DNA of 64,000 nucleotides from Pollutibacter soli (GTDB taxonomy: Bacteria; Bacteroidota; Bacteroidia; Chitinophagales; Chitinophagaceae), in assembly GCA_029269725.1 (NCBI GenBank), contig JARJHS010000005.1, forward strand, positions 186,001 through 250,000. Direction: 5' to 3'. The notes under the pieces were generated by a model. It was not told the origin of the DNA. It made no database searches and was given only the letters and a program-made list of their open reading frames with translations. Positions 1 to 64,000 of the stretch are shown here, piece by piece. Numbering within the stretch: the stretch's first letter is position 1; each line of letters begins with the position of its first letter. The position numbers and the translations under genes were made by a program.

Positions 1-8
1 GGCTGTTC

Positions 9-50
9 CAACGAACAACGAACAACGAATAACGAACAACGAACAACGAT
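9..50. repeat. Heptad tandem array (ACGAACA type)
   Basis: About five to six 7-bp units of ACGAACA with one variant (ACGAATA) run through this stretch at the window edge. It belongs to the genome-wide set of 7-bp-period intergenic arrays described in the findings; a reverse-complement relative (TCGTTGT units) lies at 5111-5181 and 5327-5357. Confidence 0.8.
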
Positions 51-94
51 GAACTGGCTGTTTCAACTATAATCAATGACCTTGTATTTCTCCC

Positions 95-102
95 TATTTT
101 TG
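95..102 (+). promoter_or_regulatory. Bacteroidota -7 promoter element TATTTTTG
   Basis: TATTTTTG matches the Bacteroidota -7 consensus TAnnTTTG, and the surrounding bases (TATTTTTGCACTCC) are identical to those in front of the tRNA-Lys gene at 13735. No good -33 TTTG is visible at the expected distance. Transcription would start near 107-110, at the proposed start codon of the next gene. Confidence 0.5.
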
Positions 103-107
103 CACTC

Positions 108-422
108 CTGAAACTAGTCCGTCAAATATTTGTTCTCTATATCCTGTTGCTCGGCGTAGTGCCTTGTTGCGCAATGGATATTTGTCACGACGAAGAAAAT
201 GTGGTGATGACTACTACTTCTTCCAATCACCAGGAAAAAGACGATTGCAACAATTGCTCTCCGTTTGCATTTTGCAATAACTGTCCCGGATTCAGTCTTG
301 AAACTCCGGCAATTCAGATTCAACCTGTGCTTCCCGCTACAAAGCAGGATTATCTTCCCATCGTAATCAATTACGTCTCCATTTACTTTGGAGTGTTGAC
401 ACAACCCCCGCGATTTCTCTGA
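108..422 (+). CDS. Small Cys-rich secreted or membrane protein, DUF6660-like
   Basis: A roughly 104-residue protein with a hydrophobic N-terminus (reads KLVRQIFVLYILLLG), a PCC motif just after it, and a Cys/His/Asp-rich middle (DICHDEEN, DDCNNCSPF, FCNNCPGF). The layout resembles DUF6660 family proteins, which sit directly upstream of TonB receptors in Bacteroidota and begin MKL. No ATG precedes the hydrophobic segment: the first in-frame ATG (174) would remove it. I therefore place the start at CTG 108, whose next codons read KLV; TTG 147 is the alternative. The stop is 55 bp before the TonB receptor start, so co-transcription is likely. The conserved Cys residues suggest metal or redox chemistry, but that is inference. 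The family call is by pattern only. Confidence 0.6.
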   Translation: MKLVRQIFVLYILLLGVVPCCAMDICHDEENVVMTTTSSNHQEKDDCNNCSPFAFCNNCPGFSLETPAIQIQPVLPATKQDYLPIVINYVSIYFGVLTQPPRFL

Positions 423-477
423 TACAGGATTGATTTTTTGGTTTAAGATTCAAATTGAATAATTGTGAATTCCACAG

Positions 478-2637
478 ATGAGAACTATTATTATAGCTAT
501 AACAACTTTACTGTCCCTGAACGGCATCCAGGCGCAGCATATATTACGAGCGCGTGTAGTCGATAATTCATCAAATTTGCTGGTTGGTGTATCAGTTGTA
601 GTGGAGTCAATTAAGAAGAACGGAACTTCTGATAGCACAGGAATTGTCACCATTGATAATATCCCCACGGGTACTTATGAGATTACATTTTCACATGTCG
701 GGTATGAGGAATTGAAAATGAGATTTACGTTTCCGTTGAGCATTGATTCGGTGATTTTGGTAAAAATGAAAGCCCAGGAGGAGGAAGAAGAAGAAATCAT
801 CATCACTTCCGCCAGGATCAGCAGAAGTATTGCCAACATCCCGACCAGAGTAGAAACTATTTCCGGTGAAGAGCTCGAAGAAAAAGCAAATATGAAACCC
901 GGTGATATCAGGATGTTGTTGAGTGAAAGCACGGGAATACAAACACAGCAAACGTCAGCAACAAGTGCCAACTCAAGCATACGTATCCAGGGGCTTGATG
1001 GAAAATATACACAGATCATCAGGGACGGATTGCCAATGTATTCAGGCTATTCGGGAGGTTTAAGTATTATGCAGGTGGCGCCTTTGGATCTTCAGCAGGT
1101 GGAAGTGATCAAAGGTTCCGCTTCGACCTTATATGGTGGTGGTGCAATAGCGGGACTTGTCAATTTGGTATCACGTGTGCCGGGTAATAAGAGAAGACTT
1201 GATTTCATGGCAAACGTGACATCTGCAGGCGGCTGGGATTTTTCCGGATTTTATTCTCAGAAATTTAAAAAGACCGGTGTTACATTATTTTCTTCGGGTA
1301 ATAGTAACCGCGCATATGATGCGGCAGATCTGGGTTTGACTTCCATTCCACAATTTGAACGCTATACAGTTTCTCCAAAGCTTTTTTTGTATTTCACAGA
1401 TAAGACGGTAATGAATGTAGGATTCACCGGAATTTTTGAAAACAGGGTAGGAGGAGATATGAATTATATCAGGGAAGGAAGTCCCGGATATTTTGAAAAG
1501 AATAAAACAAAACGACTGACAGGTGAGTTTTCATTCCGGCATGTGATGGATGATCATTCGTCGCTGCAGGCAAAAGCTAGTATTAATAATTTTGATAGAA
1601 GAATGGAGATACCCGACTATTTCTTCCAGGGTTTACAGCAGTCATTTTTTTCTGAATTAAATTATGTTCATGTTGCTAATAGAATGCAATGGGTCGGCGG
1701 AATGAATTTTATTACTGATAAATTTTCCGAAGTAAAGCAGCAGGGGGTTGATCCCCGTGATTACACTCAACAAACTCTCGGTGTGTTTATACAAAATACA
1801 TGGACGCCGGTTAAATGGTTTATTCTTGAAACAGGCTTGCGTGGCAACCAGGTCAATAAGTACGGTTTTAATGTTTTGCCAAGAGTATCAGCGCTCTTCA
1901 AAATAACTCCCGAATTAAGTTCAAGGGCTGGTGGAGGGCTTGGTTATAAAACGCCAACGGTATTTAATGAGGATGCGGAGAGAATACAGTACCAGCAGGT
2001 ATTGCCGATCAATCCGGATAATACAAATACCGAACGATCGGCAGGTATAAATCTTGATATTAATTATCGAACAAAACTTTTTGGCGAGATCGGCTTCACC
2101 TGGAACCAATTATTTTTTTATACCAGACTGAATAACCCGTTGGTCCTAACGGGCATGGGTAACGGAGAAAAGCAGTTTTTGAATGCCAACGGACATATTG
2201 ATACCCGGGGTACGGAAACCAATCTGCGTTTTTCCTACAAAGATTTTAAGTTGTTTGTAGGTTATACTTACACCAATGTCAATACACATTACGATGGTCA
2301 GAAGCAATGGTTTACATTATCCCCGCATCACCGCCTGAATAATGTGCTGGTATATGAAAAAGAAGAGAGCCTTAAACTCGGACTAGAAGCGTATTATACC
2401 AGTCCGCAAAAGCTGAGTGATGGCGGCATGGGAAAGCCATTCTGGGTCTGTGGATTTATGGCTGAGAAGCTGTGGGAGAAGTTTTCCATCTTCATCAATT
2501 TCGAGAATATTTTCGATACCCGGCAGACGAGATTCGACACGATATTCACAGGACCGCTGCAGGATCCTGTGTTCAGGGATATCTATGCGCCTGTGGATGG
2601 ATTTATCGTTAACGGCGGCTTAAAGGTCAGGTTTTAG
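478..2637 (+). CDS. TonB-dependent outer membrane receptor
   Basis: 719 residues, a usual length for a TonB-dependent transporter that imports a metal chelate or similar ligand across the outer membrane using TonB-ExbBD energy. Residues 1-19 are a signal peptide ending IQAQ; about 21-95 form a carboxypeptidase-regulatory-like beta domain (VVDNSSNLLVGVSVVVE...GTYEITFSHVGYEEL); about 105-225 are the plug, with RIQGLDGKYTQIIRDGLP and VEVIKGSASTLYGGGAIAGLVNLV; the rest is a beta barrel ending in the aromatic tail KVRF. A run of six Glu (about 101-106) links the first domain to the plug. There is no SusD partner nearby, so a metal or siderophore substrate is more likely than a glycan, and the upstream Cys-rich protein supports metal uptake. 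The exact ligand cannot be read from sequence. Confidence 0.92.
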   Translation: MRTIIIAITTLLSLNGIQAQHILRARVVDNSSNLLVGVSVVVESIKKNGTSDSTGIVTIDNIPTGTYEITFSHVGYEELKMRFTFPLSIDSVILVKMKAQEEEEEEIIITSARISRSIANIPTRVETISGEELEEKANMKPGDIRMLLSESTGIQTQQTSATSANSSIRIQGLDGKYTQIIRDGLPMYSGYSGGLSIMQVAPLDLQQVEVIKGSASTLYGGGAIAGLVNLVSRVPGNKRRLDFMANVTSAGGWDFSGFYSQKFKKTGVTLFSSGNSNRAYDAADLGLTSIPQFERYTVSPKLFLYFTDKTVMNVGFTGIFENRVGGDMNYIREGSPGYFEKNKTKRLTGEFSFRHVMDDHSSLQAKASINNFDRRMEIPDYFFQGLQQSFFSELNYVHVANRMQWVGGMNFITDKFSEVKQQGVDPRDYTQQTLGVFIQNTWTPVKWFILETGLRGNQVNKYGFNVLPRVSALFKITPELSSRAGGGLGYKTPTVFNEDAERIQYQQVLPINPDNTNTERSAGINLDINYRTKLFGEIGFTWNQLFFYTRLNNPLVLTGMGNGEKQFLNANGHIDTRGTETNLRFSYKDFKLFVGYTYTNVNTHYDGQKQWFTLSPHHRLNNVLVYEKEESLKLGLEAYYTSPQKLSDGGMGKPFWVCGFMAEKLWEKFSIFINFENIFDTRQTRFDTIFTGPLQDPVFRDIYAPVDGFIVNGGLKVRF

Positions 2638-2745
2638 GTTGAACGTGAAACGTAGAACGTTAAACGCAACAGCCTCCGAGTATAATGCTAGTTCGTAAAT
2701 ACAGTAAGGCATAACGTTTTACGATTAACGCTGAACGTTAGGCCT
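2637..2745. repeat. Two heptad arrays (nnAACGT type) after the TonB receptor gene
   Basis: Degenerate 7-bp units (TGAACGT, GAAACGT, AGAACGT, TAAACGC) start at the stop codon of the TonB receptor gene. A second run (AACGTTT, TACGATT, AACGCTG, AACGTTA) lies at about 2711-2738. Nothing else is recognisable between the two genes. Confidence 0.75.
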
Positions 2746-2835
2746 TGCTGTTGAATCACTATTAGTATATCTCAAAAGAACTGCAGCTGCAAAGTTCTTG
2801 CCTTAAGGCTACGAAATTATACAGTCGTACTCTTG

Positions 2836-2892
2836 TGTTCTACGTTCAGCGTTTGACGTTCTACGTTAAACGTTAAACGTTGAACGTTTCAG
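2836..2892. repeat. Heptad array (ACGTTnn) overlapping a gene end
   Basis: Seven or eight units of ACGTTnn with a 7-bp period. The left part is intergenic; the right part encodes the last codons and stop of the acetyltransferase gene read on the minus strand. Confidence 0.85.
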
Positions 2893-3408
2893 TCTCCAGC
2901 GGCAACCTTCTTCAACGGGTCCTTCAAAAGCGAATCCTGCTTTCTGTAACACTTTCTGAGAACCGATATGGGTAACAGGAGTATCTGCATATATTGATTT
3001 CAGATCGGGATTTGAAAATTGCCACATTAAAAAGCCTTTCACAGCTTCAGTAGCATATCCCTTCCCTTCAAACTTTCCGTCGATAAAATAACCGATCATC
3101 GTTTGACCTTCTGCGTCTGGCAACCCGGTTCCACCGATGCCTCCGATAGTCAGGTTTAACGTTTTTTCGACGATCAGCCAATGGGTATACCACGCAAAAT
3201 GCTCCGCGTGTTCTTCCAGTTTCGGCAGAACATATCCGACGAGTGCAGACTCAAATTCACCCATAAAGTTTTCATCGGCATTAAGACGAATATCAGATTC
3301 AGAAAAACCCAGGGCATATTCAAACTCCTTTCTGCCTTTTGATAATAGAACAACTTCATCATAGGTCAATGCGCAAAGGCATAACCTTTCCGTATGTATA
3401 ATAAACAT
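2866..3408 (-). CDS. GNAT family N-acetyltransferase (RimJ/RimL-like)
   Basis: 180 residues, the normal size for an Acetyltransf_3-type GNAT enzyme that moves an acetyl group from acetyl-CoA to an amine, often a protein N-terminus or a small molecule. It opens with the family pattern IIHTERLCLCALT, has IGYFIDGKFEGKGYATEAVKGF with the acetyl-CoA-binding GKGYATEA segment (about residues 126-140), and ends with SQKVLQKAGFAFEG, the usual late helix-strand. The final residues KRSTFNV and the stop are encoded inside a heptad array, so the original C-terminus may have been replaced. An inverted repeat lies 13-55 bp upstream of the start. The substrate is unknown. Confidence 0.88.
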   Translation of the reverse strand: MFIIHTERLCLCALTYDEVVLLSKGRKEFEYALGFSESDIRLNADENFMGEFESALVGYVLPKLEEHAEHFAWYTHWLIVEKTLNLTIGGIGGTGLPDAEGQTMIGYFIDGKFEGKGYATEAVKGFLMWQFSNPDLKSIYADTPVTHIGSQKVLQKAGFAFEGPVEEGCRWRLKRSTFNV

Positions 3409-3420
3409 TTGAATTAAGAA

Positions 3421-3463
3421 TTTAGACTGATAAAATAGATTAATACAAACCGGACAGTCTAAA
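3421..3463 (-). promoter_or_regulatory. Inverted repeat upstream of the acetyltransferase gene
   Basis: TTTAGACTG at 3421-3429 and CAGTCTAAA at 3455-3463 are perfect 9-bp complements separated by 25 bp, just upstream of the minus-strand start at 3408. It could be an operator or a leader stem-loop; there is no T-run, so it is not an intrinsic terminator. Confidence 0.4.
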
Positions 3464-3538
3464 CTAAATCAGGCGCAATATGTGCGAGGCAGGTGAACAA
3501 AGGCGATTTTTGAGAAAGCGAAGATAATGGAAATCCAT

Positions 3539-3590
3539 TAAACGTAAAACGTTGAACGTTCAACGTTCTACGTTTTACGTCCCACGTTAA
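3539..3590. repeat. Heptad array (nnACGTT) at the end of the AAA+ gene
   Basis: Seven units read AAACGTA, AAACGTT, GAACGTT, CAACGTT, CTACGTT, TTACGTC, CCACGTT. The last bases supply the stop codon of the minus-strand AAA+ ATPase gene. Confidence 0.85.
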
Positions 3591-5110
3591 CGGAAGCTCT
3601 CATCATCCATATCCTCATCTTCCCTGTAAGAACTATTCCCCAGGTTGAGCATAGATCCCATCAGGTCCTTGAACTCGATTTTTGCTTCGAGAACTTTTTT
3701 GCTGATGAGCGAATATGATGCGAGGCCATGTAGCACAAATTCCATCAGCAAGGCATTTTCACGCTCGCTGGCTTTAGGAAAATATTTTTTTACGAGATTG
3801 TACAGCCCATCGACTTTATACAGCAGCTGCAATTTTTCACTGTCCTTGGTATTGAAAAGCATATTCAATGAATTGCCTTTATCAAACCAGCCGATGATAC
3901 TGCGGAACGGGTTTTCTTCTGATCCCGGATCGCGCGTTCTTTTTTTCTTGAGCGCTTCCGGATTAGGAAAGTACAGCACGAAAACAGAACGGATTGATTT
4001 CTCCAGCAAATTGAAAGATACCTGGTAAGGCCCTTCCTGTTCTCCTTCGTAAACCAATTCAATTTTCCCGGTGATGCTCGGAATAATACCTGCGAGATCA
4101 CTGATCCAGACCTGTGTCTGTTTTTCATTATTGATGATGGCCCTTCTTTCTGCAGCACTGATCGCATTTTCAAAAGCAGAAATAGTTAATCGTGCAGATA
4201 CACCGCTTTTCTGATCCACAAATTCACTTCCTCTCGCTTCAAAAGAAACCTGTTCAATCAATCTTTTAACCAGGTCACTGACATGAATCAATCCCTGCTG
4301 CTCGTCGTGCACAGAAGCTTCCTGTGCAGTAATTGCCAGCGCGGTTTCTACAGATTTCGGATAGTGAGTCAATATCTGACTTTCAATACGATCTTTCAGC
4401 GGAGTAACGATTGCACCGCGGTTCGTGTAGTCTTCCGGGTTAGCAGTAAAAATAAAAAGTATGTCCAGCGGCAAACGAAGTTTAAAGCCGCGTATCTGGA
4501 TATCTCCTTCCTGTAGAATATTAAAGAGAGCCACCTGGATACGAGCCTGCAGATCCGGAAGCTCGTTGATTACAAATATGCTTCTGTTGGATCTCGGAAT
4601 AATCCCATAATGAATTACCTGCTCATCGGCAAAGCTTAACCGAAGATTGGCAGCTTTCACCGGATCGATATCGCCAATCAGATCGGCAACACTTACGTCA
4701 GGAGTTGCCAGCTTTTCTCCATAACGTTCGTTTCTGTGAATCCAGCTGATCGGAGTGTTGTCTCCTTTCTCTTCAATTAGTTTTCTGGCATACTGTGATA
4801 AAGGCTGAAGGGGATCGTCATTAATCTCACTGCCTTCCACCACCGGAATATACTCATCGAGCAACTCGATCATCTGCCTGGCCATACGCGTCTTTGCCTG
4901 TCCGCGCAACCCAAGAAACAGAATATTATGTCGCGAAAGCAATGCTCTCTCTGTATCCGGAATTACTGAGTCTTCATAGCCAAGTATCCCACGGAAAGTT
5001 TGCTCGCCTTCGCGTAACCTGGAAATCAGGTTTTTTCTGACTTCTTCTTTTATGGATGTTGATTTATACCCGCTTTTCTTTAAGTCGCCTAATGTTTTTG
5101 GTCGGTTCAT
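3587..5110 (-). CDS. MoxR/magnesium-chelatase-like AAA+ ATPase
   Basis: 507 residues. AAA+ ATPases of this group remodel protein partners and are typically paired with a VWA-domain protein. A P-loop variant GLRGQAKT lies at residues 67-74, Walker B IFVINE at 178-183, sensor-1 FTANPEDY at 221-228, and an arginine-finger candidate in PLKDRIESQI near 241. The C-terminal 200 residues are helical and end in an acidic tail (EDEDMDDESF). The P-loop differs from canonical GxxxxGK[ST], a variation I associate with this chelatase-like branch. The VWA gene lies 343 bp upstream on the same strand, separated by repeats, and is the likely partner. The client and process (metal insertion, envelope stress or other) cannot be deduced. 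Confidence 0.85.
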   Translation of the reverse strand: MNRPKTLGDLKKSGYKSTSIKEEVRKNLISRLREGEQTFRGILGYEDSVIPDTERALLSRHNILFLGLRGQAKTRMARQMIELLDEYIPVVEGSEINDDPLQPLSQYARKLIEEKGDNTPISWIHRNERYGEKLATPDVSVADLIGDIDPVKAANLRLSFADEQVIHYGIIPRSNRSIFVINELPDLQARIQVALFNILQEGDIQIRGFKLRLPLDILFIFTANPEDYTNRGAIVTPLKDRIESQILTHYPKSVETALAITAQEASVHDEQQGLIHVSDLVKRLIEQVSFEARGSEFVDQKSGVSARLTISAFENAISAAERRAIINNEKQTQVWISDLAGIIPSITGKIELVYEGEQEGPYQVSFNLLEKSIRSVFVLYFPNPEALKKKRTRDPGSEENPFRSIIGWFDKGNSLNMLFNTKDSEKLQLLYKVDGLYNLVKKYFPKASERENALLMEFVLHGLASYSLISKKVLEAKIEFKDLMGSMLNLGNSSYREDEDMDDESFR

Positions 5111-5181
5111 GTAGTTGTTAGTTGTCTTTTGTCAGTTGTCAGAACGTTGATCGTTGTTCACTTTTCGTTGTTCGTTGAACA
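5111..5181. repeat. Heptad array (TAGTTGT/TCGTTGT types)
   Basis: Units TAGTTGT, TAGTTGT, CTTTTGT, CAGTTGT, followed by ACGTTGA, TCGTTGT, TCACTTT, TCGTTGT, TCGTTGA keep a 7-bp step through the gap just upstream of the AAA+ gene start. Confidence 0.75.
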
Positions 5182-5208
5182 GCCGAAGTTCATTATTTGC
5201 AATTTTCA

Positions 5209-5306
5209 TTTCCCGCAGATGAACGCAGATTAAACAGCCCGCAGATAGGCGCGGAATTTTTTCTGCGCAAATCAGCGTGTATTCGATCGGCGAAATCTGC
5301 GGGAAA
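5209..5306. repeat. REP-like element copy A (CCCGCAGAT ... ATCTGCGGG)
   Basis: A 98-bp element bounded by TTTCCCGCAGAT and ATCTGCGGGAAA, with internal CGCAGATT and CGTGTATTCGAT words. Copy B at 8468-8564 is its reverse complement with the same boundaries and internal words. Such CGCAGAT elements are common between Bacteroidota genes. Confidence 0.75.
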
Positions 5307-5326
5307 AATTTGTCATGTTTATTTTT

Positions 5327-5455
5327 TCGTTTATCGTTGTTCGTTCTTCGTTGAACGCCCGGTTTTCAGCCTGCATGCCGGCAGGCAGCTTTTCTGTTTT
5401 CAGTTCACCGTATCCCGGCTGTTCCTATTGCCTATTGCCTCCCTACTATTGCCTC
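5327..5455. repeat. Further heptad runs and a GC-rich hairpin
   Basis: TCGTTTA, TCGTTGT, TCGTTCT, TCGTTGA units occupy 5327-5357; a GCCTGC/GCAGGC hairpin sits near 5370-5390; TATTGCC units with a 7-bp step run from about 5425 to the stop codon of the VWA gene at 5454. Confidence 0.65.
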
Positions 5456-6551
5456 AATAAACCGTTTTTCTCTTTCCGCTTTCAAAATCGCGGAAGATAA
5501 AGGCTCCAAGACGATCTAGCGAAGCGAAAAATGCTTTGCCGTTATTGGTTTCTGTAAACTCAGTAACAAATCTTTGTAAATAAGGATCACTCGCAATCAT
5601 AAATGTAGTAATCGGGATCTTTAGCTTTTTGCATTGCGCTGCGAGGTTGAGACAACGCGATGTGATCTTTCTGTCCAGTCCGAAACTGTTTTTATAATAT
5701 CGTTTTCCCTGTTTGAGACAAGTGGGTTTACCATCGGTGATCATGAAAATCTGTTTGTTCGGATTTTTTCTCCTGCGAAGCAAATCCATGGCCAATTCCA
5801 GTCCGGCTACAGTGTTGGTATGATAAGGGCCAACCTGCAGGTATGGGATGTCTTTGATCTCAATCGGCCAGGCATCATTACCAAACACAACGATATCAAG
5901 TGTATCCTTCGGATATTTTGTTTTGATCAGCTCACTCAACGCCATGGCTACTTTTTTTGCAGGCGTGATCCTGTCTTCGCCATACAGGATCATGGAGTGC
6001 GAAATATCGATCATGAGTACAGTTGAAGTCTGGGTCTTGAAATCGGTTTCACGGATTTCAAGATCATCTTCGCGCATCTGGAAACTTTCGATGCCATGAT
6101 TGATCTGTGCATTGCGGATGGAATTGACAAAATCGATCTGCTCCAGCATATCGCCAAACTGGAAAGGCCGGGTTTCCGGGTTGATATCGTCACCCTGACC
6201 GGGTTTGAAAGTCTGGTGATCACCGGTTTTTGTTTTCTTCAGTTTCCCGAAAATCTCTTCGAGACTTTTTTTACGGATACCCTGTTCTGTTTTCGGAGTG
6301 ATTTTGATCTCACCGGTCTGCCGGTTCTCATCGATATATCCTTTTTCTTTCAGTTCATCAATAAAATCGCCCAGACCATATTCCTCATTGGTCAGTTTAT
6401 ATTCTTTGTCCAGTTGTGTCAGCCAGTTCAGCGCTTCACTTACATCACCATTGGTATAGGTGAGCATCTGCATAAAAATATCCAGCAACTTCTGGAAGTT
6501 GGTCTTGCTGTTCTCGTCAGGATCAAAATGGCTAAAATGAAATCCCTTCAT
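5454..6551 (-). CDS. VWA-domain protein, partner of the MoxR-like ATPase
   Basis: 365 residues counted from ATG 6551 (MKGFHFSHFD). The frame is open for 21 codons upstream, but that extension is Cys/basic-rich and unlike the family. The C-terminal von Willebrand A domain has a complete metal-ion-dependent adhesion site: DISHS at residues 182-186, Thr near 247 (HTNTVAG) and the second Asp in ITDGKPT at 273. The N-terminal 170 residues are helical and charged. VWA proteins of this type act with MoxR AAA+ ATPases as two-part machines; that gene follows on the same strand. No signal peptide is visible, so it is cytoplasmic. Confidence 0.86.
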   Translation of the reverse strand: MKGFHFSHFDPDENSKTNFQKLLDIFMQMLTYTNGDVSEALNWLTQLDKEYKLTNEEYGLGDFIDELKEKGYIDENRQTGEIKITPKTEQGIRKKSLEEIFGKLKKTKTGDHQTFKPGQGDDINPETRPFQFGDMLEQIDFVNSIRNAQINHGIESFQMREDDLEIRETDFKTQTSTVLMIDISHSMILYGEDRITPAKKVAMALSELIKTKYPKDTLDIVVFGNDAWPIEIKDIPYLQVGPYHTNTVAGLELAMDLLRRRKNPNKQIFMITDGKPTCLKQGKRYYKNSFGLDRKITSRCLNLAAQCKKLKIPITTFMIASDPYLQRFVTEFTETNNGKAFFASLDRLGAFIFRDFESGKRKTVY

Positions 6552-6857
6552 GTGCTTCAGTTTAATTATTTGTAGAAACCGGCAAGAAATCTGTACACGC
6601 GTGCAGGCATGCATCCGGATGGCGTTATAAATTACGTTAAAAGCAGTAGATCGGCCAGGTAATGGTTTTTTTTAACGCCTCTGTAAATTTAAGGTAAATA
6701 AGGGTAAAGATACACTCGCTGGGTTTCTGCTGATTTTTCAAACTTCTTAAGTGAAAAATGATTTATGTTAGAATTTTATTAACCGCCCATGCTAAAAAAA
6801 TTTAGCTGATTATATGTGTCGGTGTATTTGTTGATTAAGGGCATATCTGACCGCTAT
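6552..6857. other. Divergent intergenic region, no gene seen
   Basis: AT-rich gap between the divergent VWA and symporter genes. TGTATTTG near 6823 is one base off the TAnnTTTG -7 consensus and would place a transcript start just before the symporter ATG at 6858. I see no repeat array or RNA gene. Confidence 0.4.
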
Positions 6858-8444
6858 ATGAGTAAGTTATCTGCGATCGACATCGTGATTGTAATGCTGT
6901 ACCTGGCTGCGATGATGGTTGTTGGTATTTATTTTTCACGTAAGAGAAGAACGTCTGATCAATTTACAAAAGCTTCGGGAAAGATTCCTGCATGGGCCAT
7001 CGGTCTGTCCATCTATGCTACCTTCCTCAGCAGCAATACATTTATCGGTGTTCCCGGAAAGGCATTTGGGGGGAACTGGAATGCGTTTGTATTCAGTCTC
7101 TCGCTTCCCCTGGCAGGCTGGGTAGCTACAAAATATTTCGTTCCATTTTACAGAAAGGTCGGAGGTGTTTCGGCTTATTCACACCTCGAACATCGCTTCG
7201 GAGCATGGGCAAGAACATATGCGGTGGTGTGTTTCCTGCTCACGCAACTCGCACGCATGGGCTCCATATTTTTTGGAATTGCGTTGGCATTGCAGGCGCT
7301 GACAGGTTTCAGTATGGCATCCATTATGCTGGTGACTGGCATCTGTATCGTCTTTTATACAGTGCTTGGAGGAATTGAAGCGGTCATCTGGACCGAGGTA
7401 GTGCAGGCAATCGTAAAAACAGCCGGAGCAATTGTTATTATCATGTTGGTTATTTCTGATATATCAGGTGGTTTTTCTTCAGTAATCAAAATTGGTCTGC
7501 GTGATAGCAAATTCAACCTTGGCGGTTTTGATCCTGACTTTACACAATCTACATTCTGGGTAGTTTTGCTTTATGGTTTTTTTATGAACCTGAACAATTT
7601 CGGAATGGATCAGAATTATGTACAACGTTACCACACTGCAGGCAGTACCAGGGAAGCATCGACATCTGTTTGGATGAGTGTCTGGATGTATGTACCGATA
7701 TCATTTATCTTTTTTCTTATCGGTACCTGTCTGTACGCATATTACCAGATAAACCCTGATGCAATACATATGGTCCGAATGCAGGTGGCATCGGAAAAAT
7801 TGGGCAATCATGCTACCGCCCTGCAAGTCACTAAATTGGCGTTCGCATTAAAGCCTGCTGATTTGGGTGATAAGATCATTCCTCACTTTATCGTAACGAA
7901 AATTCCTTCCGGCCTGATGGGAATAATCATCGCGGCAATATTATCTGCGGCAATGAGCACGATCAGTTCCGGTATGAATGCATCAGCAACAGTTTTCACG
8001 ATCGACATTTATAAAAGATATTTCAACCACAAACTCACAGATAAAACACAACTTAAAATTCTTTACATCAGTACCGTGTGTTTTGGATTAGCTGGAATGT
8101 CGGTTGGTATTTCAATGATTGGAGTGAAAAGTTTACTGGATACCTGGTGGCAGCTTTCCGGTGTTTTTGCTGGTGGCGTTCTTGGATTGTTTTTACTGGG
8201 AATGATCAGTCGAAGCGCTGGAAATTTTGCAGCGATTACTGCGACCTGTATCGGAATACTTGTGATACTATGGATAACTCTTTCGCCGATGTTACCACAG
8301 AACTCAGTGATACCAGTAAGTGCGCTGCATACAAACATGGCAGTCATAATCGGAACGCTTACGATCTTTCTTGTTGGAATATTATTGTCGTCTTTTCAAA
8401 AATCGAAAATTAAAAATACTGCTCAAGCTGTATCGGATATCTGA
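6858..8444 (+). CDS. Sodium:solute symporter (SSS family)
   Basis: 528 residues from ATG 6858 (MSKLSAIDIVIVMLYLA). A GTG 42 bp upstream is in frame but adds a tail atypical for the family, whose members begin just before the first membrane helix. Thirteen or so hydrophobic helices are visible. Family motifs include the Na+-site region IGLSIYATFLSSNTFIGVPG (about residues 49-68), VFYTVLGGIEAVIWTEVVQAIVK and IIAAILSAAMSTISSGMNASATVF. SSS proteins couple Na+ entry to uptake of sugars, sialic acids, amino acids or vitamins in the inner membrane; no catabolic genes lie next to it to name the substrate. Confidence 0.9.
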   Translation: MSKLSAIDIVIVMLYLAAMMVVGIYFSRKRRTSDQFTKASGKIPAWAIGLSIYATFLSSNTFIGVPGKAFGGNWNAFVFSLSLPLAGWVATKYFVPFYRKVGGVSAYSHLEHRFGAWARTYAVVCFLLTQLARMGSIFFGIALALQALTGFSMASIMLVTGICIVFYTVLGGIEAVIWTEVVQAIVKTAGAIVIIMLVISDISGGFSSVIKIGLRDSKFNLGGFDPDFTQSTFWVVLLYGFFMNLNNFGMDQNYVQRYHTAGSTREASTSVWMSVWMYVPISFIFFLIGTCLYAYYQINPDAIHMVRMQVASEKLGNHATALQVTKLAFALKPADLGDKIIPHFIVTKIPSGLMGIIIAAILSAAMSTISSGMNASATVFTIDIYKRYFNHKLTDKTQLKILYISTVCFGLAGMSVGISMIGVKSLLDTWWQLSGVFAGGVLGLFLLGMISRSAGNFAAITATCIGILVILWITLSPMLPQNSVIPVSALHTNMAVIIGTLTIFLVGILLSSFQKSKIKNTAQAVSDI

Positions 8445-8467
8445 ATTGCATAGTGCAACTACGATAA

Positions 8468-8564
8468 TTTCCCGCAGATTTGCGGAAATCGAATACACGC
8501 AGAAAACGCAGAAGAAATTCAGCGCAAATCTGCGTCTTCCATCAGCGCAATCTGCGGGAAAAAA
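8468..8564. repeat. REP-like element copy B, inverted relative to copy A
   Basis: Begins TTTCCCGCAGATT and ends AATCTGCGGGAAA, with ATCGAATACACGCAG and CAGCGCAAATCTGCG inside. Its reverse complement aligns with the element at 5209-5306 over its full length with small gaps. It follows the symporter stop by about 20 bp. Confidence 0.75.
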
Positions 8565-8619
8565 TGAACCAAGAGTCCCCAATAGCTCACCGATCGAAAA
8601 AAGCATTGTCTTTCATAAC

Positions 8620-8648
8620 AAAAAAAGCCCCCGAAATCCGGAGGCTTC
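8620..8648 (-). terminator. Intrinsic terminator of the glycosyltransferase gene
   Basis: On the minus strand an AGCCTCCG / CGGGGGCT stem with one mismatch and a 5-base loop is followed by seven T, 22 bp after the stop codon at 8670. Confidence 0.85.
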
Positions 8649-8669
8649 TTCATTGCGGTTATTTTGAAA

Positions 8670-11600
8670 TTATTTTGGAGTCGTTGCGGGACTGTCAGGT
8701 TTATTCTTGATCGTCTCCGGCATTTCCGTTTGAGGAGTACCACCTGTCTTATACATCGACTCGAGATTCCTGACGTATTCCTGCAAACCCAATGCCTGGC
8801 GGATATCAATGAACAGACTCTTCTGGCGATTGCTCAGGTTATCTGCTTTGTTAGTAAGGATATCCTGTACAGCACGTGTAAGTTCAGGGATCGACATATC
8901 ACCGAGGTATGCATAGTATGAAAGCTGATCAGCGAGATCTTTCTTCAACTCATTGGCAACTTTATCACCGAATTGATTGTGACCCGCCTTGTATGCTGCT
9001 TCCACCATCTGCGCACTGACCATATTGTGCTGATTTTGCCTGCTCACCATCGCATAGGGCATATTTTCTTCAGACATTCCCTTATCAACTTTATTCAGCA
9101 GATTTTTTGCTTCTTCTTTTCTTCCCGCAACAGCCATGCTGTTGGCAACTTCACTATATGCCTGGCGTATACTCAACAGGTGACGGCGGTTTTCTTCGTC
9201 ATAATAAACACCTTTCTTATCAGCATTTCCAAAAGCAAATTCCTTCATCAGTTTCTCATATGCCCAGCTGTCATTCACCTGGCCCTGTGAGAAGACAGGA
9301 ACCAGCCGATAGCTCATACCATCATTGCGCAGATAAGCTCCAAAGCCAAGCTCATTGAATGGCGATGTGAAATAAATCGGGCGCTGCCATTTATTTGCAG
9401 CGATGATATTCAGCACAGCCATGTCATTTTTAAGAAGAATATTCTTCGGAATGTCAAAGCGGATTTCGCTTAATACGCTGTCTTCCGGATTGACCGTTTT
9501 GTTTTTCTTCACCAGTTCAATATCAACAGGCACACTTACTTTTTTCACCGGATAGTAATTCAGCATGCTGCCATCCTGCGCAGGTAACATATTTTTCGGA
9601 TCGTCACTACCTATGAAATCCTTCATCAGGCTGTACAGATCCACATACCGATTAGCGCTGGCTATATTCGGCTGCTCGTAGAAGCGTACATAATCGCGTT
9701 TGCCACCTTCAATTTTATCGGGGCCCCACAATACATCGATTGAATCACTCTTGTTTACTTTGTAACGGAGTTGGTTGATATACCAGTCGATACCCAATAG
9801 ACTGTAATTGATCACACGGATATCGCGGCGGATACCTTCTACTTCCTGCGCATACCACAGGGGGTAGGTATCATTATCACCAAAGGAAAACAGGATTGCA
9901 TTCGGTGCACAGCTTTCGAGATAATCTTTTGCAAGGTCACGTGCCAGCACTTTTTTGGAACGATCATGGTCATCCCATTCCTGGAAGGCCATCAGCGTCG
10001 GTACGGCAAGTAAACAAACTGCTGTTGCAGCATAGTTTGCAGTACTTTCTCCCATGTATTTTTTGAGCCATGTCCGTACCTGCATCACACCTAATCCTAT
10101 CCAGACTGCAAAGGCATAGAAGGATCCAACATATGCGTAGTCACGTTCACGTGGCTGATTACCGGGTTGATTAAGGTAGAAAACTACTGCAAGTCCCGTC
10201 ATCACAAACAGTAAAAGCGAAACAAGAAAATCCTGTTTGTCTTTTTTATATTGATATAAGAACCCGATGATTCCCAATATCAGCGGAAGCGCAAATAAAG
10301 TATTGTGTGCTTTATTGTGTTTTATACTGTCGGGAATTTTATTCTGATCGCCGAGGAATATGTTATCGACAAAACTAACGCCGGTAATCACGTTGCCGTC
10401 ACGCACGTTCCCGAATCCCTGCAAATCGTTTTGTTTGCCTATGAAATTCCATCCGAAATACCTCAGGTACATCCAACCCAACTGGTAACTGAAGGCCCAT
10501 TTGATATTATCTGCCATCGTCGGCTTTTCATCCTGGTCGAGGTTTAGCCATCTTTTGTAAAAATCAGCATGTCCCTGTTCATTGCTTCCGTCCCATACGC
10601 GCGGCAATATCATTTTATCTTCCGGGTTGTACACCGGCGACATCTCATCACCGGAATAAACATATTTGTCTTTTCCCTTGACATATTTTTTATCTCCTGT
10701 TTTATAATCAACAGGAGATGCAGTAAACACCTGTCCGTAGATCAAAGGAAAATCGCCGTATTGTTCCCTGCTCAGGTAACCCACTAAGCTCATCGGATTA
10801 TCCACGTTGAACATATCCACTGCAGTATCAGAATTCGAACGAACCATGGTGGTCAGGTAAGTAGAATATCCGATCAGCATGAAACCAAAACACCACATGG
10901 CGAGTTTCAGGAAATAAGGATTGCGTTTCAATGCCGCGAATCCGTAGTATGCAGTAGCGATAACAGCACCGATAACCAGTATCAGCTTAAATATGGAAAA
11001 AGCCATTGATCCGGCAGAAATCAATGGATACAAAACGACGAAGGACATCAGAAACAACCAGATTCCAAAAACAGGAGTGGTGATCTTTTTTGAATCCGCG
11101 ATCCGGATACCATACCAGATTAAAACGCCAAGCAATATGAAGTAGAATAGGAAGCCACTGAAAAACGGCAAACCCAACGAATTTTTAAAGAAGATATCGA
11201 AATGCCCTGCACCTGTAATCGTGTATTGAATGACTGCTTTCTGAACCACACCGGTGATCACACAGCCAATAACAAAAGCCCAGAAGGTACCCCAGTTAGA
11301 GACTTTATACCTTCTGAAGTAATAGATCATAACGATCGCGGGTATGGTCAACAGGTTCAATAAGTGAACGCCGATGGAAAGACCCATCATAAAGAAGATC
11401 AATACGATCCATTTATCGGCGCCTGGCTGATCTGCTGCATGTTCCCATTTCAGCATCATCCAGAATACCAGGGCGGTGAAAAAAGATGACAAAGCGTAAA
11501 CCTCACCTTCAACAGCACTGTACCAGAATGAGTCGCTGAAAGTGTAAGCCAGTGCGCCGACAACACCTGCAGCCATGATCATAAATACCTGGTTCTTAGT

Positions 11601-11942
11601 GAGCTCTGTAGTATTAGACTCTTTCTGAGCGAGTTTGCGAGCAAAGTGAGTAATGGTCCAGAACAGGAATAAGATGGTAAAACCACTGGCGAGGGCGCTC
11701 ATAACGTTCACCGCTTTGGCGGCGGTCATGGGGTTATCGCCAAAGAAAACTATGAAAACACGTCCCAGCAATACAAACAGTGGCGCACCCGGCGGGTGGG
11801 GGACCTGGAGTTTAAAACAGGAGCTGACAAATTCACCGCAATCCCAGAGACTTCCTCCGGCTTCAGCAGTCATGATATAAACGGTACAAGCAATTAGCGC
11901 AACAATCCAGCCTACAATGTTATTGGTTTTGTTGAAAGTCAT
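8670..11942 (-). CDS. TMEM260/DUF2723-type membrane glycosyltransferase (GT117-like)
   Basis: 1090 residues. The N-terminus has the DUF2723 signature: GGSLWDCGEF (acidic motif at residues 33-38) followed by KLQVPHPPGAPLFVLLGR, the acidic loop expected of a GT-C glycosyltransferase. About a dozen or more hydrophobic helices fill residues 10-680; the C-terminal 400 residues are soluble and contain FGDNDTYPLWYAQEVEGIRRDIRVINYSLLG and a helical repeat-like tail. This family includes human TMEM260, a protein O-mannosyltransferase, and bacterial members are annotated as family 117 glycosyltransferases. Transfer of a sugar from a lipid carrier to exported proteins is plausible but not shown. A promoter just upstream and a strong terminator make it a single-gene unit. 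Confidence 0.85.
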   Translation of the reverse strand: MTFNKTNNIVGWIVALIACTVYIMTAEAGGSLWDCGEFVSSCFKLQVPHPPGAPLFVLLGRVFIVFFGDNPMTAAKAVNVMSALASGFTILFLFWTITHFARKLAQKESNTTELTKNQVFMIMAAGVVGALAYTFSDSFWYSAVEGEVYALSSFFTALVFWMMLKWEHAADQPGADKWIVLIFFMMGLSIGVHLLNLLTIPAIVMIYYFRRYKVSNWGTFWAFVIGCVITGVVQKAVIQYTITGAGHFDIFFKNSLGLPFFSGFLFYFILLGVLIWYGIRIADSKKITTPVFGIWLFLMSFVVLYPLISAGSMAFSIFKLILVIGAVIATAYYGFAALKRNPYFLKLAMWCFGFMLIGYSTYLTTMVRSNSDTAVDMFNVDNPMSLVGYLSREQYGDFPLIYGQVFTASPVDYKTGDKKYVKGKDKYVYSGDEMSPVYNPEDKMILPRVWDGSNEQGHADFYKRWLNLDQDEKPTMADNIKWAFSYQLGWMYLRYFGWNFIGKQNDLQGFGNVRDGNVITGVSFVDNIFLGDQNKIPDSIKHNKAHNTLFALPLILGIIGFLYQYKKDKQDFLVSLLLFVMTGLAVVFYLNQPGNQPRERDYAYVGSFYAFAVWIGLGVMQVRTWLKKYMGESTANYAATAVCLLAVPTLMAFQEWDDHDRSKKVLARDLAKDYLESCAPNAILFSFGDNDTYPLWYAQEVEGIRRDIRVINYSLLGIDWYINQLRYKVNKSDSIDVLWGPDKIEGGKRDYVRFYEQPNIASANRYVDLYSLMKDFIGSDDPKNMLPAQDGSMLNYYPVKKVSVPVDIELVKKNKTVNPEDSVLSEIRFDIPKNILLKNDMAVLNIIAANKWQRPIYFTSPFNELGFGAYLRNDGMSYRLVPVFSQGQVNDSWAYEKLMKEFAFGNADKKGVYYDEENRRHLLSIRQAYSEVANSMAVAGRKEEAKNLLNKVDKGMSEENMPYAMVSRQNQHNMVSAQMVEAAYKAGHNQFGDKVANELKKDLADQLSYYAYLGDMSIPELTRAVQDILTNKADNLSNRQKSLFIDIRQALGLQEYVRNLESMYKTGGTPQTEMPETIKNKPDSPATTPK

Positions 11943-11966
11943 ATGGATTCGGGAAATTTAAGGTGG

Positions 11967-11997
11967 CAAACCTACAGGAAATTAGGCAATGGGCAAA
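11967..11997 (-). promoter_or_regulatory. Promoter of the DUF2723 glycosyltransferase gene
   Basis: Reading the minus strand, TTTG (11997-11994), a 19-bp spacer and TAGGTTTG (11974-11967) match the Bacteroidota TTTG/TAnnTTTG promoter exactly. The predicted transcript start near 11960 leaves a leader of about 18 bases before ATG 11942. The -33 element lies inside a heptad array. Confidence 0.7.
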
Positions 11998-12030
11998 CAG
12001 GCAGCAGGCAAAAGCCAGCGGGCAGCAGAT
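11985..12030. repeat. Heptad array (GGCAnnn type)
   Basis: Units GGCAATG, GGCAAAC, AGGCAGC, AGGCAAA, AGCCAGC, GGGCAGC hold a 7-bp step although the unit sequence differs from the ACGTT arrays. The following 12031-12356 is AT-rich with no recognisable gene or RNA. Confidence 0.7.
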
Positions 12031-12356
12031 CTCAGCCATTTGGGTGATAAATCGATCGACATTTAAAAATCATAAATTTGGATCCAATATCCCTATTTTT
12101 CTGGCCAATTCATTTTCTTCCCCAGCGAAATCTTTATTCCAGACTCCTCACTTTGAATTCAGGTTAGTAATTTTTAAAAAATGATAACAACGTTTTAGAC
12201 TTTTGAATAAGTTTTTGATGAATGTTAGGCATTAGTTAAAATTGAAAAACTTCGCCTGAGGTTGATAGTAAGAAACATATGGAGCTCAGGTTAACAAAAA
12301 TGGACGTGTCAGAGGATTGGAAGTGAGTCTTAACTCAAAAGAAGTACCGGTTGTTT

Positions 12357-12387
12357 TCTCCTGCCTCCGATCTCCTGCCTCCGGCCT
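12357..12387. repeat. Short 14-bp (2 x 7) direct repeat at a gene end
   Basis: CTCCTGCCTCC occurs twice with a 14-bp step immediately after the stop codon of the SAM hydrolase-family gene (minus strand). Confidence 0.6.
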
Positions 12388-13210
12388 AATCGAAAAATAT
12401 CCTCACGGTCTGGTAAAACAACCTCGACTGCAGTTGCTGTGCAGCCCCGCCCTGGCGGTCGGAATAACCGTGGAGTCCGAATAAACCGGCAGCATTTCCT
12501 TTATTCACAGCGATTTCAAGATACCCTGCCGAGTTGAAAATGGCGATTTTTTCGCCTTCAGCGGTATCGGCATAGTTGTCGCCGATCCGGTCGATGACTT
12601 CATCTCTTTTAAAAACGATCTTGAAACTCCGGCCACGGCGCTGAGCTTCAAACTCTTCACGGGTGATATTAACAACCACGTTTTCAAAATGATCGATAAA
12701 AATGATCTGACCTTCGATCCAGTTGGTGCCCTGTGTTGGCCGGAGCGGATTCTTGACCTGGATATCTAACGGTTTGCCCAATTTCTGAAATGGAATTCCG
12801 CTGAGGAGGTCCGTAAATGCCTGCGCAAAAACAGCTGCACAGTGCAGTGTTGTTTTTTGTTTTGTTTTATCCAATGGCAAGGCAATTACTTCATCGGGCT
12901 GACCTTCCAGAATCATTGTGATCAATCCGTTATCAGCGATGCCGAAATAGTGTTGCTGGTGTTTAACGAGCAGCAGGTGTTCCGGTCGAGTGTCGAATAA
13001 GTTCACCATGATGAGATGAAAAGTCTCATCGGGGAAATTTTTGTAGGCATTTCTGCAGATATATGCAGCCTGAGGATAATTAAACGGCGTAAGCTGATGT
13101 GTGATATCCAATAATTGAAAAGATTCATTTACCTGCATGATCTGTCCTTTGATCGCGCCGACCAGGTAGTCTTTCCATCCTATATCTGAAGTGAGTGTAA
13201 GTAGGGGCAT
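12386..13210 (-). CDS. SAM hydroxide adenosyltransferase (DUF62) family protein
   Basis: 274 residues from ATG 13210 (MPLLTLTSDIGWKD); nine upstream in-frame codons are open but the family begins at the TLTSD strand. Members hydrolyse S-adenosylmethionine to adenosine and methionine; relatives are the SAM-dependent chlorinase and fluorinase. Visible features are SDIGWKDYLVGAIKG at 8-22 with the conserved early Asp (residue 9), DITHQLTPFNYPQAAYI, FGIADNGL near 89-96, and the C-terminal-domain strand IIFIDHFENVVVNI, where the usual Gly of DxFGN is Glu. No halogenase-type neighbours are seen, so the hydrolase role is the safer reading. Confidence 0.85.
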   Translation of the reverse strand: MPLLTLTSDIGWKDYLVGAIKGQIMQVNESFQLLDITHQLTPFNYPQAAYICRNAYKNFPDETFHLIMVNLFDTRPEHLLLVKHQQHYFGIADNGLITMILEGQPDEVIALPLDKTKQKTTLHCAAVFAQAFTDLLSGIPFQKLGKPLDIQVKNPLRPTQGTNWIEGQIIFIDHFENVVVNITREEFEAQRRGRSFKIVFKRDEVIDRIGDNYADTAEGEKIAIFNSAGYLEIAVNKGNAAGLFGLHGYSDRQGGAAQQLQSRLFYQTVRIFFD

Positions 13211-13710
13211 GCTGATGAATTGACCGGCGGTATCCACTCTTCAACTTCAATTTTCATCGCCGATACGAGGATAAAATTAGTTGATGTTGTGGAAAGATGA
13301 GGCAAATTCAGTGCCTGTTTGTGAGGAGACTTACGGGGAGCGATAGTTGAAGATAGTAAGTAGTGAGTATAGTAGTAAGCAGGAAACAGCCGGCGGTTGA
13401 GGGTGATCATTCTATTACTAAATTTAATCTGAACACAAATAATGCATGGATGCTTTTCAAAAGATGATCCATTGCCCACATTCATTTTGGGAGAACAAGA
13501 AAAGATTCCGCTGATATTCCGGTTTTCATTTTTGACCCTATCCTGTATTCTGTATACTTTATTCTTTTGTTCCCCTGTTGAGTTTGCTGTTCCGGTTTTC
13601 TTCCCTGAAAACAGGTGTTCCCTTTGTACAAATTTTCCCCATCTGTGAATAACCTTCGGAAACCCTTATCAGTCGCGGATTCCATCAAATGGAAAATTAA
13701 CCGCTAAAAA
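13211..13710. other. Intergenic region upstream of tRNA-Lys, no gene seen
   Basis: No convincing coding frame. A weak 7-bp-period run (AGATAGT, AAGTAGT, GAGTATA, GTAGTAA) lies near 13349-13382. The rest is unremarkable. Confidence 0.4.
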
Positions 13711-13742
13711 TTTGTTGTAAAGGCCATTACCCCTTATTTTTG
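13711..13742 (+). promoter_or_regulatory. Promoter of tRNA-Lys
   Basis: TTTG (13711-13714), a 20-bp spacer and TATTTTTG (13735-13742) fit the Bacteroidota promoter; the bases TATTTTTGCACTCC recur at 95-108. The start site would be near 13749, about 60 bases before the mature tRNA. Confidence 0.65.
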
Positions 13743-13809
13743 CACTCCGAAAATTAAACCTGTGCTTTTGAAACGGTTGGTAGTGTTCGGAGGTGTAGGG
13801 GAAATGATC

Positions 13810-13882
13810 GATTCCGTAGCTCAGCTGGTAGAGCAATACACTTTTAATGTATGGGTCCTGGGTTCGAGTCCCAGCGGGATCA
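13810..13882 (+). tRNA. tRNA-Lys (anticodon TTT)
   Basis: Cloverleaf folds by eye: acceptor GATTCCG / CGGGATC with one G-T pair, D arm GCTC...GAGC, anticodon stem ATACA/TGTAT with loop CTTTTAA (anticodon TTT at 13843-13845), and T arm CTGGG-TTCGAGT-CCCAG. The discriminator base is A and CCA is not encoded. The 3' half is the integration site of the adjacent element, which restores the gene on this side. Confidence 0.97.
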
Positions 13883-13906
13883 CTGGAAATTAATGAAACC
13901 TGCTCT
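13862..13906. repeat. attL: direct repeat in the tRNA-Lys 3' end
   Basis: 45 bp beginning GTTCGAGTCCCAGCGGGATC are identical to 29669-29713. Similarity continues about 20 bp further with three mismatches. The repeat covers the T arm, the acceptor 3' strand and the first part of the tRNA terminator. Confidence 0.93.
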
Positions 13907-13926
13907 AGTAGCGGGTTTCGTCGTTT
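13895..13926 (+). terminator. tRNA-Lys terminator, attL copy
   Basis: GAAACCTGCT (13895-13904) pairs with AGCGGGTTTC (13910-13919) around a 5-base loop, followed by GTCGTTTT. The stem contains one non-Watson-Crick pair that the attR copy lacks. Confidence 0.75.
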
Positions 13927-13978
13927 TAGGGACAATACATTAGTCGAAAAATTAGCCACTTTGCAAAATACCTCTTTT

Positions 13979-14452
13979 ATGAAATCGTTATTATTTCTAC
14001 TTCTTTTTGCAACAACCAGCTGCTTTTGTCAAGATAAGATCACTAATATCAAAAATGCAAAGGTTGTCAACATTTATGGCAATGGAAAAACAGTAATTGG
14101 TAAGCTGATAATAAACCCCACATTGGTTACTAACTTAAAAATTATAAAGTATACTCCGAATGTGCTTGAAAATGGAATCTATATAACAACCATAGCACTT
14201 GACAATAAAGAAAAAGTTCCGCATTTTGGAACCGATATCACAATTTCAACTGACAAGCCAATGGAAGATGTTGAGGCAATGAGTGGCGCAAAGATTAGTG
14301 TTAATTACGAATTGAATCCAGAGAGAACGGTGTACCGGATTATAGCGTCACAAATAAACAGAGGCAGACCGGGTACAGATTTATTGACATTTACGATTAA
14401 GAGTAAAGAAAAAATATTTTGCACAATTACAGGTGTCGATGGAAAGCTCTAA
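13979..14452 (+). CDS. Secreted protein of unknown function at the left end of the element
   Basis: 157 residues from ATG 13979; the reading frame is open back into the tRNA, but the signal peptide MKSLLFLLLFATTSCFCQ fixes this start. The mature part begins DKITNIKNAKVVNI and continues as an all-beta-looking domain without enzyme motifs. Cys at 15 could be a weak lipobox (TTSC). The segment ITNIKNAKVVNI is nearly repeated at the C-terminus of the convergent membrane protein (ITNIENAETVNI). The stop codons of the two genes overlap by 4 bp. Lying at the element border and transcribed against the phage genes, it may be a lysogenic-conversion or immunity factor; that is inference. I do not recognise the family. 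Confidence 0.7.
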   Translation: MKSLLFLLLFATTSCFCQDKITNIKNAKVVNIYGNGKTVIGKLIINPTLVTNLKIIKYTPNVLENGIYITTIALDNKEKVPHFGTDITISTDKPMEDVEAMSGAKISVNYELNPERTVYRIIASQINRGRPGTDLLTFTIKSKEKIFCTITGVDGKL

Positions 14453-14820
14453 TGTATATTAACTGTCTCCGCATTTTCGATATTAGTGATTAGAGTTTTA
14501 TTTATAACAATTGGCTTGTTAGATACGGTATCCCATCCAATCCCTACCTTTTTCAAATTTTCCTTGAATTCAGCTTGTGACTTGCTCATTTCAATAACTG
14601 TATTTTGAATTTGATTGAGTTGAGTTGATTTGTTCTCGTTTTCAAGTGCATCTCTTTTTATTTTATCGATACCGAGCCAAAAAAGAAGAATGGCACACAC
14701 AACTAAAAAAATAATATAAACCCAATTCTTTTTTGGATTTTTTATCGCAAAGAATAGCGGAACAAATAAGACTGCTAATCCAAAAAATGCATTCATAAAA
14801 TCTTTGAATGTATCCCACAT
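14449..14820 (-). CDS. Two-helix membrane protein of unknown function
   Basis: 123 residues from ATG 14820 (MWDTFKDFMNAFFGL); a TTG nine codons upstream is in frame but unneeded. Two membrane helices (about residues 9-27 and 32-51) separated by a basic KNPKKN turn, then a polar helix likely to be a coiled coil (ENENKSTQLNQIQNTVIEMS), and a tail ending TLITNIENAETVNIH. The tail repeats a motif found in the convergent secreted protein. Its position, 39 bp after terL on the same strand, and two-helix layout recall a phage holin or an exclusion protein, but there is no adjacent lysin, so the role stays open. Confidence 0.7.
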   Translation of the reverse strand: MWDTFKDFMNAFFGLAVLFVPLFFAIKNPKKNWVYIIFLVVCAILLFWLGIDKIKRDALENENKSTQLNQIQNTVIEMSKSQAEFKENLKKVGIGWDTVSNKPIVINKTLITNIENAETVNIH

Positions 14821-14859
14821 GGTTAAGTGTTTTCCACAAAATAACAAATGGGATGGTTA

Positions 14860-16047
14860 TTAAAACCACGAAATCGAATACCTACCGCTTCCCACAGCCT
14901 TACCTGTTCCAAAACATTTAACAGCCAATGCCAGTGCCATAACACAATCGTCGTTGAACATAGGTGGAGCTGAATACCTTGTTATACTATTGTGAAAGCT
15001 ATATTCGAACGTGTGCAGCTCATTTGTTATCGGTCCGGCAGGGAAAGTGATTTCTCTTTTCTGGATTGCTTTCACCAAGCCTTCCATTAATTGTTGTTTG
15101 CTTGAGCTGGAAAACTTAAAACCTTCAACAAGTGGCAATGTCGTTTGCAGATCTTCCACGACTGGATCACCCACGCCTGTACTATCGATAAGCGATTTTA
15201 CTTTAGCGATGTTCGGAAGTTGTTGAATCTCTTTTATCGTATGCCTCCAATCTCTTTGGAACCTATCAAAATAACATACTGACCCGTATTTATCCAGGCC
15301 AATGATAACTGTGAAATCCGAAGACTTCGCTAAGTCGATACCGTAACAAACCACAGGATGATTACTGATCGGTTCAATACACCTGTTTATATATTCAGTC
15401 CCAAACGGGTTTGCTGCGTTTTCTGCTGGGTTAGCCATATACTCCTGTTCGAATACTGCTGCCGGTAATGATTCTTTGATTAACTCAATTTCATTCTGAT
15501 CTAGATAGGGATTATCGTAAGAGGTATACTTCCAGCTGGCCCAGTCAGGTTCTCCGTTTATTCCTTTTAAATACAAAGAATAAAAGAAGTTTTTTCCCCT
15601 TGGTGTACTGAGGAAATAAGCCTTGCCTTTATAATCGGCTAGGGTTGCACGTATGGCGTTATTCCAACCATCTTCAAGATCCGGGATAAATGAGCCTTCG
15701 TCAATGATGGCAAGGTGAAATTTTAAGCTTCTGAAGTTGTCCAATCGTTCTCCAGTAAAGAATTGAATTTCCCCGCCTGTAATAAGCTTTCCTTCAAGAT
15801 CGGTTTTGTTAAACTCTCCGACCTCATCAGGTAAGGCATTCATTAACGAATCAAAGAACTTCTTTGCTAGTTTATAATTGGGCGTGACATAGGCACATTT
15901 CTTTCCTTCAAGTGCATTCTTAATTAAAATGATTTGAGCAAGTTCACTTTTACCGAACCTTCGCCCACACATCAAAACATTAAATCTCGACTTGCTTTTC
16001 AGTATCTCCCTTTGATTAATATGCGGCTCTGGTAATTCTATTATCAC
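14860..16047 (-). CDS. terL: Phage terminase large subunit
   Basis: 395 residues with both expected domains. ATPase: Walker A GRRFGKS at 28-34, Walker B LAIIDEG at 112-118 and the coupling motif STPRGKN at 147-153. Nuclease (RNase H-like): first Asp in YGIDLAKSSDFTVI (238), second in SLIDSTGVGD (288) and a third acidic pair in FNDDCVMALALA (366-367). TerL drives DNA into procapsids through the portal and cuts the concatemer. All catalytic residues are present. It overlaps the small subunit gene by 4 bp. Without capsid genes in the element, it would have to act on a helper's procapsid or be residual. Confidence 0.93.
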   Translation of the reverse strand: MIIELPEPHINQREILKSKSRFNVLMCGRRFGKSELAQIILIKNALEGKKCAYVTPNYKLAKKFFDSLMNALPDEVGEFNKTDLEGKLITGGEIQFFTGERLDNFRSLKFHLAIIDEGSFIPDLEDGWNNAIRATLADYKGKAYFLSTPRGKNFFYSLYLKGINGEPDWASWKYTSYDNPYLDQNEIELIKESLPAAVFEQEYMANPAENAANPFGTEYINRCIEPISNHPVVCYGIDLAKSSDFTVIIGLDKYGSVCYFDRFQRDWRHTIKEIQQLPNIAKVKSLIDSTGVGDPVVEDLQTTLPLVEGFKFSSSSKQQLMEGLVKAIQKREITFPAGPITNELHTFEYSFHNSITRYSAPPMFNDDCVMALALAVKCFGTGKAVGSGRYSISWF

Positions 16048-16445
16048 AAAATTGTTTTACCCCTCTTAAATACAACTTCAATCTTTCCTTTTGTTTCTAC
16101 GGAAGCGGTTTCTTTCCAACCGAAGTTGTGTGCAAGTGCAAACCTGAGTCCTGCCGTATTACCTTCACCGTTAACAATAGCCCGTGCCATACGTGCTTCG
16201 ATTTCTTCCATGATCTGATTGCATTCTTCTCTGTAAGCAGGTTTGCTCCGGTAGCTTCTCCAGGTTGGCTGTGATACCCCGATATAAGAAAGGAAATGAC
16301 CTAGCGTGTAAACGATAGGATCTCTGATTTCAACAACCTTTCCGGCTGATGCATGCTGCTTCCTTTTACCGCTGTCGCATTGCCGTTTATACAGCACCCA
16401 TTTTGCCCAGATATCCGAGCCGGAATTATATTTCTTTGCACTCAT
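16044..16445 (-). CDS. terS: Phage terminase small subunit
   Basis: 133 residues. It carries a basic N-terminus, SYIGVSQPTWRSYRSKPAYREECNQIMEEIEARM (an HTH-like DNA-recognition segment followed by the oligomerisation helix) and GLRFALAHNFGWKE, a pattern seen in Bacteroidota TerS proteins. TerS recognises the packaging site and hands DNA to TerL, which directly follows with a 4-bp overlap. In phage satellites a private TerS is a typical means of redirecting packaging to the satellite genome. Confidence 0.85.
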   Translation of the reverse strand: MSAKKYNSGSDIWAKWVLYKRQCDSGKRKQHASAGKVVEIRDPIVYTLGHFLSYIGVSQPTWRSYRSKPAYREECNQIMEEIEARMARAIVNGEGNTAGLRFALAHNFGWKETASVETKGKIEVVFKRGKTIL

Positions 16446-16505
16446 ACTTTAAATTTTGAAAAGGCCAGAAAAGTAGAAACTAATCGGCCGTCATGAAAAC
16501 CCACA

Positions 16506-16706
16506 TTAGAAAGAAGATTCGTTCAATATTTTTAATCCGCTTCTGCTGATCTTCACATTCAGGTTTTCAAACCTCCTGCGGAAGATTTGTCTTTCCTCTG
16601 AGTCTTCGCCTTCATCAGGAATAATGCTCCATTCCTCACACAATCGCAGTAGCTTTTTAAACTCTTTCAGGATCTCCTGATAACTTGGTGTATTACTTTC
16701 CTTCAT
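16506..16706 (-). CDS. Small phage-type protein, unknown
   Basis: 66 residues, charged and probably helical (SYQEILKEFKKLLRLCEEW; RRRFENLNVKI). It overlaps the preceding gene by 14 bp, which implies translational coupling in the terminase operon. No motif is recognised. Confidence 0.6.
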   Translation of the reverse strand: MKESNTPSYQEILKEFKKLLRLCEEWSIIPDEGEDSEERQIFRRRFENLNVKISRSGLKILNESSF

Positions 16707-17196
16707 TGAATGCGAATTCTCTCATCATTACCGCAGATATATGTTCCGGGTTGTTAGGAAACTCTTCACGCAGTTCTTTCAATCTTGTATCCATCCTGGC
16801 TGCAAACTCTTCCTCTTTCTTTTTTTTGTTTGTAAGATAAATAGTCATGCCTGCCGCCGATTTCTCTAATGCACGTTCACGTTTTTCCCGTTCAACTTCT
16901 ACCGGCCAAGGCTCAACAATTTTTGGCTTTTCGACTTGGAACTTTGCCGCCATCTGCTGATTCATTTGATCCTGGTTTTGTGAAACGGTGTCAAGTTTTT
17001 TGTCAATCTTCACAAGCACCTGATACAACAGTGGCAAAAGTTCATTGATGTCAATAGGTTGTTCTGTTGGCTTAGCTTCCGGCTTTGCTTCTGCCGGTTG
17101 CACCGTATCAAGTTTTTGCTTTACAACAGGTCCTGTAATAGGCTTAATTGATGGCTTCGCTTGTGGTTTTGAAAAATTAAAATTGAATAGTGACAT
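16693..17196 (-). CDS. Proline/lysine-rich coiled-coil protein of the terminase operon
   Basis: 167 residues. The first 50 are low-complexity (repeated KP, AKPEAKPTEQP); the middle (ELLPLLYQVLVKIDKKLDTVSQNQDQMNQQM) is a strong coiled-coil candidate; the C-terminal part is highly charged (VEREKRERALEKSA, NKKKKEEEFAARMDTRLKELREEF). The layout would fit a scaffold or adaptor, which is interesting in an element that lacks its own capsid gene, but no family is recognised. Confidence 0.6.
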   Translation of the reverse strand: MSLFNFNFSKPQAKPSIKPITGPVVKQKLDTVQPAEAKPEAKPTEQPIDINELLPLLYQVLVKIDKKLDTVSQNQDQMNQQMAAKFQVEKPKIVEPWPVEVEREKRERALEKSAAGMTIYLTNKKKKEEEFAARMDTRLKELREEFPNNPEHISAVMMREFAFNEGK

Positions 17197-17205
17197 ATGT
17201 TTTAT

Positions 17206-17406
17206 TTAAAAATTATTTCTTTCTTTAACTAACGGTGTACGGTATGCGTTGGCCTTGTAAGACACACAGATAATTGATAAGTCGTAATACTTCTGTAGAT
17301 CGGTTTTAAGCCTGGTTAGTTCCTCTCTATTGATTTTATTGCCATCGTGAATTACGTGGTCAGGATCGCCTGGAATAGTGTGGTATGTGAAGTGTCGGTG
17401 TTTCAT
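17206..17406 (-). CDS. Small hypothetical protein
   Basis: 66 residues starting MKHRHFTYHTIPGDPDHVIHDG. It overlaps the upstream gene by 4 bp and ends 9 bp before the next, so it is a member of the same polycistron. No domain is recognised. Confidence 0.55.
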   Translation of the reverse strand: MKHRHFTYHTIPGDPDHVIHDGNKINREELTRLKTDLQKYYDLSIICVSYKANAYRTPLVKERNNF

Positions 17407-17885
17407 AGCTTCCTGATTAAGGTTAACCGGTTCTCATACTTTAATAGGGAATAGGTATAGTCTTCATGTTGGAACTGCGCGCACAGATCGCCATCATGAT
17501 CGATGATCATATTAACCGCAGGAGATTCTATCTGATACGTATATCTGCCCAGGGATAGCCCTACCAACTTCTTCAGCTCGGCAGTACTCATGTATTCTTC
17601 CAGTAACCCATGATAAGAATGTAATACTGATAGTTCTTCCAGGTTCTTAAAGTCTTCCGGCAGTACATTAAACTTCCCGTTCTCTACAGTGAAACCGAGA
17701 GCCAGCATAGCAAGCCTCAGATTATGTTCATTTACATTCTCTTCCAGACCGTTTAAAATGTATAGATGCTTATCCAACGCTTTTCTCAGTTCTGCGACAG
17801 GAGTGATATGAGAATGATAAACAGAGCAAGGAAATAACCATGTAAGGATCTTCTCCAAGTATTCGACAGTGTAATGGCTTGTCAT
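17403..17885 (-). CDS. Hypothetical protein of the terminase operon
   Basis: 160 residues, soluble, mixed alpha/beta. The middle segment (MSTAELKKLVGLSLGRYTYQI) could be a short helical DNA-binding element but does not match a family I know. It sits between the ribbon-helix-helix gene and a 4-bp overlap with the next gene. Confidence 0.55.
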   Translation of the reverse strand: MTSHYTVEYLEKILTWLFPCSVYHSHITPVAELRKALDKHLYILNGLEENVNEHNLRLAMLALGFTVENGKFNVLPEDFKNLEELSVLHSYHGLLEEYMSTAELKKLVGLSLGRYTYQIESPAVNMIIDHDGDLCAQFQHEDYTYSLLKYENRLTLIRKL

Positions 17886-17911
17886 ATGTACTTCTTTTAA
17901 GGGTGGTGGGG

Positions 17912-18085
17912 TTACTTCTCAAGCGATTCAAGCAACTTTCTCCTGATGAAGTATGCCCTGTTAGCGCCTGTCTTTTTCTCTACCGAGTCGTTAAACCTGG
18001 ATTCAACCAAGTCCTTTTGCTGATCATTCAGCCGGATAACTACTGTTTTCGATAGTTTGTCTTCGTCTTGTTTTTTCGTGCTCAT
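17912..18085 (-). CDS. Short ribbon-helix-helix-like DNA-binding protein
   Basis: 57 residues. After a charged N-terminus, KTVVIRLND looks like the DNA-contacting beta strand of a ribbon-helix-helix protein, followed by helices QQKDLVESRFNDS and GANRAYFIRRKLLESL. This is the layout of small relaxosome/MobC-like or repressor proteins. It is the first gene of the terminase operon and borders the origin-like gap, so it may regulate that operon or assist replication or packaging. The start ATG at 18085 is the only one available. Confidence 0.65.
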   Translation of the reverse strand: MSTKKQDEDKLSKTVVIRLNDQQKDLVESRFNDSVEKKTGANRAYFIRRKLLESLEK

Positions 18086-18155
18086 ATACTGATGTTCTCT
18101 ATTAAATGCGCATTGTGTTTACTTGGGCAGTTTAACCCGTACAATTCTCGTATCA

Positions 18156-18166
18156 ATAAATGCGGG
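18156..18166 (-). promoter_or_regulatory. ATAAATGCGG box near the terminase operon start
   Basis: ATAAATGCGGG at 18156-18166 matches the two boxes in front of the tape-measure gene (25030, 25071). Partial copies lie at 18209 (ATAAATGC) and 18102 (TTAAATGCG). It may be a shared operator for the two structural operons. Confidence 0.4.
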
Positions 18167-18433
18167 TAGTGTTAGCTTATTAAATTTAAACAGAGAGAAT
18201 TCTGCCGAATAAATGCCTGCCGACTAATTACGCGACTCAGTTTTTATCGGGAAAGGCAGTTATTGAAATCGTTATCTATTTATTATCAACCACTTAGTTA
18301 GTGGGTTGGATAGTACCAAGCGGACTATCCACCAAGCAGGACGCGGGATTACGCTGCTCCTAATGTCGGTAGCGGTGAAAGGCGTGGGGTGGTGGGTATA
18401 ATTCATCCACTAACTTAAGTAATTGTCTTGTTT

Positions 18434-18631
18434 TGTATCAAAGAGGGGTGATACACAGCAAACCCTTATCCCAATTGCATTACAGGTAATTTGTATCATG
18501 TATCAGTATCACTAAGGTTGTTTTTCTCCCTTTCTTATTATTATTAAAATAATTATTTAGGGGTGTTGATACAAATCGGCTAAGACTCTTATCCAGCGTG
18601 CATTTCGCGTGTAAACCCCCGGGTTGATACA
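18434..18631. repeat. Six TGTATCA/TGATACA iteron-like words
   Basis: TGTATCA at 18434, 18492 and 18499; TGATACA (its reverse complement) at 18449, 18567 and 18625. Six 7-bp words in 200 bp next to replication genes suggest initiator or repressor binding sites. Confidence 0.55.
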
Positions 18632-18632
18632 T

Positions 18633-20228
18633 TTACGCCCAAGCCTCTTTCGCCCTGGCAAGTGTTGGTCGGCTAATACCTAGTAATTTAGCAGCCTCAG
18701 TATCGTTTTTGCCTTCTTTCTTTAATCGATTGTATTCATCGCGGTCAATATTCTTCTTTCCCTGGTTCTGTCTTACAATACTTAATGCATGAATGCAATG
18801 CGATTTAATGGCTGGTAGGAGACTGATTGCAACTCTCCAGCAATGATCAGGCACAACCGACGATCCGACACCTTCGAAGCCTGATAATGTGGCTGCAATT
18901 CTCTTAACGATTAAAGCCATTCTTAGGCATGATGCGCCAATGTCGCCACCATACTTTTCCTCTAAATCTCTTTTATCTTGCATGGCACTAAACAGGTCTA
19001 ATTCCTGTTGAGCAGTAAATTCGAGATAATGCAGTTCATCGCTCCACAAATCGGACCGCTTTAAGATATCCCTTTGCAAACCTTGACACATCTCACCTAT
19101 TAAATCCCGTTGCTGTTTTCCTGACCTATATTCCATGAATGTCGGAGGAATTGTATAATACCATAACCGGGAGAAAAGTCCATTGTATTCGCTCGGAATA
19201 AGTTTCTTTAATTGATCGTGAGTGCCGCTTAACATGATAGCAAGTCTTGGGTTTTCGACTATATAACTTTCTCCTTCCCCTTTCCTCTGCCGGGCAAGAG
19301 GTTCGTGATGAAATACCTTTCTGATAATGTCGGAAAAACCTCCAAAGTCTTTGTTCTGGTTTCCTTGAATAAGTGTATCGACTTCGCTATCGTATGCGAA
19401 ACCACCAATAGGATTGTCCCTTAATTTTTCGACTAATGCAGCCTGTGTTGTGTCGCTGGCTGACATAGCAAAACAATATTTAATAGGCTTTCGTGGTTCT
19501 TCTATCGTCTCAATTTTTTTGTTTCCCTTCTCGACTTCTTTCAATTGCTTTTTAAAGTCCGATAGGGCAAGCTTATAATTTCTTAGCGCATTAGCCTGCA
19601 TTAAATTAGCCTGCTGAGTTATAGCCCCCACTAATGTGTTTCCATACCTTGTCAAACCTTTCCCGCTCCCGGCAGCAGCAACCACAAGTGAAAGCAGATG
19701 AGGGGAGTACTCCTTTACATCGTTATCAGCGCCGTGATAGAACCGATACCGGCTAAATGCAGCGGACAAAGCGGTTAGCATTCCAATTAATAGCACATCT
19801 CTTTTCCGCCGTTCATCTACCTGGAAGCATATTTCTTTTAGATGTTCCGGGAGGTTGTTATAAACTTCATCACTAAAGCAATCACCCGGGGTATCGGATT
19901 TTATATGTATGCCGGTCTGATCGGGATATTTCTCCTCTCTCCGTTCAATGATATTAGCAACAGTGATATTCTTCATGCTATCAGAATCACTCGCTATATA
20001 CTGATTAAAAAATTCTGAATGCTTTAGGAGAGATTCGCTTGAAATCCCGTCAACAGTAACTAGTTTACCAACTACTGACCAAACGTCATCATAGTGAAGG
20101 TCACCGATCCCACATCTTTTTGCTATCATCCGTTCGATCTCGTTATCTGGTATTGATCTCACTTCGGAAATACCTTTTCTTTCCTTTGCATTAGTTTCTA
20201 CACCTCTTAAAGCACTATTCAGATCCAT
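18633..20228 (-). CDS. DUF3987-type replication ATPase/helicase-like protein
   Basis: 531 residues. A P-loop AAAGSGKG (residues 184-191) within LLSLVVAAAGSGKGLT, an acidic Walker-B-like GFAYDSEVDTL, and LSGTHDQLKKLIP match the DUF3987 layout, found beside BT4734/VirE-type primases in Bacteroidota mobile elements. The last 23 residues form an HTH (EAAKLLGISRPTLARAKEAW). It overlaps the primase-like gene by 10 bp. Together they probably replicate the element after induction. The helicase assignment rests on family context rather than a full set of helicase motifs. Confidence 0.8.
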   Translation of the reverse strand: MDLNSALRGVETNAKERKGISEVRSIPDNEIERMIAKRCGIGDLHYDDVWSVVGKLVTVDGISSESLLKHSEFFNQYIASDSDSMKNITVANIIERREEKYPDQTGIHIKSDTPGDCFSDEVYNNLPEHLKEICFQVDERRKRDVLLIGMLTALSAAFSRYRFYHGADNDVKEYSPHLLSLVVAAAGSGKGLTRYGNTLVGAITQQANLMQANALRNYKLALSDFKKQLKEVEKGNKKIETIEEPRKPIKYCFAMSASDTTQAALVEKLRDNPIGGFAYDSEVDTLIQGNQNKDFGGFSDIIRKVFHHEPLARQRKGEGESYIVENPRLAIMLSGTHDQLKKLIPSEYNGLFSRLWYYTIPPTFMEYRSGKQQRDLIGEMCQGLQRDILKRSDLWSDELHYLEFTAQQELDLFSAMQDKRDLEEKYGGDIGASCLRMALIVKRIAATLSGFEGVGSSVVPDHCWRVAISLLPAIKSHCIHALSIVRQNQGKKNIDRDEYNRLKKEGKNDTEAAKLLGISRPTLARAKEAWA

Positions 20229-20983
20229 TTCAATAAGTTTTTATTGATGTATAAATCTGGTGCATAGAAAAGGAAAAATGGCTGTGAAATAGCTTTCATT
20301 TGTCCATCTATTTTAACCTTATGCTTCTCCAAAAAGTATTTAGTCAGAATAGCTGTTGCGTTATGATATGCACGACTATATTCGTCCGAAGTCCATTCAT
20401 CCCGTAGATACAACAGAGGCTTTAATAAGAGTAAAGCTTTAACACCATTACCAGAAACAGACTTACAGGCAAAAAGAATATCTAACTGTTTATCATTGGT
20501 TACCGCCTTCACTACTGCGTCTGCATTATCTATTTTATCGATGTCAAGTTGATAGGTGAACCCAGGTAGCTTCAGACCTTTGTTGCAGCGTGGATTGAAA
20601 ACTCCTGAATGAGTTATATAAGGTAATTGACTTTTTAACTTATCCTTCAAAGACAGATCTCCTAATTCTTTTGCCTCCTGGATTTGCCGTGCAATCTCTT
20701 TTAATTCTGCACTCAGCATCATCCTGATCACATCGGTGATATTAACAGTTTTAGAGTCATTAACATTAAGCTTATGAGGATATAAAGAGAACTGAGGGAT
20801 ATACTGAAAACCTGAGTTTAATCTTTGTTTCAGTACCTTGCGACTGCCAGAAAAAATATATCTTGTATGTTTTGCATCAGGTTGAATCCACAAGTAAGAA
20901 TCCGGTTTTGTATATCCTGAATATTGAGAAAATGAGACTTGTTCAACCTCGTTATGTGCGGATAAAACGTTAACTTTGTTCAC
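20219..20983 (-). CDS. BT4734-like primase N-terminal domain protein
   Basis: 254 residues. PYITHSGVFNP and GFTYQLDIDKID match the BT4734-like (VirE_N) domain, whose DxD (Asp147, Asp149) fits the catalytic pair of archaeo-eukaryotic-type primases; KSVSGNGVKALLLLKP follows as expected. The DUF3987 gene overlaps downstream by 10 bp; this pair is often one fused protein. Likely role: primer synthesis for element replication. It is shorter than fused homologues, so it depends on the neighbour for helicase activity. Confidence 0.8.
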   Translation of the reverse strand: MNKVNVLSAHNEVEQVSFSQYSGYTKPDSYLWIQPDAKHTRYIFSGSRKVLKQRLNSGFQYIPQFSLYPHKLNVNDSKTVNITDVIRMMLSAELKEIARQIQEAKELGDLSLKDKLKSQLPYITHSGVFNPRCNKGLKLPGFTYQLDIDKIDNADAVVKAVTNDKQLDILFACKSVSGNGVKALLLLKPLLYLRDEWTSDEYSRAYHNATAILTKYFLEKHKVKIDGQMKAISQPFFLFYAPDLYINKNLLKWI

Positions 20984-21034
20984 GTCACTAAATTTTTTTA
21001 TGCCCTGGGATTTCTATCCTGGGGCATGTTGTTT

Positions 21035-21340
21035 TCAAAGGATAGATGTAGCTCTTATATGTTTTTTGATATCGCTGTATCTGAATCTGTAAGCACGTCG
21101 CCCATGCGGAATACGTGGAATACATTTTTCGACAACCAGCTTTTCAAAAGTCGGCCGACTTACTCCAATCAGTTCGCTCGCTTCAACGGTAGTGACTAAC
21201 CGATTTTCGTTATCGTTAAACCTGATCTTTTCCAGTTCGTCTTTGAGTGAGTTTTGTACGGTTTGCTGAATGATCGCCAGCACGTCATTAACTGGAATTA
21301 ATGCCAATGCATCCGTCACCTGATAGCTTCGCTTAGACAT
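21035..21340 (-). CDS. HTH_17/excisionase-like DNA-binding protein
   Basis: 101 residues. The C-terminal half is a MerR-like winged helix: TTVEASELIGVSRPTFEKLVVEKCIPRIPHGRRAYRF, as in AlpA/Xis-type proteins of Bacteroidota elements. It leads the replication module (51 bp before the primase gene), so it could act as excisionase, activator or both. Confidence 0.8.
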   Translation of the reverse strand: MSKRSYQVTDALALIPVNDVLAIIQQTVQNSLKDELEKIRFNDNENRLVTTVEASELIGVSRPTFEKLVVEKCIPRIPHGRRAYRFRYSDIKKHIRATSIL

Positions 21341-21474
21341 AATTTTTTAGTCTTGATTAGATAAAATTGTTACTAGGCTCGGATTAAAATCCAAACCGGT
21401 TATGGCTAGAATCGTGCTGGGGTTGAATGGAATTGACTGGTTTAGCTGAAACTAAAGGCCTGTAGTACTGTTTT

Positions 21475-21500
21475 CAAAGTTAGAAAGCTTTTTAAATCAA
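21475..21500 (-). promoter_or_regulatory. Candidate promoter of the replication module
   Basis: On the minus strand TTG (21500-21498), a 15-bp spacer and TAACTTTG (21482-21475). The -7 matches TAnnTTTG; the spacer is a little short. The leader to the HTH gene would be about 130 bases. Confidence 0.35.
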
Positions 21501-21636
21501 CTCGCGTTTGGTTTTCCACAAAACTTGCAAATTGTAAATGCATTTAGAAAATATTGAAAATCATACACGTTACTGCGCCCTCGAACTATTGCTCGAAGTA
21601 GGTAAATCGGTGTAGTATTTGTGTGCATCTGAAAGC

Positions 21637-21666
21637 AATGATATGTAATGATGTGTCATGATGTAA
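21637..21666. repeat. Three 10-bp tandem repeats (AATGATNTGT)
   Basis: AATGATATGT, AATGATGTGT and CATGATGTAA in tandem lie in the 460-bp gap between the portal and HTH genes. One-helical-turn spacing suggests protein binding, possibly by the element's own regulator. The remainder of 21341-21800 shows no gene. Confidence 0.5.
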
Positions 21667-21800
21667 ACTTTTTAAAATAGTTTAAGAAGTTCTATCTCTG
21701 TAGCCATTTTTATATTTATTCAATAATGATTTCGTTTCTCGCAAAAATTTAGTTTTCATCAAAATGAGTGTCCCTAACTGTTAGCAGTCTGATCAACATT

Positions 21801-23045
21801 TTAAGCACCCTGCACCGTCTCGGACAATACAGACGGACCAATAAGTTCTATTGCTCTCTGGTAAAGCAAAGGAGATGAAATCCGTAACTGATCTAGCGCC
21901 TCAAGTGTTTTGCTCATCTTCAGCGGTGGCAGTCCGAGCCGTTCACGGATCTCTCTGTTAGTCAAATTTTCCACCTGTGTCTTTTCGGAGTAGCTAAAAC
22001 CAATCGGAGAAAGTGGTACGATTTTAAGTGCTGCCGGGGCAGTACTAAACTCCATTATTCTATTGAACACTGTGAGAATATCGTTTTGTCTTCCCTTCAC
22101 GTAAGTGTTATTGAATATCTCAAATGCATCTCTCATTTCTTTACTTACTCCTAGTTGTCCGGGTGTCATTATTCCCATCAAAACCGGACTTGTTACCTGG
22201 TGGCATGTTAGGATATTTTGCGAGATCATTTTGTACACCGCTGTGAAATCTTCCTCAGTCATATCACTAGGACCGAGATCGATAATAGTTGGTGCGGTGT
22301 CTTTATTCGCGTTGAATGATAGAACGAATTTTATCCCCTCAGATCCTGTGAACTTATCCTTGAAGCTTCGTTCAATAGCTTTCTTCTCGTCTTCGTTCTC
22401 TGGCTCACCATTATTCAGATTAATAAGTTTCGACGGCGTGAAGCCGGACTTAGCATTGTTGAGGGTATGTTTTGAAACCTCGATATCAGCATTGATGTAA
22501 TTCAATCCCTGCTGATATTCCGGTTCGGTGTATGTTCCTTGATCTGCGTTGTAGTCTTTATAGTAAAGAATTTGTTTTGTGGCTTTCTTGTAAGGATTAA
22601 AAGCAGGTATTCGAACTATGTCGCCTATCCTCCTTTGCCAATCTTTCCTGTAATAAAACATCGTATTGTCTTCATTACTCCGCATCCTAGCATTCTCCAT
22701 ATGCTGGACTTCGACAATTTTTCCTCCATGCCCATAAATCACTTCCAGGAAAAAGCCTCCGTGAACAAGCAAACTATGAATTGCTTTATCTTTTACTGAA
22801 TCGAGACTTTCTCCAGAAGTATTACAACGTTTAACAAAAGGATTGTCTTTAGGCGCGAAACCTCTACCAGATACATAGGTGTTTTTCGTCCTTACTATGC
22901 CGCCATGTGTCGGAGACTTCAATGCTAGCTCAGAAAGATACTTCGGGTAGTCGTTAACGAATTCTACAATACCTGTGTCAGGACTAACGGTTGTAACTGC
23001 TGGCTCCGGTTGTGCTTCAAAATTTAAAAAGAAAAGGTTGTTCAT
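21801..23045 (-). CDS. Phage portal protein
   Basis: 414 residues. The pattern YLSELALKSPTHGGIVRTKNTYVSGRGF, then a Gly-rich turn VHGGFFLEVIYGHGGKIVEVQHM, and the helical segment LTCHQVTSPVLMGIMTPGQLGVSKEMRDAFEIF with the late YSEKTQVENLTNREIRERLGLPPL match portal proteins of Bacteroidota siphophages. The portal forms the dodecameric DNA gate to which TerL docks. It lies 3 bp after the tape-measure-like gene and far from terL, which is unusual: in phages portal normally follows terminase and precedes capsid genes. Confidence 0.8.
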   Translation of the reverse strand: MNNLFFLNFEAQPEPAVTTVSPDTGIVEFVNDYPKYLSELALKSPTHGGIVRTKNTYVSGRGFAPKDNPFVKRCNTSGESLDSVKDKAIHSLLVHGGFFLEVIYGHGGKIVEVQHMENARMRSNEDNTMFYYRKDWQRRIGDIVRIPAFNPYKKATKQILYYKDYNADQGTYTEPEYQQGLNYINADIEVSKHTLNNAKSGFTPSKLINLNNGEPENEDEKKAIERSFKDKFTGSEGIKFVLSFNANKDTAPTIIDLGPSDMTEEDFTAVYKMISQNILTCHQVTSPVLMGIMTPGQLGVSKEMRDAFEIFNNTYVKGRQNDILTVFNRIMEFSTAPAALKIVPLSPIGFSYSEKTQVENLTNREIRERLGLPPLKMSKTLEALDQLRISSPLLYQRAIELIGPSVLSETVQGA

Positions 23046-23048
23046 ATT

Positions 23049-25025
23049 TTATCCTCCTAATGTTGCTTGTCTTGAAATTTGTGAGTCTCTACGTTGTGCA
23101 TCAGAAATTTCTTTCTCGACTACGTAGGCCTTTACTGTCCTGTTATTGGTTGCGTTGATAGTGTCCTGTCCGAGTTCAACCCTTGGGTTTATTAATTGTC
23201 CTTGTGGCGTCAACGGAGCTGTTGCGCTTGATGATATAGATGGCATACTTCCACCTCCTGCGGCACCTGGGACCTTTACAGACAGGATCTTCTTTACATT
23301 AGCTATACCCGCTGCGACTGCTGCCGCTGCTGCTATTGCACCGAGAATAGGACCTACTACTGTAATTCCGGCAAGTGAGGCAAATGCAGCTGTAGCACTC
23401 TGGTAAGTATTAATGGTTGTAGCAGCTATCGCTAAAGCTTTCCCCGCTGCCGTCTGTTCACCCGCTACTTGTGCTGCTTGTGCTGCCAGGTCTGCCGCCG
23501 CGTTTAAAGCCTTCTGTCTGTTTCGTGCTTGTTGTTCTTCGATTGCCTGCCGTGCTTTTGCGTTAGCGTCCAGGTTCTCTGTCTTCTGCTGTTCAGTTAG
23601 TGTCGCATCTGCAAGAATAGCCTGGTCAAGGTCATACAACCATTGTTTTCTCTCATTAGCTGATATCTTTTCGTTTTCTGCATATGCGGCTACTGCTTCC
23701 CGTAAGGATTGCTGCTGAAGTTCTTTCCTGTCCTTCTCGTCCTGTTCAGCCTGAATACGTGCATCTTTTTCTTTCTGGAATTTGTCTTGTAGGGCTTTTA
23801 ATTCCAGATCATCATACTTCTTATTGATCTGCATCAATGCGTTCCTGTAGGCTTCGAGGGCTGGCAATACACTTTGCGAACCGGCCTGAAGTATTTTAAC
23901 CTGACGATCAACTTCCCGGCTTGCTGCGTCAAGTTCTTTATCTCTGTCGCTTTTTCCAAAGTCACCGTTTTCTATGGTTAATTGTTCAGAAAGTGCTTTT
24001 GCTTCCTCAACAAGTTTTTTTCTGTCTTCAATTGCTTTTTTCTCCAGGGATATCCTTTGATCAAGAGCCTTTTTTCTTTCCTCTCTTTGTTTAGTAGTTT
24101 GGGCAACGAGGAAATTTAATTCAGCAAGCTCCATTGCATCTTTTTCTCTCCGGAGTTCGTCCTGTGCCTCTACTTCATCCTTACCCAAACCCCTAACCGA
24201 TTCAAGATAATTTTCTCGGCTCTTGATACGATACTTTGAATATTCCTGTTCGAGCTTGAATATTTCCTCTTCAGATTTACCGGCAAGCTTTGCTTTTGCT
24301 ATTGCAATTTTTTCCTGTTGCGCTAAAAACTCCAGGCCTGCTTTTAATCCAGCCTGGGAAGATTCAACAATACTTTTGTTAAGTTCTTTTTGTGCTTCAG
24401 CGGCTTCATTGCTTTTGTTAATGAAGCTTTGTAGGGCTGATATGGCTTCACCAAGAGCAATTAACAGAACCCCTATGCCTGTCGATATAATTGCCGTCTT
24501 CAGGACCTTAAAGGATACTGAGGTAGTTTCAGCGCTAATCCCCAGGGCTTTCATGCTCACCGCTGTTGCCTTGTTAGCTAATTCATTCGCTTTAATTACA
24601 ATCGTTGAGTTTTTAACTGAAGCTGAGAGAACGTTGAAGGTGTCCTTTAACTCCAGGATGTTATTTACCCCCTGGCTGAGTGCTAATGCTGACTGTACTT
24701 TCAAAAGTGTCTTCTCGACTTCCTCACTTTCTACACCTATTAGCCCCAGCGCACCCTGGAATGCTGTAAAACCTCCCAGAACGCCATTTATAGCCCCTTG
24801 TAGGGCTTGAAACTTCCGATCAGGATTAAATGCATCTGCTAACGCTTTCGCGTCACCGAGGGCATCTCTGAAGCCTGCAACTTTCTTCGCTGCTGCTATA
24901 GCTCTTTCGTCTGTCGCCCCGAATTTATCAACCAGGGCGGTTAATTCATTGTTTGCCTCCCGTAGATCCTTTTTGAAGTTGCCGACATTTACCTCTAGGT
25001 CTAAACCAATCTTTTCCTCTGCCAT
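23049..25025 (-). CDS. Tape-measure-like coiled-coil phage protein
   Basis: 658 residues. It opens like Bacteroidota phage tape-measure proteins (LDLEVNVGNFKKDLREANNELTAL), has hydrophobic segments near 185-210 and 555-590, long charged coiled coils (about 215-510) and a polar tail with VKAYVVEKEISDAQRRDSQISRQATL. Tape measures set tail length and help DNA entry. At 658 residues it would imply a short tail, and no tail tube, chaperone or tip gene is next to it. It is the first gene of the operon ending with the portal, preceded by duplicated TTATAAATGCGG boxes. Confidence 0.75.
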   Translation of the reverse strand: MAEEKIGLDLEVNVGNFKKDLREANNELTALVDKFGATDERAIAAAKKVAGFRDALGDAKALADAFNPDRKFQALQGAINGVLGGFTAFQGALGLIGVESEEVEKTLLKVQSALALSQGVNNILELKDTFNVLSASVKNSTIVIKANELANKATAVSMKALGISAETTSVSFKVLKTAIISTGIGVLLIALGEAISALQSFINKSNEAAEAQKELNKSIVESSQAGLKAGLEFLAQQEKIAIAKAKLAGKSEEEIFKLEQEYSKYRIKSRENYLESVRGLGKDEVEAQDELRREKDAMELAELNFLVAQTTKQREERKKALDQRISLEKKAIEDRKKLVEEAKALSEQLTIENGDFGKSDRDKELDAASREVDRQVKILQAGSQSVLPALEAYRNALMQINKKYDDLELKALQDKFQKEKDARIQAEQDEKDRKELQQQSLREAVAAYAENEKISANERKQWLYDLDQAILADATLTEQQKTENLDANAKARQAIEEQQARNRQKALNAAADLAAQAAQVAGEQTAAGKALAIAATTINTYQSATAAFASLAGITVVGPILGAIAAAAAVAAGIANVKKILSVKVPGAAGGGSMPSISSSATAPLTPQGQLINPRVELGQDTINATNNRTVKAYVVEKEISDAQRRDSQISRQATLGG

Positions 25026-25027
25026 AC

Positions 25028-25080
25028 TTATAAATGCGGTAACTCAAAGTTTATTTATGAGATTACCATTATAAATGCGG
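25028..25080 (-). promoter_or_regulatory. Duplicated TTATAAATGCGG operator-like boxes
   Basis: The 12-bp word TTATAAATGCGG occurs at 25028-25039 and 25069-25080, 41 bp (about four helical turns) apart, in front of the tape-measure gene. A TAAACTTTG sequence near 25043-25051 (minus strand) is close to the -7 consensus and lies between them, so binding could block the promoter. Confidence 0.5.
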
Positions 25081-25118
25081 GAGGCCGAAAAATGGGCGGA
25101 GAATTTTCGAAAAAAAGT

Positions 25119-25126
25119 TAAATTTG
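25119..25126 (+). promoter_or_regulatory. -7 promoter element TAAATTTG
   Basis: Exact TAnnTTTG match 23 bp before the ATG of the membrane cargo gene; no clear -33 TTTG. The predicted start near 25132 leaves a leader of about 17 bases. Confidence 0.45.
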
Positions 25127-25148
25127 TAGATATCCAATATCGCTAACG

Positions 25149-25769
25149 ATGCACCAACAACGAAGTTTTTTTGAAAGACATCTTCACTGGATAATTATAA
25201 TCGCATCGGTAATTATTTTCACTCCTTTTGTTTGTAAATACAGAGAAATTTTCCCAGGCAAGGCAGTATCTCACCACACAAACTGGGCTGAGTTCGCCAC
25301 CTTCTTTTCCCTGCCAATTAGTGTTATCAATGCCATTGCTGTATTTTATTTAGGTTATAAAGTTTATCTAGCACAGAAAAGGAGGGATGAATGGGAAAGA
25401 ACTCAGTCGCTTGCTGACTTGAAGTTTGTCGCAGAATTAGGACAGGTATACAAGTTGTATAATATGGGGAATTCTGTAGCTAATCATGTGATAGTAGCGA
25501 AAGTACCGAGTGGGACAAATGAAGGCACTACTAATAATACTACCACAATATCCAGAATTCATAGATGTTACTCAATTCCAGCCGGCGGACACCTTTCTTT
25601 GCTATTTACCGAACAAACAGAAAAGCTTTATGCTCGATATCATAATGGAGAGCGATTTGTGTTGCTCACATGTGTATTTGACGAGAACCATGAAATTTCA
25701 GATTCAGTAATTGAAAATTTTATCGTTGCTAATTCAACCCGTACCAATGAAATTATTCTTCGTACGTGA
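25149..25769 (+). CDS. Membrane-anchored beta-domain cargo protein, unknown
   Basis: 206 residues. Two membrane helices (about 12-30 and 50-72) are followed by a basic stop KVYLAQKRRDEWERTQ and a soluble domain with LYNMGNSVANHVIVAKVP and YSIPAGGHLSLLFTEQTEKLYARYHNGERFVLL. This resembles the common membrane-plus-beta-sandwich layout (NxGNxxAxxV ... PAGGxxxL). It has its own promoter and terminator and runs opposite to the phage genes, typical of cargo expressed during lysogeny such as superinfection exclusion or defence. No enzyme motif is visible. Confidence 0.65.
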   Translation: MHQQRSFFERHLHWIIIIASVIIFTPFVCKYREIFPGKAVSHHTNWAEFATFFSLPISVINAIAVFYLGYKVYLAQKRRDEWERTQSLADLKFVAELGQVYKLYNMGNSVANHVIVAKVPSGTNEGTTNNTTTISRIHRCYSIPAGGHLSLLFTEQTEKLYARYHNGERFVLLTCVFDENHEISDSVIENFIVANSTRTNEIILRT

Positions 25770-25865
25770 AAAATCCCGTTTTAAAACGTTTTTTTCTCCT
25801 TGCCATTAGTCCTACCAATTTTAATTTCGAACCAGAATAATGCATTATTACAGGAAGACACCTGG

Positions 25866-25899
25866 ACCCCGGACACTGAAACCGGGGTTTTATCTTTTT
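25866..25899 (+). terminator. Intrinsic terminator after the membrane cargo gene
   Basis: ACCCCGG (25866-25872) and CCGGGGT (25882-25888) form a perfect 7-bp stem with a 9-base loop, followed by TTTATCTTTTT. It lies directly against the stop codon of the convergent gene. Confidence 0.85.
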
Positions 25900-26651
25900 A
25901 GATAACTTTCCGCAACATCTAAACATTCTTTAGCAATTTCTTTATTAGGCTCAGCGTCGATATTTCGCATCTTGTGTAAAAATGCTGCTTCTAAAAAATT
26001 AAATAAAGCCCCAATATCGCTTCTAGTAATAACGCCCCGCCCGCCATACGCAGACATATAATAATTGATATAAATCTGTCGAGGTACTGGATATCCAGCA
26101 CCAACAATTCTTGCAGTGAGGGATGCCTCGACCGATTTGATACTTTTATCAATACATCGTTGATATTCGGATTTCTCGTAATGGAGGAATGCCTCGTTAT
26201 AGTAACTTGAAGCAAAATCTAAATATATCTTCTCAGCAGAATTATTTTTATCAATTAACCTTTCAAGTACAAAACCAACAGCGAGTAGGCCAATTATAAT
26301 TGCAACTACCATCATTACTGGAGTGCCTGATATCGAACTTAGAAGCCAGGATGAGAAAAATAGAATAGGTGATGCGGCAGAAATATAAAGAAATAGATGC
26401 GACAAAACATTAAAGACCTTAATTAACTTAGGCAACTCAAATTGCAAACTGATTACCAACTGCTCCATTAGAAAAAAATAAAATGCAAGCACTAGCCCAA
26501 TAGTCGCATAAAAGAGCATATCATACATCGTTGGTCGGTAGGAGAAAATCGGAACAATTTTTTCTTCAAGAAAATCCTTGAAGGCACTAAGGCTGATAAC
26601 ACATGATACAAATGCGATAGCAAATCCAGAATCGTTTTTTAAAAAATTCAT
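25890..26651 (-). CDS. Four-helix membrane protein with HEPN-like C-terminal domain
   Basis: 253 residues. Hydrophobic helices near 9-27, 43-67, 78-102 and 107-130 are followed by a soluble all-helical domain: YLDFASSYYNEAFLHYEKSEYQRCIDKSIKSVEASLTAR and the end FLHKMRNIDAEPNKEIAKECLDVAESYLKR. The end resembles HEPN domains, whose last helices read (L)RNxxAH...EAxxxLxxAxxxL; here the His of the R-x4-6-H RNase motif seems replaced by Glu (RNIDAE). HEPN domains are frequent in toxins and phage defence. A membrane-bound HEPN-like protein in phage cargo suggests an abortive-infection or sensing role, but the fold call is by eye. Confidence 0.6.
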   Translation of the reverse strand: MNFLKNDSGFAIAFVSCVISLSAFKDFLEEKIVPIFSYRPTMYDMLFYATIGLVLAFYFFLMEQLVISLQFELPKLIKVFNVLSHLFLYISAASPILFFSSWLLSSISGTPVMMVVAIIIGLLAVGFVLERLIDKNNSAEKIYLDFASSYYNEAFLHYEKSEYQRCIDKSIKSVEASLTARIVGAGYPVPRQIYINYYMSAYGGRGVITRSDIGALFNFLEAAFLHKMRNIDAEPNKEIAKECLDVAESYLKR

Positions 26652-26698
26652 AAGTTAGCTTTGTAACATTAAGATAATATTTTTTTACATTTAGCACC

Positions 26699-26893
26699 AT
26701 GCCCGCGTACCTTGTAATAGTGAAACCGAATGACGAATCGGTTAGGAGAGAGCTGATAGACCTTATCAGTGATGATATAGAATATGTTTTCGATTGGCAA
26801 AAAAAATTGCACCATCGCAAACATCGAAATAATATTGAATACTTCGACATAAGGATGGTGCATGAAAAATACCCGGATGGGATCTTATGCTGA
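26699..26893 (+). CDS. Small hypothetical cargo protein
   Basis: 64 residues (MPAYLVIVKPNDESVRRELIDLISDDIEYVFDW...), charged, no Cys until the end, codon use ordinary for the element. Divergent from the HEPN-like gene and convergent with the next one, overlapping it by 9 bp at the 3' ends. The function is unknown; it could be antisense noise, though the composition looks coding. Confidence 0.45.
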   Translation: MPAYLVIVKPNDESVRRELIDLISDDIEYVFDWQKKLHHRKHRNNIEYFDIRMVHEKYPDGILC

Positions 26894-27259
26894 TTGTAGA
26901 TCGAAGTGAACTTCGTTCAGCATGTAATACAACCACTGAAAAGCCTCAAAAGCTTCATCTTTCTGACATTCTGTTAATTGTGCAAATTCTCTGCTTTTGA
27001 TGTAGCTCTTAAACCATCCTGAAATACCGTAATCGCATGTTGCTGCTGTATCAACAGCATCCTCATTTTCGATTAGCAACTTTGCAAACTCTGTTTGCTG
27101 ATCTTTTGAAAATCTCTGTTCCATGATCGTGTGTTTTGGTGAAAAAAAAGGTTCATCGTTTCTTGGCATTACTCTTGAAGGGGCTGTGATTGCAAGAAAA
27201 TTCAATACAGATTCTTGAGTAACTCCTTTACTGTGTTCGCTTTTTTGATAATGATTCAT
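26885..27259 (-). CDS. Hypothetical protein overlapping the first recombinase gene
   Basis: 124 residues from ATG 27259 (MNHYQKSEHSKGVTQESVLNFLAI). The frame is open further but this is the first ATG with typical spacing. It overlaps the end of the recombinase gene by 32 bp. The C-terminal half is acidic and aromatic (ISGWFKSYIKSREFAQLTECQKDEAFEAFQWLYYMLNEV). No family is recognised. Confidence 0.55.
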   Translation of the reverse strand: MNHYQKSEHSKGVTQESVLNFLAITAPSRVMPRNDEPFFSPKHTIMEQRFSKDQQTEFAKLLIENEDAVDTAATCDYGISGWFKSYIKSREFAQLTECQKDEAFEAFQWLYYMLNEVHFDLQSA

Positions 27260-28145
27260 GATGTACGTGTTTAAGTCTGTTAATATCGTTGTGTAAATAT
27301 TGACTTGTAGCAACCAGGGAGGTATGGCCTAGCAAACCCTGAATTGCTAAGAGATTAGCGCCGTTATTCATTAAATGTGTTGCAAAGGTGTGTCTCAGAA
27401 TATGCGGGTTGCGCTGACCCTCGGGCATATGTGGTGTTAAATGATTTGCAACAACACAGTGAATTGATTTGAGATCCATTTGCCCGCGCCTTGTTGAGAC
27501 AAACAGGAAAGTAGATGAATATCCTTTCTTTTTCTTAGCTCTCTGATAGGTTTTAACTTTCTTGCTCAGTGCTTCGCTGATAGGTACAAGCCTTTGATTT
27601 CCTCCCTTGCCCGTTACCTTTATTAGAAGTCTTGCATGGTCTATATGGGAGTGCTGCATATTAGCAAGTTCTTCCCGCCTGATACCAGTTTGATAGAACA
27701 TTTCAAGAATGAGTTTATCTCTCATTCCAATTATGCTTTTCTTAAACTCCCCTGTCAAGATCTTCTGCATAACATCCTCCTGAACAAAAGAGGGAAGTCG
27801 TGTCGCAATTTTCCTTTGCGTTAACCCGTAAGAGGGATTTGTCTCTAAAATGCCAATTCTCCGAAGGTGTTTGAAAAATGATTTTAGGCTATACAATTTG
27901 CGGTTAATGCTCCGGGCAATCATGCCGGACTGGCTAAGTTCAACTAGCCAGGACCGAATGTTATTCCGGGTAATATCTAATACATCCGGTTGCTGATCAA
28001 TAAATTTCAGAAATACTTTTACGTCATCTGTGTAAGCTCTGATTGTGTGCCTTGAGAAACGCTTTATAAGCTTCAGATAGTCCTCGAATGAGGGAATACA
28101 GGCATGATACCGCAATGCGGTTTTTGTCATAAATTCGCCTTCCAT
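27228..28145 (-). CDS. XerC/D-like tyrosine recombinase
   Basis: 305 residues: an N-terminal SAM-like core-binding domain (about 15-105) and a catalytic domain with Arg156 (TGIRREEL), Lys180 (VTGKGG), His248-x-x-Arg251 (HILRHTF), His274 (LLGHTS) and Tyr283 (SQYLH). All six active residues are present. ATG 28130, preceded by GGAAGG, is an alternative start. It is shorter than the neighbouring integrase and of the Xer/transposon type. It could be a second recombinase for excision or dimer resolution, or a remnant of another insertion. It lies 70 bp downstream of the integrase. Confidence 0.88.
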   Translation of the reverse strand: MEGEFMTKTALRYHACIPSFEDYLKLIKRFSRHTIRAYTDDVKVFLKFIDQQPDVLDITRNNIRSWLVELSQSGMIARSINRKLYSLKSFFKHLRRIGILETNPSYGLTQRKIATRLPSFVQEDVMQKILTGEFKKSIIGMRDKLILEMFYQTGIRREELANMQHSHIDHARLLIKVTGKGGNQRLVPISEALSKKVKTYQRAKKKKGYSSTFLFVSTRRGQMDLKSIHCVVANHLTPHMPEGQRNPHILRHTFATHLMNNGANLLAIQGLLGHTSLVATSQYLHNDINRLKHVHHESLSKKRTQ

Positions 28146-28177
28146 TGTTTAATTGCAATTTTTAATTGTGATTAATC

Positions 28178-28208
28178 ACCCGGTAGGTACCAACTACCGG
28201 GTTTTTTA
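28178..28208 (+). terminator. Perfect 9-bp stem terminator facing the recombinase genes
   Basis: ACCCGGTAG (28178-28186) and CTACCGGGT (28194-28202) with a 7-base loop, followed by six T on the plus strand. Both neighbouring genes are on the minus strand and there is no T-run on that side, so it would stop antisense transcription entering the integrase gene. Confidence 0.7.
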
Positions 28209-28215
28209 TTTCCAT

Positions 28216-29496
28216 CTATACCGCCTTCAGTTTTGATTTATTCTCGGGTAGCATAGAAATCATTTTTTCCTTAGCTCGCTTTGCCGCTTTTATTGGATTG
28301 TTTTTATCGTAATCGATGAATATCCTCTCAGATGTATGACCAGTCATTTTCATAGCGTCATAGGAAGAAACACCTCTGTCCAGAATATTACTTGTAAATG
28401 ATCTTCTTGCAGTGTGTGTTTTAATTAGCTTATAGAGTTCCGTTCCGATTTCTGTACTTAGTCTACCTTTTTCATCTAAAGAAGCCAGTTTCCCAATTGT
28501 TTTCAATGCCCGGTTGAAATACTGGTTCGTAACTGCATCCGGCAGGCTGTTGGGTTTGTGTTTATACTTCTCCATTATCTTCAATGCCAGATCATTTAGC
28601 GGAACAGCAATTTCTATCTTTGTTTTTTGAGTTAACATCTTTAGGTATGTCGCTCCATCTTCGTCTTTAATGAAGTTTTCTTTCTTGATATTTACCAGGT
28701 CACTATACCTAAGCCCAACACAACAACCGAAAACAAACAGATCTCTGATCGGTTCCAGACCATCAGTGTTTTTTAAATCAGTCTTATAAAGCTTTAGTAT
28801 ATCCTTCTCATCGAGGTGAACTGATTTAACCTTTGGACGAAACACTTTAAATGCTTTAAGTTTAAACGCGAAGTTCTCCGTAAGATCTTCCTCCGCTGCG
28901 CGGCTCATTACGATTTTTAGGTTCTTGATTTCTTTGCCTATACTTCCCTCACTTAAACCTTCTTTTTTCAAGAAGCTTACATATTCCTTGTAGAATTTTA
29001 ATGTGATTGATTCGAAACTTGCTTTCTTATTGAATGCTTCAAGATGCTTTTTCGAGGTCTGAAATGTTTTAAGTGTACCAGGAGAATAATGTGCTTTGTC
29101 GTTTATTAGTTGATCCAGCAAATCAAAAAGTGGAGTTTGAGTAGAATTCTTCTTTTGCTCAGATACTTTTGCGGCTTTTGACTTTGGAAAAACAACGGCT
29201 TTTATTTTTTCACGCAGTTCTGCCGGTTCAGGAATGACATTAGTCTTTAGAATATTGTTCATCTCCACTTCAACGGCTTTCTCGATACTATTTTTCAGAT
29301 CCTTAAAATATCCAAACTCATAGGGATAAAGCTTTTCATACTTCTTAATGATGGCTTGGTTTTGCCAGTGATCAGGCTTGATTGAAATGCCAAGAGACAT
29401 TATCATTTTCTTTCCATAATACCTCTGCTGACAGGTAATCAATGATTTTTTTGTATTGGGATTGACCGATTGGAGAAAGAAAGATGGGCGGTTCAT
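28216..29496 (-). CDS. Tyrosine integrase of the element
   Basis: 426 residues, the usual size for Bacteroidota element integrases. An arm-binding N-terminus (SLGISIKPDHWQNQ), a SAM-like domain (about 122-215) and a catalytic domain with Arg263 (VGLRYSDL), Lys near 291-293 (TQKTK), His361-x-x-Arg364 (HTARRSF), His387 (TGHTS) and Tyr396 (FIDYDKNN). It catalyses recombination between attP and the tRNA-Lys 3' end. It lies 172 bp from attR, the usual position. Confidence 0.93.
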   Translation of the reverse strand: MNRPSFFLQSVNPNTKKSLITCQQRYYGKKMIMSLGISIKPDHWQNQAIIKKYEKLYPYEFGYFKDLKNSIEKAVEVEMNNILKTNVIPEPAELREKIKAVVFPKSKAAKVSEQKKNSTQTPLFDLLDQLINDKAHYSPGTLKTFQTSKKHLEAFNKKASFESITLKFYKEYVSFLKKEGLSEGSIGKEIKNLKIVMSRAAEEDLTENFAFKLKAFKVFRPKVKSVHLDEKDILKLYKTDLKNTDGLEPIRDLFVFGCCVGLRYSDLVNIKKENFIKDEDGATYLKMLTQKTKIEIAVPLNDLALKIMEKYKHKPNSLPDAVTNQYFNRALKTIGKLASLDEKGRLSTEIGTELYKLIKTHTARRSFTSNILDRGVSSYDAMKMTGHTSERIFIDYDKNNPIKAAKRAKEKMISMLPENKSKLKAV

Positions 29497-29668
29497 GGTG
29501 ACTAATTGATATCTCTAAGATAAGGTAATTAGTCGTTAAATGAGTCGTTTTCTTTAAAAACTTTGGAAAATAGTTGAAAGTTTGGATTTGCTAAAGCTCA
29601 GTTTAGATAGGCATTTCACTGGATTATTGTGGGTGTTTTGAAAAATGTTGAAAGAGTCCCGGGGTTAA

Positions 29669-29713
29669 GTTCGAGTCCCAGCGGGATCACTGGAAATTAA
29701 TGAAACCTGCTCT
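29669..29713. repeat. attR: direct repeat of the tRNA-Lys 3' end
   Basis: 45-bp exact copy of 13862-13906. Only the last 21 bases of the tRNA are present here, so this is not a tRNA gene. The bases between the integrase gene and attR include GTTGAAAG at about 29573 and 29648 and two AGTCGTT words near 29532-29550, possible arm-type sites. Confidence 0.93.
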
Positions 29714-29736
29714 GGTAGCAGGTTTCATCGTTTTTG
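29702..29736 (+). terminator. tRNA-Lys terminator, attR copy
   Basis: GAAACCTGCT (29702-29711) and AGCAGGTTTC (29717-29726) form a perfect 10-bp stem, followed by ATCGTTTTT. The perfect pairing, compared with the imperfect attL copy, suggests this side keeps the ancestral chromosomal sequence. Confidence 0.75.
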
Positions 29737-30802
29737 AAACTTTATAAATCGATTAGTGAGCCTTCCTGCTTGTATAACTGATCGATTTAGTTGAAGTCCT
29801 TAAGTCCCTGAAAAAATCATTACTGCACATTTCGTTTTCTAACGCCTCTTCAGGAACTATTTAAATGATCTTTCCAGCCGGTTTCTATTGGTCTGCTGTT
29901 TTCAAATGATACCACATGAACATTTACTATCTGGGTCGCTGTTAAATTTCTTTTCTCCAATTAGTATTTCTCATCACCAATTCCGCGGCAATCGATCAAA
30001 GAAAAAAATGATTACCGTTTTTGTGCAAAAGTGAAACTATCGAATGCCGATAATTTCAATGAGGTTTTTATTATTGGAAAATGTGAATTGGCGTTAAGGA
30101 AGTAAACATCTGCATGGGCAAACCAGTTTATGTTCCGATACTAATTTGACGCAAAAAGAGGACTACGACTTCAGAAATTATGCTCGTGATGGTAAAATAT
30201 GCCCTCATTGAATTGACTCGTTTTTGAGACAGAATTTTATTTATGTCTGTAAAAGCAGAAACATCGCGTCGAATGCAGAAACAATTACTAAAACAATAGC
30301 CGGGGCATACAAAATTGGGCATTCTTATTAATGGAACCAGCGAGATTTAAGAGATTTGACTAATTAAGAAGTCTTCTCAATACTGCGTTTAAACTTACAC
30401 GTCAACTTTTGCCCGGGAATATTGAAAATCACCAACTGACGGACATCAGCATTTTATCTGACAGGGATTCTTAAAAAAGAAGGGCTGTGAAAATAGCTTT
30501 ATACGTTGAACAATGGTTGAATAATGGTGTGCTGGATTCTGCATCAGAATTGGTTTTATAATAAGATAAGGCTTCCGGAAATTTCTAGTGTTTCGGGTAA
30601 CGCTCCCATGATAAACTCTTAAGGATATCAGTTCAATCTTCTGTAAACAAAAGCATGAACACAGCGCCTGGAGTTTGAATTGTTTTTTTAATTATTCGGG
30701 TCAGCTATCCGGTTTCCTGTGTGCCAGACAAACCAGGGATTGATTCGTGTTTTTAGTTGTGATTAAAAATCCATTCATAGCATCACGTAACAACTCATTT
30801 AT
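29737..30802. other. Gene-poor stretch of about 1.07 kb
   Basis: No convincing gene. Frames are short; a 43-codon open run near 30000-30105 (ending IIGKCELALRK) has coding-like composition and could be a gene relic. No RNA gene or repeat array is recognised. Confidence 0.4.
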
Positions 30803-31666
30803 ATGAAAGAGTCTGAAAATGTACAGGTACTAAAAGAAGAGTTTGTGATCCGGGACGAATTAAAAAAGGAAGGTCTGAATATTGGCAGATACTTTGGTGC
30901 CTTGTCCCCCTGGATACTTTTTACTTACATAATACTCGGTAGTTTGCTGGTTATTGGCTTAGGTTTCTGGACAGGTCATTTATTGTTCAGGAGCAGCAAT
31001 GAAGCTACCGTAGACTCCATTGATGCTGTTGTGGGAGCTATTCTTGGATTGCTTGGTTTTATTCTGGGATTTACATTTTCACTTACCTGGTCACGATTTG
31101 GAAGTAGAAACAGCCTGGTGGTGTTACAAGCAAAATTATTAGGAACCTGTTATCTCCGCACCAGCCTTTTGCCACAAAAATTACAACCTTCACTCAGAAA
31201 GCTTTTCAGGGAATATGTTGGTGTTTTACTGGAACTGCAGACAGCGGGCCATGTAGATGAATCTGTGATGAAGATTAACGATCTCCATATAGATATCTGG
31301 AATCAAACTACATTACTGGTCAGAGAGGATATGGATTCAGAATTGCGATCACTTTTTACCAGCGCGGTCAACGAGCTAATCAATATTACCGAGGAAAGAA
31401 AAATTGTCGGATTGGTTTATAGTATACCAGAACCAATCTGGCGTATTTTATTGCTGCTTATAGGTATGGGGATGTTTGCTTTTGGCTATCAAATCGGAGT
31501 ATCCGGTGTGAACCGGATTGCACAAGTGTTATTACTTCCCATTCCTTTCGGACTCCTGATCGTTTTAATTTCTGACCTTAATTCTACCAGGATCCACCCT
31601 CGCCTCAAAGTGACTAAAAAACCGCTCGAAGATGTGCTGGAAATGATGGGAAAAGAGATCGCTTAA
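30803..31666 (+). CDS. Bestrophin-like (DUF4239) membrane protein
   Basis: 287 residues. Helices lie near 37-60, 72-92, 214-232 and 240-258. AILGLLGFILGFTFSLTWSRFGSRNSLVVLQAKLLGTCYLRTSLLP matches the DUF4239 core, where a glycine-rich helix is followed by an R-rich segment and ExNxIGTAYLR-like helix. These proteins are distant relatives of bestrophin anion channels; transport of anions is a family-based guess. It stands alone with no operon partner. Confidence 0.82.
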   Translation: MKESENVQVLKEEFVIRDELKKEGLNIGRYFGALSPWILFTYIILGSLLVIGLGFWTGHLLFRSSNEATVDSIDAVVGAILGLLGFILGFTFSLTWSRFGSRNSLVVLQAKLLGTCYLRTSLLPQKLQPSLRKLFREYVGVLLELQTAGHVDESVMKINDLHIDIWNQTTLLVREDMDSELRSLFTSAVNELINITEERKIVGLVYSIPEPIWRILLLLIGMGMFAFGYQIGVSGVNRIAQVLLLPIPFGLLIVLISDLNSTRIHPRLKVTKKPLEDVLEMMGKEIA

Positions 31667-32194
31667 AAATCTTTAGGAAGAAATCAGTACAACTGCCAAC
31701 AACAATGTTAACTAACTGGCCCGATTGAAAAATCTATTGCTTCAAACCTTGTTTGAATCGATAACTCCTGTTCTCTTTGGCAACAAAGCATCTCACTAGA
31801 AAATAATGACACGCTCTACTGTTTTCTTTAAGACAGCATAGTTTAATGAATTTGCCATCCTATTTTTCATACAGACAGAAATTTTTCCCCACGCTAAAGA
31901 GTAAATATCGATTGCCTTCCTATCATTTTCAGTGCAATCACTGGCAAGCAAAATTGCGACAGGAACATAACCTTGTTCCGCTTTCCTTTTCTGGAAAGTA
32001 TAACACTGGTGTGCCACCATTTTCTCCAGGTTTTTTTCTTCTTGCTCTGGGTTGATTTTCTTACAGCGGTCTAAGAAAAAAGCGCCGTCAATGATTTGCG
32101 ATTGCTTCTTTCATTCCGGTATATTTAAAATCAGTCGGAAATCCATTAGGAGATACCAGGGCCAACGTATTTTCATTTCACCAGGTCTCTTTTA
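31667..32194. other. Intergenic stretch, nothing recognised
   Basis: Between the bestrophin-like gene and the end of the glucosidase gene. Short open frames on both strands (for example 31796-32020 minus) have no family resemblance. No terminator with a good T-run is evident. Confidence 0.35.
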
Positions 32195-34951
32195 TTAAAC
32201 TGCTTTTTCTGTCCGAAATTCTTTTTGCGAAAAAGCAGCCTTCTTGCCACCTTCCAAAAATACTTTGGCATCGAGAAGCCCATATAAATGAATGAGCCTG
32301 GCAACCAGCCCCGTCCAACCGGTCTGATGGCTTGCTCCGAGGCCGGCTCCATTGTCGCCATGAAAGTATTCATAAAAGAGCAGGTGGTTACGCCAGTTGA
32401 TGTCGGTCTGAAATTTTTCAGTACCACCGAAAACCGGACGACGGCCTCTTTCATCGGGTAAAAAAATGCGTGTAAGCCTGTTGGCAATTTCCTGCGAAAC
32501 TTCAAATAGATTCATCATTTTTCCGGACCCGGTGGGGCATTCAATTTTAAAACCGTCGCCATGGTAAAGATAGAACTGCTGAAGTGCCCTGATGATGAGT
32601 ACATTCACAGGCATCCAAACCGGACCGCGCCAGTTGGAATTGCCCCCAAACATTCCTGTATTTGATTCTCCAGGCAGATAATCCACCCGGTGTTCCTGGC
32701 CCCCTACGTTAATGATGAAAGGATGATCCTGGTGAAATTTTGAAAGTGATCGTATCCCATAAGGGCTGAGGAACTCTTCCTCATCGAGCATCTTTGTTAA
32801 AATCCGACGAAGACGTTCCGGGTTTACCAATGCAATAATTGCCCTGTCATTTACACCAAAATGTCCTGGTCCTGTCGGATGAATTGCCTCCATCAGGTCG
32901 GGCATATGTTCCTGGCGTTTGCGGATCTGGGCGACAGCCCTTGGGACTTGTGCTATTTGCTCCTGTTCGATTATGGTAGTAGCGCATAGCGGCAGAAGTC
33001 CTACCATTGAACGTACTTTAAGTCTTTTGGCACTGCCATCGGGCGACCGCAACATGTCATAATAAAAGCCATCTTCCTCATCCCACATACCTTCGTTGCC
33101 CGGACGGTTCATCGCAGCTGCGATAAACAGGAAGTGCTCCACGAACTTAAACACCATGTCTTCGTATATACTATCATGGGCAGCAAGCTCGGCGGAAATC
33201 TCCAGCATATTCTGGCAGAACAATGCCATCCAGGCTGTACCATCTGCCTGTTCCAGATATCCTCCGGTCGGTAATGGTGCGCTGCGATCGAACACCCCAA
33301 TATTATCCAGTCCCAGGAAGCCGCCCTCAAAAATGTTCTTACCAAACCGGTCTTTACGATTTACCCACCAGGTAAAATTCAACAGCAGCTTGTTGAAGGC
33401 CAGCTTTAGAAATTCAATATCCGCTTCACGTCGCAGCGCTTGCTCGGTTCGATGCAGAAAAAGGGTTGCCCAGGCATGCACAGGAGGATTTACATCGCTG
33501 AAGTTCCATTCGTACGCCGGAATCTGACCACTGGGATGGAGGTAAAGACCACGGAGCATTAATCTTATTTGCTGTTTCGCAAAATCCGGATCTACGATAG
33601 AAAGCGGCAAAGTATGGAAAGCGAGATCCCAGGCCGCATACCAGGGATATTCCCATTTATCAGGCATGGAGATGATATCTTCATTCTGCATATGGAACCA
33701 GTCTGAATTCCTGGAGTGCCGGCTGCCGAAATACAGCGGGTGTGCGTGGTGTTCTTTTAACCAGCTCTGGCCATCGAAATAATAAAATTGTTTGCTCCAT
33801 AACATTCCTGCAATTGCCTGGCGCATGACAAACGCCTCATCGGGTGTCACTGAACCTGGCGTAATAGCACTGTAAAACTCATCAGCTTCCTGCCGGCGAT
33901 TGGCTATTATTTTATCAAATGCCGCTCCGAAGATGGAACTGCCATTGCTCCCGATTACATCAGCGCCCGTGGACTTTAATCGCAACCGTATCTCCACGGA
34001 TTGACCTGCGCCTATACCTGACCGATAGTGGGCAGCCATTTTGGTTCCCGTTTTTTCTGGGTTGATGGTTTCCTGTTGCCCCAGCACCACATAATTATTA
34101 ATGCCATCTTTCAGATATCTGCTTTCATTCTTTCCATCCAGGTGCAGGAATTCCCTGTTGGTGACATTGTCCGTAAACAGCAACGGCACATTTCCATCAC
34201 AATAAAAAGAATAGTTACCAAGTCGTTGATGAACGGATAAAACAGTACTGCTGCCGGCTGGCCCTTCCACCTGGCTAAGTAGTGGCTTATCAGCTGGTGT
34301 CGCAATCCATTCAGCCCATTCGTTGCGGAACCATAATGTTGGCAGGATATGTAATTCCGCAGCTTCCGGCCCCCGGTTGATGGCTGTGATCAGCACGAGT
34401 ATATCTTCGGGCCCGGCTTTAGCATACTCCACAAATACGTCAAAGTATCGATTGTCATTAAATACACCGGTATCGAGCAATTCATATTCATACTCGTTCT
34501 TGGAACGATGGCGATTGGTCTCTACCAGGTCCGCATATGGAAATGCTGCCTGCGGATATTTATACAGGTATTTCATGTAGGAGTGCGTAGGCGTAGAATC
34601 GAGATAGAAATAATACTCCTTCACATCCTCACCATGATTGCCTTCACTATTCGTCAAGCCAAAAAGTCTTTCTTTCAGAATAGGATCTTTGCCATTCCAC
34701 AGTGCCAGGGCGAAACATAAATGTTGTTTGTCGTCTGATATTCCACCCAGCCCATCTTCACCCCAGCGATACGTTCGGGAACGAGCCTGGTCGTGTGTAA
34801 AATAATTCCAGGCATCGCCACCTTCGCTGTAATCTTCGCGAACGGTTCCCCATTGTCTCTCGCTTAAATAAGGTCCCCACTTCTTCCAGGCAGATGTGCC
34901 GTTACGGGCTTCCTCGAGCCTTCTTTGTTCATTTGTTATGACCGGTTTCAT
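32195..34951 (-). CDS. GH63/MGH1-like glucosidase
   Basis: 918 residues from ATG 34951 (MKPVITNEQRRLEEARNGTSAWKKWGPYLSERQWGTVREDYS); the 47 open codons upstream are not family-like. It has an N-terminal beta domain and a C-terminal (alpha/alpha)6 barrel typical of GH63-type enzymes: WEYPWYAAWDLAFHTLPL, IPAYEWNFSDVNPPVHAWA, NSNWRGPVWMPVN and GLGASHQTGWTGLVA, which hold the catalytic-site acids and aromatic residues. No signal peptide is seen, so it is cytoplasmic. Likely action: hydrolysis of alpha-glucosides such as glucosylglycerate-type or storage oligosaccharides. A GgpS-like gene near the window end makes an osmolyte substrate conceivable. Confidence 0.85.
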   Translation of the reverse strand: MKPVITNEQRRLEEARNGTSAWKKWGPYLSERQWGTVREDYSEGGDAWNYFTHDQARSRTYRWGEDGLGGISDDKQHLCFALALWNGKDPILKERLFGLTNSEGNHGEDVKEYYFYLDSTPTHSYMKYLYKYPQAAFPYADLVETNRHRSKNEYEYELLDTGVFNDNRYFDVFVEYAKAGPEDILVLITAINRGPEAAELHILPTLWFRNEWAEWIATPADKPLLSQVEGPAGSSTVLSVHQRLGNYSFYCDGNVPLLFTDNVTNREFLHLDGKNESRYLKDGINNYVVLGQQETINPEKTGTKMAAHYRSGIGAGQSVEIRLRLKSTGADVIGSNGSSIFGAAFDKIIANRRQEADEFYSAITPGSVTPDEAFVMRQAIAGMLWSKQFYYFDGQSWLKEHHAHPLYFGSRHSRNSDWFHMQNEDIISMPDKWEYPWYAAWDLAFHTLPLSIVDPDFAKQQIRLMLRGLYLHPSGQIPAYEWNFSDVNPPVHAWATLFLHRTEQALRREADIEFLKLAFNKLLLNFTWWVNRKDRFGKNIFEGGFLGLDNIGVFDRSAPLPTGGYLEQADGTAWMALFCQNMLEISAELAAHDSIYEDMVFKFVEHFLFIAAAMNRPGNEGMWDEEDGFYYDMLRSPDGSAKRLKVRSMVGLLPLCATTIIEQEQIAQVPRAVAQIRKRQEHMPDLMEAIHPTGPGHFGVNDRAIIALVNPERLRRILTKMLDEEEFLSPYGIRSLSKFHQDHPFIINVGGQEHRVDYLPGESNTGMFGGNSNWRGPVWMPVNVLIIRALQQFYLYHGDGFKIECPTGSGKMMNLFEVSQEIANRLTRIFLPDERGRRPVFGGTEKFQTDINWRNHLLFYEYFHGDNGAGLGASHQTGWTGLVARLIHLYGLLDAKVFLEGGKKAAFSQKEFRTEKAV

Positions 34952-35634
34952 GATAAATAGGAATGTTTTGATAATTACTTTTTTGCAGATCAATCTTGTT
35001 ACATATGCCGCACGACTACTTACAAAGTATACAGATAACGTATGCGGACGGTGTTTAACCGAATGATACTTTGGGCTAAAACTAATTTTCATTCAGACCC
35101 ATAGCAATGATTAACATCAGCATAGTAAATGCTTACCATCAGTGCATTGTTGTATCATCGATTGCATGTTTGATTTAGTCACCTGCAGATAAACTGATCT
35201 TAACTGGCAAAAGGATATTTTCTTCACTTCGATCGATATCGTTGTGACCGCTATCAGCAATGTCTTTGACTGGAGTCATTGTTTTGGAGAATATGAAAGC
35301 AGTTCCTTTATATCAACATTCTCCAGCAAACTGGTCACAAACCAAAGTGATATCAATGATTTCAACATCTACACAAAAAAACATCGGTACCTGGAAAACA
35401 TTCGTCATGCAGAAAATGAAAAGCCAAATCAGACCATTCATTCACTTTCTGCGCGCTGAACACAGTTCCGCATTCCGAAAACAGATTATGGCAGCAAAAC
35501 AATTATCCTGTAAAGCGTAAGCATTAAAATAATTGCGGACAACTTGAGCATTTTAGTATACCGGACTAACCGATTGAAAAACGAATTGCTGAATAAACAG
35601 CAAAAAGAAATGTTCGAAAATTTTAAACACCAAT
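34952..35634. other. Divergent intergenic region, no firm gene
   Basis: Between the divergent glucosidase and BASS transporter genes. Overlapping plus-strand frames of 60-90 codons at 35244-35520 look non-homologous and mutually exclusive. It presumably holds promoters in both directions; none matches TAnnTTTG well. Confidence 0.35.
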
Positions 35635-36573
35635 ATGGAAGCAATATTGCAGAAAATAATGGGGGTCGCCATCATCATTTTCATGGTAGGCAACCTGCTG
35701 GAAATAGGCTTGAGATTAAAAGTTTCTGAAGCTTTAGCTGCGTTCCGGAACCTGCGGTTTGTGATATTATCGTTTTTGTGGTGTTTTGTTTCAGGACCTG
35801 CACTGGCAATCCTGCTTACGAAGATCATTCCTCTCAATGAAGCATATGCACTTGGTTTAGTAATATTAGGAATGTCACCATGCTCGCCAGCGATCCCGGT
35901 GATGATGAAAAAGTCGGGTGGCAGTTTGTCTTACATGTCAGCCTTTATGTTGATTGCCTATGCCGGAACGGTCGTCCTGATGCCATTTATGGTGCCTTGG
36001 CTCGTAAAAGGATTTTCGGCAGATCCGTGGAACATAGCCAAACCTCTATTGTTTTTTATTACGATACCGCTGATCGTCGGAGCGGTCATCCGCGGAGTGA
36101 CTGCGTCAATTGCAGATAAGTCGGCTCCGGTGGTCAATAAAATAACCGGACTGAATACGATCTTACTGGTGGCTATTCTCCTTTGCGTATACCGCGCGGA
36201 TATATTTAGTGCAATTGGTACATATGCTATCGGCACACAGCTTCTTTTCTACGCATTGATGGGAGTTGGAGCATACTTATCCGGGTTCGGACTTTCCTAC
36301 GATCAAAAGGCGCCAATGACATTAGGCACCTGCACACGAAATGTCGGTCCTGCCTTTGCTATTGTTTCGGTTGCCGGCGTACCCCAGGGTGCAATCACGA
36401 TGTGCATCCTGGCAGCCTTCCTTGGAGCAATCCTTTCCGGATTTGCAGCAGCAGCAATACTCAAACGTTACTGCGCTCACACAACATCGGCAGCAACGCC
36501 GGATAAGATGACGATCGATGGTCCGAAAAATACCAGTTCGATAAGCGGCGCTGTGAACACTAATCCACAGTAA
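35635..36573 (+). CDS. Bile acid:sodium symporter family (BASS/SBF) transporter
   Basis: 312 residues with nine or ten helices. LGMSPCSPAIPVMMKKSGGSLSYMSAFMLI and LGTCTRNVGPAFAIVSVAGVP correspond to the two broken-helix Na+-site motifs of the BASS fold. The C-terminal 35 residues are polar and Thr/Ser-rich. BASS proteins import organic anions with Na+; bacterial substrates include pantoate-like and keto acids. No neighbouring pathway identifies the ligand. Confidence 0.82.
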   Translation: MEAILQKIMGVAIIIFMVGNLLEIGLRLKVSEALAAFRNLRFVILSFLWCFVSGPALAILLTKIIPLNEAYALGLVILGMSPCSPAIPVMMKKSGGSLSYMSAFMLIAYAGTVVLMPFMVPWLVKGFSADPWNIAKPLLFFITIPLIVGAVIRGVTASIADKSAPVVNKITGLNTILLVAILLCVYRADIFSAIGTYAIGTQLLFYALMGVGAYLSGFGLSYDQKAPMTLGTCTRNVGPAFAIVSVAGVPQGAITMCILAAFLGAILSGFAAAAILKRYCAHTTSAATPDKMTIDGPKNTSSISGAVNTNPQ

Positions 36574-36644
36574 AGTAAATGCACAATCAAAGCTGATTAC
36601 GAATGAGATTCAAAAATGCAAAAGATATCGGGCAAGACTAACAG

Positions 36645-36870
36645 GCAGGATCAGGTGATGAATGTCTGATCCAACTTCGCTATTATATTGGTCTTATCGA
36701 TCCCGTTTCAATAATGGTCAATACCTATGGAACCGGAAAACTTAAAGAGAATGAAATGGCGGCGTTGGTGGTTAAAGTATTTCCGCTTTTACCAAAAGGG
36801 ATGATTGAACATCTCCACTTAAGAAAAACTGTATTTGCAAATACGGCAGTCTTCGGGCATTTCGGACGAC
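36645..36870 (+). pseudogene. metK: Relic of S-adenosylmethionine synthetase (C-terminal part)
   Basis: In one frame the DNA reads AGSGDECLIQLRYYIG, LIDPVSIMVNTYGTGKL and LRKTVFANTAVFGHFGR, which line up with the MetK C-terminal segment ([27 protein letters not shown] ... IYxxTAAYGHFGR). A stop codon lies immediately upstream in frame, the first three quarters of the gene are absent, and the homology ends at GHFGR, before the usual terminus. The sequence is degraded, and the functional metK must be elsewhere. Confidence 0.85.
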
Positions 36871-37569
36871 CGATGGTTTTCCTCTCGCTCTGCCGTAAGC
36901 ATTTTTTAGCCTTTTTTCTACAGCCCCTGCCAAATAAAAAGGTGTATGGATTTTCAACAATTTGCTATAAAAGCCAGCACTGAAATTTTGGTTTTATTGT
37001 GAAAATCAAACCTGATCTGCATTCCAATAAAAAACAACAGGCCCTGATTATCAGGTGAGCCAATGAAAATTTATCAAGCCAAACGGAATAAAAAATACAT
37101 ATCACAACATCACCGAAATGAAAAGCTGTTTACGCTCAACAGAAATTTGAAATTTTATGGAATATAACACTAATGAAAGTACCGGTGGAAATTCAATGAC
37201 CTCGCAGAAGTATTTGCTTTGAACTTCAAATTTTTCATGATTACTTATCATGGACGCTGTTGCTGCGAAAGATGTCCGGGGCATTTCCAGCAAAAATCCA
37301 GCAGCGGCTGCGTCGGTCATAGTGTTGCACGAACAATCGACACCGAACTGGGCAGGCACATCACGAAATAAGATGTCTCTTCATCAACTGTTCTGCAACG
37401 ATGAATTATACTTCAGCTAAATACTTTTAGACAGTAAAAGAATCCAGACGCTGCATACAACTGTGCCCGGTGGGATGGGTTCACCGACTCCTTTTGCCTG
37501 TTGGTCTATACGCGGTTTCATCAAAAAATATTCGATCCTAATTTCAGTATGAAAACCAAAAAATAGTCG
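36871..37569. other. Gene-poor region after the metK relic
   Basis: No recognisable gene; open frames are short and unlike proteins I know. It precedes the trifunctional exopolysaccharide gene and presumably contains its promoter. Confidence 0.35.
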
Positions 37570-40500
37570 ATGATTCATTCCCGGCAGATATTTCAAACCG
37601 ATTCAAAATGGAGGTGGAGAACCTTCCAATGGACAGGAAGATTGTTCCTGTTCATCGTTATCCTGATGGTTCCTGTGATCATCATTACCCTTGCAAAAGG
37701 AGTAATGCCGGCGCTTCCTGCGCTTACGAGTGATGACAACCCTTTGCGCCATCTCTCCAATCCCACAACTCCACTAGGTCTCAATAAAAAAGAGTTGAAA
37801 AAATATAAGGGCTTTGATGCATTCCTGAAAGAGAAAGCAAAAAATGAAAAACTGAGTCATTCGAAAGTCCAGTTAACAAATAATCAAATGAGGGCTGCAT
37901 TCTATGTTGACTGGGATCCGCAGTCTTTCTATTCTCTCCAGAAGAATATTGACAAACTGAACATGGTTTTTCCTGAGTGGTTTTTTATAGATCCGGCAAC
38001 AGATACACTCGCGCCGCGTATCGATACCGCAGCACTGAGCCTGATGAAAAAAAATAATGTGCGCATTGTTCCGCTGGTCAACAATATCAATGAAAATAAA
38101 GGCGAAGGAGAATTTGATGGGAAGATGTTGCATCGGATATTGAATAATAAAGCCAAAAAGGAAAGGCTCATCAATGACATTGTAAAGTATATAGATCGAT
38201 ATCACTTGCAGGGAATCAATATAGATTTTGAAGAATTTAAAGAAAAGGGCGACGAGCCGATCATCAGTTTTCAGAAAGAAATATATGAGAGACTGCACAG
38301 CAGAGGGCTGATTGTTACGCAGGACATTATGGCGAACAACGAAGACTTCAATATAAAAGAACTGGCAAAGTATAACGATTATATGCTCCTGATGGCCTAT
38401 GACGAGCATTACAGTACCAGTGTACCCGGCGACGTTAGTAGTCAGCAATTTATTGAAAAAGTGCTGGATGGCACTGCAAGGCAAATCGCCTCAGAAAAAT
38501 TAATCGTTTGTATTGCGGGTTATGGCTATGATTGGGCAGAAGGCAACGAAGCTGCAACAGTAACATATCAGCAGGCCCTGGCTAATGCAAAGCAATTTAA
38601 AGCAACAATTGATTTTAGTAATGACAGTTATAATAATTTCTACAGGTACAGGGAGGCCGACGGAACAGAACACCGTGTTTATTTCACGGATGCCGTTACC
38701 AATTTCAATGCCATTCGTTTTGCAGATGAATATGGTGTTGCAGGAACTGCTTTGTGGCGCTTAGGAAGTGAGGACGATCGGCTATGGAAGTTTTACAGTC
38801 GTAGTCTCACCGATAAGTCCTTGCTGGAACAACCTTTTGATTATGCTACACTGGAAAGTATTGAAGCATCAACCGAACAACCGGACTATATCGGTGATGG
38901 CGAAATATTGAACGTAATCAGCCAACCTGGAAAAGGTACAATTGACCTGGAAGTTGACAGTACTGAGAACATCATTGCTGAAGAAAATTATGTTGAACTT
39001 CCAACAAAATATGTAATTCAGAAATATGGCAAAGTTCACCACCAGGTTATCCTGACTTTTGATGATGGCCCCGATCCTGAGTATACCCCACAGATTCTTG
39101 ATATTTTAAAGAAAGAAAATATACCGGCGACATTTTTCATTGTTGGTATGGAGGCCGAGAATAATCTTCCGTTATTGAAAAGAATTTACAGGGAAGGACA
39201 CGAGATTGGCAATCATACTTTTACTCATCCGAATATCGCAGCAGTGAGACCTGACAGGGCGGCGACAGAAATGGAGAGTACAAGACTGCTGATCGAGTCT
39301 GTTATTGGAAGAAGCACTGTTTTGTTCCGTGCACCGTATAACGCTGACGCAGAACCGACAACAGATGTTGAGTTAAAGCCAATAGCACTGAGCAAGCAAA
39401 AGAACTATTACACAGTAGGAGAAAGTATAGATCCAAACGATTGGGATAAAAGCGTAACTGCTGACAGTATTTTTCAACGGGTTACAAAGCAATACGAATC
39501 AAATCCTGAAAAAGGCATTATTCTACTTCATGATGCCGGAGGAAACAGGCAGGCCACTGTTGATGCGTTGCCACGAATCATACACTATTTTAAAAATAAA
39601 GGAATACAATTTACTACGGTAGCAAACCTGTTACATGTAAATAAAGACGTCGTGATGCCTCCCGTTGATAATGGATTGATAAATATCAATGGCGATATTG
39701 CTGGGTTCGGGTATTGGGCGGAACATTTTCTTTCAGCTGCTTTCTGGGTAGCTATCATTCTAGGTCTCTTAAGAATATTGTTTCTCGCCGTCATGGCGAC
39801 GATTCAAAAATTTAAGAATAATGCTTACAACATAAGTCATGAGTTTCCTTTAGAGGAGACTCCCGGAGTAAGCATCATTGTGCCTGCGTATAATGAAGAA
39901 GTGAACGCAGTAAAGACGATTCAGAATTTGCTTCAGCAGGATTATCCCAATTTCAACATCATCTTTGTCGACGATGGGTCAAAAGACGCAACTTATAAAT
40001 TGGTTTCTGAAGCATTTTATAATAATGATAAAGTTGTAGTACTCACAAAGCTCAACGGAGGTAAATCGTCGGCATTGAATTTTGGTATCAGCCAGGCAAA
40101 AAATGAATTTGTTGTTTGTATTGATGCGGATACGCAGCTAAAAAATGATGCAGTTTCCCAATTGATGAAACGCATGCTTTATCCGGAGAAGGAGCATATG
40201 ATCATCGGAGCAGTTGCAGGTAATGTAAAAGTCGGCAATGAAAATACTTTGCTCACCAAATGGCAGAGCATAGAATATACAACTGCACAGAATTTTGATC
40301 GCAGGGCTTTTGATGTCATCAACGGGATCACTGTTGTGCCCGGCGCTATTGGTGCTTTCAGAAAGGAAGCGATCGAAAGAGCGGGAAATTTTACTGCCGA
40401 TACTCTTGCAGAGGACTGTGACCTGACTATTCGCATATTAAGAGAAGGATATCGTGTCGTGAATTGCAATGAAGCTATTGCCGTTACTGAAGCTCCCGAA

Positions 40501-40974
40501 ACGCTCAGGCAGTTTATGAAACAGCGTTTCCGCTGGTGTTATGGCGTCATGCAGGCTTTCTGGAAAAATAAAGATGCGTGTATTAATCCAAGGTATAAAG
40601 GATTAGGGATGGTGTCGCTGCCAAATATTTTCATCTTCCAGATTATTCTCCCGCTGCTGGCACCGCTTGCAGATCTGATGCTGATCATCAGTCTGGTCTG
40701 GAATCGCCACAATCCCGAAAGTGTGCACAAGATAGGTTTGTATTACCTGCTTTTTCTATTGGTGGATGTGTTGGTAAGTGTAATTGCTTTTGCTTTTGAA
40801 AAAGAAAAGTTTGCCAAGCTCATCTGGTTGATACCTCAGCGGTTTGTTTACAGGCAGTTAATGTATGTGATTTTATACCGATCGATCAGGAAGGCCATCA
40901 AGGGTGATATCAAGGGGTGGGGAGTGTTGAAGCGGACGGGGAATGTGAACGTGCAGGTAATGTTGAGAGGGTAA
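37570..40974 (+). CDS. Trifunctional GH18-like / polysaccharide deacetylase / GT2 synthase
   Basis: 1134 residues with three fused domains. One N-terminal helix (about 22-43); GH18-like barrel about 105-415 with GINIDFEEF (Asp219, Glu221) in place of DxxDxDxE; NodB deacetylase about 490-690 with TFDDGPDP (Asp499-500) and HEIGNHTFTH (His550, His554); GT2 synthase about 765-1000 with VSIIVPAYNEE, VDDGS (802-803), DAD (853-855), AEDCD (949-950) and QRFRW (986-990); helices at about 720-745 and beyond 1010. This is PgaB-like and PgaC-like machinery in one chain: polymerise an N-acetylglucosamine-type polysaccharide in the inner membrane, then deacetylate and trim it outside. Such fusions occur widely in Bacteroidota. 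It is a single gene, not part of an operon. Confidence 0.9.
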   Translation: MIHSRQIFQTDSKWRWRTFQWTGRLFLFIVILMVPVIIITLAKGVMPALPALTSDDNPLRHLSNPTTPLGLNKKELKKYKGFDAFLKEKAKNEKLSHSKVQLTNNQMRAAFYVDWDPQSFYSLQKNIDKLNMVFPEWFFIDPATDTLAPRIDTAALSLMKKNNVRIVPLVNNINENKGEGEFDGKMLHRILNNKAKKERLINDIVKYIDRYHLQGINIDFEEFKEKGDEPIISFQKEIYERLHSRGLIVTQDIMANNEDFNIKELAKYNDYMLLMAYDEHYSTSVPGDVSSQQFIEKVLDGTARQIASEKLIVCIAGYGYDWAEGNEAATVTYQQALANAKQFKATIDFSNDSYNNFYRYREADGTEHRVYFTDAVTNFNAIRFADEYGVAGTALWRLGSEDDRLWKFYSRSLTDKSLLEQPFDYATLESIEASTEQPDYIGDGEILNVISQPGKGTIDLEVDSTENIIAEENYVELPTKYVIQKYGKVHHQVILTFDDGPDPEYTPQILDILKKENIPATFFIVGMEAENNLPLLKRIYREGHEIGNHTFTHPNIAAVRPDRAATEMESTRLLIESVIGRSTVLFRAPYNADAEPTTDVELKPIALSKQKNYYTVGESIDPNDWDKSVTADSIFQRVTKQYESNPEKGIILLHDAGGNRQATVDALPRIIHYFKNKGIQFTTVANLLHVNKDVVMPPVDNGLININGDIAGFGYWAEHFLSAAFWVAIILGLLRILFLAVMATIQKFKNNAYNISHEFPLEETPGVSIIVPAYNEEVNAVKTIQNLLQQDYPNFNIIFVDDGSKDATYKLVSEAFYNNDKVVVLTKLNGGKSSALNFGISQAKNEFVVCIDADTQLKNDAVSQLMKRMLYPEKEHMIIGAVAGNVKVGNENTLLTKWQSIEYTTAQNFDRRAFDVINGITVVPGAIGAFRKEAIERAGNFTADTLAEDCDLTIRILREGYRVVNCNEAIAVTEAPETLRQFMKQRFRWCYGVMQAFWKNKDACINPRYKGLGMVSLPNIFIFQIILPLLAPLADLMLIISLVWNRHNPESVHKIGLYYLLFLLVDVLVSVIAFAFEKEKFAKLIWLIPQRFVYRQLMYVILYRSIRKAIKGDIKGWGVLKRTGNVNVQVMLRG

Positions 40975-41126
40975 AGGCAGCAATAATCTTTTGTAGTTTG
41001 TTTTCAGAATAAGAAAGGTGGGTAGATCGAAAAGATAAAATGCAGCAAACTGGCAGAAAAATACATTTTTATCTGGGGAAAATACCTTGGAAATTCCAAA
41101 AATGCTTTCGAATTTGCTGAAAGTTC

Positions 41127-41162
41127 CCAGGTATCCGATACTTGCAAGTATCGGATACCTGG
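41127..41162. repeat. 36-bp perfect palindrome
   Basis: 18 bp starting CCAGGTATCCGATACTTG are followed directly by their exact reverse complement, with no spacer and no T-run. It lies in the 585-bp gap (40975-41559) between convergent genes; the rest of the gap is AT-rich and empty. The CCAGGT end resembles units of the array at 42790. Confidence 0.9.
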
Positions 41163-41559
41163 CGGAATTCTCCGAAATTCTATTCGAACCTGAAAAACAT
41201 ACAATTTCTGCTCAGCTGTTTTTTTGCTAGACCTTAGTTTGGCTATTTGAAAATGAATGGTTAGCACTAATCACTACTTTCCAGTTACTTCATCCACTGC
41301 AGCTTTATGATCTGAAAATTATTTCAACTTTATTTTATAAGATGAAAATTTTTTCTCTCTTTAAAGTTGCGGATATTTTTAATTTTCGAATAGGTATACG
41401 ACATATTTATACCCTCCTTCAAAAGAGAATAATAATCTGAGTTAGAAAATGGACACTTTCAATATATTTCTTTCCAATCAAATTTTCCGTCGTACTAGAC
41501 GATTCCAGAAGATGTGTTGATGAATTCATTTATGAATACGTGCAGAAGCAAAGATTCTG

Positions 41560-42732
41560 TTATTTATCCCTATACGCCAATACCAGTGAAATGATCCCAA
41601 TAATAAAAAACCCAACAATCAAAGGCAATACACTATACTGCATCAGGCTGCTGATAACAGAACCGGCAGCTGCGCCAATAAAGAAAAAGGAGGTTCCATA
41701 TATCGAAGACGCTAATCCTGCAGAATTACCCATAGGTGCCATAGCGAGTGCACTGCTGTTCGGTTCAACGGCAAGGTTAATTCCGAGCATCAATGCCACG
41801 GTGATGGCAAACAACGCTAATTGTGGCGGATTGCCAAAAACATAAGTGGATGCTAGCAGTACAGCGGCGGTGGTTGTATACGCCACCAGCAATCCTCTCA
41901 GTGTTTTCCGCGCGCCATAAAGTAATGAAAGTCGGGAATTCGTTAAAGTACAAACCGCCATCCAAAGTCCTATGCCTGCAAACACCCATGCAAACAGCTG
42001 AGGCCGTTTGTAGATCTCGCTTACTATATGTTCGGAACTGGATACCCATGAGCTCAATCCCGAAAAAAGTATCGTAGTAATGGCAGTGTACCTTAGGAAA
42101 GTCTTATTTGTGAAAACATCTTTAACCGATCTGGAAATATCAGCAAGCCCGAGAGAACTACGCTTTTCCTTTGGATGTGATTCTTCGAGTCTGAGCGACC
42201 AGACAAATGCAATCACTGCAAACAGCGGCGGAGTAAGGAACACCATCTTCCATGAAGAAATGGATAAAATAGCAAGACCCAGGAAAGGTGCAAAAACCGG
42301 AGTAGAAAGAAATATTGTGAAGATCAGGGAAAGTATCCTTGCCATCTGGTCGCCGACATACCGGTCACGTACACCTGCAATAGTAGTCATGAATACCGCA
42401 GATGCTCCCATTCCCGCAACAAAACGTGCGGCAAACATAGTTTCGATAGTTGGCGCATATGTTGCTGCTATGCCTCCTAAGATATAGAGCGGAAATCCTA
42501 CACGCAGAATCGCCAGTCTCCCAAACCGATCCGATAAAATTCCAAATACAATTTGCGCAATCTGCCCCAGGAAAAAGAACACAACAATCTGGGCCGTAGC
42601 TGTTGAATTCCGGCTGAGGTGATAATGTTCCCGGACTCTGTCGAAAACCGGTAGCATGATATCGATACCCAATGCTGTCAGCATCATCGAACAAGCCGAA
42701 AGCGCGATAAACTCTCCTGACTTCATTTTCAT
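41560..42732 (-). CDS. Bcr/CflA-type MFS drug exporter
   Basis: 390 residues, twelve helices. The start MKMKSGEFIALSACSMMLTALGIDIMLPVFDRV is the family pattern; GILSDRFGRLAILRVG is MFS motif A in loop 2-3; RFVAGMGASAVFMTTIAGVRDRY is motif B/C-like. Family members expel drugs such as bicyclomycin or chloramphenicol, or cysteine, by proton antiport. A tandem CCAGGT array occupies its upstream region (42790-42923). Confidence 0.88.
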   Translation of the reverse strand: MKMKSGEFIALSACSMMLTALGIDIMLPVFDRVREHYHLSRNSTATAQIVVFFFLGQIAQIVFGILSDRFGRLAILRVGFPLYILGGIAATYAPTIETMFAARFVAGMGASAVFMTTIAGVRDRYVGDQMARILSLIFTIFLSTPVFAPFLGLAILSISSWKMVFLTPPLFAVIAFVWSLRLEESHPKEKRSSLGLADISRSVKDVFTNKTFLRYTAITTILFSGLSSWVSSSEHIVSEIYKRPQLFAWVFAGIGLWMAVCTLTNSRLSLLYGARKTLRGLLVAYTTTAAVLLASTYVFGNPPQLALFAITVALMLGINLAVEPNSSALAMAPMGNSAGLASSIYGTSFFFIGAAAGSVISSLMQYSVLPLIVGFFIIGIISLVLAYRDK

Positions 42733-42789
42733 ATCAATTAAGAAATGGTTTGGAGCTAATTAAAATTGTTGTCAGTGTTTGTACTACAA

Positions 42790-42923
42790 ACACCTCCCAG
42801 GTTTTAACACCTCCCAGGTTTAACACCTGCCAGGTGTAAAGACCTCCCAGGTTTAAACACCTCCCAGGTCTAAAGACCTCCCAGGTTTAAAACCTCCCAG
42901 GTCTAAAGACCTGCCAGGTCTAA
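42790..42923. repeat. Eight tandem 16-17-bp near-palindromic units (ACCTCCCAGGT)
   Basis: Eight units such as ACACCTCCCAGGTTTTA and AGACCTGCCAGGTCTAA repeat without spacers. Each unit is close to palindromic (ACCT-nCC-AGGT). It lies upstream of the MFS exporter and 200 bp after the T9SS protein stop. Units alternate AC/AG starts and TT/CT/GT ends. Confidence 0.9.
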
Positions 42924-43121
42924 CCAACGAATATATCTCTGATCCACCGGAATATCAGGGTGTGAAAAGGACTTTATTACGGGGTGATTGAGACATGAAG
43001 CAGATGCGTTTAAATCGAAGGGCGCAATAGTCGCAAACAATAGCTTTACCTTACGCTATTGGCGCCAATATTTTTGAGATGGCTGGTTCAGCTTTTCTTT
43101 TACGGCGAAATGCTTTCACGA

Positions 43122-46100
43122 TTACTCTTTCATCAGCTTTTTCGTGGTAACAGCATCTTTGGTATACACCGTAACTAAATAAATGCCTTGTGCAAATCCA
43201 CCAAGATTTATTGAATAATTTGTTCCGGTGTACGAATATGGCGCAATCACCAGGCGGCCTTTCAAATCAGTAACCCTGATCTGGCCATTGACCGGAAGAT
43301 TGCGGATGATGAATTGATCTCTGCCTGGATTGGGTGATATAGTGAACTCTGACTGAGATGTGGCACAGCCGGATTTAATGATGGTTGAAAATATATAATT
43401 TCCATCAAAATCTGTTTGCCTGAGCCTGTAGTAAACCCGATTATTGTTTGTGGCAATATCCCTGGTGGAATAGTTTTTTGTTACGGAACTATTGCCTGCG
43501 CCTGGTATTTCTTTAAACGATTTCCAGTATACACCATCAGTACTTTTCTCTATCGTGAACTTCTCATTATTGATCTCCGATGCAGTTGCCCATTGCAATA
43601 ATATTGAATCGTCATCGCATTTGGAATTGAAATAAAGCAGTCTTACCGGAAGAGAACCGCTCACATGTACTGTTGCGAAATCAGATTGTGCAGAACTGCA
43701 GATGCCATTGTGAGAGATTGCCCGGAAATAAGTCGTCATATTTAAATTTCCTATCACTGTACCGGGAAGAGTTGTAGCAGTAACTGAAATATCAGTTGCC
43801 GACGTAAAATCGGGGTAAACTGAACGTTGCCATTTCGTAACCGTGCCATTATTTCCTGATAAGGTCAGATCCGCCGGTTGAGTATTTATAGGAATTGTCT
43901 GATCACCGGAAACGGTTCCACCGACACTGGCCGGAACTATTGTTAATGTGGTTGAACTTGTGGCAGCAGGGCATCCCGATGCTGGGGTAGCCGTTAATGT
44001 TAGTGTTACCGAACCGTTTGCAATATCTGCTGCATTGGGTGTGTACCTCGTTAAAGTCAATGCATCAGCAGTGTTATTGTTTGTAAAGAAGCCACCTCCA
44101 CTGGTAGACCAAATGAGTGCATCATAATTATTTGCAGAACTACCTGAAGTAACATTTGTTGCAACGGAATTGGCACATTTTGTTTTGGGTGTACCTGCAT
44201 AAACCGATGCTGGAACACTATTGAGAAAAAACTGCGAAGGTTGGCTGATATTAGTGACGCAACCAGGCGAAGCGAGGAAAGCCACACCGGTTACTGTTAC
44301 TCTTGTGTTTCCGGAATTGCTTAATACAGGGAGACTGAAAGTACCTGTTCCCGGGCTACCCGCAGTGAATATCATTTGAGCAGTTGCACCGGTAATACTA
44401 TTGGCGCCGGTCACATCGAATGTAAGAAGGTAGGTACCACTGGACAAAGAATTACTTGTAACAGTTGCAATGCCGTTGGCATTGATACAACTGTTGGCAA
44501 CTGACACGTTGAAATTATTTATGGCGCCTGGAGAAGCATTTACATTAAACCCAATGGAGTTTCCTGAGCCGGGAACTATTGTACATCCGTTAACCTGAAC
44601 ACCCGTAATACTAATTGTGTTACTACCAGATGTCGACAAAGGAACAGTCGTGAAACTCCCGGTGCTTGAATTAATTGTAACGGAAGCAGATGCATTCGTA
44701 ACTGTATTTGCTCCACTGATATTATACGTGATCTGGTAAGTGCCGTCTATCAGGCCACTGCTTACGATGGTGACATTCGATCCAGAACCAGGACATACAT
44801 CCGTTGCGTTGGTAACGTTGAAATTGGCTGATGTCAGATTCACGGTATTAATTATCGTAGCGACCACAGGTTCCCTGATCGATCCACAGCCCCCAACGAT
44901 TGTACCCACATAGTAGGTGGTCGTTGATGATATAGAGGGAGTAACAAATGTGGATCCAGATCCAAGAGAACTGCCACCACCTACTACGCTGTACCAATGA
45001 ATTGTACCGCCTGTCGCTGTCGCTGATAATGTAACTGAACCTGGAACGCAGGATGAACCGTTAGTAACTGAACTGATAGCTGCTCCGGAAATTACCACCT
45101 GCGCAGCTGACGAAAGATTACTAACACAACCACTGGTGATAAGAACTTTATAGAAAGTAGTTCCGGTAGTAGCCATCGATGGACTGTACGTATTTGAAGT
45201 AGCGCCTGGAATGTTCGTATAGGTGCCACCTGAACTTGTTGAGGATGACCATTGATAGCTATAGCTTCCTGTACCTCCGGATGGAGCAACACTTAATGAA
45301 GTTGTTCCTGATGCTGCGTTCAGACAATTGTTAAAGCCCGTCGGGTTAAGTGTTCCGCTTAGCGGCGTGTTCGCAATTGCCGTAATTGTAAATGGTGTAC
45401 TGGTAGAGGAGTAGTTTGATCCGGACTCCGTTACCGTTGCCCTGTACTGGTAATTGATTGTAGCTGAAGATATATATAGTTCAGACGTTGTTGCCCCGGT
45501 ATAGTTCGCGTTGTTACTTACCGTGGACCAGGTATTGCCACCATTTGTGGAAACTTCCCAAACATATGAAAGAGTGCCGCCGCCAGCAGCAGAAGCATTA
45601 ACTACCAGATGCGCGCTTCCTCCACCGGGATTACAGATAGCGGTGCTGGAAGCGGGAAGATTTTGCACAATATTCGGGGGCAGATTCAAAGTGGCCGTAT
45701 TATAGGCGACAAATGCCATATCTGTCACTCCGGAGGGAATGATCTGCAGTTTTTTAATCTGGGTATAATTGGAAGTGGTGATATTGAAATCAGATAACCT
45801 GAAAGCCATAAACCTGATCTGTCTCGTTGTGTTTACACTATTTACACCTGTAGGCTTCGCACTTGCAAGCGGTACGCCATTGGCCACCGGAAAAAGATCA
45901 AGGTAGTATGTACCCAATGGTGAAAGTTTACTGAGGTCTATTTGTAAAGGTGCGCCGACAACATTATTTGAAGCGTCGAGAAAACGGTAGGTATCGAATG
46001 CAGAAGTGGAAGGATCTGCAATCTGGGTGATTACAAAATCAGGTTCGGCATCCGCAATTTTGGAAGCCTGGATACTGTTGATATCAAAATTCGATGTAGC

Positions 46101-46808
46101 CCCAACCGGCAAATTTGTATAGCCGGTGCCGAGGTCTAAACCATTCAGCCCATCGGTCAACACCGATTGAAAAGTGAGGTCCTTTATTGCAGGATGGGTA
46201 TATAGTCCGGACGCCGTATTTCCATCAATTTTAGAAGCAGCAACAAGAAACAACGATCCTCCACTGGTGTTGCCAGTCATAACCACGGGCAACGCCCTGA
46301 AATTTGTTGGCTGGTAGGCAATACCATTGCTGGATAATGCTGTGTTATTTACACCGGTCGCATAAGTAGCATTGTCGTAGGTAAAAGCCAGGAGATTATG
46401 AGAATCATTCGGATAAACAGAGCTATTATTTGTTGTTGTTGTTTGCCAGAATCCGCCAAAATCAGTAATTATTTCTGTTACTGTTGGGATCGGTGAGAAT
46501 GTAAAACCACTTTTCGTTACGTTCCCATTTGTTGAATTGATGCGAACGACTCCTGAGCTACCGGTACCTACCACTGCTGTAATCTTTGTATTAGAAACAA
46601 CGGTAAAAGAAAGCGCATTCGTTCCGCCAAATTGAACAGCAAATGCGGTACTGAAATTTGTTCCGATGATGGTGACTGTTTCACCTGACGTCGCATTGTT
46701 CGGTGAAAACGAAGTGATAGTTGGAGCTTGCGCGCGACCGATAGCTGAAACTAGTAGTAATGTGATGCAAAAAAGCAGGTACTTGTTTGCGTGAGGTTGG
46801 TTTCTCAT
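43122..46808 (-). CDS. Large T9SS-secreted surface protein with IPT and Ig-like repeats
   Basis: 1228 residues from ATG 46808 (a TTG six bases upstream is also in frame). Signal peptide to about residue 27 (LLFCITLLLVSAIGRAQ); IPT/TIG domain about 28-105 (PTITSFSPNNATSGETVTIIGTNF); a middle region of Ser/Thr/Gly-rich Ig-like repeats (SYVWEVSTNGG, YSYQWSSSTSSGG); a domain LPVRLLYFNSKCDDDSILLQWATASEINNEKF common before T9SS tails; and a C-terminal type A sorting domain (ISPNPGRDQFIIRN ... QGIYLVTVYTKDAVTTKKLMKE). It is exported through Sec and T9SS to the cell surface, probably as an adhesin. It stands alone. Very Thr/Ser/Asn-rich, so a likely target of O-glycosylation. Confidence 0.9.
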   Translation of the reverse strand: MRNQPHANKYLLFCITLLLVSAIGRAQAPTITSFSPNNATSGETVTIIGTNFSTAFAVQFGGTNALSFTVVSNTKITAVVGTGSSGVVRINSTNGNVTKSGFTFSPIPTVTEIITDFGGFWQTTTTNNSSVYPNDSHNLLAFTYDNATYATGVNNTALSSNGIAYQPTNFRALPVVMTGNTSGGSLFLVAASKIDGNTASGLYTHPAIKDLTFQSVLTDGLNGLDLGTGYTNLPVGATSNFDINSIQASKIADAEPDFVITQIADPSTSAFDTYRFLDASNNVVGAPLQIDLSKLSPLGTYYLDLFPVANGVPLASAKPTGVNSVNTTRQIRFMAFRLSDFNITTSNYTQIKKLQIIPSGVTDMAFVAYNTATLNLPPNIVQNLPASSTAICNPGGGSAHLVVNASAAGGGTLSYVWEVSTNGGNTWSTVSNNANYTGATTSELYISSATINYQYRATVTESGSNYSSTSTPFTITAIANTPLSGTLNPTGFNNCLNAASGTTSLSVAPSGGTGSYSYQWSSSTSSGGTYTNIPGATSNTYSPSMATTGTTFYKVLITSGCVSNLSSAAQVVISGAAISSVTNGSSCVPGSVTLSATATGGTIHWYSVVGGGSSLGSGSTFVTPSISSTTTYYVGTIVGGCGSIREPVVATIINTVNLTSANFNVTNATDVCPGSGSNVTIVSSGLIDGTYQITYNISGANTVTNASASVTINSSTGSFTTVPLSTSGSNTISITGVQVNGCTIVPGSGNSIGFNVNASPGAINNFNVSVANSCINANGIATVTSNSLSSGTYLLTFDVTGANSITGATAQMIFTAGSPGTGTFSLPVLSNSGNTRVTVTGVAFLASPGCVTNISQPSQFFLNSVPASVYAGTPKTKCANSVATNVTSGSSANNYDALIWSTSGGGFFTNNNTADALTLTRYTPNAADIANGSVTLTLTATPASGCPAATSSTTLTIVPASVGGTVSGDQTIPINTQPADLTLSGNNGTVTKWQRSVYPDFTSATDISVTATTLPGTVIGNLNMTTYFRAISHNGICSSAQSDFATVHVSGSLPVRLLYFNSKCDDDSILLQWATASEINNEKFTIEKSTDGVYWKSFKEIPGAGNSSVTKNYSTRDIATNNNRVYYRLRQTDFDGNYIFSTIIKSGCATSQSEFTISPNPGRDQFIIRNLPVNGQIRVTDLKGRLVIAPYSYTGTNYSINLGGFAQGIYLVTVYTKDAVTTKKLMKE

Positions 46809-47312
46809 GCACAATTCATGTATAGAGTTGCCCCAATAGTTAACAATAGGTTGAATTTTATTGGTGAAATCACAAGGTTCGGATACGCATGCAGATGAAC
46901 TGCCCTGGTTTCCTGGTCAGAAATGTTTCGTGTAAGGTGCGGATAAATAAATAACTGCAGATATAACGGAGGTGAGAAATATTTCTTGCATTAAGTATCA
47001 ATATATTCAGATATTATATTTATCAAAAGTCAATTTTTTAAAAAAATTTACCTGGTTTCTGAATAAAATTCTCCTCGTTGGCAATCAAATAAATATGCAA
47101 TTGCGGTTATGGGCACAGGTTGTTTTGGATAGGCATTGCCGTTTGTAAGAAGTTTTTTATTTTATGATATGTGCTTTCGACAACAAAGTCCAGGATAAAT
47201 TTTTTACATACAGCAAAAGAATAAGCTGACATCAGCATCTAAAAATCAAATTAAAACCATGGGAGTGTTAACTTTAATTTATTGAATAACAATCTCCCAT
47301 AAAATATCAGCC
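46809..47312. other. Divergent intergenic region
   Basis: About 500 AT-rich bases between the surface protein and hydrolase genes. TAACTTTA near 47269 is one base off the -7 consensus for the plus-strand gene. No gene, RNA or array seen. Confidence 0.35.
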
Positions 47313-48056
47313 ATGAAAAAGTTTATTTTAATCACTGCGATAGCAGGTATTGCCGCTTCAGTAAGTGCGCAGAATTTAAAACCGGTAGCATATAAAGATG
47401 GTGATCAGAAACTCAATGGCCTGGTAACTTCCAACGCCGGGAAGAAACTTCCGGGCGTTCTGATACTGCCTGCCTGGAAAGGAGTGGATGACGAAGCCAG
47501 GACTGCCGCAGCTGCGCTGGAAAAAAAGGGTTATATCGCGTTTATTGCAGATATCTATGGCGAAGGAAATATTCCGGCCGACAATGCGGCTGCGGCAAAA
47601 ATTGCTGGATCTTACCGGAATGACTATGCGAGATATCAGAAAAGAATTGAACTGGCACTGGAACAGCTGAAGAAATCCGGGGCTGACGTTGAAAAAATTG
47701 CAGTGATAGGTTATTGTTTTGGTGGAACCGGTGCACTTGAAACAGCACGCGCTAATTTTCCGGTGAAAGGAGTGGTGTCTATTCACGGCGGGCTTGCAAA
47801 AGACAGCAGTCGCACAAACGGACCATTGAGCACAAAAATCCTCATTGAAAATCCCGCGGAGGACAGAAGCGTAACGCCCGAAGCCATGAACGCATTGATC
47901 AAAGAAATGAACGAAGGAAAAGCCGACTGGCAGATCATCACTTATGCCTACTCCAAACACACTTTCACTGATCCAAAGTCACAGGACTATAATGAAATCA
48001 TGGCCAAAAGGGCCTGGGAACATACGCTTGTGTTTTTGGGGGAGGTGCTTAAGTAG
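47313..48056 (+). CDS. Exported dienelactone hydrolase family protein
   Basis: 247 residues. Signal peptide MKKFILITAIAGIAASVSAQ, so periplasmic. Alpha/beta hydrolase with the DLH catalytic triad: Cys135 in GYCFGGTG, Asp184 in ENPAEDRSV and His216 in YSKHTFT. The GYCFGG nucleophile elbow distinguishes it from serine esterases. The family hydrolyses lactones and other small esters; the substrate is unknown. The stop codon is followed at once by a heptad array. Confidence 0.88.
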   Translation: MKKFILITAIAGIAASVSAQNLKPVAYKDGDQKLNGLVTSNAGKKLPGVLILPAWKGVDDEARTAAAALEKKGYIAFIADIYGEGNIPADNAAAAKIAGSYRNDYARYQKRIELALEQLKKSGADVEKIAVIGYCFGGTGALETARANFPVKGVVSIHGGLAKDSSRTNGPLSTKILIENPAEDRSVTPEAMNALIKEMNEGKADWQIITYAYSKHTFTDPKSQDYNEIMAKRAWEHTLVFLGEVLK

Positions 48057-48057
48057 T

Positions 48058-48087
48058 CGAACGTATAAAGTTTAACGTAAAACGTTT
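48058..48087. repeat. Heptad array after the hydrolase gene
   Basis: GAACGTA, TAAAGTT, TAACGTA, AAACGTT units directly follow the stop codon. Confidence 0.7.
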
Positions 48088-48287
48088 GCTCTTGCGGTTG
48101 GATGTCGTTTACTAAATGGTAAAATATCAGGTCGCCGCTGGTTTATCATTCTTCAGCTGATATTTATCGTGACATACGGGAAGGTGATAATATTCGATGT
48201 AGAAATTAAATCAAAAATATTGTTGAGATTAAATTGATACAAACAAAGAATCTTTTTGCGTCAATGATAAGTTTTGTACCCGCAGGA

Positions 48288-48341
48288 TTCTACGTTTAAC
48301 GTTCTACGTTTAACGTTCTACGTGTAACATTTAACGTTAAA
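48288..48341. repeat. Heptad array (TCTACGT/TTAACGT alternating)
   Basis: TCTACGT and TTAACGT alternate three times and two times, giving a 14-bp super-repeat, then GTAACAT and TTAACGT. The right end contains the stop codon of the minus-strand BNR lipoprotein gene. Confidence 0.85.
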
Positions 48342-49389
48342 GTTCGAGTACCAGCTTATGTATCTTCTTATCATTCTCCCAAACGCAGAGAACATTATCG
48401 TTATGAAGTGATTTGAGAACTGGCAAATGTCCTTTGCCAAGATTCTTTTTCATGCCGTGATGGGTGAGTACAATGATGTCTCCGTTTTCTACCCAGGCGT
48501 AAACATTATTTCCGTTGACTGTTTCCATTGTACAGCTTTTGCCCATGCCGATTTCCGCTTCTTCCTTTCCCGGTTTGCAGGAATAGATAATCCCTTTTCT
48601 TGTCCATACTGTTTCCGCGTTGCCCTCGTCGTTGATAACAAGGGCGCCGCCATCCATCGGGCAGCCTTTTAATGCCCAGCTTCCGTTACCTAATTTTTGT
48701 GCCTCTCCAAAAACCGCTCCGCTATCTTCGGATGTGATCATATACAGATCGCGGTTTCCCTTCAACCAGTTTCTGAACATTACATAGACTTTGTTTTCAT
48801 TCATTACTACCGAAGGTTTGCAACACTCGCAAACTGTTGTGTCCGGTGACGCATACAATAAAATATTTCTTGACCAAGTTTTTCCGCCATCCGTGGATGA
48901 TGCTCCGAAAATTTTATTATTGCCATCACGGAGATCCAGCCAAACAGAAAAGGCTCTGTTTTCAAATGAAGCCAGCGACATCAGGTTTTCTTTTGCGGCG
49001 GTATCCACATCGTTTACACGGGCTGACTGTTTCCAATCGCCTTCACCACTCTTTATATATGAAAAGATATCTCCCTTATTTGAACATGCTGTGATCAGAA
49101 GGCCGTCGGTCGTGGCTGCAATCTGTGGTCCGCGTGTATGCGAAGCCGCAAGTTCAGCAAGTGTTGCTACCAGATCCGGCGGGGAAAAATGTTCTCCATC
49201 ATCAGTTGATGCTGCATACCATATACTATCTCCGCTTCCGTATACGATATGAAGATTTCCTTTTTTATCTTTTGCAATATTGGGCATCTGCCCGTAACCA
49301 ATAAATGCATTTACATCTTCTGCTGCATTCTCTTTACAACCATACATGGTGAAAATGACGAGGGCTATAGAAAATAAAACTGATTTCAT
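48337..49389 (-). CDS. BNR/sialidase-like beta-propeller lipoprotein
   Basis: 350 residues from ATG 49389. Lipoprotein signal MKSVLFSIALVIFTMYGC with Cys18 as the lipidation site. Asp-box motifs STDDGEHF, SSTDGGKTWS and SEDSGAVFGE mark a six-bladed propeller. CECCKP in the middle is a notable Cys cluster. Catalytic sialidase residues (Arg triad, Tyr/Glu) are not evident, so a binding or structural role is more likely than true sialidase. Anchored to the outer membrane or its surface. Confidence 0.78.
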   Translation of the reverse strand: MKSVLFSIALVIFTMYGCKENAAEDVNAFIGYGQMPNIAKDKKGNLHIVYGSGDSIWYAASTDDGEHFSPPDLVATLAELAASHTRGPQIAATTDGLLITACSNKGDIFSYIKSGEGDWKQSARVNDVDTAAKENLMSLASFENRAFSVWLDLRDGNNKIFGASSTDGGKTWSRNILLYASPDTTVCECCKPSVVMNENKVYVMFRNWLKGNRDLYMITSEDSGAVFGEAQKLGNGSWALKGCPMDGGALVINDEGNAETVWTRKGIIYSCKPGKEEAEIGMGKSCTMETVNGNNVYAWVENGDIIVLTHHGMKKNLGKGHLPVLKSLHNDNVLCVWENDKKIHKLVLEL

Positions 49390-49471
49390 TGTAGCATATT
49401 CAATAAATTCCAAAAACTATTCCTGGCTTGATACCGGTGGGTTAGATATTCTCCCGTAAAATTCGTTATTC

Positions 49472-50725
49472 TTATTTAAAGAAGCGATCTGCAAAACGAA
49501 TGTACTGATCCCAGTCGTAGGGTGTGATATCATGTATTCCCTGGCGCATATGATAGCCGATATGGCCATCACCGACCGGCTGATTGGCCGGGGGAGGATT
49601 TTCTGTTTCCAGACCTTTCAGGCTATAGAGTGCATATACTTTTCCAGCATGATATCCGCCAAGGTATTCCCCTGTAGGATCGGCCCATTGATCTTCGGAA
49701 GCACTGGCAATATAAACAGGTCTTGGCGCTATCAATGCAATTAATTCATGATAATCCACGGGCAACTCATCTTCCTTATCATCAAACTTTTTGTAGTTGG
49801 CAGAGAACCAATGAGGAAAACTTTTATTCATCACAGCACTGGTCTCGCCATATTTTCTTCTCGTAATGGCAGCACCACCTTCGCCTGAGTTGTTTGAAAT
49901 CACCATTGCGAAACGTTTATCCTGCGCACCGGCCCATAGTGCTGTTTTGCCCAATCTTGAATGACCAATAACCGCTACTTTTTTCGCATCCACCGCCTTT
50001 TCCTTTTCCAGGAAATCCATCGCCCTGCTCAATGCCCATGCCCAAACCCCGATAGCGCCCCATTCGTTGGATTCCGGAGTCATTTGACCAGGCTTGTAAA
50101 ATAAAGGCGCGATGCCTGCGCCGGCACTATTCGAAGAATCAGGCTGAAGATCGCCATAATACATGGTGACCAATCCATACCCGGCGGAGAGGATTTTTTC
50201 AACCGACCACTGATCAGTCTCAATACCACGTGATGCATTCGTTGCGACATTGTTTACATATTCAGGCTCCTTTCCATAACGAACCCAACGGTCACTGATA
50301 AAAATTCCCGGGTCGGAGTGAACAGTCTGATTACCGCTAAAATTCAATCCGAGAAATACAGGTACCTTTTTTTTTGATTGATTGGGAAGATAAATAAGTA
50401 AATCAAAGTGGTGTTTATCGTCTCCGCCAAAATATATCCTGACCTGTTTTCGTGTAGCCCTGCCATTTAGTGCGTTTGTGTTTTTGTCCCTTAGTACTAT
50501 CCGCGACTCTATTTTTTTCTGCGGGGTTTTTCCCTGCACATGCTGCGCAAACAATTCCAGGATTTCCTGTCGACGCTTATTTTCCCAGTCAGCAGAAGTT
50601 TTTATTGCTGTCCCGTTATTTGATGCCAATACATCCGGTAACGTATAGTTGGGGATATTCATATGCTGTGTGCGGCCGGACGAATATATCAACGAAAAGA
50701 AGAAACAGTACAGTAAGTGCTTCAT
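49472..50725 (-). CDS. CE15-like glucuronoyl esterase family protein
   Basis: 417 residues, signal peptide to about residue 19 (CFFFSLIYSSGRTQ). Alpha/beta hydrolase with the CE15 nucleophile motif GHSRLGK (Ser256), a conserved EGGAAITRR segment, ASASEDQWADPTGEYLG and the late His in DGHIGYHMRQG. CE15 enzymes cleave ester links between glucuronic acid of xylan and lignin alcohols; several bacterial members accept small uronate methyl esters. It lies 82 bp upstream of the BNR lipoprotein on the same strand, so the two may be co-transcribed. Confidence 0.85.
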   Translation of the reverse strand: MKHLLYCFFFSLIYSSGRTQHMNIPNYTLPDVLASNNGTAIKTSADWENKRRQEILELFAQHVQGKTPQKKIESRIVLRDKNTNALNGRATRKQVRIYFGGDDKHHFDLLIYLPNQSKKKVPVFLGLNFSGNQTVHSDPGIFISDRWVRYGKEPEYVNNVATNASRGIETDQWSVEKILSAGYGLVTMYYGDLQPDSSNSAGAGIAPLFYKPGQMTPESNEWGAIGVWAWALSRAMDFLEKEKAVDAKKVAVIGHSRLGKTALWAGAQDKRFAMVISNNSGEGGAAITRRKYGETSAVMNKSFPHWFSANYKKFDDKEDELPVDYHELIALIAPRPVYIASASEDQWADPTGEYLGGYHAGKVYALYSLKGLETENPPPANQPVGDGHIGYHMRQGIHDITPYDWDQYIRFADRFFK

Positions 50726-50877
50726 TATTTTTCAGAAATGATGTTATACCAGCAACCGGATTTTCCGGCTCCTAATATAATATGTTTCGGTCATCGATTG
50801 TTGAAGAAGCAGAACGGACCGCGAAAATAGTTTTGTTGATTGGTCGGTTTGAGTTCCTCGGATGCAAGAATATGCTG

Positions 50878-51351
50878 TTATCCGGCCATAATTATTTCTG
50901 AAACACTGGTTTCAAAGCGGCCGGTTTTTTCAAGAATTTTTATTCTGAAAAATATCCCTTCGAGATCGCGGGTGTTTGATTCACTAAAGGGCCAGAGTGC
51001 AGAAAATTTCATAATGCTGCTGGTAGAACTTGGAAAAGTCCGGTTGTTAAGTTTTTTCATTGCTTCGAGACATTCATCTTCATCAAGGATTTCCTCGAAT
51101 TTGCCCTGGCAGATAACACTCTTCCAGTTATCGAGCATGGTAATGTCGTCAACTTCAAAACAAACCATAGGGTTCTTTCTTAACATATCCATCTTCATAC
51201 CTTCGGCAGTATGACCATAGAAAAAATCTCCTTCAAAGACATAACTCACGGGAACGATATATGTTATGCCATCTGCATGACAGCCGATTCGTCCGATGAT
51301 TTGTTTACTTAGAAATTCGTTTACTTCGAAGTCTGTCATTCGTCCGAACAT
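50878..51351 (-). CDS. Pyridoxamine 5'-phosphate oxidase-like FMN-binding protein
   Basis: 157 residues forming a split-barrel flavin-binding fold: IGRIGCHADGITYIVPVSYVFEGDFFYGHTAEGMKMDML and VCFEVDDITMLDNWKSVICQGKFEEI are the family core, as in NimA-like and general-stress FMN proteins. It probably binds FMN and reduces an unknown small molecule. No linked pathway genes. Confidence 0.82.
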   Translation of the reverse strand: MFGRMTDFEVNEFLSKQIIGRIGCHADGITYIVPVSYVFEGDFFYGHTAEGMKMDMLRKNPMVCFEVDDITMLDNWKSVICQGKFEEILDEDECLEAMKKLNNRTFPSSTSSIMKFSALWPFSESNTRDLEGIFFRIKILEKTGRFETSVSEIIMAG

Positions 51352-51475
51352 GATTAAACTTTTCTGTAAAATAACCCAATATTTACAGATAAGCGTTGAG
51401 GTTAATCAAGAACTTCGCTGAGTTTGGTCAATTGCAGGAATGGAAAATTGAACCAGTAATAATCCCTGGATCGCA

Positions 51476-51691
51476 TTAACGACGACTACAGGTTACATTG
51501 CAATTCGGATATTGGCTTCGGAAAGTCGCTTCTTCACTATCGGCGTTTTCACCACAATATTCCAGCTCGTCGACTTCATTTCCGTTGCATACTGCTTTGC
51601 AGGACACGCACTGATTATCGTCTTTTTTGCAGGAAAACGCAGCAGTTAAAGCAGTTACCAGCAGCAGCAAAAACAGGTATTTACTTTTCAT
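51476..51691 (-). CDS. Small Cys-rich lipoprotein
   Basis: 71 residues. Signal MKSKYLFLLLLVTALTAAFSC gives lipidated Cys21; the 50-residue mature part has six more Cys (CVSC, VC, YC, NC, TC), probably as disulfides or a metal site, and is acidic in the middle. The family is not recognised; small Cys-rich lipoproteins of this kind are common in Bacteroidota. Confidence 0.75.
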   Translation of the reverse strand: MKSKYLFLLLLVTALTAAFSCKKDDNQCVSCKAVCNGNEVDELEYCGENADSEEATFRSQYPNCNVTCSRR

Positions 51692-51839
51692 GGCTTCCCT
51701 GGTTTATTCAATATGTATTAATAAAAATAGTAAGATTTTGTCAATAGAAAATCAATCTGTACAGCCAGAAAATTGCCGATGGCTCCGCTTTCCCGCGGTT
51801 GATAGCAGCTGTATATTAGCATATCGAGCCTTTTTTGAA

Positions 51840-52070
51840 ACATTCTTCGGATGGATCGCGTCAGCACAGGATCTGACCAAATTCCTGGTTTATATTGATG
51901 ACCTTTCATCATCAAGTACTATACTTTCTGCACCAGCAACAGAGTTGATGATAACGCCTTTTACAGTCAATCAGAATTATGCCTGAGGATGGATCATTCC
52001 CGGAAATGATAACTGGTGGCACCCTGGAGGTATACTTACGATCTGTACAAGTGATGATGCAGGGATACTG
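51840..52070 (+). pseudogene. Relic of a beta-lactamase-family serine hydrolase
   Basis: FGWIASAQDLTKFLVYIDDL, TILSAPATELMITP and NQNYA, then a TGA stop at 51984, then GWIIPGNDNWWHPGG and TICTSDDAGILLN in the same frame. The order matches the C-terminal part of class C-type serine hydrolases (GGWIASAxDLxxFL ... YAxGWxV ... NWWHxGxLPGTxT). The Ser-x-x-Lys part is absent, the SLPGTS segment seems deleted and a stop interrupts the frame. Confidence 0.8.
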
Positions 52071-52100
52071 TTGAACGTAAAACGTTCAACAGTGAACGGT
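52071..52100. repeat. Heptad array (nnAACGT type)
   Basis: GAACGTA, AAACGTT, CAACAGT, GAACGGT lie 20 bp beyond the stop of the minus-strand universal stress protein gene. Confidence 0.7.
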
Positions 52101-52120
52101 ATGCTTACAGAGGATTCATC

Positions 52121-52990
52121 TCAATTATTTTCCCGGGCCAGTTCTGCTGCTTCAACAAAATTGTTCAGGTGAACTTTGTTGATGATCAGCATCGGAACAT
52201 GGCAATGATTGATTAGATAGTGCAGGTTGGGGCCGGTATAAAATTGTTTGGAACTAACATCAATAAAAGGCGAAATCAGGATCAGGTCTGTTTTCTTTTT
52301 TCCTGCATACGCCATTATTTGTGGCAGAACAAACGGGGTGGTAGAAGAGCTTACTTTTATCGGCGAGTTCTTCGGTTCCTGTCTTTTGATTTCTGTTTCC
52401 AGGGCTTCCAGCGCAGCAGGGTCGTCACGATCTCCGGGTAAGCGAAGATTCAGTAATTCAATGTTTCCTTCTTTGAACACCTGACGGAGAACAGGGTAGT
52501 GACGTACAGCCGTTGGGATCATTCTTACGAGATAAAGAATATTGCTGAAGCTTGTCACTGTTTTTTCTTCCGGAATCAGCAACACCGGTGCAGGTGCATA
52601 TTTGATTACGCCTGCTGCAGTACTCCCAAGATAACCTTGCCGGCTACCCGAAGCACCATGTGTGCCCATCACAATCAGGCTAATTCTTTTCTCAACCGCA
52701 GTTTTCAGAATTTCCCTGATGGGAATTCCATCACTTTCAAGAATTTCAGGTGGCAATCCTGTTGCCTGTTCCACCTCACTTTCAATTGCAACAAGGATAC
52801 TGGCCGCATTCTTTTCAATATTATTCGAGGACAACATGGGGATACCCGCAAAACTCAGCATATTATCACGAACATGAAGCACCGTAATTGCCGCTTTCTG
52901 GATTTTCGCAATACATGTTGCAGTTTTTAGCGCATTTAAAGAGCCTTCACTGAAATCAATCGGCACCAGAATCCGCATCATTTCCTTCAT
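52121..52990 (-). CDS. Tandem-domain universal stress protein
   Basis: 289 residues with two UspA domains. The first is canonical: MRILVPIDFSEGS at the start and VMGTHGASGSRQGYLGSTA near 107-125, the ATP-binding Gly-rich loop. The second (from about 148) is divergent and lacks a clear loop. USP proteins bind ATP or other nucleotides and support survival under energy or oxidative stress. It lies 3 bp after a small membrane protein gene, forming a two-gene operon downstream of the kinase gene and of a box shared with other stress genes. Confidence 0.88.
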   Translation of the reverse strand: MKEMMRILVPIDFSEGSLNALKTATCIAKIQKAAITVLHVRDNMLSFAGIPMLSSNNIEKNAASILVAIESEVEQATGLPPEILESDGIPIREILKTAVEKRISLIVMGTHGASGSRQGYLGSTAAGVIKYAPAPVLLIPEEKTVTSFSNILYLVRMIPTAVRHYPVLRQVFKEGNIELLNLRLPGDRDDPAALEALETEIKRQEPKNSPIKVSSSTTPFVLPQIMAYAGKKKTDLILISPFIDVSSKQFYTGPNLHYLINHCHVPMLIINKVHLNNFVEAAELARENN

Positions 52991-52993
52991 AAT

Positions 52994-53215
52994 TCAGTTT
53001 TTTAAATTACCGTTCGCCAGCTGTTGTTCCAGTTTCGTTTTCAGTTCAATGTTTATGGACATGATTGAATCATTCTGGATAATTAACTCCCGCATTTTCT
53101 GTCGGTAAAATTGTTTCTCCCTGAATACAAAAACCATCCCCATAGCCAGCAAAGTAATTAAGCCACCCGTCGCTATCGTTTTTAATGACACTCTCGTAAT
53201 ATTAATCGCTTGCAT
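52994..53215 (-). CDS. Small single-helix membrane protein in the USP operon
   Basis: 73 residues. One membrane helix (about 13-31), then a basic FREKQFYRQKMREL and a coiled-coil tail (NDSIMSINIELKTKLEQQL). The family is unknown. Tight linkage with the universal stress protein (3 bp) suggests that it anchors or modulates it. Confidence 0.7.
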   Translation of the reverse strand: MQAINITRVSLKTIATGGLITLLAMGMVFVFREKQFYRQKMRELIIQNDSIMSINIELKTKLEQQLANGNLKN

Positions 53216-53261
53216 GGGCTGTAAAGGTCAAGTCTAAATCGCGGAATAAATAACCAAAAGC

Positions 53262-53281
53262 GTTAGAATGGTATTAGAATG
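53262..53281 (-). promoter_or_regulatory. TTYTAAY direct-repeat box upstream of the USP operon
   Basis: On the minus strand CATTCTAATAC is followed by CATTCTAACG: two TTCTAAY words exactly 11 bp apart, 47-66 bp before the start codon. TAGACTTG (53235-53228) could be the -7, one base off consensus. The same arrangement occurs at 55422 and 61261. Confidence 0.6.
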
Positions 53282-53287
53282 AAATTG

Positions 53288-54664
53288 TTACAATGCGGGC
53301 AGAACGACAGTGAAAGTGGTTTGTTCTCCAGGCACAGATTTCACTTCTATATTTCCTTTATGAAGTCGCACTATGCGCCAGGCCAGTGGAAGACCAAGGC
53401 CGAACCCGTTAGAAGTATCCTGCTCATGGCTGCCGCGGTAGAACGGCTGAAATATATGCTGGAGATCAGCATCAGGAATACCTGGACCTATGTTACCTAT
53501 GTCGATCCTGAATGAGTTATTCGAAACACTCAACTGGATATCGGCGTGATGATTTGTTGAATATTTGCATGCATTAACCACTATGTTTTTCAACGCTGTG
53601 AAAAGCAACTCTTCATTTCCATGAAATAAAAGTTCTGATTCGGTTTCAGGAAAATCATTGAAACGAAGACTCACATCAAACTCAGGCTGAAGTTTCCTTA
53701 CAGACGCAGGAAGATGCATGACCAGTTCATCGATCCTGAACTGGTGGATATGAAGTCCGCCTTTGTCTCCTGATGCTTTTGCAAATTCCAGTAACGTTTG
53801 GGTTAGTTTATTCATATGCCTCACATCTTCCAGTACAGACGACATTACTGAGCGGTAATGTTCGTTTGCGCGTTCACGTTGCAGCGCAATTTCGAGTTGA
53901 CTTGAAATGGATGTGAGTGGCGTAGAAAGTTCGTGTGATGCATTCGAAATAAATCTTCTCTGCAGTTCGAAACTTTCCTGTAAACGGTCCAGCAAATCAT
54001 TCAACGTTGATGAGAGCTTATGCCATTCATCTTCAGAAGCGCCGGTGGGGATACGTTTGGTCAGGTTTTGTGCAGTAATTTCTTCTACTTCGTCTGAAAT
54101 CCTGGTAATGGGACGCAATAACCTTCCGGAGAAAAAATACCCGACAAGGATTGTGAAAGCGATCCCGCTGATAAAACTCAACATCAGGATATTCCCCAGC
54201 GATGCCAGGCTTTTTTTGCCTTCTTCATCTTCCGCTGCACAAACAACCGTAATTCTTGCATTTGCGGCCGAGTAGTGATATGCAACTGCTTCTTTGGTTC
54301 CTTCAGTAAAAAACACCCGCTGGTTTACTCTCGCCTCATTCAGAATTTCCGGAGTGACGTGAAGTGTATCGCCCGGATCATCGCTATAACTGTAAATCGT
54401 CTGATTGAGATAATTAAATGCCTGCACAGATTTGTCTTTCAGTGAAATCGTAGTCAGCGAATCAATATGCTCAACCAGCTGCCGATCAAAAATTTCTGAT
54501 TTACTCAGCAGCCGCGCTGTGGTGATCGCACGATTGGTTAACCTGCGGGTAATATTTTCCTGCCTGGCCTGTCTTGAGAAATAGTAAATACTTGCACACA
54601 CGATTCCCAATATGGAAAAAACCAGCAGCGTGAACAGGAAGATGATCCTTAAACGAACCGGCAT
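53288..54664 (-). CDS. Sensor histidine kinase (HAMP-HisKA-HATPase)
   Basis: 458 residues. Membrane helices about 5-29 and 157-178 enclose a periplasmic sensor domain of about 125 residues; HAMP about 180-232; HisKA with phospho-acceptor His244 in SNASHELSTPL; HATPase with NACKYS (N box), DIGNIGPGIP (G1) and GFGLGLPLAWRIV (G2). It autophosphorylates and passes phosphate to the OmpR-type regulator whose stop codon directly precedes its ATG (no gap). The sensor domain is unclassified. It is followed by the USP operon on the same strand. Confidence 0.92.
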   Translation of the reverse strand: MPVRLRIIFLFTLLVFSILGIVCASIYYFSRQARQENITRRLTNRAITTARLLSKSEIFDRQLVEHIDSLTTISLKDKSVQAFNYLNQTIYSYSDDPGDTLHVTPEILNEARVNQRVFFTEGTKEAVAYHYSAANARITVVCAAEDEEGKKSLASLGNILMLSFISGIAFTILVGYFFSGRLLRPITRISDEVEEITAQNLTKRIPTGASEDEWHKLSSTLNDLLDRLQESFELQRRFISNASHELSTPLTSISSQLEIALQRERANEHYRSVMSSVLEDVRHMNKLTQTLLEFAKASGDKGGLHIHQFRIDELVMHLPASVRKLQPEFDVSLRFNDFPETESELLFHGNEELLFTALKNIVVNACKYSTNHHADIQLSVSNNSFRIDIGNIGPGIPDADLQHIFQPFYRGSHEQDTSNGFGLGLPLAWRIVRLHKGNIEVKSVPGEQTTFTVVLPAL

Positions 54665-55342
54665 TTAGTTCTCTTTTAAAATGTAACCTATACCGATATG
54701 AGTTTGTATCAGTTTATTCGGATAGGGCTTGTCAACTTTATTTCTGATATAGTTGATGTAAACATCGATGATATTTGTGTTGGTATCAAAATCAATCTCC
54801 CAGACATTAATTGCAATTTCAGCCCTGCTCAACACTTTGTTCTTATTCCTCACAAGGTATTCAAGTAATTGAAATTCTTTGACCGTCAGGTTAATATTAT
54901 CTCCGGCACGGGAGACTTCTTTGGTATCGAGATCCATTGTAAGATCGCCTGCATAAAGTTTATTCACAGTTACTGCCGCCTGAAGACCCCTTCTGAAAAT
55001 AGCCCTGATTTTCAGGACCAGTTCCTTAAACTCAAAAGGTTTGATGATATAATCGTCGGCCCCTGCGTCGTAGCCAAGCACCTTGTCCTCGATTGTACTC
55101 ATCGCTGTCAGCATGATAACGGGAGTATGTGCATCTTTTTCGCGGATCAGTTTGCAAAGGTCAATTCCGTTGATTCCGGGAAGATTGATGTCAAGGATCA
55201 CCAGGTCAAAAACTTCCGAATGAAAGAGTTCGAGACCAGCATTTCCGTCGTGTGCTGTGATCACTTTATATCCGAATTCGCCCAATCCGAATTTCAATGT
55301 ATCGGCAATCCTTACTTCATCCTCAACCAACAGAATTTTCAT
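54665..55342 (-). CDS. OmpR-family response regulator
   Basis: 225 residues from ATG 55342 (MKILLVEDE); six open codons upstream are discounted because the family begins here and the promoter lies within them. Receiver domain with acidic pocket EDE (7-9), phospho-acceptor Asp51 (VILDINLPG) and Lys in IIKPFEF; then a winged-helix trans-activation domain (LTVKEFQLLEYLVRNKNKVLSRAEIAINVW ... NIIDVYINYIRNKVD). It probably binds 11-bp-spaced TTYTAAY direct repeats found before its own gene and two USP loci. Confidence 0.93.
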   Translation of the reverse strand: MKILLVEDEVRIADTLKFGLGEFGYKVITAHDGNAGLELFHSEVFDLVILDINLPGINGIDLCKLIREKDAHTPVIMLTAMSTIEDKVLGYDAGADDYIIKPFEFKELVLKIRAIFRRGLQAAVTVNKLYAGDLTMDLDTKEVSRAGDNINLTVKEFQLLEYLVRNKNKVLSRAEIAINVWEIDFDTNTNIIDVYINYIRNKVDKPYPNKLIQTHIGIGYILKEN

Positions 55343-55357
55343 ATTCAAACTTTTGTG

Positions 55358-55365
55358 CAAAGGTA
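55358..55365 (-). promoter_or_regulatory. -7 promoter element TACCTTTG of the two-component operon
   Basis: TACCTTTG on the minus strand is an exact TAnnTTTG match ending 15 bp before ATG 55342. No -33 TTG lies at the proper distance, which would suit an activator-dependent promoter. Confidence 0.55.
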
Positions 55366-55421
55366 CCTCCTAATGCCGTAAAGGCCAGTTCAGACTGGCT
55401 CTACAGGTGATTTTTAACGCA

Positions 55422-55439
55422 TTCTAATTGATTTCTAAT
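55422..55439. promoter_or_regulatory. TTYTAAY direct-repeat box upstream of the two-component operon
   Basis: TTCTAAT at 55422-55428 and again at 55433-55439 (11-bp step), within CATTCTAATTGATTTCTAAT. It lies 57 bp upstream of the -7 element, in the opposite orientation to the boxes at the USP genes. Suggests autoregulation. Confidence 0.6.
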
Positions 55440-55713
55440 CAAAGTCTATTGCGCATCAGTAAAGACCATTCATCTCCATTATCGCAGAAATTGTTTCATT
55501 GCCCGAGATCGTTAAACCTTCTTTAAATCGAAAGATGCAAAAAAGAGTCGGAGGATCGGATTTGATAAATATTACAGGCGAAATCCGACGCTGAATTTTG
55601 AAGAAAAGTTCCTTTATGCAGTATAGCTCAAACTGAAAATATGGTATGATAATCCTGGTTTGAAAACTGGTTTCTTTTTGCCTTGAATTCGAAACAGGTG
55701 AACTGGTTCGGTA

Positions 55714-56037
55714 ATGCCCGACAGGCAGGATTTCCTGCAGCCCCAACCATTGCTAATTACCTTTTTTTTAACCACTGACGGTTTAAATACCTGCCCGGTT
55801 AATGCCAGCATTGTTAAAGACCTGGAAAAAGAGATCCTTTCCAATAACACCACACCTTTGGTAGCAACAAATACGGTACTTAAAGAACGTGCCGGAACCG
55901 GGTATATCTACGCCAGTAATGCTGCCAATGGTGAAGAACGCCGTCGTTTTTCAAAAAAGATTTATGACATCCTGTCCGCTTACTGCGGATATCAATGGCG
56001 CTGTAAATATTCGGATGATTCCGGCGCATTGGGTTAA
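55714..56037 (+). CDS. Possible small hypothetical gene or gene relic
   Basis: 107 open codons. The last 80 residues (NASIVKDLEKEILSNNTTPLVATN; NGEERRRFSKKIYDILSAY) have protein-like composition, but the first 20 look artificial and no family is recognised. It could be the tail of a decayed gene. The surrounding 55456-56237 shows nothing else. Confidence 0.3.
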   Translation: MPDRQDFLQPQPLLITFFLTTDGLNTCPVNASIVKDLEKEILSNNTTPLVATNTVLKERAGTGYIYASNAANGEERRRFSKKIYDILSAYCGYQWRCKYSDDSGALG

Positions 56038-56237
56038 AGATTGAAGTTTATTGATTTCTACTGATGAAAGTGTATTTTCCAGGGCCGTTGGTCGACTAAA
56101 AATTGCCTTACGTCTCAAATTTTCTCCGGACTTGCCTCATAATTTTAATTTGCCTGCGGAATAGGTACGGGATTTGTCTGTACTTTCCAGTCTGAATTAC
56201 AGACTTTTCATAACCCCGGAAATTAACAACTATAACA

Positions 56238-56957
56238 ATGAAAAATGTTCAACGAATTTTCTTAACAGCCGTTCTTATTTGCTCTGTTTCTTTGCTGAAG
56301 GCACAGACTGCCGATGAAGTACTCAACAAGCATATTGAAGCAATCGGAGGCAAGGCAAAAGTAGCAGGAGTTACTTCTGTCAAAACAGATATTACGATGC
56401 AGGTCATGGGAAATGACGCGCCAAGTTCAACTGTTATCCTGGTAGGCAAGGGTTTTAAAAGCGAAGCCGAGTTTCAGGGACAGAAGATCGTTCAGATCAT
56501 TACAGACAAAGGTGGTTGGGCAATGAATCCGATGGCCGGCAGTTCTGATTTGCAGCCGATCCCTGACGATCAGTATAAAAATGCAAAAGAGCAGATCTAT
56601 TTTACTCCATTTCTCGATTATGCTGCGCAGGGAGCAAAAGTTGAACTCGCAGGAACAGAAAAAGTGGGTGATAAAGATGCTTTTAAAATCAAATACACCA
56701 GTAAAGATGGTATTGTAACCAGCTATCTTTTTGATCCAACAAGTTATTACCTCGTAAAAACTGTTAAAACAGGCGAGATGATGGGGCAGTCAGTAGAAGT
56801 AAGCACTACCTACAGCGATTTTAAAAAGACTGATTATGGTGTTGTAATCCCTTACAAAACTGATATCGACCTGGGCGGACAATTCCAGCTGGCTTATGTT
56901 ACTAAAAAGGCTGAATTTAATAGTGCAGTTGATCCTGCAATTTTTGCAGTGAAATAA
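56238..56957 (+). CDS. LolA-like outer membrane lipoprotein-sorting family protein
   Basis: 239 residues. Signal peptide MKNVQRIFLTAVLICSVSLLKAQ. The mature part begins TADEVLNKHIEAIGGKAKVAGVTSVKT, a pattern of periplasmic LolA/LolB-like proteins, and continues as a half-barrel of beta strands (GRLVTSYLFDPTSYYLVKTV-like segment, VVIPYKTDIDLGGQF). Such proteins often carry lipids or hydrophobic ligands in the periplasm. It is monocistronic, with a strong terminator 23 bp after the stop. Confidence 0.75.
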   Translation: MKNVQRIFLTAVLICSVSLLKAQTADEVLNKHIEAIGGKAKVAGVTSVKTDITMQVMGNDAPSSTVILVGKGFKSEAEFQGQKIVQIITDKGGWAMNPMAGSSDLQPIPDDQYKNAKEQIYFTPFLDYAAQGAKVELAGTEKVGDKDAFKIKYTSKDGIVTSYLFDPTSYYLVKTVKTGEMMGQSVEVSTTYSDFKKTDYGVVIPYKTDIDLGGQFQLAYVTKKAEFNSAVDPAIFAVK

Positions 56958-56979
56958 TAATTAAGAAATGAAATTATCT

Positions 56980-57010
56980 GGCCGGCAGCAGTTGTTGCCG
57001 GCCTTTTTAT
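56980..57010 (+). terminator. Intrinsic terminator of the LolA-like gene
   Basis: GGCCGGCA (56980-56987) and TGCCGGCC (56996-57003) form a perfect 8-bp stem with an 8-base loop, followed by TTTTTATTTT. Confidence 0.92.
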
Positions 57011-57065
57011 TTTAGAATAGAGGAGAGGGAATACAGGATACAACCGTTGAAAGATGAAATCCGAA

Positions 57066-57113
57066 AACAGTGAGCAGTGACTATTGTTAAGTCAATAGGC
57101 GATAGTAAATAGC
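57066..57113. repeat. Heptad array (AACAGTG/AATAGGC types)
   Basis: AACAGTG, AGCAGTG, ACTATTG, TTAAGTC, AATAGGC, GATAGTA, AATAGCC keep a 7-bp step. A second run at 57244-57270 reads CTGCCTG, CTGCCTT, CTACCTT. Between them no gene is seen. Confidence 0.6.
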
Positions 57114-57353
57114 CCGCTTTAAGAAATATCTTATACAACGAAGCCATGTTAGTTTAATCGTAGAGAAGCCTTGCATCGCGTCTCTACGATTTAACAGAAC
57201 GATTTTCGAACAGAAATTTCACAATCATTATCAGCCCGCTGTTCCTTCTGCCTGCTGCCTTCTACCTTTTTTCATCCCATTTTCCCGCAGTTTAATCACA
57301 TTTATTCCACTGCCACAATTCATTGCTTTAATCTTGCTGAAGCAATCGAGAAA

Positions 57354-58871
57354 ATGAAACTACGCTGGAAAGATCATGAACTATTCTTTATAACTGTCCT
57401 TGCAATTGCGCAGGTTATTGCAGATCTTACTGCATTATATGCTCCGAAGTTTTCTAATTTTGCGTATCCGGAAAGTCGATTAGGCGGAAATGTCCTGAGA
57501 AATATCCTGATGCCACAGATGGGCTCAGTGTTACTTTTGTATGGAACGTATCTCGCCATTGTTTTTCTGATTATGCCATTGATAAGGCGCATACGTTTTA
57601 CGGATATTGCGACAGTTTTTTCCCGCGCCACCGTTAAACTGATCGCATCCATTTGTACTCTTTCATTTCTACTTGCACTTGGTATTAACACTTTGGGATT
57701 CTACGCTCAGCCATGGAAATACAATTATGCCGGTTTTGGGATACTGGCTTTATTTGGATATAATGATGAACCATTAGCCAATATTTTTACAGGCACGGGC
57801 CGGGCGCTTGTTTTTGTTTCGATAGTTTCATTGATAATCTGTATCCGTGAGTTTATCTCCTGGCTGATCATCCGGAAAGAAAATGGGAGAGAGTTCAGGA
57901 TAATGGTTGTAAACAATATCACTGCTCTGATGCTTTTGTATTTCGTCGTTCTCGTGTTGATAAATCCGTCGAATTACAGTTTCAGGATTTATATTGCCTA
58001 TGTGACGCCCATTCTTGCAATTTATATTTACCTGACATTCGGGCTGTTTCCAAAGGCGCCTGATTTTTCATTCTCGGATCGGAAAGTCTGGCTCAGGATT
58101 TTTATCGCCAGCATCATTTGTATCATCCCGTCTTTTGTTTTTCTCGGAGAATCGAATAATGCTTTTCAGAAAATAATCTATTGGCTGATTATAGTCTTCC
58201 TTGTTGTTCCTCTCACCTTATTTCTGTTCCGTCAGCGGGGCGATCAGATCATGCAGTTGCGTGGAATGCAAACAGCCCTGGCTCGCTCGTCCGCAGACCT
58301 GCAACATTTACGCGCGCAGATCAATCCGCATTTTCTTTTCAATGCGTTGAACACATTGTATGGAACATCACTGATGGAGAAAGCGGATAAGACGGCAGAG
58401 GGTATTCAGCGACTAGGAGATATGATGCGATTCATGCTTCATGAAAACACCAGGGATTTTATTTCGATGGAAAAGGAACTGGACTACCTGCGCAATTATC
58501 TCGCACTCCAAAAATTAAGGACCGCAGTCTCGCCTTTTGTACGGATCGATGACAACCTGGATGAAGTAAAGTGCAAGGCAGGTATAGCCCCGATGTTGCT
58601 GATCCCGTTTGTGGAAAATGCATTTAAGCATGGCATTAGTCTGCAGACTGAATCCTGGATTCGTATACAACTTCAATGCTCAGGTAACGAAATTGAATTT
58701 GAAGTTGCCAACAGCATTCATAAGATATCTGAAAATGATCCCGAAAGAGATATATCAGGAATCGGTTTGAAGAATGTGACCGAAAGATTAAAACTGTTGT
58801 ATCCGGGTAAACATAATCTGCATATCAGCAAAACCGATAATGAATATGTCGTTAAATTGAATTTATATTAA
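57354..58871 (+). CDS. LytS/YehU-type sensor histidine kinase
   Basis: 505 residues. Seven or eight membrane helices in the first 295 residues, then a His_kinase domain with LRAQINPHFLFNALNTLY (phospho-acceptor His326) and a HATPase with PFVENAFKHGI and SGIGLKNVTERLKLLYP. This class signals to LytTR regulators; that gene follows 6 bp downstream, then a serine hydrolase gene another 6 bp on. The membrane part is not a known sensor domain. Confidence 0.92.
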   Translation: MKLRWKDHELFFITVLAIAQVIADLTALYAPKFSNFAYPESRLGGNVLRNILMPQMGSVLLLYGTYLAIVFLIMPLIRRIRFTDIATVFSRATVKLIASICTLSFLLALGINTLGFYAQPWKYNYAGFGILALFGYNDEPLANIFTGTGRALVFVSIVSLIICIREFISWLIIRKENGREFRIMVVNNITALMLLYFVVLVLINPSNYSFRIYIAYVTPILAIYIYLTFGLFPKAPDFSFSDRKVWLRIFIASIICIIPSFVFLGESNNAFQKIIYWLIIVFLVVPLTLFLFRQRGDQIMQLRGMQTALARSSADLQHLRAQINPHFLFNALNTLYGTSLMEKADKTAEGIQRLGDMMRFMLHENTRDFISMEKELDYLRNYLALQKLRTAVSPFVRIDDNLDEVKCKAGIAPMLLIPFVENAFKHGISLQTESWIRIQLQCSGNEIEFEVANSIHKISENDPERDISGIGLKNVTERLKLLYPGKHNLHISKTDNEYVVKLNLY

Positions 58872-58877
58872 AATCTT

Positions 58878-59570
58878 ATGCTTAAAGCGATTGTAGTGGA
58901 TGATGAACCGATGGCGCTGGAAGTGGTTCGCGCTTTTACTGAAAAAGTTGTATTTGTTGATGTAAAAGGTTACTTCACCAACGGTTTTGAAGCATTGGAT
59001 TTTCTTCGAATCCATGATATCGATCTTATTTTTCTTGATATCCACATGCCCGACCTGACCGGAATCGAAATGATACGTTCATTGCCGAAGTCTCCGATGG
59101 TCATTTTCACAACCGCATACAGCGAACACGCCGTCGAAAGCTTTGAGTTAAATGCAATTGATTATCTGTTGAAGCCATATTCCATGTCGAGGTTCCTGAA
59201 AGCATGTAATAAAGCATATGATCACTTCAAGCTGAAGCAGCATCCGTCGGGTGTTCCGATACCAGAGGACTACATCTTTATAAAAGACGGTTACGAACAG
59301 GTACGTGTTGATTTGAATGAAATCCGGTATGCGGAAGGAAATGGTAATTATATTGATTTTGTTCTCGAAAATAAAAAAGTAACCTCACGGTTAACGATGA
59401 ACGAAGCTGAAGCATTACTCCCGGAAAATGCTTTTGTCAGGATTCATAGATCATATATCATTTCAAAAAAGTTTATTCGGAAGCTAACAAAAAAATCAAT
59501 CTGGATCGGGCAGGCAGAAATTCCTGTAGGCGCGGCCTATGTCGATGATCTGGAGAATCTTCTAAAATAA
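58878..59570 (+). CDS. LytTR-family response regulator
   Basis: 230 residues. Receiver with DDE (8-10), Asp54 (FLDIHMPDLTG) and Lys in YLLKPYS; LytTR DNA-binding domain about 130-230 (IRYAEGNGNYIDFVLENKK, LPENAFVRIHRSYIISKKFI). Partner of the kinase just upstream. It probably regulates its own operon including the serine hydrolase. Confidence 0.94.
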   Translation: MLKAIVVDDEPMALEVVRAFTEKVVFVDVKGYFTNGFEALDFLRIHDIDLIFLDIHMPDLTGIEMIRSLPKSPMVIFTTAYSEHAVESFELNAIDYLLKPYSMSRFLKACNKAYDHFKLKQHPSGVPIPEDYIFIKDGYEQVRVDLNEIRYAEGNGNYIDFVLENKKVTSRLTMNEAEALLPENAFVRIHRSYIISKKFIRKLTKKSIWIGQAEIPVGAAYVDDLENLLK

Positions 59571-59576
59571 TTTAAG

Positions 59577-61196
59577 ATGAAAAAACTGTTTATTGGTATG
59601 CTGGTCTTCGGACTGGCAGGTACAGGCTTTTGCCAAAACTCAAATGCCGTATCCAAAATCGATAGTTTGCTGAATGCATATGTAAGGCAGGACAAATTCA
59701 ATGGTTCAGTACTGGTAGCTCAAAATGGAAAAGTATTGCTGGAGAAAGGATATGGTCAGAAGAATGCGGAACGGCGCCAGTTCAATGACAGTAATACTAT
59801 TTTCAGAATATATTCCATTACAAAAATTTTCACCAGCGTTCTGATCTTAAAACTTGCAGAAGAAAATAAATTATCAATACAGGACAAGCTAAGTAAGTAT
59901 TATCCGGATTTTCCCTCGGGTGCCAGCATCAGTATTTATCAGTTGCTTTCACATACTGCCGGTGTATATGATTATACGCATGGAAATGATATGAAAACCC
60001 AATCGGCGGAGGAAATGGTTCGTTTCCTTAAAACTAAAAGACTTGAATTCTCACCAGGCACAAAAATGAGCTATAGCAATAGCGGTTACTGGTTGCTTGG
60101 ATTCATAATAGAAAAGACATCTGGTCTTAGTTACGGTAAGGCGCTGGAGAAATATATTTTTAAACCAGCGGGGATGAAACACAGTGGTCTTGATTTCAAA
60201 TGGCTGAAAGATGCAAATCGAGCTACCGGCTATGCGAGGCTGACGTCAGATTCAAATCAACCTTCGGAAGTGTATGAACCACCTGGTCCTTATGCTGCCG
60301 GTGCAATACATTCTACAGTTGGTGATCTGTTCCGATTTTCAGAGGCGTTAAGCAAAGGAAAAATAATCAGTGCCAAAAGTCTGGAACTTGCGCAGACCAG
60401 TGTATTGCAGGGCTACGGACTGGGATGGATCGTTCAACAATACGATGGAAAAAAAATGGTTTCACACAGTGGAGGAGGAGCTGGATTCAGAACCAATTTC
60501 CTGATGATACCCGAAGAGAAAATATTTGTGACTTTGCTCGCTAATTCGGAGACTTCTAACACAGATTTGATTACCATGCGTATCCTTGACCTGGTACATG
60601 GAAAAAATATCCGGATGCCTCAGGAAATTATTTTGCCGAAAACACAATTGCAGCGATTAACCGGTACCTACAAAACATCCGAACCTGAATTGATTTTTTA
60701 TGTAGGGGTTGCTGAGGAGAGATTACAGGTACAGGTATCGGGAAATCCTCCGCTTGCCGTTTTTGCAGAAGCGCCAGATAAATTTTTTGCTGAGGAAGCG
60801 GATGCTACTATTGAATTTCTGAAGGACAGTAGCGGGGGTTACAATAAGATACAGGTTGTGCAGAGAGAAAGAAAGTATTCAGGAAGGAGAATAGATGCTT
60901 ATTGGGGTATCGTTGGTGATGCCGCATCGGTTGACTGGTTTAGCGATAAAGATATTCAGATGATTGAAGACCCTTCCGCGAAAAATATATGGCTGATCAA
61001 AAGTGTAAAACTGAATAAGGGTGAACTGAAATTCAGGTTCAATAAAGACTGGACAGTCAATGTAGGAATGGGAGCACAGGAGGGGAGATTGGAGAGAGAT
61101 GGTAAAAATATTCGTGTTGAAGAAGGCATTTATGATATTGAAATTGATGTGGTTGAACTTAATTATAATCTGATTAGAAAAGTTAAAGTTGAATGA
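59577..61196 (+). CDS. Exported beta-lactamase-family serine hydrolase with C-terminal extension
   Basis: 539 residues. Signal peptide MKKLFIGMLVFGLAGTGFCQ. Beta-lactamase/class C fold about 28-350 with Ser80-x-x-Lys83 (YSITK), Tyr166-x-Asn168 (YSN) and HSGG at 297-300. The remaining 180 residues are a beta-rich extension; its end (AYWGIVGDA ... IWLIKSVKLNKGELKFRFNKDWTVNVG) resembles SusE/SusF-type carbohydrate-binding domains. It forms an operon with the LytS/LytTR pair, so the enzyme may be the regulated output, acting on peptidoglycan peptides or another ester or amide in the periplasm. Confidence 0.88.
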   Translation: MKKLFIGMLVFGLAGTGFCQNSNAVSKIDSLLNAYVRQDKFNGSVLVAQNGKVLLEKGYGQKNAERRQFNDSNTIFRIYSITKIFTSVLILKLAEENKLSIQDKLSKYYPDFPSGASISIYQLLSHTAGVYDYTHGNDMKTQSAEEMVRFLKTKRLEFSPGTKMSYSNSGYWLLGFIIEKTSGLSYGKALEKYIFKPAGMKHSGLDFKWLKDANRATGYARLTSDSNQPSEVYEPPGPYAAGAIHSTVGDLFRFSEALSKGKIISAKSLELAQTSVLQGYGLGWIVQQYDGKKMVSHSGGGAGFRTNFLMIPEEKIFVTLLANSETSNTDLITMRILDLVHGKNIRMPQEIILPKTQLQRLTGTYKTSEPELIFYVGVAEERLQVQVSGNPPLAVFAEAPDKFFAEEADATIEFLKDSSGGYNKIQVVQRERKYSGRRIDAYWGIVGDAASVDWFSDKDIQMIEDPSAKNIWLIKSVKLNKGELKFRFNKDWTVNVGMGAQEGRLERDGKNIRVEEGIYDIEIDVVELNYNLIRKVKVE

Positions 61197-61260
61197 ATGA
61201 AGCGAATGGCTTCTAACGTTATTAGCGGGTATCAACACTTCTTGATGATCTGCAAAAATA

Positions 61261-61278
61261 TTTTAATGTCATTCTAAT
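61261..61278 (+). promoter_or_regulatory. TTYTAAY direct-repeat box upstream of the second USP gene
   Basis: TTTTAAT (61261-61267) and TTCTAAT (61272-61278), 11 bp apart, in TCATTCTAATTGAATT context that repeats the box at 55422. It ends 32 bp before the -7 element, the position expected for an activator. Confidence 0.6.
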
Positions 61279-61310
61279 TGAATTCGGGGTCATCTGAAAA
61301 ATGGTGTGTA

Positions 61311-61318
61311 TAGGTTTG
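61311..61318 (+). promoter_or_regulatory. -7 promoter element TAGGTTTG
   Basis: Exact TAnnTTTG match without a -33 TTTG at the expected distance. The predicted transcript start (about 61324) coincides with the GTG start codon of the USP gene. Confidence 0.55.
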
Positions 61319-61322
61319 CATT

Positions 61323-62174
61323 GTGGGAGTCAATTTTCGAAAAATATTAATCCCCGTCGATTTTACTACAAATTCGAATACAGCAATTACAAGGGCGTTG
61401 GATTTTTGTGCAAATGAACCTGTGCATTTGTTTCTTGTACATTTTCATCTGCAGGTACCCGTAGGCGATATTGGTGCATATTATTTTTATCCGGGTCTGA
61501 ATCTGCGACGTCAGAAAGTTCTTGAAGGAATTCTTTCACAAAAGTTCAAAGAAATTCTCGATCATATTCCGCTTACTGAAAACATGTGTATCGAAACGGC
61601 TGTAGTCGTTACCACGAAGGTGGAGGATGGAATTGTCGAGTTTTCGACCAGGCACAATATCGATCTTGTTATTATTGGTAAGAGGAAAAATCATATCATC
61701 TTTCCATTTTTAAACACGGTGGTTCCTTCAAGAATAGCATCGGGAACCGGAATCCCAGTTTTCACTGTGAGGAGCGGTGCTGCTGGTAATCCAATCAGAT
61801 CTGTTGTAGTTGCTGTAGGCCGGGTATTTCCCGATAGAAAAATTGAAATGCTCGATGCATTAAGAGATAGATTTAACTTTGAACTGAATATCATTTCAAT
61901 TGTTGAAAGAAAGAATTTAGTGGCAGAGGCCAAAAAAGTGCTGCACGAAGTGGTCAGTCGTTACAAAGTGAGGTTCAACGGGAAAATTAATAGCGAGTTA
62001 TTTATCGCTTCAAATAAGGCCCGGGCATTGCTTGATCATGTGCAAACAATAAAAGCAGATTTGCTGATCGTGAGTCCTTTTTCTGAAACAAAACTGACCT
62101 GGACAGGAACGCATATTTCGGATGAGGTTTCATCTCAATCGGGTATCCAGGTACTGGCTGTAAGGCCTGTATAA
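61323..62174 (+). CDS. Universal stress protein, two divergent domains
   Basis: 283 residues from GTG 61323; the next ATG is about 75 codons in, so GTG is needed to keep KILIPVDFTTNS at the N-terminus. Two UspA-like domains; NIDLVIIGKRKNHIIFPFLNTVV replaces the usual GxxGxGS ATP loop, so nucleotide binding may be weak. The promoter and start codon nearly coincide, suggesting a leaderless mRNA. It is followed after 60 bp by the GgpS fusion gene in the same direction. Confidence 0.83.
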   Translation: MGVNFRKILIPVDFTTNSNTAITRALDFCANEPVHLFLVHFHLQVPVGDIGAYYFYPGLNLRRQKVLEGILSQKFKEILDHIPLTENMCIETAVVVTTKVEDGIVEFSTRHNIDLVIIGKRKNHIIFPFLNTVVPSRIASGTGIPVFTVRSGAAGNPIRSVVVAVGRVFPDRKIEMLDALRDRFNFELNIISIVERKNLVAEAKKVLHEVVSRYKVRFNGKINSELFIASNKARALLDHVQTIKADLLIVSPFSETKLTWTGTHISDEVSSQSGIQVLAVRPV

Positions 62175-62234
62175 AATCCCGGATACTGTTCCTGATTTTT
62201 AACAGTACTATTTTTTCATAATAAAGAAATTGCA

Positions 62235-64000
62235 ATGTTATTAGCTACAGATCTTGATGGGACATTTTTAGGTGGGAGTCACTCGGACAGGCATGACCTT
62301 TATAATGTAATTAAAGAGAGTGATCATATCAGATTGGTTTTTGTTACCGGGCGGGGAGTCGAATCTGTAATTCCGTTGCTGAATGATTCTTTCATTCCAA
62401 AACCTGCTTTCATTATCGCTGATGTGGGGGCTACAATTGTCAATGGACATACGTTGGAATCTATAGAACCTTTGCAGAAAGAAATCGAAGATAAATGGCC
62501 GGGACAAACTAAAATATTTGAAGCTGTAAAAAATATAAAGGGACTTGAATTTCAAACAGTGCCTCAGCAACGGCGCTGTTCATTTCTTTTGTCAGATACT
62601 TCTGTACTCCCTGAAATCAATGAAATAGCTGATAGTTTAGGGTGTGATGTCATATATTCGGCTGGCAGGTTTCTTGATTTTGTAAGTAAGGGCGTGAATA
62701 AAGGAGCTACCTTATTAAATCTCACAAAGCTCCTCAGTTATACCTCTGATCAGGTGTTGGTTGCCGGTGATACGATGAATGATTTGTCTTTGTATAAACA
62801 TGGGTTTAAAGGCGTCGTAGTCGGAAATGCCGAAGCTGACTTAGTGCGGAGTACGAGGTCCATCAAAGATATCTTTTATGCGGGTGCCAATGGAGCGGGG
62901 GGCATACAACAATCACTTCAACACTTCAAGTTCGCAAAAAAAAAAGTCAGTCCTGATTTTTCCATCTCTAATTCAGGTATATCAGAAGAGCTGATCATGA
63001 TGTATCATCGCTTCCCTTATGAAATGAAGGAAGTGAATGGTGAAATGGTAAGAACACCCCAGGTAAGTCCGAATGGAATCATACCTACACTTAAAAGTTT
63101 TTTCTCGTCAGGAAGGAGAGGGCTATGGATAGCATGGGAAGAGGTAAGTGACAATGAGAACATACTTGAGAATATACATATTGATAGCGAGAAATATCCC
63201 AACCTGATCGCGTCACGGGTCGGGCTTACACAGGAAGAAATTTCAGTTTATTACAAGGTTTTTGCAAAAGAGGCATTCTGGCCTGTTATTTTTGGATTTG
63301 CAGATAAAGCACATTTCAATCATGAACATTGGAAACATTTCGTAGATATCAACCAGCGTTTTGCGGATAAAGCAGCGAGCGAAGCAAAGCCCAATGCCTG
63401 GGTATGGATTCACGATTATAATCTTTGGCTGGTCCCGGGGATGCTTAAAGAACAAAGACCTGATCTCAAAATTGCTTTCTTTCATCACACTGCATTTCCG
63501 GCCGCGAATACATTTAATATTCTGCCCTGGCGCAGGGAAATAATCGGTAGTCTGCTGCAATGTGATTTTATTGGTTTTCATATACCACGATATGTTGAGA
63601 ATTTTGTTGATGTTGTAAGAAGTCTTTTCCCGATAAAAAAACTGGTCAGGGAAAGTTGCGCTCCCCGTTTTCTGACGTTTAGTTCGGCTATTGGTGTCAG
63701 TGAGATGGCTCATTCGCTTGTGGTGGGTGAGAACAGTGTAAAACTCGGGGCGATACCCGTCGGGATTGACACAAGGCAGATAAACAGGATCATGCAGAAA
63801 AAGTCCGTTTTTGATAAGATCATCGCGACGAAGAAAATGCTGGCAGGGAAAAAAATGATCCTGAGTGCAGAGAGACTGGATTATGTGAAAGGTCCTCTTG
63901 AAAAAATGCTTGCCTTCGAACAATTACTGGAACATCATCCTGAATTTCATGGTAAGGTTGAATTGGTCAATATCTGTACGCCACCGGCAGAGGGAATGAA
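62235..64000 (+). CDS. ggpS: HAD phosphatase - glucosylglycerol-phosphate synthase fusion (partial, runs off the window)
   Basis: 588 codons present from ATG 62235, no stop before the window end. Residues 1-230 are a HAD phosphatase: TDLDGT (Asp6, Asp8), VTGRG, KGVNKGATL and AGDTMND (Asp179-Asp183). From about 250 the protein is GT20-like and reads as GgpS: MMYHRFPYE, SPNGIIPTLKSFF, AWVWIHDYNLWLVPGML, FFHHTAFPA (His417-418), FNILPWRREIIGSLLQCDFIGFHIPRYVENF and SAERLDYVKG. GgpS joins ADP-glucose and glycerol-3-phosphate; the phosphatase domain would then release glucosylglycerol, a compatible solute. A ten-A run at 62936-62945 lies between the domains but does not break the frame. Confidence 0.87.
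   Translation, partial: MLLATDLDGTFLGGSHSDRHDLYNVIKESDHIRLVFVTGRGVESVIPLLNDSFIPKPAFIIADVGATIVNGHTLESIEPLQKEIEDKWPGQTKIFEAVKNIKGLEFQTVPQQRRCSFLLSDTSVLPEINEIADSLGCDVIYSAGRFLDFVSKGVNKGATLLNLTKLLSYTSDQVLVAGDTMNDLSLYKHGFKGVVVGNAEADLVRSTRSIKDIFYAGANGAGGIQQSLQHFKFAKKKVSPDFSISNSGISEELIMMYHRFPYEMKEVNGEMVRTPQVSPNGIIPTLKSFFSSGRRGLWIAWEEVSDNENILENIHIDSEKYPNLIASRVGLTQEEISVYYKVFAKEAFWPVIFGFADKAHFNHEHWKHFVDINQRFADKAASEAKPNAWVWIHDYNLWLVPGMLKEQRPDLKIAFFHHTAFPAANTFNILPWRREIIGSLLQCDFIGFHIPRYVENFVDVVRSLFPIKKLVRESCAPRFLTFSSAIGVSEMAHSLVVGENSVKLGAIPVGIDTRQINRIMQKKSVFDKIIATKKMLAGKKMILSAERLDYVKGPLEKMLAFEQLLEHHPEFHGKVELVNICTPPAEGM

Follow-up and report, generated by a model that had tools for sequence, protein, structure and literature searches.

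Two integrative elements of one Pollutibacter soli genome that look like phage satellites with their own terminase and portal and no recognisable capsid gene

E1 is a mobile element of 15.8 kb at positions 13862-29734 of the window, the 64-kb stretch of DNA analysed here, and a second element of the same genome (G000), E2, occupies 15.0 kb at a tRNA-Arg gene (G000:C32:114875-129898). Its plan is like that of E1, with TerS and TerL encoded together, a portal protein and no recognisable capsid. The two elements are probably integrative phage satellites with a private terminase-portal vertex, which would borrow capsid and tail from another phage, and a probability of about 0.58 is given to this reading of the sequences. 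Because the motor and the portal are present while a shell gene is not recognised, it is suggested that E1 and E2 load their own DNA into the shells of another phage.

An earlier note on this DNA had described 45-bp att repeats at the tRNA-Lys gene, and these extend to 66 bp at 95% identity, with an exact match over the first 45 bp. Assigned genes cover 88% of E1 and the five gaps of at least 100 bp, including 238 bp at the right end, reach 547 bp at most, which agrees with the claim that little coding space is unexplained. Pfam and PHROG matches also bear out the intact TerL and TerS, the portal, the tape-measure-like protein, the replication module (DUF3987 and BT4734-N) and the tyrosine integrase that had been read from the letters (Table 1). 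The TerL residues are consistent with those of phage TerLs, and solved terminases are retrieved by the TerL profile. A portal profile retrieved none of the solved structures, and the portal model is of moderate confidence (mean pLDDT 59), with phage and GTA portal/neck entries as its top fold matches at TM-scores below 0.55. The tape-measure-like protein is 25-40% identical to six phage tape measures, its best PHROG is of unknown function (1e-8) and its best tape-measure PHROG reaches 3e-7.

Table 1. Features of E1 in window coordinates.
Feature	Position	Strand	Evidence or remark
attL copy	13862..13927	.	overlaps tRNA-Lys 3' end (tRNA-Lys 13810-13883)
132-aa membrane protein	14449-14847		weak matches only
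TerL, 395 aa, ATPase + nuclease	14860..16047	-	PHROG 2, E 1e-46; residues; profile
TerS, 133 aa	16044..16445	-	Pfam GP3_package, 2e-10
s66b, 66 aa, no assigned function	16506..16706	-	common to E2
s167, 167 aa, helical	16693..17196	-	common to E2
s66a, 66 aa, no assigned function	17206..17406	-	common to E2
160-aa protein, no assigned function	17403..17885	-	no E2 homologue detected
57-aa small protein	17912..18085	-	ribbon-helix-helix-like by eye only
CCGCATTTAT motif before terminase operon	18156..18165	-	E2 copy at same place
DUF3987 protein, helicase-like replication gene	18633..20228	-	domain match
BT4734-N domain protein, primase-like, replication module	20219..20983	-	domain match
HTH_17 excisionase/regulator-like protein	21035..21340	-	Pfam/PHROG scan
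Portal, 414 aa	21801..23045	-	PHROG 11226, 1e-35; Pfam below cut-off; fold comparison
Tape-measure homologue, 658 aa	23049..25025	-	PHROG matches; phage tape measures
Two CCGCATTTAT motifs before tape-portal operon	25030..25080	-	
Variable cargo region: 206 aa (+), 253 aa (-), g64 (+), 142 aa (-)	25149..27313	.	
g64, 64 aa, no assigned function	26699..26893	+	common to E2
XerC/D-like tyrosine recombinase	27228..28145	-	not found in E2
Element integrase	28216..29496	-	Phage_int_SAM_5 + Phage_integrase
attR copy	29669..29734	.	66 bp, 95% identical to attL

None of 20 E1 proteins reached a capsid, protease or tail-tube family in Pfam or PHROGs, and the absence of these three from the earlier description stands. 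The lysis genes listed there as missing are less clear, since the 132-aa membrane protein weakly matches a spanin PHROG (0.008) and, below the Pfam cut-offs, a holin (0.013) and a baculovirus capsid protein (0.013), so that a lysis gene is possible at this place. The 57-aa protein had no Pfam match. E1 is without the capsid and tail genes of a complete prophage and, as in a functional satellite, recognisable capsid and tail genes are missing from both elements, a tape-measure homologue being present in E1 only. A structure check for a hidden capsid, which the earlier note had proposed, was run on s167, the one protein of more than 70 aa that is common to E1 and E2 and lacks an assigned function. 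Its low-depth model is predicted to be all-helical with a disordered N-terminus and contains no shell fold, and s167 may be a scaffold or assembly factor. It is very improbable that the elements are satellites of the cf-PICI type with a capsid protein of their own that is too diverged for recognition, even though cf-PICIs carry terminase and portal as E1 and E2 do, according to the parts of the published accounts consulted, and the capsid-like proteins of related phages also elude family models. Those proteins have 304-327 aa, whereas the proteins common to E1 and E2 without assigned function have 64, 66, 66 and 167 aa, the largest of which is modelled as helical, and E1 has no gap of more than 547 bp.

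Relatives of the packaging proteins are found in siphophages (L019, L024, L062, L063, G096, G028 and G1021), which are like E1 in TerL, portal or tape measure. TerL is 41-60% identical where present (L019, L024, G096 and L063) and the portal 24-32% (G096, G028, G1021, L062 and L063). These phages differ in that they retain head and/or tail genes, and s66a, s66b, s167 and g64 were not found in them. In five related phages the tape measure and the portal are separated by a block of 3.2-3.6 kb with protease, scaffold-like and capsid-like genes, which is missing from E1. As the tape measure of these phages directly precedes a head block of which the portal is the last gene, the adjacency of the two genes in E1 is the phage order minus the head block. 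The earlier view that the gene order is unlike that of a phage is therefore weakened for tape measure and portal, but it holds for the terminase operon, whose position beyond the replication genes, at the other end of the element, is not that of the five phages. These proteins are called 'capsid-like' for their size, their position and some weak matches: the proteins of G096, G977 and G1021 match PHROG 1623, 'virion structural protein', that of L062 matches Pfam Phage_capsid below cut-off (E 0.0005), and for G028 and L063 the only match is to a PHROG without assigned function. Pfam has no match for five of the six, and a profile built from all six retrieves no solved structure; the protease beside the capsid-like gene is well supported.

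This order raises the question whether E1 is the remnant of a decaying siphophage that has lost its head block by deletion and in which the packaging genes are leftovers. The block of the five phages sits exactly where only 3 bp separate tape measure and portal in E1, and the element type is known only from this genome among everything searched, which were two of the findings named beforehand as speaking against a satellite. Each of them has another side, since the type is present twice in the genome at different sites, and s66a, s167, s66b and g64, which E1 and E2 have in common, were not found in the 24 other loci tested, including prophages with capsid-like genes at the corresponding place, apart from a marginal s66a match (L021, E 0.007). 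The att repeats, the replication module and a motif common to the operons also argue against a remnant, as does E2, which is long diverged and has kept the same set. Decay is thus held to be quite unlikely.

The frames of E1 and E2 are open and dN/dS between them is low, in contrast to the broken frames or relaxed selection of a decaying prophage. The most conserved gene is g64 (95% identical, dN/dS 0.03), followed by the portal (90%, 0.09), TerL (85%, 0.05), s66b (82-83%, 0.08), s66a (70%, 0.17), TerS (68%, 0.16) and s167 (58%, 0.22), and these ratios are rough because dS above 1 is saturated. Part of the similarity could be due to exchange, as both elements reside in one cell lineage and dS is 0.75 for the portal and 2.16 for TerL. 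The integrases are only 41% identical, the HTH_17 proteins 46% and the 57-aa proteins 35%, and the replication modules have been exchanged, with DUF3987 in E1 versus a VapE-like protein in E2, while the packaging set is constant. No E2 counterpart was detected for the tape measure, the 160-aa protein and the XerC/D-like recombinase, and the absence of a tape measure from E2 marks this protein as dispensable and places tail redirection outside the common plan.

Both packaging operons, that of the portal and that of the terminase, are preceded by the 10-base motif CCGCATTTAT in E1 and in E2. The window has three copies against 0.33 expected, and each of them stands ahead of one of the two packaging operons of E1; the 20-kb stretch L014 has two against 0.06 expected, which stand ahead of the corresponding operons of E2. 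These counts cover the window, L014 and the tested loci, and the motif was shortened to 10 bases once its positions had been seen. One more copy lies inside an ORF of a phage locus (L063:2298). The packaging set of E1 and E2 looks, from its sequence, like a maintained, co-regulated and shell-less set. The same plan in E2, the low dN/dS and the common motif indicate that E1 is not one decaying prophage, and they support the original proposal of a private terminase and portal that are kept by selection and have no recognisable capsid beside them.

The distribution of the elements is narrow. Portal matches were found in 3 of 195 genomes of the family (G000 included), 6 of 396 of the order and 5 of 395 of the class, in surveys with different cut-offs and overlapping samples, and TerL matches in 4 of 195 family genomes, while s167 and g64 were found in G000 only among 394 family genomes. 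Eight of the ten other portal-match genomes (G096, G028, G977, G1021, G1018, G261, G214 and G227) carry a capsid-like relative within the same retrieved stretch, although G096 and G028 supplied the queries and the relative in G1018 is about 14 kb away; in G746 it is 37 kb from the portal match, and the 4.6-kb contig of G271 is too short to judge. In contigs of 84,980 species the portal was not found and TerL matched five loci. The nearest TerLs outside the genome are two at 58-59% from one Chitinophagaceae MAG, of which the locus L019 has tail genes as well as a tape measure, whereas L020, a 4.7-kb contig, is too short to judge; the three more distant loci are L021, L022 with an adjoining Mu-type portal, and L023 with a 35-residue match. 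Relatives in viral contigs are limited to L024, L062 and L063, all phage-like, and misses in the species and viral scans are weak evidence because these scans require exact short peptides. Among named phages, only the Nonlabens phages P12024S and P12024L have portal matches (29%).

The helper prophage that had been expected in the same genome was not found, at least not one with this terminase or capsid family. Neither the capsid-like protein of G096 nor a profile of four capsid-like proteins had a match in G000, while the same profile had matches in five of six other genomes (all but G183), four of which had supplied it and one of which (G746) had not. Terminase_6N exceeds its cut-off in G000 in E1 and E2 only, with one further match below it, and the genome may still harbour a helper whose capsid and terminase are unrelated. 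The missing helper would also suit an interference island, in which portal and terminase are decoys that poison phage packaging and protect the host, transfer being rare or absent. A Schlafen (AlbA_2) protein of E2 matches a PADLOC candidate-defence model and points the same way, as may a DUF4062 protein of E2, which has no such match. This explanation is nevertheless unlikely, as TerL has retained its motor and nuclease residues and TerS is retained as well, which is beyond the needs of a decoy, and the integration and replication modules are complete.

If E1 and E2 are satellites with a private vertex, they would excise at their tRNA att sites and replicate by their own primase/helicase modules. 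A helper phage, probably a relative of the siphophages described above and about 30-36 kb in size, would provide capsid protein, scaffold, protease and tail, and TerS, TerL and portal would be made by the satellite itself. Its portal may then become the unique vertex of the helper procapsid by portal substitution, and the satellite TerS-TerL would dock at the matching portal and load satellite DNA, probably by the headful. Such a satellite would gain control of head assembly where it nucleates and exclude the helper motor from those heads. The present data fit equally well with a variant in which the terminase packages the element but the portal serves another step, such as capsid size or head filling on a vertex built by the helper; the title of a published paper, according to which the portal vertex controls the shape and size of the phi29 prohead, is in line with this variant, which is regarded as improbable.

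According to the parts of the literature consulted, known satellites either retarget the helper motor by TerS, adaptors or cos sites, or build a whole head of their own, and a satellite that has terminase and portal while lacking a capsid was not found in these sources, whose named hosts of PICIs and cf-PICIs are not Bacteroidota. That the satellite gives the whole packaging vertex (portal, TerL and TerS) and the helper the shell, a plan not found described, is put forward tentatively, at somewhat less than even odds. As described in the same partial sources, classical PICIs and SaPIs resemble E1 and E2 in integrase, att repeats, primase (VapE-like in E2), TerS and the lack of a capsid, SaPIs being typically about 14 kb and PICIs 9.5 kb on average. 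They differ in using the TerL of the helper via TerS, an adaptor or cos sites, whereas E1 and E2 bring TerL and portal, so that E1 has the integrase, att sites, replication genes and missing capsid of a classical PICI but not its reliance on helper TerL and portal; of regulators comparable to the Stl/AlpA type that controls PICIs, only the HTH_17 protein was seen. The PICMIs of Vibrionaceae are alike, as far as these excerpts go, in that the models by which they are detected include DUF3987 and DUF5906 and that they have no capsid-remodelling gene, and their packaging as concatemers could suit E1 and E2 if two copies fill one head. Their insertion site is next to fis, and terS homologues were not found in them, unlike E1 with its tRNA-Lys site and TerS. 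The MulchRoom and MiniFlayer satellites of Streptomyces also carry terminase and portal, but they are described as encoding capsid and scaffold as well, with no recognisable primase. The cf-PICIs, with an average of about 14 kb, have their own TerS, TerL and portal as E1 does, and differ, in the accounts consulted, by encoding capsid, protease and connectors, which are not recognised in E1 and E2, and by depending on the helper for tails. A motor and docking ring alone would bridge the retargeting and the head-building satellites, and such an element would suggest a route for the interconversion of cf-PICIs and PICIs and predict portal swapping between phages.

E1, the tRNA-Lys element of the window, lies in a 6.1-Mb genome assembled in 37 contigs, and is flanked by a 66-bp repeat of 95% identity in which the leading 45 bp are exact. 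Pfam and PHROGs scans assign it TerL, TerS, a portal, a tape-measure homologue and a DUF3987/BT4734-N replication module, as well as an HTH protein, an integrase and a XerC/D-like recombinase. An earlier note had described a phage-derived element with terminase, portal and tape measure and without capsid genes, and this element is indeed real and unusual. None of the 20 proteins scanned reaches any capsid, protease or tail-tube family. Assigned genes cover 88% of E1, and the biggest gap is 547 bp. The weak matches of a 132-aa membrane protein are to a spanin (0.008), and to a holin and a baculovirus capsid protein (0.013 each). A neighbouring small gene and the gene of this protein, located on opposite strands beside attL, encode similar peptides (NIKNAKVVNIYG and NIENAETVNIH, respectively), and the two are perhaps related cargo.

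A search with the E1 portal revealed a second copy in the same genome (90–91% identical), which belongs to a sister element, E2, of 15.0 kb, bounded by exact 24-bp repeats, one of them at the 3' end of a tRNA-Arg. The two elements have a common plan, and the order in E2 from the tRNA is cargo, TerL, TerS, the small proteins s66b, s167 and s66a (66, 167 and 66 aa), a 54-aa relative of the E1 57-aa protein, a replication gene, an HTH protein, the portal, cargo with the 64-aa protein g64, and the integrase. The replication protein of E2 is VapE-like and carries a BT4734-N domain, where E1 has DUF3987 instead. No tape measure was found in E2 by tblastn, and the E2 portal start codon occupies the position of the E1 tape start codon, downstream of the same leader; the tape measure is therefore not essential to the common plan. 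Apart from the portal, identity between E1 and E2 is 85% for TerL, 68% for TerS, 82% for s66b, 70% for s66a, 58% for s167, 95% for g64 and 41% for the integrase.

Coordinates of E1, E2 and individual features (unprefixed, window positions, the window being G000:C33:186001-250000; L014, the 20-kb stretch holding E2)
Feature	E1	E2	Remark
Element	tRNA-Lys 3' end to 29734	G000:C32:114875-129898
tRNA-Lys	13810-13883
Small gene beside attL	13970-14452
132-aa membrane protein	14449-14847
63-column stretch	25750-25812	L014:8967-9026	83% identical, around cargo gene ends in both
g64	26699-26893	L014:7666-7860	strand opposite to packaging genes
XerC/D-like tyrosine recombinase	27228-28145		second recombinase, adjoins integrase; no E2 counterpart found
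DUF4062 protein		L014:9021-10199	cargo
Schlafen AlbA_2 protein		L014:18864-19778	cargo; fits PADLOC candidate-defence model

Pairwise Nei-Gojobori comparison of E1 and E2 gave dN/dS ratios of 0.05 for TerL, 0.09 for the portal, 0.16 for TerS, 0.08 for s66b, 0.17 for s66a, 0.22 for s167 and 0.03 for g64. Synonymous change was saturated in the integrase, the HTH protein and the 57-aa protein, which yield no ratio, and several other genes are near saturation, so that the ratios are rough, yet they lie a long way from neutrality. Such values would not be seen had both elements lost their function. Synonymous divergence is lower in the portal (dS 0.75) and g64 (0.65) than in TerL (2.16), which hints at a later exchange between E1 and E2. 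The gene g64 is the most conserved one common to both; it has no Pfam or PHROG family and no match in the other 393 of the 394 family genomes, and since its antisense frame has a dN/dS of 1.6, it is the frame on the plus strand that codes. The 63-column stretch contains a short palindrome followed by T's and is terminator-like by eye.

A 10-mer, CCGCATTTAT, links the packaging operons, which lie apart, into one putative regulon in E1 and E2 alike. It came from the leader common to the E1 tape and the E2 portal. An 11-mer of this leader, searched with one mismatch allowed, also matched before the terminase operons and was then cut down to the 10 bases that all copies share, which makes the shuffle figures given here after the fact. 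All three copies in the 64-kb window lie in E1 on the coding strand, two before the tape-portal operon and one before the terminase operon (0.33 expected; 0 of 100 shuffles gave three). L014 has two, before the E2 portal and the E2 terminase operon (0.06 expected; 1 of 200 shuffles gave two). A set of 30 other loci, 24 from outside this genome and six from within it that partly overlap L014, holds one copy, inside an ORF of the phage locus L063.

Relatives of TerL and the portal were found in siphophages. TerL matches phage TerLs in its ATPase and nuclease residues, and its profile search leads to solved phage terminases. For the portal, a model of moderate confidence was compared by fold, and the 50 matches listed are all portals or neck proteins from phages and GTAs, with modest TM-scores. 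Five phages (G096, G028, G1021, L062 and L063) share the order tape measure, protease, scaffold-like gene, capsid-like gene, two small genes and portal, where the protease is well supported, the scaffold is labelled by position, and the capsid, weak by family models, mainly by size and place. Because tape stop and portal start are 3.2–3.6 kb apart in these phages and 3 bp apart in E1, the E1 structural operon is a phage operon minus its head block, or one in which tape and portal were brought together. Other loci with related genes were also encountered. A 7974-bp Kiritimatiellaeota MAG contig (L021) carries a TerL relative (34%) alongside genes for an HTH_17 protein, a sigma-70 region 4 protein and a protein of 767 aa that weakly matches a DnaG zinc ribbon; portal, capsid and tail genes of the kinds tested were not found on this contig, which ends less than 1 kb from TerL and may represent a further small element that brings its own terminase. 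On contig C5 of G746, portal and neck-like genes (L046/L047) adjoin apparent host genes, and the sole related capsid-like gene found in the genome lies 37 kb from the portal, as in a split or worn prophage. Contig C3 of G977 has capsid-like, portal and neck genes (L044/L045), and over the 35 kb covered there tblastn with the E1, E2 and G096 TerLs detected no TerL belonging to this family.

Searches with related-phage capsid-like proteins and Terminase_6N found no resident helper. The natural candidate is a helper from outside, probably one of the 30–36 kb siphophage group, represented by L062, L063 and L024 (31.4, 30.2 and 36.5 kb), contigs that may not be complete phages. E1 (15.8 kb) and E2 are about half as long, therefore two satellite copies per head would fit and small capsids would not be needed. 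TerS belongs to the GP3_package family, which is linked to phage P22 and headful packaging. With a headful-type TerS the satellite would decide what DNA is packaged, with its own TerL and portal it would drive packaging and sense filling, and capsid, scaffold, protease and tail would be supplied by the helper. The s167 gene sits just before s66b and TerS, and a model of its protein from two sequences, at a mean pLDDT of 69, is helical and begins with a disordered part; from this position and shape, s167 may be guessed to be the best candidate assembly factor. Such a portal-terminase takeover is a proposed, testable mechanism.

E1 is best filed as a variant of the phage satellites. Among known kinds, SaPIs rely on TerS or cos sites (PMC10690885), PICMIs have no terS, sid or ppi homologue (PMC10803314), and of the recent episomal satellites some bring all the head genes and others capsid E together with protease and TerS (PMC13230959). 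None of the satellite families listed in the parts covered of the hitcher review is described as having terminase and portal without capsid (PMC11389934), and no such satellite was met in the open-licence papers searched. The cf-PICIs encode both terminases and a portal, and in addition capsid, protease and connectors (PMC10690885); TerS, TerL and portal are also present in E1 and E2, and capsid, protease and connectors are recognised in neither.
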